A DNA stretch of 32,394 bases from a virus, in IMG/VR virus record IMGVR_UViG_3300042691_012768, positions 1 through 32,394 of that record, one strand, 5' to 3'. The notes beneath the pieces are model-generated. The model made no database searches, was not told where the DNA came from, and worked only from the letters and a program-made list of their open reading frames with translations. Below are positions 1-32,394 of the stretch, piece after piece; positions within the stretch are counted from its first letter, which is position 1, and each line of letters starts with the position of its first letter. Made by a program: the position numbers and the translations under genes.

Positions 1-1124
1 ATGAAAATAAAAGATATGAAATAATTTTCGGAAATGATATCAATGGTAAAAAATTAAATTCAGGTGATCAAGTTTTAATTTATTATCTAAGAATAGATGC
101 AGAGAGTAATGTATCAATAGGAACTGGTGGTTTAAACAATCAGTTCATTGTTAGATATAATTCATTATTATATCCAAATGTATTAGAAGACACAAATTCT
201 GTAAATGCAAATTATTTGACTATTAGTGATTTAAGAAATGTTTTTGTTAACAATGCATATCCATCAACAGATTTTAAAAACGAAGAAACTGTTGATGACA
301 TACGAAGAAACGCACCACAAAACTTTAGATCACAATATAGATTAACAACTAAAATAGATTATGAATCATATATAAAAAATAATTTTTCTGATTTAATACG
401 GGATGTTAAGATATTTAACAACAATGAATATTTGATGAATTATATGAAATACATATATGAAATTGGACTATCAAATCCTGGTAAAGAATTGAATTTATTA
501 TTCAATCAGGTTAAATTTTCAAATGCATGTAATTTTAATAATTTATATTTTTGTTCTGTTCCTAAATCTAAAAATCAATCATTTTTAAATCCACCTCAAA
601 AAGAAATGATATTGAATCAACTAGATAAATGGAAAATATTAACAACAGAAATAGTTCCATTAGATCCAGTATATATGATGTTTGATTTTTATGTTCCCAC
701 CATAACAAATAATCTATCTTTAGATGAGTTAGTTAATACTAAACTAAGAATATTTAAATCAAGAACAACAACACTATCAGATTCTATGATTATTAGTAAA
801 ATAATCAATATTTTTAATGATGCTTTCTTACATGAAAATTGTACATTAGGGAAATATGTTGACATTAATAGAATTACTACAAATATTTTATCATTGGATG
901 ATGTTAAATTTATAAAAACAATAAACACTAAAACAAATGAAGTAACAGATGGACTATCTTTATTATGTTGGAATTATTATTATCCAAGCAATGACAGAAA
1001 AGTTTACACACAAAACGTTATTTTAGATGAATTTAAATTTCCTGTTTTTAATGATTTAGAAAATATTTCTAAAAAGATAGAAATTTATAACGAAACATTT
1101 GAAACAGAAGCAACTCAATTTTAA
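1..1124 (+). CDS. gp6: Baseplate wedge protein, T4 gp6-like (5' partial)
   Basis: The reading frame is open from base 3 to the TAA at 1122-1124 and enters from outside the window, so 373 C-terminal residues are visible. A TTG at 216 is not a real start, because homologous sequence continues upstream. The first visible residues contain IIFGNDINGKKL followed by a GDQVLIYYLR strand and a GTGGLNNQF segment, the pattern of the gp6/baseplate J-like fold. Next comes a DDIRRNAPQNFRSQYRLTT motif, typical of this family, then DYESYI and a phage-type domain rich in beta strands. T4 gp6 is 660 residues and forms the wedge ring around the hub; this fragment matches its C-terminal half to two thirds. The stop lies 5 bases before the next gene, so it is probably co-transcribed with the giant virion genes. 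The family call is firm; the exact baseplate role is inferred from the family. Confidence 0.88.
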   Translation, partial: ENKRYEIIFGNDINGKKLNSGDQVLIYYLRIDAESNVSIGTGGLNNQFIVRYNSLLYPNVLEDTNSVNANYLTISDLRNVFVNNAYPSTDFKNEETVDDIRRNAPQNFRSQYRLTTKIDYESYIKNNFSDLIRDVKIFNNNEYLMNYMKYIYEIGLSNPGKELNLLFNQVKFSNACNFNNLYFCSVPKSKNQSFLNPPQKEMILNQLDKWKILTTEIVPLDPVYMMFDFYVPTITNNLSLDELVNTKLRIFKSRTTTLSDSMIISKIINIFNDAFLHENCTLGKYVDINRITTNILSLDDVKFIKTINTKTNEVTDGLSLLCWNYYYPSNDRKVYTQNVILDEFKFPVFNDLENISKKIEIYNETFETEATQF

Positions 1125-1129
1125 ATGAT

Positions 1130-4100
1130 ATGATTACTGTCACATCAACTTCTAATTCAACATATGAAGGATTTGCTAATCAAACTATTTTTACCTTTTC
1201 TAGTAGTGTATATGGAGATAATGCGTTTCAAAGAGTAAAATATTCTTGGGGTGATAATTCTAAAATACAAGAAACAACCGAAAAAGTAACAACAAAAAAA
1301 TTTACTAATGATGGAACTTATAATGTCACTGCTTCTGTTGATTATTTAAACAAAGGTAAGTTATATACAAACATTGTTTCTTTTAGTTTTGTTATAAAGT
1401 CTGTACCAAAAAATAAATTTGATATAATAAAAACTGTTAGGAATGAAACAGATCCATTATATGCTAGATCTACAAATTTTTCATTTGTTCCAAATAAAGA
1501 TTTATTTGGAACAAATAACGAAAGAATTAAATATATTCAGTGGGACTTAGGTAATGGTATAATATCAAATAAACCAATATTAACAGGAGTTACGTTTGAT
1601 TCTTCTGGTATGTTTGAGATAAAAATGGTTGTTACTACCACAGATAATTTCGTATACGAAGATTATCAAATTATAACAATTCAAGAATATATTAACGATT
1701 CTATAAAATTTACAAAGGTTCCTCCTCCAACCTATGCTGGTCATATAAACAGATTTCCGTTTGAATTAGAAATAACATCACCCATAACAAATGGACAAGA
1801 AAATATTGTGGATTTATATGCGCAATTTTCTAGATCATATGATATGTTAGATGTCCCTAATAAAAATTCATTTTTAAGACCAGAATGGAAATTTTTAGAT
1901 ACATCACCATCATTACGACCTATTAGACATATTAAAACAACCAAAGTTGAAGATATCAGAATAAATCAATTTGGTGAAAGAGTTTCTACTGGTGGTTATT
2001 TTGTAGGAGTAAGAGAAAAAGCTAGTTTTTATTTTATAGATGATTGGTATAACCAAGATCAGGTTATAAAAAATGAACAATATACTACTATATGGGCTAC
2101 TTTAAGAAGTAATCTAATAAGAAATAATAAGTCAACAGATAACATAGATGGACTTCATCCTAGTAATGCTAATAATACAGCACAAACATGGTGTCCTTAT
2201 GTTACATTATGGAGAAATCCAGAAGTAATAAAATATACTAGAAATGGTGTAAATCCTATAAATGAAAATCCATGGCAAGGATCTGACGTTCCTTTTGTTA
2301 TGACAATAGGTTATAACAACCCAATATTTCCTGATAATCATAATACAGAAAATTCTATTCGTTTATATGATAGAGATGGTGGATTTGCTCATTATGTACC
2401 AGCTTTAAATGAACCTAGTATAAATTTAGAAATAATAGAAAACTCAACTAAATTACCGTTAAGTTCTTTTTTTACAAAAATAGAAATTCCGTATATAAAG
2501 TATAAAGATGATGATAAATTATTAACAGGTGGTTATTATAGAAATACCTATAAACAAATTAATTCAAGTGTCATTCAATTTTCATCAAAAGCAGAATTTA
2601 ATGAACCTAATCTAGAAGCAAATAATTATAATCCTAATATATGGATTTTAAATCCAATAACATCTAAAATAAATGTATCTCAATATATTTTTACTACTAA
2701 TAGTATTATTAATAGTCCACAATATTTTTATACAAATTCAATAACAAATTATAATAAACTATTTATAAAACAGAATAAACCAATTCCTTCTGTTAAAAAC
2801 AATAAAAATATGGATACTTGTATTTCTTATGAAATACCAATGGAGACAAAAAAAATACCACACTTGTCTAGTATTTTTGATAATAGTAGATATTTGAGTG
2901 GTTTGCATTCTGTGGCAGCTTTGAACTTTCCAACTTACCATGCATGGGTTTCTGATGTGGAATTAGATAAAATATACAGAGTAACCTGTGATGGTAAAAT
3001 TTATAGAAATATAAACCTAAAAACATTAAAAATAAATTTTAATTCATCTAATTTAATTCCTAATAATTTAGTATTAGATAAAAATTTAAATTTGTATGCA
3101 AGTTTAATTGGATCTAGACATATATTAAAATTTGATGACAATGGTTCTTTTTTAACTTCTTTGAATTTAAATAATATAATCCCTATTTCTATTGATGTAG
3201 ATAAGGATAATAATTTATATATTAGTGGAATATATAGAGATCAAACACAGAAAAGTGTGTTATTGAAATATAACAGTTCTTTAACTTCTTTATTATCGTC
3301 TAAAGAATATAATAATTGTTTTCTAGGTAATATATTAGTTTCACCTAATAATAAAATTTATGTTGTAAATAATGGTCATTTAGGAAAAGATTTAAAACCT
3401 AATTATAGCAATAATTCTTTTATAGAAATATTAAATACATCAACATTTTCTACTATAAAAAATTTAACAACGTTCCCTTTCATAAAACATTTATCTATAG
3501 ATAAAAATGAATCTATAATATTTAACTATGGTCTTAATAGTGTTGGTAGAATAACAGAAACTGGTTTAGTCAATAAAATAAACATAAAAAACGTAAAGCA
3601 ACAATTCGATGGTGTTAAAAATATTATAGAAGGTATTTCTTATAATATTAATAATAAAATTTATGTTTTAAATTCTATTGATAATTTAGTTCATGTTGTT
3701 AATTCTGATACTTTTTTAGAAGAAAAAAGTTTCTATATAAATCCTTCTAATATTTCATATAAAGTAAATAATCAAGGTCAATTAATAACACCATTTTCTT
3801 TAGAAGAATCAAAAAATTCATTAGGTATAAGATCAAATGGAGATTTTGTTGGATGGAGATGGAATTATAAATTCACATACAAAAAAACACCAAATAAAAT
3901 AATAATAACAACCAAATCTCCATTAATATCATTTAACAGAACAAATAGTTTTAAGGTTTTTAATATTAATGAAAATTTTGATATGTCTAGATACATGTAT
4001 GATGTTAGTCATATGAAGACATTAAAAGAAAGTCCATTTCTTTATAATAATAAAATGTATGATGATGAAATAACACAAGCCAATCTATACGATATTACAG

Positions 4101-4963
4101 GATTGATTAGATCACTTCAGGATCAATTAAAAGACTTATTAAAGGTTGATCGTCTTAACCAAGATGAAGAGGCAATATCTTTATTAAGATATCGAATTAA
4201 TCAGGCATATGATTCTATGAAAGAACTTCTCGATTCTTCTATGTTTACTTCTGTTACTAGCAATCAGAGTGGATTTTTTGGATCTATATTAGGAACATTC
4301 CCCTTTTCTCCTGATGATTTAGGTATTTCCACATATTCTAAAATAGCAAATTTTGTATCAAATACAGCAGATATAGACCTATGTAACGTAAAACATCTAT
4401 ATGATATAATGTCTAAAATAGATTACAACGACGAAACATATAAAATAAAATTTCCTAATGGAATATCTAGAATAGTTGATTTTCTTTCAATATCTCCGAA
4501 AAAATTGATAGGTGTACAATGTAGATGTGGGGACACCTTTAAATTGAATCAGTATGCATATGAAACATGTAAATTTTGTGGTAGAGAAAAAATATCTAAT
4601 AGAGGTAAAAAAATAATTGATGTAGAATATAAAGTAACTGCTGGAAATCCTGTTGTATTAAAATACAAAGATATGAAGTCCAAGTATAGAAAAATAAACA
4701 CAGGATTATTAAATAACTCAAATAAATATACGATAACAGAGTTAGCTACATCTATAGGATTACCACTTAGATGGTACGAATCTTATGAATTTTTTGAATA
4801 CGTTCCTATATCTAATTCAAATATGATAGAAAATTACATAGATTGGTCCAATCCACAAACAACTATTTCTGAAAAACAAGATATAAAAACTTGGTATGAT
4901 TCCAACAGAACTGTTGATAGAATCATAGACTTTGAATTGCAGAAGGGATTAGAATTGATTTAG
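1130..4963 (+). CDS. Giant virion/baseplate protein: PKD domains, beta-propeller, C-terminal zinc ribbon
   Basis: 1277 residues, ending in TAG. The N-terminus has two PKD-like beta-sandwiches: residues about 1-90, with YSWGDN and a DGTYNVTASV strand, and about 95-185, with WDLGNG and SGMFEIKMVV. After a middle region of unknown fold, residues about 600-910 show NHL/WD-like propeller blades, for example LVLDKNLNLYAS and ISIDVDKDNNLYISGIY. Residues about 950-1040 are helical (SLQDQLKDLLK). A C-terminal zinc ribbon follows, with C1131, C1133, C1147 and C1150. The position directly after the gp6-like gene matches T4 gene 7, a wedge protein of similar size, but I see no gp7 sequence features. A structural role in the baseplate or its fibres is likely. 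PKD and propeller domains usually mediate protein or sugar contacts. There is no Shine-Dalgarno sequence; another ATG at 1125 hits a stop almost at once. Confidence 0.7.
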   Translation: MITVTSTSNSTYEGFANQTIFTFSSSVYGDNAFQRVKYSWGDNSKIQETTEKVTTKKFTNDGTYNVTASVDYLNKGKLYTNIVSFSFVIKSVPKNKFDIIKTVRNETDPLYARSTNFSFVPNKDLFGTNNERIKYIQWDLGNGIISNKPILTGVTFDSSGMFEIKMVVTTTDNFVYEDYQIITIQEYINDSIKFTKVPPPTYAGHINRFPFELEITSPITNGQENIVDLYAQFSRSYDMLDVPNKNSFLRPEWKFLDTSPSLRPIRHIKTTKVEDIRINQFGERVSTGGYFVGVREKASFYFIDDWYNQDQVIKNEQYTTIWATLRSNLIRNNKSTDNIDGLHPSNANNTAQTWCPYVTLWRNPEVIKYTRNGVNPINENPWQGSDVPFVMTIGYNNPIFPDNHNTENSIRLYDRDGGFAHYVPALNEPSINLEIIENSTKLPLSSFFTKIEIPYIKYKDDDKLLTGGYYRNTYKQINSSVIQFSSKAEFNEPNLEANNYNPNIWILNPITSKINVSQYIFTTNSIINSPQYFYTNSITNYNKLFIKQNKPIPSVKNNKNMDTCISYEIPMETKKIPHLSSIFDNSRYLSGLHSVAALNFPTYHAWVSDVELDKIYRVTCDGKIYRNINLKTLKINFNSSNLIPNNLVLDKNLNLYASLIGSRHILKFDDNGSFLTSLNLNNIIPISIDVDKDNNLYISGIYRDQTQKSVLLKYNSSLTSLLSSKEYNNCFLGNILVSPNNKIYVVNNGHLGKDLKPNYSNNSFIEILNTSTFSTIKNLTTFPFIKHLSIDKNESIIFNYGLNSVGRITETGLVNKINIKNVKQQFDGVKNIIEGISYNINNKIYVLNSIDNLVHVVNSDTFLEEKSFYINPSNISYKVNNQGQLITPFSLEESKNSLGIRSNGDFVGWRWNYKFTYKKTPNKIIITTKSPLISFNRTNSFKVFNINENFDMSRYMYDVSHMKTLKESPFLYNNKMYDDEITQANLYDITGLIRSLQDQLKDLLKVDRLNQDEEAISLLRYRINQAYDSMKELLDSSMFTSVTSNQSGFFGSILGTFPFSPDDLGISTYSKIANFVSNTADIDLCNVKHLYDIMSKIDYNDETYKIKFPNGISRIVDFLSISPKKLIGVQCRCGDTFKLNQYAYETCKFCGREKISNRGKKIIDVEYKVTAGNPVVLKYKDMKSKYRKINTGLLNNSNKYTITELATSIGLPLRWYESYEFFEYVPISNSNMIENYIDWSNPQTTISEKQDIKTWYDSNRTVDRIIDFELQKGLELI

Positions 4964-4994
4964 TATGTTTTAGTATAATTATATTATTGTAATA

Positions 4995-7900
4995 ATGAAC
5001 CCTTATTTGTTGTCTATAGTCGGAAGTTGGCCTTATGAAAAATATGTTTTTAATATAAATCGTGATGTCATTGATTTTAGATATATAAATCTACCAACAA
5101 GTTTTATAATTTCTCCATATTATTCTGAAGATAATAATCTTGTTAAAAAAGAATATTCATCACCAAATATTGGGTTTTCACCTTCTTTCATAGGTGTAAG
5201 TTCTAATAAATCATTTGTTTATAATGATAATAATTATGAAATAGAAACTATAATAGAATCGGATACTACTATAACATGGACACCATCATCAATAAGAAAA
5301 AATAATTTTGGTAATCATATTGGTTGTATGATGTTAAGAACAACCGATAATAATTTTTTTGGTGTTGTTACGTATCCTACACAATTATTTCTTTATCCTA
5401 AAAAGACAGAAGTATTAACAAATTATGCTAATTTAACAACAGACACATTAAATAATACTTTTTCATCATTGTCTGAATTAAATTATTTTTATACAACCAT
5501 ACAACAGACAAGTGCTCAATTAAGTGCTTCTGTTATTACGTCTCCTATTCTTTCATCATTATATAATGTAGTTACTTCTTATGAAAGTTTTGGAACAGAT
5601 ATATATTCTGTTTGGTATCAAAGAACTAGTTCCATAAATTTCTCAACTGTACTTAATTTTAATAGCTCTATTGATATAAGTATAACTAATACATCATTAA
5701 GTTCTTATTCATACTATCTTCCGCAAACATCTATTAATTATTTTTTAAATGACGTAGAATACCAGATCAAAAAAACAGAAATATTAAACAATATAAATTA
5801 TTATAATGATTTTACTATATTGATAAATCTTACATCTGTAAATTATAAAACAACATATTTACAATTAACTTCTAAAACATATTCATTTCAAACATCTTCT
5901 GTATTATTAAGTTCTGATAATTTTCAATTTTCTAATCAATATTATTCTAATATAATAAAGGGAAAACATAGTGAATATCTTTCAAAGGCACCAGCAATAT
6001 TACCTTTAAACACAGTTTCTTTGAGTAGTATAAAATATAGTTTATCTGGAAATATAACACAAGGTAATAAAGAATTAATAAAGTTTACAGATAGTTATAA
6101 TCCAATAACATATAATGTTAATTTAGAAAAATTAGGTTGTAAAATACGACCTGATACAATAAAACTTTCTTATTTTATACAATATATAGATTATACATCT
6201 AAAAATAATACAATTAGATCTATTGGAGATACATATGATGATTATAGTATAGATACGGACAATTCCTTAGAGGCTTCATATATATTAAATAATAATCATC
6301 CCGAAAAAACATTAACTTTTCAACTTCTTCAATCTGCTATTGATCCATCAAAAAGCATGGAATCATTAGAAAACTGTGTTTTAAGTGCGTTTTTAAATTA
6401 TGATACGTGTAATTTCAGATATCAAAACAGAGGAATTATAGACTTTGATGCTTCTTATGCTATCTTTACACCAATATCAGGTGTTCCAAATACTTCTTTA
6501 AAAGCTAGATATATCGCAGATTCTTCTTTTATTTTAGATAACGAAACAGTTCATTCTACTGTATATAGTTTATCAAGCTTTCCTTCTATAAATTTAAATA
6601 CCCCAACATCTTTAACAAATCATAATAATTGTGTAAATTGGGAATTAAAATATCCACCATATTATTATAGTTTTAAAGTATCTTACAATGATAATAAACA
6701 GTTTACAAAGTTTGAAAACGAAACTTGTTTAAATTTTTATTTATCTTCTACTGTTTTATCTAATGTTAAAAATACTATTAGTGAAAATTTTGAAGAACAC
6801 TATTCTGAAATTGATTTATATACATCTGTTTATTCAGACTTTGATTTGATAGAGCTTCCATTGAAAGACTATGGTGACTATGATTATATTAAATATGAAA
6901 TAGCAAATACTGATCAATCTTTCATAAAAGATAGAATTAAAGCATATATTTTAAGTTCTACATACGTCAACTCTGAACAGAAATATGTAATAGCATCTGA
7001 ATATGATATATTGAATCCTTCATATGTGAGGGCTATTTCTGGATGTTATTTGAGAGTTGTATATAATTTAACCTATGGTGGTACAGATTTAACAATTAAA
7101 CCATCATTATCTACACTATTAGGAAATTTTGATGCTTATTGGTCAACAACATTTCCTATCGGTACTGATTATGTACCTAGAAATTTAATAAATCCTATAT
7201 TAATAGATACATTAAATCAAGATATATCTAGTATTACTTTATCCGTTGCTAGACTAACCAGTGATCAGGAAAATATAGATTTAACAATGTCTAATATTGT
7301 ATGGACTATTGATGGAGATTATGACGATTTAATAATAGAAAATAAAACAAAAACAGCACCTATAGGTGATGACTTAACTATATTACAAAATAACTCATCT
7401 TATCCGTTTTATATTTCAAATGAAATAAAAATATCAGGAATAACAAATAAACCATTTTATGTTACATTATCAGCAGTATTTTATGAAACAAAAACTACTT
7501 TATATGTAGATCCATATTTATTTGATTTATATTATGAAAAAAGAATAGATGTTGTGTATGATATAGTTGATGATAGAAATAAAATAAAGTTATTAAAACT
7601 GGATTGTAAAGTTCCTTTTTTTAATGATTATTTTAATGTTGGAGATGAATCTTCTTTGTTATGGAAATGGGATTTTGATAATATTAATACAGTAGATGAT
7701 GTATTACAAATAACTGCATTCTCTTTAAATTCTGATATTGAACTAGTATCATCTTTAGATTTATTTTATGAAAAAAATTATATAAATGATCTACCCATAT
7801 ACACCGAGAGTAATATATTATTAGCAAACAATATTAGTAGTTTATATGTATTAATTGATGTTGATATATCTTTATCTGAAAAATTTTATCCTTTTGATGT

Positions 7901-10040
7901 TAGTGTAGAAGTATATGATTCAGGTCAAATAATAACAGGAAGTGAAACAATTTATGTAAATTCATATCCGGATACATCTATATTTTCTACAGATTTTAAA
8001 ATAGTTTATCCTAAATTCGAAAATACATTTTTAGTAGATACTATTAGCAATTTACGTTCCATGACCAGACCACCAATTGGAACTAATATTTTAAATTTAA
8101 GTCCTACTAATATAAATAATTTTAATACTGATATTTCATCTCTAAAATGGGTGATAAATTCTGTCAAATCACCATTATCTTCTTCTTTACAAACTAACTA
8201 TACTTATACTAGTAGTTATGTAAAAAATGTATCTGGGTTTTTTGATCCGTTATTAACCTATGATTTCAATAACTATATTTATAATATAAAAAATTATAGA
8301 AATTTAGAATATATAAATGGTATATCATCAGTTCCTATTTTAAATCAAACACAGTTTGATTTACTTTGTTCTTATTTAGATATTTCATTATTAAGTTCTA
8401 AAAATCAAACATTAGAACATGTTTATTATGATATAAATTTTTATCCATTAGCTACATCTTTATATGTAACTACTACTTCTTTTTATACGTCATCATTTAA
8501 TGATACACAGGGGTATAATGTCATTAATAGTTTGCCTAATGTTTATAGTAAAGTTTTTTATACATGTACTATAAATTTAAATCAAACCGAGTACACTTCT
8601 TATTATGTTGATTATTGGTTATCATCAATAAACATTTTTTCTTCTGATGATAATACTCTTATTTCATCTTTTAGTTCGGATTATATTTCAAATAATTATA
8701 ATTTGGTAGATTTTTTTACTGTTACAAACTACACTACATCAGTAGATTATAATATAAAATTTACAGAAATTGAGAAAAATGCATATTATGAACATGATAT
8801 AAGTTTAATTGCTGAAAATGTTTCTATACAAAATTGGAACAAACTTTATAATTTTAAGAAAAATGCAACTGTTGTTATATCAACAGCTATGGAATTTGAT
8901 ACATTCCCTACTATATTTTCCATTCCAAAATTTGTTTGGATTCCGGATTTTTATTATGATGCATATACAAAACAAAAAGTTCCAAAGAAAACAAATAAAT
9001 TTTTAAAAATATTATCTTTAGACGATTATGATTCTACTTATAAAACATATTTAACAGGAAAAACGTACGGAAATTTAATAAATGGATATCAAAGTTATGA
9101 TATAATATTACAAGGCATTCAGGATTTTGAACTAAAAGCCAACGATCCAGTTCAGATTGTTTTTGGTGTTAATACGTCTAATAAATTAAATATATTATCT
9201 TCTCAAATAATTGATACACCTAGCGAATATAGTATATATGGGTCTAATGAAATTAGAATAAACGATCTTAAAATTCCAATATATCCAGAAATATATTTAG
9301 ATGAAGGAATGACATTATCTGTAACTGCATTTAACAGATTCTTTAAATCATCAGGCGGATATTCTTATTACTTATTACCTAATTTAAGTTCTACTGAATT
9401 AGATTTACTGTATTATCCTATAACATCTCAAACAGAATCAAGAGTTTATGATTTAGATGATAATCTAATAAACCAAAATATAATTAACATTAATCCAAAA
9501 TTGGATAAATATCAACCAATTAAGTTATTATTTTATCCTGAAACAGTTTCTGTAAATTTAGATAAAAACAGAATAATAAAAGTAAAACAGATATTAGAAA
9601 CAGATCCTATAAATTCACCAAATATTATAGATTATGAAAATTCTTTTGTAACATATCAATTAAGTTCTAAATATTGGGTAGTATCAGCAGAAATGCCAGC
9701 TGTGTCCAATGGTTACTTGGATGTTTTTTATTTAACTGTAGGTGATCCATATTATCCACTGAACATATCTGATTATGAAGTAGAATCATTTATATTAACA
9801 GCATCTGCTTTAGTTGCATCTAAAATAACCGATTACACGTTTAATAACTATTCATTAACAGCATATACAGAAGATAGAGAATTATGGGATACAGTTTATT
9901 CCTATTGTATTGGCAATGAAGAAACCACACAACAATATAAAACATTATATAGTAAAGTAAGTAGTATTAGTTCTCAAACAGGAATGTTGTCCACATACGA
10001 TGTTTTAGCAGTAAATAATAATTATATAATAACAATATGA
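4995..10040 (+). CDS. Very large Ser/Tyr/Asn-rich virion protein of unknown family
   Basis: 1681 residues, the largest protein here. I do not recognise the family. It is rich in Ser, Thr, Tyr, Asn and Ile, poor in Cys, and reads as alternating beta strands and short turns throughout, with no signal peptide or membrane segment. Around residue 889 LLWKWDFDN resembles the core of a PKD/Ig-like sandwich, and SSLKWVINS further on is a similar motif, so it is probably a chain of Ig-like beta domains. Many segments have the form LSS-Y-x-LSS. It starts 31 bases after the previous TAG behind an A/T-only leader and overlaps the next gene by 4 bases (ATGA). Position between baseplate and fibre genes points to a baseplate-attached fibre or a long tail-associated structural protein. 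Enzymatic activity cannot be excluded, but nothing suggests it. Confidence 0.6.
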   Translation: MNPYLLSIVGSWPYEKYVFNINRDVIDFRYINLPTSFIISPYYSEDNNLVKKEYSSPNIGFSPSFIGVSSNKSFVYNDNNYEIETIIESDTTITWTPSSIRKNNFGNHIGCMMLRTTDNNFFGVVTYPTQLFLYPKKTEVLTNYANLTTDTLNNTFSSLSELNYFYTTIQQTSAQLSASVITSPILSSLYNVVTSYESFGTDIYSVWYQRTSSINFSTVLNFNSSIDISITNTSLSSYSYYLPQTSINYFLNDVEYQIKKTEILNNINYYNDFTILINLTSVNYKTTYLQLTSKTYSFQTSSVLLSSDNFQFSNQYYSNIIKGKHSEYLSKAPAILPLNTVSLSSIKYSLSGNITQGNKELIKFTDSYNPITYNVNLEKLGCKIRPDTIKLSYFIQYIDYTSKNNTIRSIGDTYDDYSIDTDNSLEASYILNNNHPEKTLTFQLLQSAIDPSKSMESLENCVLSAFLNYDTCNFRYQNRGIIDFDASYAIFTPISGVPNTSLKARYIADSSFILDNETVHSTVYSLSSFPSINLNTPTSLTNHNNCVNWELKYPPYYYSFKVSYNDNKQFTKFENETCLNFYLSSTVLSNVKNTISENFEEHYSEIDLYTSVYSDFDLIELPLKDYGDYDYIKYEIANTDQSFIKDRIKAYILSSTYVNSEQKYVIASEYDILNPSYVRAISGCYLRVVYNLTYGGTDLTIKPSLSTLLGNFDAYWSTTFPIGTDYVPRNLINPILIDTLNQDISSITLSVARLTSDQENIDLTMSNIVWTIDGDYDDLIIENKTKTAPIGDDLTILQNNSSYPFYISNEIKISGITNKPFYVTLSAVFYETKTTLYVDPYLFDLYYEKRIDVVYDIVDDRNKIKLLKLDCKVPFFNDYFNVGDESSLLWKWDFDNINTVDDVLQITAFSLNSDIELVSSLDLFYEKNYINDLPIYTESNILLANNISSLYVLIDVDISLSEKFYPFDVSVEVYDSGQIITGSETIYVNSYPDTSIFSTDFKIVYPKFENTFLVDTISNLRSMTRPPIGTNILNLSPTNINNFNTDISSLKWVINSVKSPLSSSLQTNYTYTSSYVKNVSGFFDPLLTYDFNNYIYNIKNYRNLEYINGISSVPILNQTQFDLLCSYLDISLLSSKNQTLEHVYYDINFYPLATSLYVTTTSFYTSSFNDTQGYNVINSLPNVYSKVFYTCTINLNQTEYTSYYVDYWLSSINIFSSDDNTLISSFSSDYISNNYNLVDFFTVTNYTTSVDYNIKFTEIEKNAYYEHDISLIAENVSIQNWNKLYNFKKNATVVISTAMEFDTFPTIFSIPKFVWIPDFYYDAYTKQKVPKKTNKFLKILSLDDYDSTYKTYLTGKTYGNLINGYQSYDIILQGIQDFELKANDPVQIVFGVNTSNKLNILSSQIIDTPSEYSIYGSNEIRINDLKIPIYPEIYLDEGMTLSVTAFNRFFKSSGGYSYYLLPNLSSTELDLLYYPITSQTESRVYDLDDNLINQNIININPKLDKYQPIKLLFYPETVSVNLDKNRIIKVKQILETDPINSPNIIDYENSFVTYQLSSKYWVVSAEMPAVSNGYLDVFYLTVGDPYYPLNISDYEVESFILTASALVASKITDYTFNNYSLTAYTEDRELWDTVYSYCIGNEETTQQYKTLYSKVSSISSQTGMLSTYDVLAVNNNYIITI

Positions 10041-12202
10041 GTGAATTTTTACCTATAGAAATCAGACATTTAGATAAAACAACATTACCTCTTTCTTCTT
10101 ATGATTTAATACCAATTGTAGTAGGATCAGATGATAATGGTTATGAAACAAGAGCAACAAAATTATTAGATATAAAGGATTATATAAATGTAGAGAATCA
10201 AGATTTTTTTATAGATACATTAAATGTAAATAACTCAGCTGTAATTCAAAATTATTTAAATGTAGGAGAAATTTATTCAAATACCGGTAATAAATTATAC
10301 GTTGATGGTAATGTTTTAATAAGTGGTTCTTTAAGTGCTCTTAGTGGTATAACTTATTTTAATACTACTGTATCTGAAGCATCATCATTGTTTCTTTCCG
10401 GTAGTAATGGAAATGTTTTAACTGTAAAACAAGAATTTAATTTTCCTATTGCACAATTTTTCGATGGAAATCAAATAGCCTTACATGTTGATGGTCGTGA
10501 TGCTACAGCGGCTAATGTTGGAATTAAAACAGATAATCCAAACGAATCATTAACTGTTTCTGGTAATATAAGCTCAGATAGTTATATTTTTAGTCCATTT
10601 GCAAATATAAACACAGTTTCATCTGACAATTTAATATCCACTAATTTAGATATTTATGGAGATTCTAATATAGGTTATGAAAATTCAACTGTAAATATAG
10701 GTACATCTTCTTCGTTAATTAAGTTAAATGGTAATGTACTAATTAATACTGACACAGATTCTGTAAGCACTATAATAGGTAATTTAAGTTCTGATGTTTA
10801 TATAAATGGATATATGTTTACCAGAGACATATCTTCATCTGGTAATATAAAAATAAATGTAAGTGATGATGATGTTTATGATTTTTCTTTAGGTAATCTA
10901 AGGTCTACTAATAATATAATAGGAACTACAAATTTAAGTGGAAATTTATATTTTGATGGTAATATTGTTATAAATTCTGGTGACAGTGACAATACATATA
11001 TAAACACGTCAAATAATACTGGTTCATTATTTCTAGGAAATAATTTAAATAAAACAGAAATAAATTCTAGTATTTTTTCTATAAACACCAATTTAACTAG
11101 TGATTTCAAATATTTAAACTTTATTGATTATGATTCGTTAATAGCAAATATTAATGATATTAATAATACTTCCACAGTCGTATTTCTAGCAACATCAATA
11201 ACAACAGGAAATGATTCCCTAACAAGTGTTCAATATCAAACATTAGAAAATATTGAAACTCAAAAAATTGATGTTAATAATTTATCCATTAACTTTGGTA
11301 ATACAAAATTAATAAATCGTATATATGGGTCTAATTTATATTTAATTTCTAATGAATTAATTAGTATTAAAACCTTATCAGGTGGTTATATAGATATAGG
11401 TGACAACAATAGTTCATCTACAATAACTGGTGTAGTAGCAGAAATCAATAATGAAAATGATGGTGTTATTAAAAATACTTTTATTAATAATCAAGAAAAT
11501 TCAGGAAATGTTTTTATAGGAAATATACAAAATATTACAGAAATTAATGGTTCAATAACAAATATTAATACACTTTCATCTGGATCAAACACAATAATAG
11601 GTCATTTGAGTAGTAATGTCATAATTAGCAACTTAATGGTTAATGGTGGCTTAACGGCTAATGTTAACTCTTTTGATATATCAAATATAAATGCTGATTT
11701 TTTAAATGTATCTGATACTACCTCATTAAATGGTGATATTTTTATAAACGGAACATTGCAATGTTCAGGAAATAGTTCTTTTAATAATGATGTATTTTTT
11801 AATGATTCTATCAAAGTTGGTACCTTTGATTTTCAATCAAGTATAGATCTGGATGGAAATCAAATAATAAAGACAAATTCAGATAATACGGCTCTAAAGA
11901 TAACTCAAACTGGTAATGGAAATTTACTTTTAATAGAGAACGAATTAGATGATACTACACCATTTATTATAACTTCATCCTGTGATGTTGGTATAGGTAC
12001 ACTAACCCCAAACAATAAGTTGACAGTTGTTGGTTCAATTTCCTCAACAGATACAGTATATTGTAATTTAATAGATCTTTCTTCTGTTAAGTTTACAAAC
12101 GAATGCTATACTGCTACCAAAAATATTACATCAAGTAATGAATTTATTAAAATTATAGTCAATGGAAATACTAAGTATTTAAGACTTTTTGATATTGATT
12201 AA
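10037..12202 (+). CDS. Tail fibre protein with repeated beta-helical segments
   Basis: 721 residues. The N-terminus (about 1-55) has the pattern LP-x(9-10)-Y-D-L-I-P-I-V followed by KLLDIKDYI, a short module also seen at the start of the 191-residue protein at 25607; it is probably the virion attachment region. The rest consists of low-complexity beta-rich repeats with Gly/Asn turns (GNIKINVS, SGNLYFDGNIVINSG, NGSITNINTLSSG). Two copies of a sequence seen in many fibre proteins occur: VGIKTDNPNESLTVSGNISS and VGIGTLTPNNKLTVVGSISS. The C-terminus (IIVNGNTKYLRLF) shows no self-cleaving chaperone domain. The gene overlaps the previous one by 4 bases and ends 2 bases before the next fibre gene, with which it shares repeats. 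It is likely to form a trimeric fibre shaft; receptor and tip are unknown. Confidence 0.72.
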   Translation: MSEFLPIEIRHLDKTTLPLSSYDLIPIVVGSDDNGYETRATKLLDIKDYINVENQDFFIDTLNVNNSAVIQNYLNVGEIYSNTGNKLYVDGNVLISGSLSALSGITYFNTTVSEASSLFLSGSNGNVLTVKQEFNFPIAQFFDGNQIALHVDGRDATAANVGIKTDNPNESLTVSGNISSDSYIFSPFANINTVSSDNLISTNLDIYGDSNIGYENSTVNIGTSSSLIKLNGNVLINTDTDSVSTIIGNLSSDVYINGYMFTRDISSSGNIKINVSDDDVYDFSLGNLRSTNNIIGTTNLSGNLYFDGNIVINSGDSDNTYINTSNNTGSLFLGNNLNKTEINSSIFSINTNLTSDFKYLNFIDYDSLIANINDINNTSTVVFLATSITTGNDSLTSVQYQTLENIETQKIDVNNLSINFGNTKLINRIYGSNLYLISNELISIKTLSGGYIDIGDNNSSSTITGVVAEINNENDGVIKNTFINNQENSGNVFIGNIQNITEINGSITNINTLSSGSNTIIGHLSSNVIISNLMVNGGLTANVNSFDISNINADFLNVSDTTSLNGDIFINGTLQCSGNSSFNNDVFFNDSIKVGTFDFQSSIDLDGNQIIKTNSDNTALKITQTGNGNLLLIENELDDTTPFIITSSCDVGIGTLTPNNKLTVVGSISSTDTVYCNLIDLSSVKFTNECYTATKNITSSNEFIKIIVNGNTKYLRLFDID

Positions 12203-12204
12203 TT

Positions 12205-14067
12205 ATGATAATAACTGACCTTTTATATAACGATTTAAGTGTTTTTGCTAATTTAACTGCTGGTACAATTAATGCAAATTCTATTATTTTGTCTGGATAT
12301 GATTTTGTTAAAAGATCAGACGACATTTATACCACATTAAGTGAAAACTCTAGCGTAAATTGGAATTATCAGGGGTCGGATATAAAGAGTCTTTCATCTG
12401 GTTGGGAAAGTGCTTATACAACTTTATGTGCGTTTTCTTCCTATTGGGCAGCTGGTGCTAATTATGTACAGTATATAAACTGGAATGATGAAGATGATTC
12501 ATTGCAACTAACAGGTGGAAATACAGTTTATTTATCTGCTATATATGATAGGTCTAAAAATTATTCTGACTCAAATTTTGTTTCTATAACAGGTGGGGAA
12601 ATAACTAGTGATTTACATATATTATCTTCTTTAAAGATAAACGCATCATTAGAAGTTGGTTCAGGTAACGTAGTTTTATATTCTGGTGATAATAAAGTTG
12701 GTGTAAATACAAAAACTCCTAATGAAAGTTTAACTGTAATTGGGTCAATTAGCTCAAATAATATAATTTATGATAAAACAGGAGATTCTAGAAACTGGAA
12801 CTCTGTTCACACCAATGTATTAAGTAATTCTTCTAAATGGGATTCTATTTATACATCAGTAAGTTCAACCTCATCTAATTGGGATTCTGTTTATACTACT
12901 GTTTTAGGTAATTCTTCTAAGTGGGAATCTATCTATGACTCAATAGAAGCAAACCTCAACTGGGATTCTGTTTATACTACTGTTTTAGGTAATTCTTCTA
13001 ATTGGGATTCTGTTTATAATTCAGTAAAAGATATTAGTTCTTCTTGGGAAGATGTCACTACTCAAGTACAAGCAAATAGTTCTTCGTGGGAATACTACAA
13101 ACATTTTTTTAGAGGTTCTTTTGCATATTCATCATTTTTCCCACCTAACTATACTGTAAACGATATAGTTTTAAATGATAAACCTACTTATAATGATTAT
13201 TTAGATGTTCTTAATACACCTGATAATAAGTTTTATATTTGTATAAAAGAACTACCGGATATATATGGATTTCCTGCACCGATAGACTCATCTGGTAACT
13301 ACATGTCGGAGTATTGGAGATTATTAGAGGTAGATAGTTTTATACATGGAATAGGTTCTTCTGCATATACTACTGTATTAAATAATTCTGCTAATTGGGA
13401 TAATTCTATTCCTATAAGTTATAGTCATTCTAATTTTTTACCTTTGAGTGGTGGTAAGATAACAAGTAATGTATTATTTCTAAGTAGTGTAACTATTTTA
13501 GGTAATTTAAGTGCTACTGGTACACAGACATTCTCAAATACTATTTTCTCTACTACCACATCATTGTGTGTTATACATGTAGGTGCTGGTCCAGCATTCT
13601 ATGTTGGTAATGATGGGGATTCGGATATTGCTTCATTCTATGATATAGATCAAAATGTTGAAGTATTACATATTGGTGGACTTAATTCTCTCAATCCGAA
13701 TGTAGGTGTAAAAGTATCAAATCCAAATAAAGATTTCACTGTAAATGGTGAAATTAGTTCAAATTCTATTATTTATGACATAAATGGTAATTCTACTGAA
13801 TGGAATTCAGTCTTTTCATCAGTAAATTCCGTTTCTTCAAATTGGAATTCTGTTTACACTACAGTAAGTTCAAATTCTGCTAATTGGGATAATTCTATTC
13901 CTATAAGTTATAGTCATTCTAATTTTTTACCTTTGAGTGGTGGTACAATTGATGGTGATATATCAGTTTTAAGTGGTGTGTCTGTTTTCGGTAATTCATC
14001 TTTTGTTGGAGATGTATCAATTTCTGGAAAATTAACAGATGTATTAATAGACGCTGGTTTGTTTTGA
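12205..14067 (+). CDS. Tail fibre protein with NWDSVYTTV repeats
   Basis: 620 residues. The middle contains tandem units of about 14-15 residues of the form NSS(K/N)WDSVYTTVLG, at least eight recognisable between roughly residues 195 and 300, with more near 385 and 535. They are probably coiled-coil or beta-coil shaft repeats. Three copies of a second module, SNF(L/V)-x-(L/I)-(S/T)GG-x-I followed by a hydrophobic stretch ending LSS or LSG, lie near residues 130, 410 and 570. The fibre motif VG(V)-x-T-x-x-PNESLTV occurs twice and matches the previous gene. The gene ends with TGA just before the 97-base gap with a hairpin. It probably forms a second fibre or a partner subunit. The repeats are conserved at DNA level too, as direct repeats of 41 and 73 bases, so copy number may vary between relatives. 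Confidence 0.72.
   Translation: MIITDLLYNDLSVFANLTAGTINANSIILSGYDFVKRSDDIYTTLSENSSVNWNYQGSDIKSLSSGWESAYTTLCAFSSYWAAGANYVQYINWNDEDDSLQLTGGNTVYLSAIYDRSKNYSDSNFVSITGGEITSDLHILSSLKINASLEVGSGNVVLYSGDNKVGVNTKTPNESLTVIGSISSNNIIYDKTGDSRNWNSVHTNVLSNSSKWDSIYTSVSSTSSNWDSVYTTVLGNSSKWESIYDSIEANLNWDSVYTTVLGNSSNWDSVYNSVKDISSSWEDVTTQVQANSSSWEYYKHFFRGSFAYSSFFPPNYTVNDIVLNDKPTYNDYLDVLNTPDNKFYICIKELPDIYGFPAPIDSSGNYMSEYWRLLEVDSFIHGIGSSAYTTVLNNSANWDNSIPISYSHSNFLPLSGGKITSNVLFLSSVTILGNLSATGTQTFSNTIFSTTTSLCVIHVGAGPAFYVGNDGDSDIASFYDIDQNVEVLHIGGLNSLNPNVGVKVSNPNKDFTVNGEISSNSIIYDINGNSTEWNSVFSSVNSVSSNWNSVYTTVSSNSANWDNSIPISYSHSNFLPLSGGTIDGDISVLSGVSVFGNSSFVGDVSISGKLTDVLIDAGLF
12880..13001 (+). repeat. 41-bp perfect direct repeat in fibre gene
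   Basis: A 41-base sequence beginning TGGGATTCTGTTTATAC occurs at 12880-12920 and again, identically, at 12961-13001. It encodes one full WDSVYTTVLGNSS repeat unit. Nucleotide identity, not only protein similarity, indicates recent duplication or gene conversion inside the fibre shaft. Confidence 0.9.
13384..13945 (+). repeat. 73-bp perfect direct repeat in fibre gene
   Basis: The 73 bases at 13384-13456 recur exactly at 13873-13945, 489 bases apart. Each encodes the NSANWDNSIPISYSHSNFLP segment and the following LSGG. Recombination between the copies would delete or duplicate 163 codons in frame, because the 489-base spacing is a multiple of three. Confidence 0.92.
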
Positions 14068-14069
14068 AC

Positions 14070-14104
14070 ATTTCTATAAATTAGTTGTAATAATTTATAG
14101 AAAT
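14070..14104. terminator. AT-rich perfect hairpin between fibre genes and PKD gene
   Basis: The arms ATTTCTATAAATTA (14070-14083) and TAATTTATAGAAAT (14091-14104) are exact reverse complements, with a 7-base loop. The hairpin starts 3 bases after the TGA of the 620-residue fibre gene. The stem is almost all A/T and has no clear U-tract, so it could be a weak terminator, an RNA processing site or a 3' stabilising structure. It is the strongest hairpin I noticed in the window. Confidence 0.5.
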
Positions 14105-14135
14105 ATTTATTAACTGGTATTTCTGTGGTAGATAA

Positions 14136-14153
14136 GATAAATAATAATAAATA
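14136..14153 (+). promoter_or_regulatory. Candidate T4-type late promoter motifs
   Basis: GATAAATA (14136-14143) and AATAAATA (14146-14153) match seven of the eight bases of the T4 late promoter core TATAAATA. They lie after the hairpin and 11-28 bases before the ATG of the 706-residue gene. In such an AT-rich sequence chance matches are expected; the position in the longest gap on this strand is the only extra support. No Shine-Dalgarno sequence is present. Confidence 0.3.
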
Positions 14154-14164
14154 AAATATTATTA

Positions 14165-16285
14165 ATGGCTACTATAACTACAGGAAATAATACAGCTGAA
14201 CCTAGATTCTTTATATCTTCATACTATGCTTTAGTAAATAAGCCAATATTTTTTAAGTTTGATGTACCAAAATCATTAAACACATCTAATAACGTTAAAA
14301 CTATAAAAATTTCTACAGGAGAAAATAATGTAAATGATATTGTTCTGGATTTAGACCCTAATACACCATTACCAGATAATGTAACATATACTTTTAAAAG
14401 TGTAGGTGATTATTATATAAATTATACAGTTACATATGTTAATAATACTTCAAAAACATATTATTTAGAAAATCCTATAAAAATATATAATGAGTGGCCT
14501 AAGTTTTCTCAAGAAGATATAAGAATATTAGGTGAAAATATTTTAGAATTACCTTACAAGTTTGATGATATAAAAATAAATCCAAATGAATTTGGTGTTC
14601 ATAGTGTTTATAATAATTCTATAAAAAAACTATATGATAATCTAGAATACCTGAAAGCAAATACAAGAATTTTAAACTCAAAAACTCCTTCTTTGTATTA
14701 TGGATGGGTTGGTGTTAATGGTTCTATGGTGGCTGATGGGTTGTCGTGGCATACTCCTAATTATAAAAAAGATTTTTATACCGAACCATCTTCTGTACCA
14801 ATAAATAATGGATTTTTAAATTTAAACGATGTATGTGAAACTAATAACCTTTTATTTACGTTAGATGATAGAGGAATAAAAATTTTTAAAAAATCTAATA
14901 CTTTAGTTCCAATTAATTTTGTTAATAAAGACGATTTTATAAATACGTTTACAAAAGTTGTATCAATAGATATATCTGACGATGGTAAACTATTATTTAT
15001 TTTGGATTCTTTTCAAAATAAGCTATATAGAATAGATATAGACTATGATTTTAATAATAGTATATATGAAAAATACGAACCCACTTTCTCTATAACATAT
15101 AATATTGGATCTTATGGTGATGATTTAGATCCATTTACGTTTAATAATCCTATACAGGTTTTATATGTTAATGAATTTGTGTATGTTTTGGATTATAATA
15201 ATAAATGTATAAAAAGTTATAATAATAATTTAGACTGGATTTTTACTTATAAAAATGATATTTTCGATACAGATATACCAATATGTATAACTATAAATCC
15301 AGAAAGTAATTTTTTGTATGTTTTAACCAAATCTACAATTTATGTATTTGATTTTAAATCAAATAATATATTATCTAAAATAGATATTACGAACATTAGT
15401 AACTTAAATCCCATTAAAATATTTTTTGATACTTCTGGTGAATTTTTTTATGTAATAACTAATGATTCAACAATAAATACAACAACACCCACTAGTAATA
15501 TATTCAAGTATACATCACTAGGTTTATACATGGATAATTTAGATATACCTACAGATTTGTATGTTGGTGGGAAAAATGGTGTAGACAGAGATATTCTAAT
15601 TCTTAGTAAAAGTCATATAGTAAAATGTCAAGAAATAACTGATATTTTGGAAACAGGTGAAGGAATTCAAAAAAAATATTGGAGTTTAGATCAAATTTTA
15701 ATTAAACAAGATGAATTAAACCAAGATATTGTAATAAATAGAGTTTTTAGTAGATTAATTAGTAACATAATGAATTTTAAAAATTCATTAGAATCTAAGT
15801 TAGATTTAACATCAGAAAGTACTTCAGCGGGAATTATAACATATTTTAGATTAACCCCCATAAAGGTAGAACAAAGACCATATTTAGGTGATGATATAGA
15901 GAATAATAATGTTTATGTTGGTGTAAACGAACTACACACTCCATCAGTTATAAATAGAGAATTAGAAAAAATATATAATAGTTTAATTTCATTAAAACAA
16001 TTTTTAGATATTAATGTTGTTTCTATTTCAAGTGAAACTGGTAGAGAAATTGATAAATGCTTATCTCCATTTTGTTGGTCTTGGAAAGCTATGTCTACCT
16101 ATAATATAACAAAACCTATGATAAGAGCATGTAATATAAATCCTATATCTTTCAAAGAATTAAGAAGAGATTTTCCTACTGATTATCCAACAATTATAGA
16201 TAAACAAAACCAAAAAGTAATATCTAAAACATGGTTTTATGCTAAAAGTTCATGTTGTGAAAATAATATAACACCATTGCAATAA
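14165..16285 (+). CDS. Virion protein with N-terminal PKD-like domain and beta-propeller
   Basis: 706 residues. Residues about 14-105 form a PKD/Ig-like sandwich (SVGDYYINYTVTYVNN strand). Residues about 215-490 show repeated propeller-type strands: VVSIDISDDGKLLFILDS, VLYVNEFVYVLDYNNKCIKS, ITINPESNFLYVLTKSTIYV and IFFDTSGEFFYVITND. The C-terminal 200 residues are helical, then contain SPFCWSWKAMS and the vicinal cysteines SSCCEN near the end. The domain order resembles the 1277-residue protein at 1130, so the two may be distant paralogues. It begins after the hairpin gap and is followed by the next gene after one base, so it probably starts a new transcription unit. A structural role at the tail or baseplate is likely; I cannot name a T4 counterpart. 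Confidence 0.62.
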   Translation: MATITTGNNTAEPRFFISSYYALVNKPIFFKFDVPKSLNTSNNVKTIKISTGENNVNDIVLDLDPNTPLPDNVTYTFKSVGDYYINYTVTYVNNTSKTYYLENPIKIYNEWPKFSQEDIRILGENILELPYKFDDIKINPNEFGVHSVYNNSIKKLYDNLEYLKANTRILNSKTPSLYYGWVGVNGSMVADGLSWHTPNYKKDFYTEPSSVPINNGFLNLNDVCETNNLLFTLDDRGIKIFKKSNTLVPINFVNKDDFINTFTKVVSIDISDDGKLLFILDSFQNKLYRIDIDYDFNNSIYEKYEPTFSITYNIGSYGDDLDPFTFNNPIQVLYVNEFVYVLDYNNKCIKSYNNNLDWIFTYKNDIFDTDIPICITINPESNFLYVLTKSTIYVFDFKSNNILSKIDITNISNLNPIKIFFDTSGEFFYVITNDSTINTTTPTSNIFKYTSLGLYMDNLDIPTDLYVGGKNGVDRDILILSKSHIVKCQEITDILETGEGIQKKYWSLDQILIKQDELNQDIVINRVFSRLISNIMNFKNSLESKLDLTSESTSAGIITYFRLTPIKVEQRPYLGDDIENNNVYVGVNELHTPSVINRELEKIYNSLISLKQFLDINVVSISSETGREIDKCLSPFCWSWKAMSTYNITKPMIRACNINPISFKELRRDFPTDYPTIIDKQNQKVISKTWFYAKSSCCENNITPLQ

Positions 16286-16286
16286 T

Positions 16287-16898
16287 ATGAATTTAAAAAT
16301 TTACGAAACAACCATGTCATTAGTAAGTTCTGATAGAGAAGTTACTATAAATCAGTATGCGCCTTTTATTTTTAATATAAATCCTTTTAATTCGTTACCT
16401 GCTTCAAATTTAAATGAATTTAATTTTACATCTAAAATATATAAAATAGTATATGATTGGGGTGATGGTATTATAGAAACACAAAAATTATTACCATCTA
16501 GTTATGACTCATCTAATATATTAAATTATCCTTTTGTTAAGGAGTCTGGAGATCCTCGAAATTTCAAAAAAAGTCATACATATAATTTAAATGAAGAGTT
16601 TAAAAAAACAATATACGCCAATATAAACGTATATATGTTTGGTGTTGAAACCCCAATAAAACATAAATTTAGAATAAATTTAAAAGCACCAAGATTAGAT
16701 GGATCTAAAACCGGATTTTTTAAAAATGTTCATTTAATAAAAACTAAAATGTTTGATAAAGATAATAAAATATTATATATCTTCGAAGGAAAAGAACCAT
16801 CTTGGGTTTTCCCAGCAATTGTTGATTGGAGGGTAAAGGGAGGTGATTCAACAATAGTAAAGGGAGATGATTATGATGTTTATAAACTAAATATATAA
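16287..16898 (+). CDS. Small PKD-like virion protein
   Basis: 203 residues. The centre reads IVYDWGDGIIE, then after a long loop KKSHTYNLNEEFKKTIYANI, the YDWGDG...HTY signature of a PKD-type beta-sandwich, here with an insertion between the signature strands. The last 60 residues contain a second beta-rich piece (ILYIFEGKEPSWVFPAIVDW). The gene lies one base after the preceding stop and one base before the next start, with no Shine-Dalgarno sequence. It resembles the N-terminal sandwiches of the proteins at 1130 and 14165 and may be a stand-alone adapter in the same structure. The fold assignment is fairly good; the role is inferred from context. Confidence 0.55.
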   Translation: MNLKIYETTMSLVSSDREVTINQYAPFIFNINPFNSLPASNLNEFNFTSKIYKIVYDWGDGIIETQKLLPSSYDSSNILNYPFVKESGDPRNFKKSHTYNLNEEFKKTIYANINVYMFGVETPIKHKFRINLKAPRLDGSKTGFFKNVHLIKTKMFDKDNKILYIFEGKEPSWVFPAIVDWRVKGGDSTIVKGDDYDVYKLNI

Positions 16899-16899
16899 A

Positions 16900-17676
16900 A
16901 TGGGAAAATATTTTAGTCTTACATTTTATGAAAAAAACCTACAGGAAGGAGAGCTTTGGTTTAGAGATACCAATAACAACGTTCTTTCTGTATCAGAAGC
17001 ATTAAAAAATGTTTTTATAAAGTATAAGGATGTTGATAATAAAGATATTGATTCTTTAACTTTTTATGAACAAGTTAATACAAACACACAAATTTTAAGA
17101 TTTGATGTTATTCAAGATGTATTTTTTATCGAAACAAATAGAGGAAATATATTCGATCAAATAATAGTGGAAAATGGTGAGATTAAACCAAAAACACTAG
17201 ATAATAACTTTACTACTAGTTTATCATCAAGGAGAGCTAATTTCCCTGATTATTGGTTTGATGAAAACAATAGAAAAATTTATATAGCATCAAATAAGGT
17301 AGAAAGTTATAACGGAACTTTAAGCGGTGTTAAAGTAAGTTATATGTTAGAGCAATTTGATATGAATACATCTATATTAGATGTTAAATACTTTTTTGAT
17401 ATAACTTTTAATTTTGGTATAAATTCATTTTATAAAGAAATTCCAATAGTGGAACCTGTTCAATTGACATATAATAAAATTACAAAAACATTTAACATTT
17501 CACATATATGTAGAGGACCAAAAAAACAATTTGGATTAGTTAGCATAAACATATTAAAAGATCAAACATTAGATGTATCTTCAATAAATTGTTTTTTCCC
17601 ATTTCAGGATACAGCTAATGTTATTTATAAAAAAACAATTCAAAAAAAACTTTCAATTGATTCTGACTATTCATGA
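16900..17676 (+). CDS. Virion-cluster protein of unknown function
   Basis: 258 residues, family not recognised. The sequence is beta-rich, with an N-terminal MGKYFSLTFYEKNLQEGELW, then alternating strands and a YMLEQFDMNTSILDVKYFF segment near the middle. There is no signal peptide, membrane helix or catalytic motif that I can identify. It is packed between the PKD-like gene (one base away) and the 1151-residue LamG gene, whose ATG overlaps its TGA in the form ATGA. This coupling suggests production in step with the large neighbour, perhaps as a structural partner. It may be a diverged member of the same beta-sandwich set. Confidence 0.5.
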   Translation: MGKYFSLTFYEKNLQEGELWFRDTNNNVLSVSEALKNVFIKYKDVDNKDIDSLTFYEQVNTNTQILRFDVIQDVFFIETNRGNIFDQIIVENGEIKPKTLDNNFTTSLSSRRANFPDYWFDENNRKIYIASNKVESYNGTLSGVKVSYMLEQFDMNTSILDVKYFFDITFNFGINSFYKEIPIVEPVQLTYNKITKTFNISHICRGPKKQFGLVSINILKDQTLDVSSINCFFPFQDTANVIYKKTIQKKLSIDSDYS

Positions 17677-20600
17677 TTACCATATTTAATAATGCTTCTT
17701 CCTTTTATTGGTATCCTTTAAAATTTAATTTTCAAGGAGGACAATTTGAGTCTATTTATCAAAAATATTTTTTTGATAATGGGATGATATTTAATGGTCA
17801 TAATTTTTTATATCAATCAATGGATTATTCTGTTAATAATCAGACAACTATTTTTTTAACAGATTTGTTATCTTCATCTGAAATTTTTAAAAATAAAGAT
17901 AATCCGTTTGAATATTCAGAACTAAAACAAATTATAACTCCAATAAGTGAAAAGGATGCATATATTATAACACCAACACAGACAGTTGTATACTTTGGTG
18001 GAGATAAGCTAGGAGGAGCAAGAAGATTAATTTTACAGAAAACAGATAGAAAGGAATTTTCGGATATAGATATTATTAAGATTACTATAGATGAAACAGA
18101 TGAAAACTTGTGTTTTATTGAAAATTCGTTCGGATTAGTTTTAACATGTACTTCTGATACCGACTTTAATTGTTATTTTACAACAAAACAAAAACCATAC
18201 ACAAATAATCAAAGATTTGAATTTTTTTTAAATGATGATGGTTATATAAGTTTCTTTTTATGTGGTTCTAATGCATCTAAAGCATTAACAATAAATTCAA
18301 ATAATAGAATTGTTTTATCAACAGTAAGTTTTTCTAATCAAAGTTTTAGAGTTCCTAATGAATTTATTTTTAAATTAGAATGTTTTAAAAAAGTTAAATT
18401 TGATGAAAATAAGATAATAGATAGTAAAATAGTAGAATATAATAATAAACCAATAAATCCGATAGATAGTTTAATAAAAGATAACGATACATCTAAAAGA
18501 AGATATAATCAAAATTATTTGATTATGTTTCCTACATATACACCATTTATAATAGATGAAGAGGCTGTATATAATGTTGATTATTGTGGTTTAAAAAATT
18601 ATCAAAATCCTGATTATGATTATACTAAAGGACCATATTTTATAGAAGAAAATCCATATATAAGAAGATTATATTGGAAAATACACACAGGAACAAATCA
18701 AGAAAATGGTTATGATAATATATATTTGAGTTATACATCAAATAGCACAAAAATATCATTTAAACCAGACATAGAAACAGAATTTCAGTATTCACCATCA
18801 TGTGAAAGACTTCCTTTAAGTTCTTCTAATTTGATAGAATCTGGAGCTATTGCAGGAGAGACACCATTAACATCTGATAGAATTTATGGATTATCTATAA
18901 ATTATAAAAATACAGCACCAGGGCCATCTCAACCTACATCATTTTTTAGAGAAACTGGAACTTGGTTATGTTCTTGGTTAAATGGTACACAAGAGGGTAA
19001 AAAGATATGGGTGGACAGATATTATAATTCTGCTTATTATACTACTAATGAGGCTTTGTCTTCAAGTACATTAAAATATAATGAAAGATTAGACCCATCT
19101 AAACCATATGTGTATGATTTGCCTTCTACTATGATGTTAGAGCCTGGTGCTAGATATAAATATTTTAGACAAGGTAGAGATAGTGCAAAACAATTTTTAA
19201 CGTACCTGGATTATACAGCAGAAAATAATAGAGGGTCTAAAACATTAGATATAAAAAGTTGGGATAGTTCAACTTTGAAAGATTCATCTCCATATAACAA
19301 TAATGGTATTATTGTTAATAGGAACGTTTTACAGGAGAGTACTGAATATTATATATTCAATGGAGACAATCATATTATTTTGCCATCAACTTCTACTTTG
19401 TTAGAAACACAAAAAATGACCATTTCGATGTGGTTAAATGTTGATGATTGGTCTAATATATCTGGTTGGCAGATATTTGGAAATTATTATAATGGAGGTT
19501 GGGGGTTAATTAATAATAGTGGTCAAATATCTCCTTTATTGACATTTGTTGAAAACAAACAACAAAGAAGTTACGCTATAAATTATAGAGCTGGATTGGC
19601 AGATTCTTTTGATTTATCAGAATATAAAAATTCTAAATTTGAATGGGTTTTAAGATTACCAGATTTTAATTATTGGATGATTGATGTTAATAATTTTATT
19701 GCTTATAAGTTTGATAGCAATGGAAAATTAATAACAACGGATTCTAGTAATATTAAGAGATATATAAAAAATATATCACAAGTTTTATTAGATAAAGATT
19801 TAAACTTAATTATTTATGATAATATAGAAGGACAACTGTTAAAATTAAATCAAAATGGACAATCTGATAATTCATCTTTAACAAGTGGAATTTACTATAA
19901 AAGAATAGACTTTAGAAGTGACAACTCAATTGTATATTGTGACTCTGATGTAGGTGTTATAGACAACAATAATAATTTGTGGGAGGTTGTTGGTGAAAAT
20001 TTATATAAATTAACTGATTATGACCCTAATACTAGATATTACACAAACAAAAAAATAAAAGCACATATAGGAAAATGTCAAAACATAACCTGTGATAGTA
20101 GTAATAATTTATGGCTAATAACAAAAGACAATTTTTTAATAAAATTTGAAACTGCTACAGAAAAATTTAGTTTTAATAAAAAACTATTAGATGATTTTAT
20201 TGATTTTTGTAAATTAACAGACAAATCTTATCCTTATTCTTTTATAAATATAATAAGAACAACATCTAATGAGTTTTATGAAAACTGTAAACCGCTTCAA
20301 AAAAAATTGTATGATATAATAGTTGTTGTAGATGTATTAAATTTTAAGATATACTTTTTTCAAGAAACAGGTGAAATATTAAAGTTAATAGATTTAAGGT
20401 CATATATACAAGATGAAGAATTAAGATTTAATACAGATTGGAATTTTTCATGTAAGGGAGACTTTACTGGATTTTCATATTTAAGAAAGTTTAGTCCATT
20501 TTTAGATCCTAGTTTAAGTTGGAAAATTAAAACTTCTGATCATGCTAAACAAAAATTTGATTTTGTTACTTTGAACTATAATGTATCTTCATTACCTAGT

Positions 20601-21128
20601 AATTGGCATAATTTTTGTATGACGTTTGATGGGTTAGCTGGAAAAGTAAACTATTATATTGATTCTATACAAGTAGATAGTAAAGAAATTAATAAAAATT
20701 CTATAATTCACTATGAATATATGTCTCCTTTATTAATTGCAGCTACTACTATAAAAAATACAAGCTTGAATGATTTATTAAAAATAGAAGATGGTTACAA
20801 ATTTAAAGGTAAAATTTCAGATTTAAAAATCTATAATAAATGCTTAAATCAAGCTGAAGTTGAACAATTATACTTCTCAAATAATTATTCGAATGATAGA
20901 GGAAATATTAATTGGAATATAAATGTTGGAGAAAGAGATTATATTGAAAAAATAGATCACTTTTTTAAGTATAATATGCCAGGTAACAAATCAAATTATT
21001 ATAACATAAATATACATAACTTAAATGTTTCTGATAAAATAAAAAAACTAATAGAAGAATCTATACATAATAATATGCATAAAATATCACCACATAACAC
21101 TTTTTTAAACAAAATTAACTGGATTTAA
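17673..21128 (+). CDS. Giant virion protein with a split LamG-like domain and propeller-like insert
   Basis: 1151 residues. The first 500 are beta-rich and include GTWLCSW and KIWVDRYYN near residues 430-450. A LamG/concanavalin-like domain begins near 522: DIKSWDSSTLKDSSPYNNNG, then YYIFNGDNHIIL and MTISMWLNVDDW, the usual first strands of LamG_3-type domains. The closing strands appear much later, near 970-1070: WHNFCMTFDGLAGKVNYYID, then KGKISDLKIYNKCLNQAEVE. Between them, residues about 640-940 look like propeller blades (VLLDKDLNLIIYDNIEGQLL, ITCDSSNNLWLITKDNFLI). LamG folds generally bind glycans or proteins, so this is a candidate surface-binding part of the virion. The start overlaps the previous stop (ATGA). 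The domains are assigned by eye. Confidence 0.68.
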   Translation: MITIFNNASSFYWYPLKFNFQGGQFESIYQKYFFDNGMIFNGHNFLYQSMDYSVNNQTTIFLTDLLSSSEIFKNKDNPFEYSELKQIITPISEKDAYIITPTQTVVYFGGDKLGGARRLILQKTDRKEFSDIDIIKITIDETDENLCFIENSFGLVLTCTSDTDFNCYFTTKQKPYTNNQRFEFFLNDDGYISFFLCGSNASKALTINSNNRIVLSTVSFSNQSFRVPNEFIFKLECFKKVKFDENKIIDSKIVEYNNKPINPIDSLIKDNDTSKRRYNQNYLIMFPTYTPFIIDEEAVYNVDYCGLKNYQNPDYDYTKGPYFIEENPYIRRLYWKIHTGTNQENGYDNIYLSYTSNSTKISFKPDIETEFQYSPSCERLPLSSSNLIESGAIAGETPLTSDRIYGLSINYKNTAPGPSQPTSFFRETGTWLCSWLNGTQEGKKIWVDRYYNSAYYTTNEALSSSTLKYNERLDPSKPYVYDLPSTMMLEPGARYKYFRQGRDSAKQFLTYLDYTAENNRGSKTLDIKSWDSSTLKDSSPYNNNGIIVNRNVLQESTEYYIFNGDNHIILPSTSTLLETQKMTISMWLNVDDWSNISGWQIFGNYYNGGWGLINNSGQISPLLTFVENKQQRSYAINYRAGLADSFDLSEYKNSKFEWVLRLPDFNYWMIDVNNFIAYKFDSNGKLITTDSSNIKRYIKNISQVLLDKDLNLIIYDNIEGQLLKLNQNGQSDNSSLTSGIYYKRIDFRSDNSIVYCDSDVGVIDNNNNLWEVVGENLYKLTDYDPNTRYYTNKKIKAHIGKCQNITCDSSNNLWLITKDNFLIKFETATEKFSFNKKLLDDFIDFCKLTDKSYPYSFINIIRTTSNEFYENCKPLQKKLYDIIVVVDVLNFKIYFFQETGEILKLIDLRSYIQDEELRFNTDWNFSCKGDFTGFSYLRKFSPFLDPSLSWKIKTSDHAKQKFDFVTLNYNVSSLPSNWHNFCMTFDGLAGKVNYYIDSIQVDSKEINKNSIIHYEYMSPLLIAATTIKNTSLNDLLKIEDGYKFKGKISDLKIYNKCLNQAEVEQLYFSNNYSNDRGNINWNINVGERDYIEKIDHFFKYNMPGNKSNYYNINIHNLNVSDKIKKLIEESIHNNMHKISPHNTFLNKINWI

Positions 21129-21130
21129 AT

Positions 21131-21952
21131 ATGGATGTTATAGACCCAAATTGCCAAGATATAGTTTTAATTTCAGAGGATTATTGTCTGGATAAATCGT
21201 TTGATATAATTCAGAAAAATTTTGATGTTTTAACAAAAAAGTTAGACAATAAACAAAAAGAAGTAGATTTATATAAAATACTAAAAGAAAAATATAGTAA
21301 AAATAAACAAAAGTATGAAAAATTTTTGACATTTGTAAATCAATTTAGCGGAAATTTATTAGACGTTTATTATGTGTTTGAGAAACACCGAAATATTTGG
21401 AGTATAATAAACACACCAATGGAAATAGTATATCCATCAATAGTATCATTAAGTGGTTGGGGTGAGTTTGATGTTAAAAAAGGTATTCTAAACAAAACAT
21501 TAGCCTCTCAAAATACACAAAAAGATATATTAGAATGGACTAACTATAAATTCCAATATTCATTATATGGTATATATGAATATTTAAATGTAAGAGTATA
21601 TGTAGATACTATCTTACCATTTAAATTTTCACTTAAAGCTGAATATGATGAATTATGTTTAGCTAATGGTGGGACTATGACAGTATGTTGTAGAGGTTGT
21701 GATTTTAATGGAGGTGTTAAAGGATGTAATAGAATGGGTCCAAATGGAGAACGTGTTTGTGGTAATATGTATGATTATTGTCCTAAGGCAACACATAGTA
21801 AAAATTGTGCTACTGGACAATGTAAGGGTAGTGGTGGTAAAAAACTAGAAATAAATAAAACTATAACATTACCTAATGATACATATTTGTTAGGTAGCGA
21901 TATTTTAAATTTAAAAGTGAATAAAGGAACAAAATTATGGGAAATAATATAA
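21131..21952 (+). CDS. Virion protein with cysteine-rich block (paralogous set, member 1)
   Basis: 273 residues. The N-terminus carries LDKSFDIIQKNF (residues 20-31), a variant of a motif shared with the next two genes and common at the start of phage fibre-type proteins. Residues 32-70 are a charged helix (KKLDNKQKEVDLYKILKEK). A beta-rich domain follows, with the segment YPSIVSL. Residues 176-231 hold nine cysteines, including C186, C187 and C190, in a Gly-rich stretch. That fits either a zinc or a disulphide-stabilised knob, and a final beta hairpin closes the protein. There is no secretion signal, so any disulphides would form after lysis. It overlaps the next gene by 16 bases. It is likely a baseplate- or tail-attached structural protein; the exact role is unknown. 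Confidence 0.55.
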   Translation: MDVIDPNCQDIVLISEDYCLDKSFDIIQKNFDVLTKKLDNKQKEVDLYKILKEKYSKNKQKYEKFLTFVNQFSGNLLDVYYVFEKHRNIWSIINTPMEIVYPSIVSLSGWGEFDVKKGILNKTLASQNTQKDILEWTNYKFQYSLYGIYEYLNVRVYVDTILPFKFSLKAEYDELCLANGGTMTVCCRGCDFNGGVKGCNRMGPNGERVCGNMYDYCPKATHSKNCATGQCKGSGGKKLEINKTITLPNDTYLLGSDILNLKVNKGTKLWEII

Positions 21953-22764
21953 TTCTAGGTAATTTTTCTAAAACACAAGAAATAGGAGATTCTATAAAAG
22001 AAATAAATAATTCATTTAAAATAGTAGATGAATTATTAACTACTCAAAAAGACTCTCAAGAAGATATAAATACGTTTTGTTCTTTTATAGAGGAAATGTT
22101 TGATGAGTTAAAATTTTCTTATGAATTTATAAAAGATAACAGGTTTTATTTTTATGATCTTTGGGATGAAGTCCTAGAAAAAAAGGAATTGTTTTTGAAA
22201 CCTATAGTGAGTTTGTATCCCCAAAAAATAAGGTCAGATTCTTCAACAATTGATCAATCTTATATAGAAAATCTTTTATATGCGTGGGTTACAAAAAATT
22301 ATATTATAACCAGCAACTCAAAAGATAAACCAGAATATATCGAAGGTCAAAAAATTATTATTTATTATGTTTTAGCTTATGAAAAAACGGAACAATCAAA
22401 GAATAATGTAGATATTTCTTCCACTACATGTATAACTAGTGATATAGAAGTGGTTGTCAATTGTACATCTAAGAGAAGTGGTCAATCTTGTGTTGATGGT
22501 TGTGGATGTGTTTCATGTTCTACGACCGTACGTTGTAATGAAAAAGGACGATTGAATTGCTTTTATACAGACTCTTTCACAAATAGAAATGGAGTTGAAC
22601 GATATCTTAGAGGTATAACTAGTTATTTATTCGAAGAATATCCTGATTCTTCGTTTGGTTATGTTACTTTTATTGTGAATGACTGTGAATGGAAATTACA
22701 AAGGGTTACTGGATTAATTCCTGAAGAAACAAAAGAAAGAAGAAGAACTGGTCTTTTAATATGA
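21937..22764 (+). CDS. Virion protein with cysteine-rich block (paralogous set, member 2)
   Basis: 275 residues. IGDSIKEINNSF at 16-27 is the clearest version in this window of the GD-S-(I/L)-x-x-I-N-x-x-F N-terminal motif. A helical region follows, then KPIVSLYPQ, which aligns with YPSIVSL of the previous protein, then the strand pair YIEGQKIIIYYVLAYEK. Residues 165-208 contain eight cysteines (165, 176, 185, 189, 191, 194, 200, 208) and are probably a metal- or disulphide-stabilised loop, placed like the one in the neighbour but with different spacing. The order helix, strands, Cys-rich block, last strands matches gene 21131, so I read the two as diverged duplicates. It starts inside the previous gene (16-base overlap) and overlaps the Hint gene by 4 bases. 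Confidence 0.55.
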   Translation: MGNNIILGNFSKTQEIGDSIKEINNSFKIVDELLTTQKDSQEDINTFCSFIEEMFDELKFSYEFIKDNRFYFYDLWDEVLEKKELFLKPIVSLYPQKIRSDSSTIDQSYIENLLYAWVTKNYIITSNSKDKPEYIEGQKIIIYYVLAYEKTEQSKNNVDISSTTCITSDIEVVVNCTSKRSGQSCVDGCGCVSCSTTVRCNEKGRLNCFYTDSFTNRNGVERYLRGITSYLFEEYPDSSFGYVTFIVNDCEWKLQRVTGLIPEETKERRRTGLLI

Positions 22765-25553
22765 ATATAATTCCTATAAACGAAGAAGATAATGTTGGTG
22801 ATGGATTAGCAAAAATAAATTATAATTTTGTTAAATTAAATCAAGATACTTGTGAACTCTTAGAAACAAAACAGGATAATTATTCTTCTTTAAAAAAGAT
22901 AGAAGATTTAATGTTATGGTTAGATGATGTTATATCGTATACAGATTATGATAAACTTCAAAAATTAGAGACTACAATTCAAATGTTAAGTAGTTATTGG
23001 AATAAATATGAATTTACTGTTCAATACCCATTTAATCCTAGTAATGGGTTTACCTCATCATTAGTAAGTGCTGGAGAATTTGGTGGTTTGTCATCTTTTA
23101 ATTTATCAACAACAAATCAATCTGATCAAGAAAATTTAATAGGTGAAGTTTTAGTAAAACAAGGTTTTTATGAAACTGTAAACTTATCAATTAAAGGTCT
23201 TAAAGATTTTGAACTTTTATATGTATATAGAGATACCAATGGAGTGTTTGTTAAATGGGATTTTTTAGATCCTTCTTTTATATTTAATTTATCTGTAGAT
23301 TTAGCAAATAATTTATATTATGACGGAACTTTAATCGATATATATAAAATACCATATTACAGTGCAATAACAAAAAATAAAGATTTTGCTTTATTCGAAG
23401 AACAAATATTTGCTACCTTTTCAACTAAAAGAATTTCTATAAAAGGAACAATTCAACCAGTAGATAAAATAAGTTTAGATAATTTGCTCGTTGTATATGA
23501 TGATTTTCAAAGAATAGAAGAAGAGACTGTAGAAGACGAAGAAGGTGAAATTATAGCTTCTACTGAAGTTAATGTAACAACATTTACGCCAGAAATTATA
23601 AACTTAAATTCAATTATACCACAAAAAAATATATTATATAAGGATAAAATTTCTAGAATAAATGATTCTGTATTAGAATCAGCAGAAAGTAACCCTAGAT
23701 TAAATAGACTTTGTTTAAATTTTTTAGATAAAAACTACCCAGCTAAAAAATATTTTGATGGAACTGTTGTAAATGTTGTGTTTTTTCTTTATAATTTAAT
23801 AGGTTATGATACAAACGCAACTTCTTTGGTAAGAACAGACTATTATGACCAAGCAGATATTTCTACACCAAAAAATAAATTAGAACTTTTTAATAAAAAA
23901 GATTTATCATTAATAGCACCTAGCTCAAACACAACATTTACCGTTTATTTTTCCAAAAAAGATTCATATATAGAAAAAATAGTAAATGTAAAATATATAA
24001 AAAATACTGATATAGTCGAAAATACTGATCGAGTAACAGGAAAAGTTACACAAGTAGAAAACCATTATTGGGAATTTAAAAACGCAACATTAGGAGCACC
24101 ATTTAATACAAAACTGATAGATATTAATTTAGATTTGGAAGAAGCTCCTACAACATTCTTTACTGATCTAAAGGAATTTGGTACTTTACCAGCACCAGCA
24201 CCAGCTACTAATACTACTGAATATGGTGGAAATGATACAAAAGAAGAAAAAGAAAAGAAAAAAAATAAAAAGAAAAAAGATAAAGATAATCAAAAAGAAA
24301 AAGACAAAAAACAAAAAGAAAAAGAGCAACGAGAAAAGAAAAAAGAAAAAGAAAAAGAAAAAAAAGCAAAAGAAAAGGAAAGAAGACAAGACAAGAAAGA
24401 AAAAGAGAAAGAGAAACGGGAAAATAAAAAAGAAAAAGAAGATCAGAAAAAACAAAAACAAAAAGATAAAGATAAAGATAATAATAATAACAAAAAAAAT
24501 AATGAAAATAATAGAAAAAAGGAAAAAGGTAAAGTTGATAATCAAGTAAAGAAAAAGGATAATGAACGACAAAAAGACAAAGAGAAACAAGATAAAACTG
24601 ATAATGTAAAGAATAATAAACAAAACGAAAATAATAAAAAACAAGAACAAAATAATAAAAATAAAGAAGAAAATAATAAAAAACAGAATAAAGAAACGAA
24701 TCAAAATAAAACTAATAAGGAAAAGAACCAAGAGCAGAAACAAAACAACGATAACCAAGATAAAAAAAATAAAGAAGCAAAGGCTAAAAAAGACAAAGAA
24801 GACGAGGATAATAGACAAAAAGAAAAACAAAGGAAAAACGACGAAGAAAAGAAAAAATCAGAAGAACAGAAACAGAGAGATAAGAAAAAAAAGGACGATG
24901 ATGATAAAAAGAAAAAACAAGACGATGATGATAAAAAGAAAAAACAAAACGCACAAGAAAATAAAGGAACTAAACAAGGAAACAATGTAGAAACAAAACA
25001 ACAAAAGAAAAACGAAGAAGCAAAACAACAACACAAGGCTTCTGGCGGCGGCGGCGGCGGTGGTGGCGGCGGCGGTGGTGGCGGCGGCGGTGGTGGACCA
25101 AAATGTTTTGTTTCTGGTACTACAGTTACATTGTTTAATAATTATTTTATTAATATCGAAGATGTTAATATTGGAACTGAAATTTTAACTTATAATTTTA
25201 ACACAAAACAAAATGAAATAGGAATCGTTTCAGGAATAGAAACATCACAAGAAACTTCATTATTAAAAATTGTTTTAAATTCTGGAAAGGTATTATTGTC
25301 AACTCATATGCATCCTTATTATGTATATGACAATGGATTATCTACATATAATCCAGAAGAATATGCTAAATTATTCCCTAATGAAAAACTGACAAATAAA
25401 CTTAAAGTTGGAGATATTTTAGTAGATTCAAATAATAATAAACATATTATTGATAATATAGAAGAAGTTGAATGTGAAGAAATCAATGTTTACAATTTAA
25501 TAATAAACGGAAATCAAAATTATTATGCAAATAACATACTGGTTGGTAACTAA
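22761..25553 (+). CDS. Fibre-like protein with Lys/Glu stalk, poly-Gly linker and C-terminal Hint domain
   Basis: 930 residues. The N-terminus has VGDGLAKINYNF (12-23), the motif shared with the two preceding genes, then a short coiled coil and a beta-rich body to about 470. Then come PAPAPA (477-482), a Lys/Glu/Asp/Asn/Gln-only stalk (about 494-760), 18 glycines (762-779), Pro-Lys, and a Hint domain from C782 to N930. The Hint domain shows CFVSGTTVTL (block A), VNIGTEILTYN, LSTHMHPYYV with the T848-x-x-H851 pair (block B), and NVYNLIINGNQNYYANNILV (block F). The stop follows N930 directly, so there is no C-terminal extein, and the usual penultimate His is Gly. From the family, C782 should allow N-to-S acyl shift and cleavage or ligation of the upstream part. 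Location points to a self-processing virion fibre or adhesin; cleavage itself is inferred. Confidence 0.75.
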   Translation: MNIIPINEEDNVGDGLAKINYNFVKLNQDTCELLETKQDNYSSLKKIEDLMLWLDDVISYTDYDKLQKLETTIQMLSSYWNKYEFTVQYPFNPSNGFTSSLVSAGEFGGLSSFNLSTTNQSDQENLIGEVLVKQGFYETVNLSIKGLKDFELLYVYRDTNGVFVKWDFLDPSFIFNLSVDLANNLYYDGTLIDIYKIPYYSAITKNKDFALFEEQIFATFSTKRISIKGTIQPVDKISLDNLLVVYDDFQRIEEETVEDEEGEIIASTEVNVTTFTPEIINLNSIIPQKNILYKDKISRINDSVLESAESNPRLNRLCLNFLDKNYPAKKYFDGTVVNVVFFLYNLIGYDTNATSLVRTDYYDQADISTPKNKLELFNKKDLSLIAPSSNTTFTVYFSKKDSYIEKIVNVKYIKNTDIVENTDRVTGKVTQVENHYWEFKNATLGAPFNTKLIDINLDLEEAPTTFFTDLKEFGTLPAPAPATNTTEYGGNDTKEEKEKKKNKKKKDKDNQKEKDKKQKEKEQREKKKEKEKEKKAKEKERRQDKKEKEKEKRENKKEKEDQKKQKQKDKDKDNNNNKKNNENNRKKEKGKVDNQVKKKDNERQKDKEKQDKTDNVKNNKQNENNKKQEQNNKNKEENNKKQNKETNQNKTNKEKNQEQKQNNDNQDKKNKEAKAKKDKEDEDNRQKEKQRKNDEEKKKSEEQKQRDKKKKDDDDKKKKQDDDDKKKKQNAQENKGTKQGNNVETKQQKKNEEAKQQHKASGGGGGGGGGGGGGGGGGGPKCFVSGTTVTLFNNYFINIEDVNIGTEILTYNFNTKQNEIGIVSGIETSQETSLLKIVLNSGKVLLSTHMHPYYVYDNGLSTYNPEEYAKLFPNEKLTNKLKVGDILVDSNNNKHIIDNIEEVECEEINVYNLIINGNQNYYANNILVGN
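24240..25040 (+). repeat. Low-complexity Lys/Glu/Asn/Gln/Asp stalk
   Basis: Residues about 494-760 of the Hint protein consist almost wholly of K, E, D, N, Q and R, encoded mostly by AAA, GAA, AAT, GAT and CAA. The first third is E/K-rich (EKEKEKKAKEKERRQ), like single alpha-helices. The middle is N/K/Q-rich, and the end has D4K4Q blocks. Strong base skew makes the opposite strand an open, hydrophobic, non-coding frame at 24186-24830. It is probably an extended or flexible spacer. Confidence 0.85.
24894..24947 (+). repeat. 27-bp perfect tandem duplication
   Basis: The 27 bases at 24894-24920, starting GACGATGATGATAAAAAG, are repeated without change at 24921-24947. They encode DDDDKKKKQ twice. 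This is in-frame expansion of the charged stalk, consistent with slippage. Confidence 0.92.
25044..25097 (+). repeat. GC-rich poly-glycine tract (15-bp unit x3)
   Basis: Eighteen Gly codons in a row: two GGC, then three exact copies of GGCGGCGGCGGTGGT (25050-25094), then GGA. Eleven of the 18 codons are GGC, although glycine elsewhere in the window is mostly GGT or GGA. It is the most GC-rich spot I noticed in an AT-rich sequence and lies two residues before the Hint cysteine. Confidence 0.95.
25104..25550 (+). other. Hint (hedgehog/intein) autoprocessing domain
   Basis: 149 residues, C782-N930 of the protein encoded from 22761. Candidate active residues are C782 (nucleophile), T848 and H851 (assist the acyl shift) and N930 (last residue). 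No homing endonuclease is inserted, and the size is that of a mini-intein or Hog-type Hint module. The absence of anything after N930 rules out normal splicing and leaves N-terminal cleavage or transfer of the upstream part to another nucleophile. Confidence 0.8.
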
Positions 25554-25591
25554 AAAATATTATACGAAATATTGAAATAATAACATTTAAA

Positions 25592-25599
25592 CATAAATA
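25592..25599 (+). promoter_or_regulatory. Candidate T4-type late promoter
   Basis: CATAAATA lies in the 53-base gap after the Hint gene, 7 bases before the ATG of the 191-residue gene. It matches seven of eight bases of TATAAATA. The short distance would leave almost no leader, so it may equally be an A-rich translation initiation context. The gap also has a weak 6-bp AATATT inverted repeat near 25557-25574. Confidence 0.28.
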
Positions 25600-25606
25600 A
25601 AAATAT

Positions 25607-26182
25607 ATGGCTAATTTGACATTTGATGATTTCCCTGCTAGAGAAGATGTTGAAACTGATGATTATTTCATAATCAATAGACAATCGGACCCAGATTTTC
25701 CAGAGGGAAGAATAAGTTCTGAAATATTAAGAGATTATATTTTAACAGATTTAATGCATCAAAATTTGTTCTTTAGTAAAGAACAAATTGTTAATGTATC
25801 GATAGCAAATAATTTTGTTGATATAAAAAATAGTGATAACACTTTAATAGATTTTAAAAATCAAAAAACTGCTGTAAATGGTATATTTGAAGTAGAATGT
25901 ATTGAATTTAATAATGATATATCAAATAGTGTTTTATGTTATTATGATTTAGTGTGGATTCCTGTTGATAACAAATATGAGAATATTACGTTTTTCTCTA
26001 ATTATGTTTTACCTATTAATAGTGATTTAAATTTAGAAACTAAAAATTTTCATCACCTTTTTCTTCCTAGATTCATACCACAAACTTTAGGTAGTTTTAG
26101 ATTGAATATAAGGTTTTCTCAAGAAATCCAAAATTATAAAACAAATATAAAAACAAAAATGTGGCTTTTCCAAAATAAATAA
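25607..26182 (+). CDS. Short fibre-like or virion-associated protein
   Basis: 191 residues. The N-terminus FPAREDVETDDYFIINRQ followed by RISSEILRDYI resembles the first 50 residues of the 721-residue fibre at 10037 and the attachment modules of many phage fibres (an acidic pair, D-Y-F-I-I-N, then a helix ending in DYI). The body is beta-rich with paired hydrophobic strands (VLCYYDLVWIPVD, LGSFRLNIRFS), like a small tip domain. There are no enzyme motifs. It stands between the Hint gene and the tail assembly chaperone gene, the usual place for the last fibre gene. A candidate late promoter precedes it. It may be a short fibre or a fibre cap; specificity is unknown. Confidence 0.55.
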   Translation: MANLTFDDFPAREDVETDDYFIINRQSDPDFPEGRISSEILRDYILTDLMHQNLFFSKEQIVNVSIANNFVDIKNSDNTLIDFKNQKTAVNGIFEVECIEFNNDISNSVLCYYDLVWIPVDNKYENITFFSNYVLPINSDLNLETKNFHHLFLPRFIPQTLGSFRLNIRFSQEIQNYKTNIKTKMWLFQNK

Positions 26183-26184
26183 AT

Positions 26185-26406
26185 ATGAAAAATATAAGTT
26201 GGTCTACAATAAAAACATCAAGAGACTTTTTTCTTAAAAATTCTGATTGGACTCAATTATCAGATGTTTCATTGACTGAAGAAGAAAAACAAGACTGGGC
26301 GTCTTATAGACAACAATTGAGGGATATTACCAAAAATTTTAGAATGCCCAATGAGGTAAGATGGCCGGAATCTCCAACAATTAAAAAAATAAAAGGTAAT
26401 GAATAA
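26185..26406 (+). CDS. Phage tail assembly chaperone-like protein
   Basis: 73 residues. The sequence SRDFFLKNSDWTQLSDVSLT, then DWASYRQQLRDI and finally EVRWPESP, is the classic pattern of the small C-terminal domain in tail fibre and tail assembly chaperones (Phage_tail_APC type): R-x-x-L-x-x-S/T-D-W-T-Q, then W-x-x-Y-R-Q-x-L-R-D, then W-P-x-x-P. Known relatives occur as separate proteins or as domains downstream of fibre genes and are thought to help assembly. It follows the 191-residue gene by 2 bases, which fits. It is complete despite its size; the start ATG has an A/T leader (AAATAAAT) and no Shine-Dalgarno sequence. Its end overlaps the next gene by 8 bases. Confidence 0.78.
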   Translation: MKNISWSTIKTSRDFFLKNSDWTQLSDVSLTEEEKQDWASYRQQLRDITKNFRMPNEVRWPESPTIKKIKGNE

Positions 26407-26839
26407 AAATCCATATCTACAATATAGACATGCTGAAGGTTTAGGAGATATTATAGCTTGTACATTACATTCTAAACTTATATCTCCTATTACCTTTTTT
26501 TTAACAGGTAAAAAGGAAATGTGTGTATCCTGTGATAAAAGAAGACAAGCATTAAATTTTTTATTTCCTATAAAATTCTGGAAATTGTTTTTTTCTGATT
26601 ACGAATCTAAAGAAAATGATTTGGATTCATATTTTAATAAAAACTCTGAAATAGTAGAATCTGAACCAATTATAACAGAATCTAAACCAATTATTGATGA
26701 TAAAGATATCAGAAATAATTCTGATATAATAACTGGTTTTGAAAACAGAATGGTTTTACCTAAAAATTGTATCTTATTAAGAGAAACAGAAATAGAAATT
26801 GATGGTATGTTTTTCAAAACATTAATTTACAGAAAATGA
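26399..26839 (+). CDS. Small phage protein with CxxC...RR motif
   Basis: 146 residues of unknown function. Residues 12-20 (AEGLGDIIA) and the later CVSCDKRRQALNFLFP (C42, C45) form a pattern I associate with small conserved phage proteins: a short amphipathic helix, a Cys pair, then KRR and a hydrophobic helix. A single CxxC could bind metal as a dimer or be redox-active. Residues about 70-110 are acidic and low in complexity (SEIVESEPIITESKPIIDD), probably a flexible linker, followed by a C-terminal beta hairpin. It overlaps both neighbours (8 bases upstream, 4 bases downstream as ATGA), so it is translated with the chaperone and the ferritin-like protein. Membership in a head or tail complex is possible but not shown. 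Confidence 0.5.
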   Translation: MNKNPYLQYRHAEGLGDIIACTLHSKLISPITFFLTGKKEMCVSCDKRRQALNFLFPIKFWKLFFSDYESKENDLDSYFNKNSEIVESEPIITESKPIIDDKDIRNNSDIITGFENRMVLPKNCILLRETEIEIDGMFFKTLIYRK

Positions 26840-27315
26840 ATTTAACACCTATTAATGTATATATAAACAATAATTTAGAAGAAGATAAAAATAAAATTAA
26901 ACAATTTAATTTATTCCTACTAGATATTTTGTCTTCTATAAAACTCATACATTGGCATAGTGACAATTATAATTTTCATAAAATCTTAGATGATGTTTAT
27001 AATAATTTTAATGAACTTTTTGATAAACTTTCAGAAGAAATTATTGGTGTTTCTAAGAACAAGAATATTTTTTTCAATATACAATGCCCAGAAAGAAACT
27101 TAACTAGTTTATTTGATTGTAATTGTTTTCAAGATCAAGTAAATGAATATTATTCTATTTTAGATTCATTGGAATCAACATTAAAGAATAATGACATGTC
27201 TTTATTATTAAATAATTCAGTAAGTGGTATTAATAATATATTAGAAGAAATATTTTCCGAGTCAAATAAATCTAAATATTTGATAAATATGTTAAAAAAT
27301 TCCAATTCCGCTTAG
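26836..27315 (+). CDS. Ferritin-like (DUF5856/Dps-like) helical protein
   Basis: 159 residues, almost wholly helical. The segment LLDILSSIKLIHWHSDNYNFHKILDDVYNNFNELFDKLSEEIIG (residues 29-71, read in parts) matches the Dps/ferritin-like pattern: an HW pair, a His seven residues further on in NFHK, then acidic residues along the next helix (E60, D63, E67, E68). Phage proteins of the DUF5856 type have this arrangement. In Dps such residues hold iron at subunit interfaces; whether this protein binds metal cannot be read from sequence. A Cys pair (C117, C119 region, CNCF) lies in the second half. It is the last gene on this strand, and its 3' end overlaps the convergent gp15-like gene by 24 bases. 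Confidence 0.5.
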   Translation: MNLTPINVYINNNLEEDKNKIKQFNLFLLDILSSIKLIHWHSDNYNFHKILDDVYNNFNELFDKLSEEIIGVSKNKNIFFNIQCPERNLTSLFDCNCFQDQVNEYYSILDSLESTLKNNDMSLLLNNSVSGINNILEEIFSESNKSKYLINMLKNSNSA

Positions 27316-28479
27316 TGCTGATGGTTTATATAATGAAGTAGGAATTAAATCTTTTTTATAAGTTTCATGTCTGTATGTTGTTTCTGATATTATAGACCTA
27401 TACCCTGCTTCATTTTCAACTATAACATCAATATAACCTTGATTTGCGCTTGAGAATGGTAATGAGAATGTAATTGTTTCGTCATCTATAATCTCGTATG
27501 CAGACAATTTATAACCATAAAAACTAGGATATAGTGGCTCAAGCGCAGTTAATCCTTGAAATGGACTATATAAAGTAGGAGAAACATCGAATACATTTGG
27601 ACTAGAACTTATATACATAGCTCTAGTATAGGATAAAAATTTACCCGTTAAATAAATTAGATTGTTTTCATAATATACTTCTATATTGTCTTTAATGATG
27701 TTATGTGGATAATGGCAATAAATATGTGGTCTAGCAGATATATGTGTTGATTCAGTTTCGTATTGATCTAGGTCTGTTATTAATTTACACGAATTAATAT
27801 CATTTTCTAAAACAGGTACAAAATCAGTATTTATATAATAAATTTTTTTAAGTGTTTCATTATAGTCTTCACTTTTAAACAACCATCCTTTAATAGTGAA
27901 TGATGTATCAGCTGTTATTCTAAAAGATTGGTTTGGTGGTAATTCTATTGGATAATTTACGTTTATTGTTCCAGACCAAAGTATCTCTGTTCGTATTTCA
28001 TAATTTTTATTATAACCAACAGGTAATTTCCAAGAAATTATTATATATTGATCACAATAAGGTATAAAATTAGACAATATTTGATCCATGTCTGTTTGAT
28101 ATTTTGTTATTATAGACATGTTTATTCCTATGTTTATAGGAACTGGTTGTCTTATATATTTTATAAAATCACTGTAAGGTCCATCTGCTATAGATTTTGC
28201 GTCTATATTAAATCCTGTGTTTTTGTTAAAAACTCTATTATTATCTCTTTCTATTGATGCAATATTTATTGATATTGCTGGTGTTGTCATTCCACCAGGT
28301 GCTGCTGTTCTTAATGATTCTAAGACTCTTTGTTTAGGAGCATAAACAAATTTAACTTTAAAATTATTAGGTGATGCGTTTCCTTCCTTATCAAATCTTT
28401 TAACTATAATATCATTAAAAGCACCAGCAAATTGTTCTATTAATGTCTGTATTTCTTTATTGTATGTCCAGCTTTTCAC
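27292..28479 (-). CDS. gp15: Tail sheath stabiliser/completion protein, T4 gp15-like, with extra C-terminal domain
   Basis: 395 residues from a GTG start; no ATG is available before the upstream in-frame stop. The N-terminal 230 residues follow T4 gp15 piece by piece: a TYNKEIQTLIEQFAGAF helix and IIVKRF, then KFVYAPKQRVLESL (gp15 has VPITYASKEHFM), then TPAISINIASIERD, then PVPINIGINMSIITKYQTDM and ILSNFIPYCDQYI (gp15 has a matching IKMIYELSIFTRYEDDM and ILPYFQPHF), then FTIKGWLF (gp15: EVNGWMY). gp15 caps the tail and sheath at the neck end. T4 gp15 has 272 residues; here about 150 more form a beta-rich C-terminal domain (IYLTGKFLSYTRAMYIS, DDETITFSLPF, GYIDVIVENEAGYRS), possibly IPT/TIG-like. 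The gene sits 8 bases after the helicase gene. Confidence 0.75.
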   Translation of the reverse strand: MKSWTYNKEIQTLIEQFAGAFNDIIVKRFDKEGNASPNNFKVKFVYAPKQRVLESLRTAAPGGMTTPAISINIASIERDNNRVFNKNTGFNIDAKSIADGPYSDFIKYIRQPVPINIGINMSIITKYQTDMDQILSNFIPYCDQYIIISWKLPVGYNKNYEIRTEILWSGTINVNYPIELPPNQSFRITADTSFTIKGWLFKSEDYNETLKKIYYINTDFVPVLENDINSCKLITDLDQYETESTHISARPHIYCHYPHNIIKDNIEVYYENNLIYLTGKFLSYTRAMYISSSPNVFDVSPTLYSPFQGLTALEPLYPSFYGYKLSAYEIIDDETITFSLPFSSANQGYIDVIVENEAGYRSIISETTYRHETYKKDLIPTSLYKPSALSGIGIF

Positions 28480-28487
28480 TAATATAT

Positions 28488-30152
28488 TTAGTGTATTCTC
28501 TTTAAAAAATGCTTAGGTAATAGAGTTTTATTTTGCATAATCGCTTTTGTTGCATTTCCGTCTAGTATATAAGTTATAGAAAAATCATCTTTAGATCTAG
28601 TACACCTTCCAGCCATTTGTACTAGTGTATTAAGCATATAATAAGAATATTGGTCAGGATTAGAATTTAGTTTCTTTTTAATTCTATTAGAACTCAATGG
28701 TAGGTAGGGAGCTTTCATTATAATTTGGAACCTACCTAAGTCTCCATCCAAGCTTATTCCTGTATCTAAAGATGGACTTATTAATACTGTAGGTATATCC
28801 GATGATTTGTGCTGAGTTAGTATCATTTCATTAGAAATTTCTTCGCTTTTAAACAAAAATCTACTATCACCTTTTAATTTTTTATACAATTCTTGTGTTA
28901 TAAGATTAGTATGTGTATGGATTATTCCTTTATGTTCTTTATGCTGCTTGCATATTTGTAAACAAGCATCAATCATAGATTCTAAATCTTTATTTTTGTT
29001 ATTATATGATAAACTATATCTATTAGAACAATAAATCGGTGATTTTTCAGGATTAAATGGAGAATCTAATTCAATATACTCATATTCATCACTAGAAAGA
29101 CCCATACTACTGGCAAATTGTTTATGGTTACTTAATGTAGCCGACATAAGTAACACCCTATCAGATTCACCAAACACATCTTTGAATAAAGGTCTTATAT
29201 CGTATGGAGTGAATACAATCTTATCAGCTTTCATTTCTTCTATCAAGTAGCTACACTCATCCCAATACTGAATTGCTGTATTTAAATTTGATTGCAATTT
29301 AGATAGTTTATTCATTATCTGAATTTGTTTTTCCTGAAGAGACGAAACCCCATTTTCTTTTGCTAATAAATTAGCTTTCTTTTTTACTTTAGTTAATTCA
29401 TCTAATATTTGGTTGTATACATCAAACAACCAAACCTTTGCTTTGTCTGTGTCATTTTCTTTTATTTTTTTAAATGTTATTCCACATGATTTTAAAAAGG
29501 AGTAATTAATCTCAATAGTAAACTGAGACACTAATTCTTCCTCAATTCCATCAGCTTCATCACAAATAATAATCTGCCTTTTTCGAAGAAATGGTCTTAG
29601 ATTAAAGAAACTTTTATAATTCAAAATAGATGCTTTTGAATATAAACTTTTATTCTTAGATTCATAATATGGACATATACAAGAGTCAAAACATTTTTGT
29701 TTTATTTTCCTAGAAAATATACATGGTGCATAATCAGCGGTAGTCTCTAAATCTACTTGGCATTGATAATTATTTTTACCCTTAAATAAAGAAATCTCTG
29801 GAAATAAATCTTTGTATTGATCTTGTAATGATTTTGTTATTGTTAACAAATAACAACCATAGTTTGGTTTATTATGGTTATCTAAATCGTAATAATATTC
29901 ATTATTTTGATTCATTTTGTGATGATAATAAGAAACTATTTGTTCTTTTCTATCATCATCTATTTCCGATGAACTATTGGCTATAGATAATCCTATATGA
30001 CTTTTGCCTATTCCTGTAGGCATACAAGCTATTACATATTTTTTACCATTAGACCAAATATTATCTATTTTGTCTAATGCTTCTAATTGAGATGGTCTAG
30101 GTGTGGAATTCTCAGGAAAAAATGTCTTTAGATTAAATTTTGTTTGTATCAT
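28488..30152 (-). CDS. DinG/XPD-like superfamily 2 DNA helicase with iron-sulphur cysteines
   Basis: 554 residues. Motifs in order: RPSQLEALDKI (19-29, Q-like); Walker A MPTGIGKS (44-51); LTITKSLQDQY (motif Ia); cysteines C131, C144, C154, C158 and C160, in the place of the 4Fe-4S cluster of XPD/DinG helicases, followed by YYESKNKSLYSKASILNYKSF; DEAD (198-201); MSATLS (motif III); and QMAGRCTRS (motif VI, from about 512). These helicases unwind DNA 5' to 3' using ATP. Five candidate cysteines are present, so which four bind iron is not certain. It overlaps the zinc-finger gene upstream by 20 bases and is followed by the gp15-like gene. Role in phage replication, recombination or repair is inferred. 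It is not UvsW-like in its motifs. Confidence 0.85.
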   Translation of the reverse strand: MIQTKFNLKTFFPENSTPRPSQLEALDKIDNIWSNGKKYVIACMPTGIGKSHIGLSIANSSSEIDDDRKEQIVSYYHHKMNQNNEYYYDLDNHNKPNYGCYLLTITKSLQDQYKDLFPEISLFKGKNNYQCQVDLETTADYAPCIFSRKIKQKCFDSCICPYYESKNKSLYSKASILNYKSFFNLRPFLRKRQIIICDEADGIEEELVSQFTIEINYSFLKSCGITFKKIKENDTDKAKVWLFDVYNQILDELTKVKKKANLLAKENGVSSLQEKQIQIMNKLSKLQSNLNTAIQYWDECSYLIEEMKADKIVFTPYDIRPLFKDVFGESDRVLLMSATLSNHKQFASSMGLSSDEYEYIELDSPFNPEKSPIYCSNRYSLSYNNKNKDLESMIDACLQICKQHKEHKGIIHTHTNLITQELYKKLKGDSRFLFKSEEISNEMILTQHKSSDIPTVLISPSLDTGISLDGDLGRFQIIMKAPYLPLSSNRIKKKLNSNPDQYSYYMLNTLVQMAGRCTRSKDDFSITYILDGNATKAIMQNKTLLPKHFLKRIH

Positions 30153-30387
30153 CTGGTATTAGTTTTAATGATACAAAATCTATATTCTTTTTTAAGCAAT
30201 TGCAAGGAATAAATGTAAAATCTGTTGTATTTTTTCCCGAGTAACCTCTATTGTAACATTTTTTACAATTTGTTGGTTTCTTTATAAGAGGTATCTGTCC
30301 TTTACTTAAAAGTTTAATATCATTTTCTAATACATGATAATATGTACCACTAAATAAATTATAACATAATTTTTCTTGTTTAATCAT
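30133..30387 (-). CDS. Small zinc-finger protein (CxxCxxRGYxG...CxC)
   Basis: 84 residues. C41, C44, C62 and C64 form CKKCYNRGYSG followed by PCNC, which resembles half of a DnaJ-type zinc-binding repeat (CxxCxGxG), where Gly-Tyr-x-Gly supports the metal loop. The N-terminus has TYYHVLENDIKLLSKG and reads as a small beta-rich piece. Short proteins of this kind are common in large phages, usually without known function; they may be adapters for DNA or protein binding. The start overlaps the 121-residue gene by 8 bases, and its last 20 bases overlap the helicase start, so the genes are likely translated together. Confidence 0.6.
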   Translation of the reverse strand: MIKQEKLCYNLFSGTYYHVLENDIKLLSKGQIPLIKKPTNCKKCYNRGYSGKNTTDFTFIPCNCLKKNIDFVSLKLIPDDTNKI

Positions 30388-30745
30388 TTTTTGTTTCCTC
30401 TATAACTAATATAACATCACCAAATTTATTTTTTTTATTTGTTTTTTCTAATAAATTTATTAAAACATTTTCTACTTCCGGACAATATTTAGATAATGAT
30501 TTAATTCTATAATCAAAGTAAATTAATCCATCTTCTATATGATTTTCATATAAAAATGGTATAGGTATCTCCAATTTTTCTTTTTTGTTTTTGTCTGTCA
30601 ACAAATGAAAAATTATATAAAAATTTCTTTGTACAAAAAGTTCAATCTTACCCCTTTTCAAAACTTTATTTTTTACAGTAAAAGAAACAGTTTTTTGCAA
30701 AAGAGATTTGCATATTTCTTCTAATTCTGAAGAAGAAATATTCAT
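30380..30745 (-). CDS. Unknown small operon protein
   Basis: 121 residues, not recognised. The N-terminus is helical (SSSELEEICKSLLQKTV), the middle beta-rich (KRGKIELFVQRNFYIIFHLL), then an acidic strand region (YENHIEDGLIYFDYRI) and a C-terminal segment with a KKNKKNKFGDVILVIEE strand. There is no motif or membrane segment. Its ATG overlaps the previous stop by 4 bases, and it overlaps the zinc-finger gene by 8 bases, so it is a real, translated operon member despite lack of family match. The general look (a small alpha/beta fold) gives no functional hint. Confidence 0.5.
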   Translation of the reverse strand: MNISSSELEEICKSLLQKTVSFTVKNKVLKRGKIELFVQRNFYIIFHLLTDKNKKEKLEIPIPFLYENHIEDGLIYFDYRIKSLSKYCPEVENVLINLLEKTNKKNKFGDVILVIEETKND

Positions 30746-31128
30746 TTGTTTATAAAATCTTTCTTTTGAACCTTTGTCATTTTTCTTAAAACTCTATCGA
30801 AATATTCCCAAAAAGGTTTTTGTGGATTAGTTGGTATTGCCATCATAACCATAACACTCTCTACTGGTATATTTCTCCAATCTTGGAAAATAATGTCAAA
30901 TACTGGTAATAAGTTTTTTGATTTTGCATCATATGGAGCAGATTTAATTGGTGGCAGAAAATTAAACACCATTCTACCCTGACTAGAGTTTAATATTCTC
31001 ATATCTCTAGTGCATAACATTCTTCTGGTGGGCAAAGACGAAGATTTCTTTATTCTTCTTATGAACTTCAATTCGACTAAATTAGTCAAACATAATGCAT
31101 CTAAACCCTGTAATGTTAATCTATTCAT
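30742..31128 (-). CDS. Small Sm/SH3-barrel-like phage protein (WYL_2-like)
   Basis: 128 residues. Sequence MNRLTLQGLDALCLTNLVELKFIRR is followed by PTRRMLCTRDMRILNSSQGR, then LLPVFDIIFQDWRNIPVESV and a C-terminal FWEYFDRVLRKM helix. The spacing of ELKFIRR, RRMLCT, then D-I-x-x-Q-D-W-R-N-I-P-V-E-S-V resembles the WYL_2 (DUF2693) Sm-like barrel of T4-type phages, where the DWRxxxxESV stretch forms the last strands. Function in that family is unknown; nucleic acid or protein binding is a guess. It begins 8 bases inside the GroES-like gene's end and overlaps the next gene by 4 bases. I am moderately sure of the family and not sure of the role. Confidence 0.45.
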   Translation of the reverse strand: MNRLTLQGLDALCLTNLVELKFIRRIKKSSSLPTRRMLCTRDMRILNSSQGRMVFNFLPPIKSAPYDAKSKNLLPVFDIIFQDWRNIPVESVMVMMAIPTNPQKPFWEYFDRVLRKMTKVQKKDFINK

Positions 31129-31516
31129 TTTTTATGAATTTTGGATTACAAACACCAAATATTCTACTTTCACTCAAAAATACTATATTCTTGATATCAT
31201 TTATATTGGCTGCTTGTATTCCTTTATCATTAGGAAACACTATATAATCATTCTCTTTAACTGTTTTGCAGTTAGGACCAGAGAGAATAACCTTTCCTAC
31301 TCTCCATACAAAATTAACGGTGTTTATAGGAACCCATAAACTTCCTCTTTTAATTTCGGTTCCATCTTCATTTACATCTACATACTGAACCATTAATATA
31401 TCATCTAACACCTTAGTTAAGGTCCATCCATCTAACTCTAATGCATGTCCTTGATACTGTTCTAATTGAACAGTTCCGCCTATTCTGTCTTCTAGGTTGC
31501 TTGGTCTTTGTATCAT
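31121..31516 (-). CDS. GroES/gp31-like co-chaperonin
   Basis: 131 residues. Residues about 72-123 read RVGKVILSGPNCKTVKENDY, IVFPNDKGIQAANINDIKN and IVFLSESRIFGVC. This matches the GroES barrel order: G-K-V-x-x-x-G-P, then V-K-x-x-D-x-V-x-F, then G-I/V-x-A, then I-V-F-L-S-E-S-x-I-F-G-V. T4 gp31 replaces host GroES to fold the capsid protein, so a similar role in head assembly is plausible. The N-terminal 60 residues differ from GroES and contain an LDDILMVQYVDV strand plus DGTEIKRGSLWVP; the mobile loop is hard to locate. A CATAAATA candidate late promoter lies 12 bases upstream, within the end of the previous gene, and the gap between the two genes is 11 bases, the widest in this operon. The GroES fold is likely; pairing with host GroEL is inferred. 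Confidence 0.62.
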   Translation of the reverse strand: MIQRPSNLEDRIGGTVQLEQYQGHALELDGWTLTKVLDDILMVQYVDVNEDGTEIKRGSLWVPINTVNFVWRVGKVILSGPNCKTVKENDYIVFPNDKGIQAANINDIKNIVFLSESRIFGVCNPKFIKNE

Positions 31517-31527
31517 ATTATTTGATA

Positions 31528-31914
31528 TTATTTATGTAATGAATTCAATTCTTCAATAAGGTTTTTTTGACTAGTTATTTCTTTTTTTGAACATTCTCTG
31601 TGTATATGTTCAAAACAATCCTCTGTCTTCGTTGTTTTATTTTTCTTATTCTTGTTTAAGTAAGAAAGTCTTCTAGTATTTTTAATCAAGATTGTTCTAT
31701 AAAATTTTGTTAATAATTCCATATCTTTTGATATGAGATAATTTTTATTCCATTTATTTGTTGTTTCATTTATTATTTTACTATTATCTATAGATGACAT
31801 AGATAACCATCTATTAATCATAAATGATGATGGAACTTCTAAGGAGGAATCAAAATTATTTTTGTTTTTTAAAACAAAATCTAAAAAAGGAAAAAGACCT
31901 TCACAATTTTTCAT
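31528..31914 (-). CDS. Probable clamp-loader small subunit (T4 gp62-like)
   Basis: 128 residues. After an N-terminal FPFLDFVLKNK helix comes PSSFMINRWLSMSS, then a spacer, then MELLTKFYRTILIKNTRRLSYLNK. This resembles the short clamp-loader subunits of T4-type phages: P-F-x-I-N-R-x-L-S, then a helix with N-x-x-N-x, and a basic K-K-x-R-x-x-Y motif. These subunits join gp44 to load the sliding clamp on DNA. T4 gp62 has 187 residues; the shorter length fits relatives outside the T4 genus, but the match is weak. The C-terminus is a charged helix with a Cys/His group (CFEHIHRECSKKE). It begins by overlapping the upstream partial gene by 4 bases. I expect the gp44-like partner just beyond the right edge, though I cannot see it. 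Confidence 0.5.
   Translation of the reverse strand: MKNCEGLFPFLDFVLKNKNNFDSSLEVPSSFMINRWLSMSSIDNSKIINETTNKWNKNYLISKDMELLTKFYRTILIKNTRRLSYLNKNKKNKTTKTEDCFEHIHRECSKKEITSQKNLIEELNSLHK
31529..31536 (-). promoter_or_regulatory. Candidate T4-type late promoter for the GroES-like gene
   Basis: On the minus strand CATAAATA spans 31536-31529, 12 bases before the ATG at 31516. It coincides with the His-Lys-stop codons of the clamp-loader-like gene, so it could be chance. It sits at the largest gap in this operon, where an internal late promoter would separate replication genes from the GroES-like and tail genes. Confidence 0.25.
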
Positions 31915-32394
31915 GATGTTCTTATACTATCAAGAAACGTAGAATTAGTCAATTCATAAAAAATATCATTTAATATTTTAGAGAAATCTTCCTTTTGTTT
32001 TTCATTAAATTTTAGTGATTTAGCATCTAATCCAATAAATCCTAAACAAATATTTTGTTCTGGTTGCTTTAATAAGCAAATATTAATTTCTTTTGTTTTA
32101 TTGTCATCAAATCTAATTAAAATAGAATCATTTTTATTTAAATCTACAGATTTAAATAAGTTTAATTTAATAAGTTCTTCTTTTATTCTTAATAAGAATA
32201 ATTTTTTAAAAAACCCATTTCCTAATGAATTTAGGTTTGGTATTTCCCAACAAATATTTATTGAGTTTTCGAATCTAGGATAATCCTGCATAAAATGAGG
32301 AAAATCATAAGAAATGCTTACAGAACCATCAAAAATTATTACAACTCCTGTTGGTTTATAATTTTCTTTATAAAAATCATATGCAAATTTTTGT
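31911..32394 (-). CDS. Unknown protein, 5' end outside the window
   Basis: The reading frame stays open from the stop at 31911 to the right edge, so the visible 160 residues are the C-terminal part of a longer protein. An ATG at 32291 looks like a start for 126 residues, but the 34 codons before it are open and encode a plausible fold: KFAYDFYKENYKPTGVVIIF, then DGSVSISYDFPHF. The rest is alpha/beta with FFKKLFLLRIKEELIKLNLF and SILIRFDDNKTKEINICLL. I do not recognise the family. It overlaps the clamp-loader-like gene by 4 bases (ATGA), so it belongs to the same operon. Replication-related function is a guess from context only. Confidence 0.6.
   Translation of the reverse strand, partial: QKFAYDFYKENYKPTGVVIIFDGSVSISYDFPHFMQDYPRFENSINICWEIPNLNSLGNGFFKKLFLLRIKEELIKLNLFKSVDLNKNDSILIRFDDNKTKEINICLLKQPEQNICLGFIGLDAKSLKFNEKQKEDFSKILNDIFYELTNSTFLDSIRTS

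Follow-up and report, generated by a model that had tools for sequence, protein, structure and literature searches.

The window, a virus record of 32,394 bases, opens with a gp6-like baseplate wedge gene (positions 3..1124, + strand) whose 5´ end is cut by the window edge. This assignment, proposed in an earlier note on the same DNA, was borne out by a match to phrog_219 (E 2.7e-13) and by tblastn matches in 112 phage records; the window DNA itself gave 0 matches to phage records. Behind the gp6-like gene lie eight ORFs at 1130-21128, exactly where the note had placed them, which we designate A to H. All are on the + strand and together with gp6 form a single run in which neighbouring genes overlap slightly or lie no more than 97 bases apart. 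The module extends beyond H to about 26182 as I, J, K and L, and a gene for a T4 gp15-type sheath stabiliser is also present in the window. The eight ORFs had been described as giant proteins built from PKD, propeller and LamG domains. This holds for A, E and H, to which these domains are confined and which account for 3134 of 6617 aa (47% of residues), but not for B, C, D and G, in which no PKD, propeller or LamG domain was found, or for F, in which there is only a weak PKD resemblance. Neither does "giant" suit F and G, which are small, while C and D are fibre-like.

Protein A (1277 aa; 1130..4963, + strand) comprises two PKD-type domains (about 1157-1405 and 1469-1687), an NHL-type propeller (about 2618-3865) and a helical stretch at 3977-4513 that is a candidate gpI/gp7-type core by virtue of a weak resemblance to Tail_P2_I. 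From single sequences, the PKD and propeller signals of the module are weak, and the PKD match in A (0.0013) remained under Pfam's cut-off; the family profile of A matched PKD at 6.6e-13 and the NHL/Pizza propeller at 1.5e-9. In the predicted model of residues 95-1277 (pLDDT 79.5, pTM 0.68), the propeller occupies model residues about 403-818 (Z 29.2, rmsd 2.4, 284 aligned) and is followed by long helices and then by a short helical region with the conserved pattern YEKIANFv.N.sD.DTCnI..LYdL....ddF.LnYP..IKRlmd..SINqSrL.G. The A proteins of two distant relatives, G009 and G010, begin at the residue corresponding to 180 and have neither PKD domain, so the PKD part is an add-on to a conserved remainder. 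By tblastn, neither A nor its G010 homologue matched phage records. When the A and E models were compared with PDB structures, the matches listed were all propellers, and the absence of a baseplate protein among them excludes nothing.

E (706 aa; 14165..16285, + strand) likewise has a PKD-type domain (about 14204-14488, family profile E 4.7e-4) and an NHL propeller (about 14690-15649, family profile E 5.5e-8; Z 24.9, rmsd 2.6, 248 aligned in the predicted model), and ends in a helical Cys-containing C-terminus. We considered A and E as paralogues and rejected this, as their alignment is limited to the PKD domains (33%, E 4.5e-4). H (1151 aa; 17673..21128, + strand) carries a LamG domain (best stretch 20520-20861, single-sequence match 2.7e-12) and a propeller (about 19620-20465) homologous to that of A (hhalign E 1.5e-12). 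It had no tblastn match among phage records, and H alone found nothing among PDB sequences.

The largest protein, B (1681 aa; 4995..10040, + strand), has no assignable domain. In 17 loci, B and E form one ORF, with complete fusions of 1838-2033 aa; three sets among these are apparent repeats (L126/L127/L128, L080/L081 and L123/L125) and L103 is cut at the locus end, leaving about 13 distinct fusions. In L139, L144 and L148, B and E are separate neighbours. The fibre-like C (721 aa; 10037..12202, + strand) and D (620 aa; 12205..14067, + strand) are placed in the window exactly at the B-E fusion junction. They are related to each other, share the repeat VGxxTxxPN..LTVxGxISS and vary between relatives, G003 having no gene between C and E where the window has D. 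The two small conserved proteins that follow E are F (203 aa; 16287..16898, + strand), which has a WGDG motif, and G (258 aa; 16900..17676, + strand). In G010, F has a long C-terminal extension and G an extension formed by a Gly-rich domain (3.9e-17). The variable C and D and the extra C-termini of F and G in G010 match what is expected of a scaffold that stays fixed while its tips are exchanged.

Relatives of the window were found in IMG/VR, where a gp6 profile matched 299 (80 of the 299 listed). The 131 kb contig G003 encodes a T4-type portal, prohead protease, head closure protein, capsid, clamp loader, gp25, terminase, sheath and tube, and its capsid protein shares no more than about 35% identity with the phage records listed, which are mostly cyanophages. 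Markers of T4-superfamily contractile phages are thus present between G003 (capsid, portal, prohead protease, sheath, gp25, gp6, gp15) and the window (gp6, gp15). Given these T4-type genes and the 299 gp6 relatives, the clade is large, belongs to the T4 superfamily and, as far as the collections searched show, is uncultured. A host search with the gp6 profile in GTDB genomes returned 254 pattern matches, none of them a relative. G003, G007 and G008 show the gene order gp25, gp6, A, B, fibre, E, F, G, H, I, J, K. G009 and G010 share this order, except that the fibre-like gene follows E; in these two contigs, identity to the window proteins falls to about 20-35%. In this gene tally, H of G008 is cut by piece boundaries, J of G007 is cut once and otherwise seen, and BLAST did not detect G in G009. 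In five of six records above the cut-off, gp25 precedes gp6. Among the matches listed, an A homologue is the ORF after gp6 in 77 of the 78 loci that have a following ORF, the sole exception being a cut ORF of 217 aa. A still adjoins gp6 in one subgroup whose genes downstream of A lie on the opposite strand.

The earlier note had also reported no recognisable gp7 to gp12. Profile searches of five related contigs (131-226 kb), with T4 and three Kyanoviridae as controls, agree with this, the absences being absences by profile in these contigs. The gp7 profile found nothing in the five contigs and all four controls (T4 and 3/3 Kyanoviridae), as did the gp8 profile phrog_977 (0/5; controls 4/4); a second gp8 profile, phrog_438, found 0/6 in a search that had no control. 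The gp10 and gp9/10-type profiles (phrog_958 and phrog_677; controls 3/4 each) and the gp12 profile phrog_910 (controls 3/4) were likewise at 0/5, as was the gp11 profile phrog_963, which found just one of the four controls. When the families of the window were compared by hhalign with gp7-gp12 of T4 and cyanophages, no match exceeded 15% probability, and none exceeded 3% when the comparisons were repeated with a deep A alignment and then with deeper alignments of B, E, F and G. The results bear on the idea that A to H are mainly receptor-binding or fibre genes inserted behind gp6, with true gp7 and gp8 homologues elsewhere in the genome. The adhesion-type domains in A to H, the rearrangement of the genes after A in one subgroup and the nature of the material (the window is a fragment and the related contigs may be incomplete) fit such an insertion. 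We nevertheless regard it as unlikely, since the gp7 and gp8 profiles missed five of five clade contigs and found four of four T4 and Kyanoviridae records, and since A, unlike the variable C and D, keeps its place behind gp6 among the loci listed.

Three further genes of the module were considered in relation to gp9 and gp10. The possible connectors I (273 aa; 21131..21952, + strand) and J (275 aa; 21937..22764, + strand) are followed by K (930 aa; 22761..25553, + strand), which has a Lys-rich stretch, a poly-Gly stretch, a Hint domain and a C-terminus that differs in G010. I is kept in G003, G007, G008, G009 and G010, and its N-terminus could be aligned by eye with those of J and K. An N-terminal pattern like that of T4 gp9/gp10 (GDxLxxxxxKINxNF in T4) is seen in J (GDxIxxINxxF, 21982-22017) and in K (GDGLAKINYNF, 22794-22829), though it is not significant by HMM. 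This resemblance across the N-termini of I, J and K would be expected if the T4 outer baseplate proteins were all present one for one and had diverged past recognition, for example with gp8 as B or G and gp9/gp10 among I to K. In a ranking of 27 by a J/K profile, S-SSM7_102 and T4 gp10 did take the first and second places, at E values of just 0.03 and 0.14; when the search was reversed and started from a profile of the gp9/gp10 N-termini, K came only 19th. With the gp8-gp12 profiles unmatched, and with recognisable domains in A, E and H that the T4 gp7-gp12 profiles do not match, we consider a complete one-for-one correspondence quite unlikely.

We next consider whether A is a wedge protein of the gp7/gpI type. 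Its position matches the gp7 slot in the gp25-gp6-gp7-type order of T4-like phages, P2 and Mu, and TssG, gp7, gpI and Mup48 are proposed equivalents in the part of the source available (PMC6300606). A match to P2 gpI was predicted from the pattern of the A core before the test was run. Before the matches were counted, 55 complete A proteins were reduced to 38 at 85% identity. The two rows from G009 and G010 were left out of the core alignment, as were the window and its four nearest rows (L072, L076, L077 and L078), which have an insertion in this part. In a Pfam scan of 34 A cores, Tail_P2_I was the most recurrent family (5/34, best E 0.082; the next family 2/34), the five matching cores being related rather than independent and the other 29 unmatched. 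CarbpepA_inh, found in two of the 34 (best E 0.005), was set aside, as we attribute it to a cysteine pattern that matches by chance. Among 26 clade records, Tail_P2_I had three matches, two of them in the A core (E 0.003 and 0.011) and the third in another gene (E 0.029), with positions converted by hand from locus ranges; as controls, T4 and three Kyanoviridae gave none and P2 gave 8e-58. Compared with nine gpI sequences by hhalign, the A core scored 20.7 over 69 columns (E 0.022) in the expected register, above the maximum of 19.0 in 40 column shuffles and above ten other module families in the first test (12.6-19.7). One control of the gp7 type reached 21.1 across 13 columns, and E, with a deeper alignment, reached 23.9 across 58 columns (E 0.037), more than the A core. 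No match between A and gp7 was found by sequence or profile, including hhalign with the deep A alignment, and a PDB profile search with the A core alone gave nothing relevant. As hhalign also fails among P2 gpI, Mu gp48, T4 gp7 and cyanophage gp7 themselves, the low score of A with gpI does not count against a link. At the level of sequence, the C-terminal part of A thus weakly resembles the gp7-type core of P2 gpI, with all signals below normal significance, which is suggestive but not proof.

Divergence past recognition and rebuilding from extracellular-type adhesion domains had been offered in the earlier note as alternatives. The evidence favours a mixture, in which A keeps a possible gpI/gp7-type core and consists in its bulk of PKD domains and an NHL propeller. 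We think it fairly likely that the genes of this region specify the outer baseplate and the tail tip of a T4-superfamily contractile phage, with A as the gp7 equivalent and B/E, F, G and H as the rest. From what is known of contractile tails, the C-terminal helical core of A would pair with two copies of gp6 to form the wedge, and the PKD domains and propeller would face outwards as its exposed periphery. Taking the place of gp8-gp12, B/E, F, G and H would complete the outer baseplate and carry C and D as exchangeable fibres set between B and E, and I, J and K may be small anchors or connectors with swapped C-termini. Contact with the host would then move the fibres and periphery, release the wedges and lead to sheath contraction; the propellers could bind host molecules or have a purely structural role. 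Whether the clade replaced gp8-gp12 outright, with the propeller and PKD domains, which A would join to a gpI-type core, serving as a permanent periphery and fibres plugged between B and E, is a more tentative proposition that we hold possible but doubtful. A location outside the virion, with the proteins secreted or on the cell surface during infection, could explain domains known from extracellular proteins (PKD, NHL and LamG) and the best structural match of the A propeller, an archaeal surface-layer protein. It is highly improbable given the tight + strand run with gp6, which is kept with gp25 and gp6 in relatives, and given that giant proteins at the gp7 position of cyanophages are found in virions; T4-GC 969, the cluster of such proteins, was detected in S-SM1 virions (PMC3037559, in the part available). 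Collectively, these data suggest that the conserved large proteins of the clade probably keep the inner scaffold of the baseplate and build its outside from adhesion-type modules. If so, the outer baseplate would be widely exchangeable while the contraction machine stays, in a clade that keeps gp6 and gp25 and has no gp7 or gp8 by sequence.

The region is less surprising than had been implied, for several reasons. The T4 core list, in the portion of the source available, includes gp6, gp8, gp25 and gp53 and leaves out gp7 and gp9-12 (PMC2993671), and gp7, gp10 and gp12 of non-cyanophages are described as very divergent (PMC3037559, likewise in part). Giant gp7-position proteins are already known in cyanophages, where they reach 5195-6483 aa: gp7 of P-SSM2 has 5195 aa, S-SSM7 has two proteins at this position (3007 and 3001 aa), and Syn19_088, which carries T4-GC 969, spans 19,452 bases. 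Giant proteins after gp6 are therefore ordinary for distant T4 relatives. In pelagi- and cyanomyophages, moreover, T4 gp7 is reported missing, with VrlC instead and carbohydrate-binding domains in the baseplate operon (PMC7029224, in the part seen). The lack of a gp8 by profile goes further than these known cases, since gp8 is a listed T4 core gene (PMC2993671) and belongs to the core of those phages too; a gp7-type wedge is common to contractile systems.

The clade resembles the Kyanoviridae operon in its gp25-gp6-giant protein order and in its many adhesion or carbohydrate-binding proteins (PMC7029224, as far as that source was available). It differs in that Kyanoviridae gp7 still matches the T4 gp7 profile and gp8 is kept, and in that the conserved gp7 core is N-terminal in Kyanoviridae, whereas the candidate core of A lies near the C-terminus. 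Four S-SSM7 giants have YHYH and CBM domains and no PKD, NHL or LamG at E 0.01. With P2 gpI, Mu gp48, T6SS TssG and T4 gp7, A shares its gene position and the weak Tail_P2_I resemblance in its core; P2 gpI (176 aa) and Mu gp48 (180 aa) have no propeller or PKD domain that we could see, in contrast to the 1277 aa of A with both, and the sequence match is below significance. In phage Milano, according to the part of the report available, gp6- and gp7-type wedge proteins form a 2:1 unit that is the attachment point for receptor-binding proteins (PMC10811340), which fits a decorated gp7. Among archaeal proteins, 1l0q combines a YVTN propeller (Z 29.2 to the A model) and a PKD domain in one chain, but it is a cellular surface protein without phage context and has only the fold in common with A. 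The BFVD entry A0A6J7XER1, a "PKD domain containing protein" of an uncultured Caudovirales phage that was deposited without function, matches the A model structurally (E 5.9e-63 over 1336 columns) and is probably a member of the A family, and for such proteins A offers a concrete gp7 candidate. In the open-access literature searched, we found no account of the set that marks this clade: a gp7 slot filled by a propeller and PKD domains, a B-E fusion and the lack of a gp8 profile match. The novelty lies in a single module conserved across a large clade of uncultured phages, and not in giant proteins behind gp6 as such.

In A (1277 aa, 1130-4963), the candidate gp7 equivalent with PKD domains and an NHL-type propeller, zinc-ribbon-like paired cysteines (CxCG and CxxC) were seen at 4520-4582 of the window. 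Many relatives do not have cysteines at the positions matching these pairs. For F (203 aa, 16287-16898), the counterpart in the related contig G010 (locus L057, 11430-13130) has Thr/Pro-rich linkers followed by a long C-terminal extension, for which a search at E 0.01 returned zero Pfam matches.

The structural module of the window is adjoined by genes for a DUF5856 protein (26836-27315; DUF5856, 7.4e-9) and, on the minus strand, a helicase-type protein (28488-30152; Helicase_C_2, 1.5e-12). In G003, a 131-kb contig of the same clade, the stretch separating the capsid gene from gp25 encodes a clamp loader and a homing endonuclease (locus L018, 9966-16322), and the strands alternate among the genes neighbouring these two.

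In the C-terminal part of K (930 aa, 22761-25553), at 24243-25553, 267 aa rich in Lys, Glu and Asn are followed by poly-Gly and then by a Hint domain, which scores above its cut-off with a domain profile (PT-HINT, E 2.8e-6). G010 has a K-like N-terminus joined to a tail-fibre-type C-terminus, without the Lys/Glu/Asn-rich and Hint end. The N-termini of I (273 aa, 21131-21952), J (275 aa, 21937-22764) and K are similar to each other (21131-22829). Those of J and K share a GDxLxKINxNF-type motif that is reminiscent of the N-termini of T4 gp9 and gp10, a resemblance below significance by HMM comparison.

Follow-up and report, generated by a model that had tools for sequence, protein, structure and literature searches.

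A glycine-linked, BIL-like Hint domain ends a predicted tail or fibre-like protein of a divergent T4-like phage and recurs on many phage tail proteins

Gene neighbourhood and domain layout

The window (the whole stretch of DNA analysed here) is a linear IMG/VR record of 32,394 nt with 25% GC, and represents part of the genome of a divergent T4-like phage. The interval between its gp6-like and gp15-like genes holds large plus-strand genes without PHROG matches, among them the open reading frame (ORF) 22761-25553, which encodes a 930-aa protein. The helicase gene of the window has relatives in very large phages, and a GroES-like match in the window is weak. The features referred to below are as follows.

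3-1124, plus strand: gp6-like baseplate wedge protein, partial (phrog_219, E 2.7e-13)
22761-25553, plus strand: 930-aa protein with N-terminal region, charged stalk, Gly run and Hint domain
22761-24212, plus strand: residues 1-484, family-less region with GDGLAKINYNF near its start
24213-25043, plus strand: residues 485-761, Lys-rich charged stalk, recognized by composition
25044-25097, plus strand: residues 762-779, run of 18 glycines
25098-25103, plus strand: Pro780-Lys781, before the predicted scissile bond
25104-25550, plus strand: residues 782-930 (149 aa), Hint domain with a BIL-like fold
25104-25106, plus strand: Cys782, predicted nucleophile of the N-S acyl shift
25302-25313, plus strand: block B, T848-H-M-H851
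25545-25550, plus strand: Gly929-Asn930, C-terminal end with the block-G His replaced by Gly and no C-extein
27292-28479, minus strand: gp15-like tail sheath stabiliser (PF16724, E 3.4e-20; phrog_227, E 3.2e-19)
28488-30152, minus strand: DNA helicase

The 277-residue stalk contains 98 Lys, 42 Glu, 41 Asn, 31 Gln and 29 Asp (Asp and Glu together, 71). A first-pass annotation of this DNA had described a Lys/Glu stalk and 18 glycines ahead of a Hint domain, and both the composition of the stalk and the Gly run bear this out. The same annotation took the fibre to end in glycine as an acyl donor, which has to be corrected: because two residues separate the Gly run from Cys782, the donor would end in Pro-Lys (Pro780-Lys781). 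Upstream, residues 1-484 gave no Pfam or PHROG match and no tblastn relative. Since no profile match covers residues 1-781, it is the position between the gp6-like and gp15-like genes that suggests the labels 'virion' and 'fibre' for this putative structural protein.

The preceding gene (21937-22764, 275 aa) carries GDSIKEINNSF near its N-terminus, where the 930-aa protein has GDGLAKINYNF. Paralogy of this gene with the N-terminal region is not supported past the short motif, a weak match (BLASTP E 0.23).

Identity and fold of the Hint domain

Residues 782-930, scanned alone, matched PT-HINT (Pfam PF07591) at E 3e-6, with 28.0 bits against a gathering score of 27.7. A PDB sequence match to CthBIL4 (2lwy) was obtained at E 1.9e-7. 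Twenty-four other phage Hints were combined into a profile that excluded the window; it matched the whole of residues 782-930 at E 2e-26, and profile-to-PDB comparison returned 2lwy at E 7.6e-25. Together with Cys782, Thr848-x-x-His851 and Asn930, all found at the residues first named, these matches uphold the description of the domain as complete.

A single-sequence structure prediction (pLDDT 45) was set aside; the model based on a multiple sequence alignment reached a pLDDT of 97.3. This model was closest to BIL2 of Tetrahymena BUBL1 (6y75; Z 23.6, 1.3 A over 141 residues), followed by CthBIL4 (Z 20.2), the gp41-1 intein (Z 18.8) and hedgehog (Z 17.4). Differences in Z under 1 were treated as ties, and the lead of the BILs over inteins exceeds 1. 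Matches at Z of 8 or above comprised 88 chains, the best 50 of which are inteins, BILs or hedgehog, while Ataxin-1 AXH appeared among the distant matches. The comparison with Hint structures proposed in the annotation therefore came out in favour of the assignment. The domain combines the predicted horseshoe-shaped, all-beta fold of the Hint superfamily with its Cys1 nucleophile and block B TxxH.

A TAA stop lies directly after Asn930, and no downstream frame supplies a C-extein before the next gene, which begins at 25607. The earlier statement that splicing is impossible is thereby sustained, and a second ground can be added to it: Gly929 occupies the block-G His position, a departure from inteins and type-A BILs that had not been listed. 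Because there is neither a +1 residue nor a block-G His, splicing and assisted Asn cleavage are excluded for the window Hint as judged from its sequence. The residues for the N-terminal acyl shift are all kept. Gly929 and the missing C-extein could represent decay of the C-terminal half of the Hint.

Relatives in other phages

No close relative of the Hint or of residues 1-480 was found by tblastn of phage records or by scanning viral contigs with single proteins. Relaxing the latter to E 10 yielded nothing beyond weak matches to incomplete Hints, some of them within helicase, portal and terminase genes. As block A of the Hint reads C-F-x-x-G-T, this motif was used in a degenerate-DNA pattern, in which five Gly codons are followed within 20 bases by C-F-x-x-G-T, against viral contigs. 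With the Gly of the motif encoded as GGA, at least 120 stretches were found, and with GGT, 50. The matches are mostly Gly-run/Hint junctions near a gene end, and such junctions occur in more than 100 viral contigs. By profile, these loci hold at least 108 full-length Hints including that of the window, at least 51 of them non-redundant; these counts do not show how common the linker is among phage Hints in general, since the pattern selects for it. Among the matches listed, 34 of the 51 non-redundant Hints are followed by 0-29 residues, and the residue before Cys is Gly in most relatives. In others the part behind the Hint is longer, for example about 188 residues in a CFPAGT family. The stalk-Gly-Hint layout, which the first-pass annotation had proposed to seek in related phages, thus recurs in many phage tail proteins of viral contigs; the Lys-rich stalk is not shared by the relatives whose proteins were read. 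At four loci (L032, L068, L085 and L086), two phage genes in a row each encode an internal Hint followed by a long further part.

Wherever a function could be assigned, the proteins that carry the Hint are tail or virion structural proteins; several others had no family match. The upstream part of L165 is a lambda J-like tail tip protein (phrog_31, E 3e-122), that of L168 is gpL/Gp84-like (phrog_2048, E 1.7e-46; PF09931 slightly under the cut-off) and that of L137 is a gpI-like tail assembly protein (phrog_32, E 2.9e-25). DUF4815 proteins also serve as hosts (L062, and L106 by phrog_358), and the upstream parts of L010, L091 and L114 are repeat or coiled-coil fibres. Most of the at least 51 non-redundant Hints terminate proteins of these lambda J-, gpI-, gpL/Gp84-like, DUF4815 and repeat-fibre types.

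Versions without the domain exist for two of these proteins. The gpL/Gp84-like proteins of Roseobacter phages CRP-406, -821, -831 and -6 have no Hint and end in '...WGRKSS', the point at which the Hint-bearing L168 and L132 proteins go on as '...WGRSSSN(S/T)GGGGGGG-Hint'. Gene order is similar in the two sets: tape measure, one gene, gpL/Gp84-like gene, DUF6950-like gene and large tail protein. Similarly, L272 matches L114 at 65% identity across the N-terminal 600 residues and stops behind its coiled coil, lacking both linker and Hint. Three distinct and more distant L114-family homologues (L274/L275, L276 and L277) terminate close to the coiled coil or beyond it, again with neither. Two DUF4815 homologues continue beyond the matched part. 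As homologues of two tail proteins keep the gene without the domain, the Hint is, by these sequence comparisons, apparently an optional module and not essential to the structural protein. Linker and Hint are present or absent together in related proteins, and the module therefore appears to be gained or lost as a unit.

Conservation and C-terminal ends

Forty-five Hints from the matches listed, 18-35% identical to the window Hint, were aligned. C1, F2, T6, T67 and H70 (C1, T67 and H70 being Cys782, Thr848 and His851 of the window) are invariant in all 45; in most rows the search pattern itself dictated C1, F2, G5 and T6, but not T67 and H70. Loss of Cys782 or His851 in relatives that keep the gene had been named in the annotation as evidence against processing. 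The corresponding residues are kept in 45/45, whereas homologues of two structural proteins keep the gene and lack the whole domain. Position 148 is His in 43/45 and position 149 Asn in 44/45, figures inflated by the choice of near-full-length profile matches, and the window Hint is the only row of the 45 with Gly at position 148.

The C-terminal chemistry is less strictly kept. Among the matches listed, 44 of the 51 non-redundant Hints have His and 48 have Asn at the last two matched positions. In the same set, the residue at +1 is Ser in four, Thr in one and Cys in none, and the +1 nucleophile is missing or replaced by a non-nucleophilic residue in 46. A 739-aa YNPG-repeat fibre (L091, 3834-6050) carries a Hint ending ...NYFADGVLVG, a natural loss of the final Asn. 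A second group of 15 Gly-linked C-terminal domains, which includes members from L016, L017, L021, L062, L097 and L103, keeps Cys and [S/T]xxH and has no HN end; these match mainly the N-terminal part of the profile and conserve F-x-D-[YF] near their end. For the pairs listed from 10 families, which are relatives and not the window's copy, dN/dS of the Hints is about 0.03-0.27. The Hint domains of the relatives are under purifying selection.

Comparison with known systems

With BIL type A (CthBIL4, 2lwy) the window Hint shares the fold (Z 20.2), Cys1 and TxxH, the absence of an intein-like +1 nucleophile and the absence of a homing endonuclease. Thus, it has the fold and the non-nucleophilic flank of the type, but not the C-terminal His-Asn: it ends in Gly929-Asn930 without a C-flank, and it further differs in its Gly-run linker and in its setting on a phage tail protein. 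BIL type B has no intein-like block G, and its cleavages are uncoupled from splicing; block G of the window Hint is partly kept (NYYANNILVGN). BIL2 of Tetrahymena BUBL1 (6tmm, 6y75) has the closest fold, likewise stands behind a donor domain and does not carry out usual splicing. BIL2 is activated by Zn. BUBL N-exteins, however, are ubiquitin-like and end in Gly-Gly, while the part upstream of the window Hint had no Pfam match and its donor ends Gly18-Pro-Lys; no second ubiquitin-like domain follows the Hint. Chemistry of the BUBL1 kind is putative here.

The hedgehog Hog domain (1at0; Z 17.4) is also a C-terminal Hint that performs the N-terminal acyl shift only, without productive C-terminal cleavage. 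The first-pass annotation had drawn an analogy with the transfer of hedgehog to cholesterol. Fold and sequence similarity are both below those of the BILs, and the window protein ends at Asn930, without a sterol-recognition region. As the nearest folds are BILs and nothing sterol-recognition-like follows, the hedgehog analogy is the weaker one, and hedgehog-like sterol ligation was rejected, there being no residues after Asn930. PT-HINT of polymorphic toxins is the best Pfam match, just over the gathering score; in those toxins, however, the Hint precedes a C-terminal toxin, and pretoxin processing was rejected as no toxin domain lies C-terminal to the window Hint. A class 1 intein was rejected on the stop after Asn930, Gly929 and the lack of a C-extein with +1 Cys, Ser or Thr. 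An intein in a conserved site was likewise rejected, as the Hint forms the very C-terminus and homologues of two other Hint-bearing tail proteins simply end earlier. The jumbo phage NCTB (LT598654) carries three genes with Hints in its tail region, and the 1304-aa product of one of them has a Gly run ahead of a Hint at the C-terminus; its proteins are distant in sequence and annotated only as intein domain proteins.

Proposed self-processing and its alternatives

Hint-family chemistry begins with an N-S acyl shift at Cys1, in which Thr and His of block B take part (PMC4031507, PMC7664689), and BILs without a +1 nucleophile give mainly cleavage products (PMC7664689, PMC4031507). The residues for the first step are kept and the parts for later steps are absent; N-terminal self-processing at Lys781-Cys782 is therefore proposed, in which a BIL-type Hint would act as a removable C-terminal module on a tail or fibre-like protein. 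We assign this reading a probability of roughly 0.68. After folding, Cys782, aided by Thr848 and His851, would attack the Lys781-Cys782 peptide bond and yield a thioester, and resolution of the thioester by water, a thiol or an amine would free residues 1-781 from the Hint. The Gly run would connect the two parts flexibly and without hindrance, exposing the bond and sparing the structural part. Cleavage of the window protein, its presence in the virion and the agent that resolves the thioester are predictions, and removal of the Hint may be slow or conditional.

A tentative special case of this self-removal is covalent transfer, in which a lysine amine of another chain resolves the thioester and the fibre C-terminus is welded to it by an isopeptide bond; the acceptor might be a neighbouring Lys-rich stalk, a tail protein or a host surface protein. 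BIL2 of BUBL, the nearest solved fold, was reported to carry out an ATP-independent conjugation of ubl4 by way of Lys isopeptide bonds (PMC8616854), which makes transfer to lysine a serious possibility. The 98 Lys of the window's stalk, the Gly before Cys in most relatives, as in ubiquitin-like donors, and the missing or non-nucleophilic +1 residue in 46 of 51 Hints (among the matches listed) all agree with it. However, the acceptor is putative, the window donor ends in Pro-Lys and not Gly, the relatives read do not share the Lys-rich stalk, phage N-exteins are not ubiquitin-like as those of BUBL are, and simple hydrolysis requires fewer assumptions. The broader proposition, that uncultured phages widely carry an ATP-independent ligation module, a Gly-linked counterpart of the BUBL BIL gained and lost like a cassette and joining tail C-termini to lysines of the virion or host surface, is more doubtful.

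A first role as a folded C-terminal cap or chaperone of the fibre, with self-cleavage as a timer, is unlikely. Tailspikes have self-cleaving C-terminal chaperone domains with a comparable role, and the position at or near the C-terminus of long tail or fibre proteins in 34/51 (among the matches listed), as well as the existence of related tail proteins without a Hint, would suit such an assembly aid; but the chaperone domains of this kind are trimeric and contact the fibre directly, whereas 5-18 flexible glycines between fibre and Hint are unlike a folding template. We consider it improbable that the domain is a relic, that is, a mini-intein or BIL whose C-extein was cut off by a stop codon, leaving a tail that has no function or is selfish. 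Gly929 in place of His, the missing C-extein and the lack of a homing endonuclease (149 aa only) would fit, and inteins are common in phages (PMC3556154). Against decay stand the same architecture on many unrelated tail proteins with C1, T67 and H70 intact, the purifying selection on the relatives' Hints and a Gly linker that would be superfluous for an intein. Still harder to credit is a Hint fold with a purely structural or binding role and no chemistry: non-processing Hint-like folds do exist, with Ataxin-1 AXH as a distant match, but AXH-like domains do not need Cys1 and TxxH, here the most conserved positions.

The module ends many unrelated tail proteins of uncultured phages, which hints at a common use and suggests that a built-in chemical reaction for trimming, releasing or welding tail proteins is widespread among phages. 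Hint and BIL domains are already known; no paper describing their Gly-linked, C-terminal use on phage tail proteins was found in the open-licence literature. If the domains are self-cleaving, many phage tail proteins would be matured by a built-in reaction instead of a protease. If they ligate, phages would own an energy-free means of cross-linking tails or attaching to hosts, and protein-amine coupling would gain new tools in these domains.

Codon usage of the Gly run and Hints of cellular genomes

Of the 18 codons in the Gly run at 25044-25097, 11 are GGC, whereas outside the run GGC makes up 5 of the 392 Gly codons counted in the window's genes (Fisher p = 1.7e-13 against that test's own background set). 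The DNA of the run repeats the 15-base unit GGTGGTGGCGGCGGC. Among Gly linkers of other families, GGC is raised in 29/43, mostly weakly. The GGC-rich linker could stem from replication slippage or from a recombined linker.

The GGA pattern gave 80 matches in 84,980 bacterial and archaeal genomes, and nine of these loci have a Hint by profile. Proteins from Aenigmatarchaeota, Patescibacteria, Syntrophobacteraceae and Micrarchaeota (L225, L231, L237 and L255) each hold two to four tandem Hints with mostly short, HNKG-rich linkers, several of them directly after a probable signal peptide.
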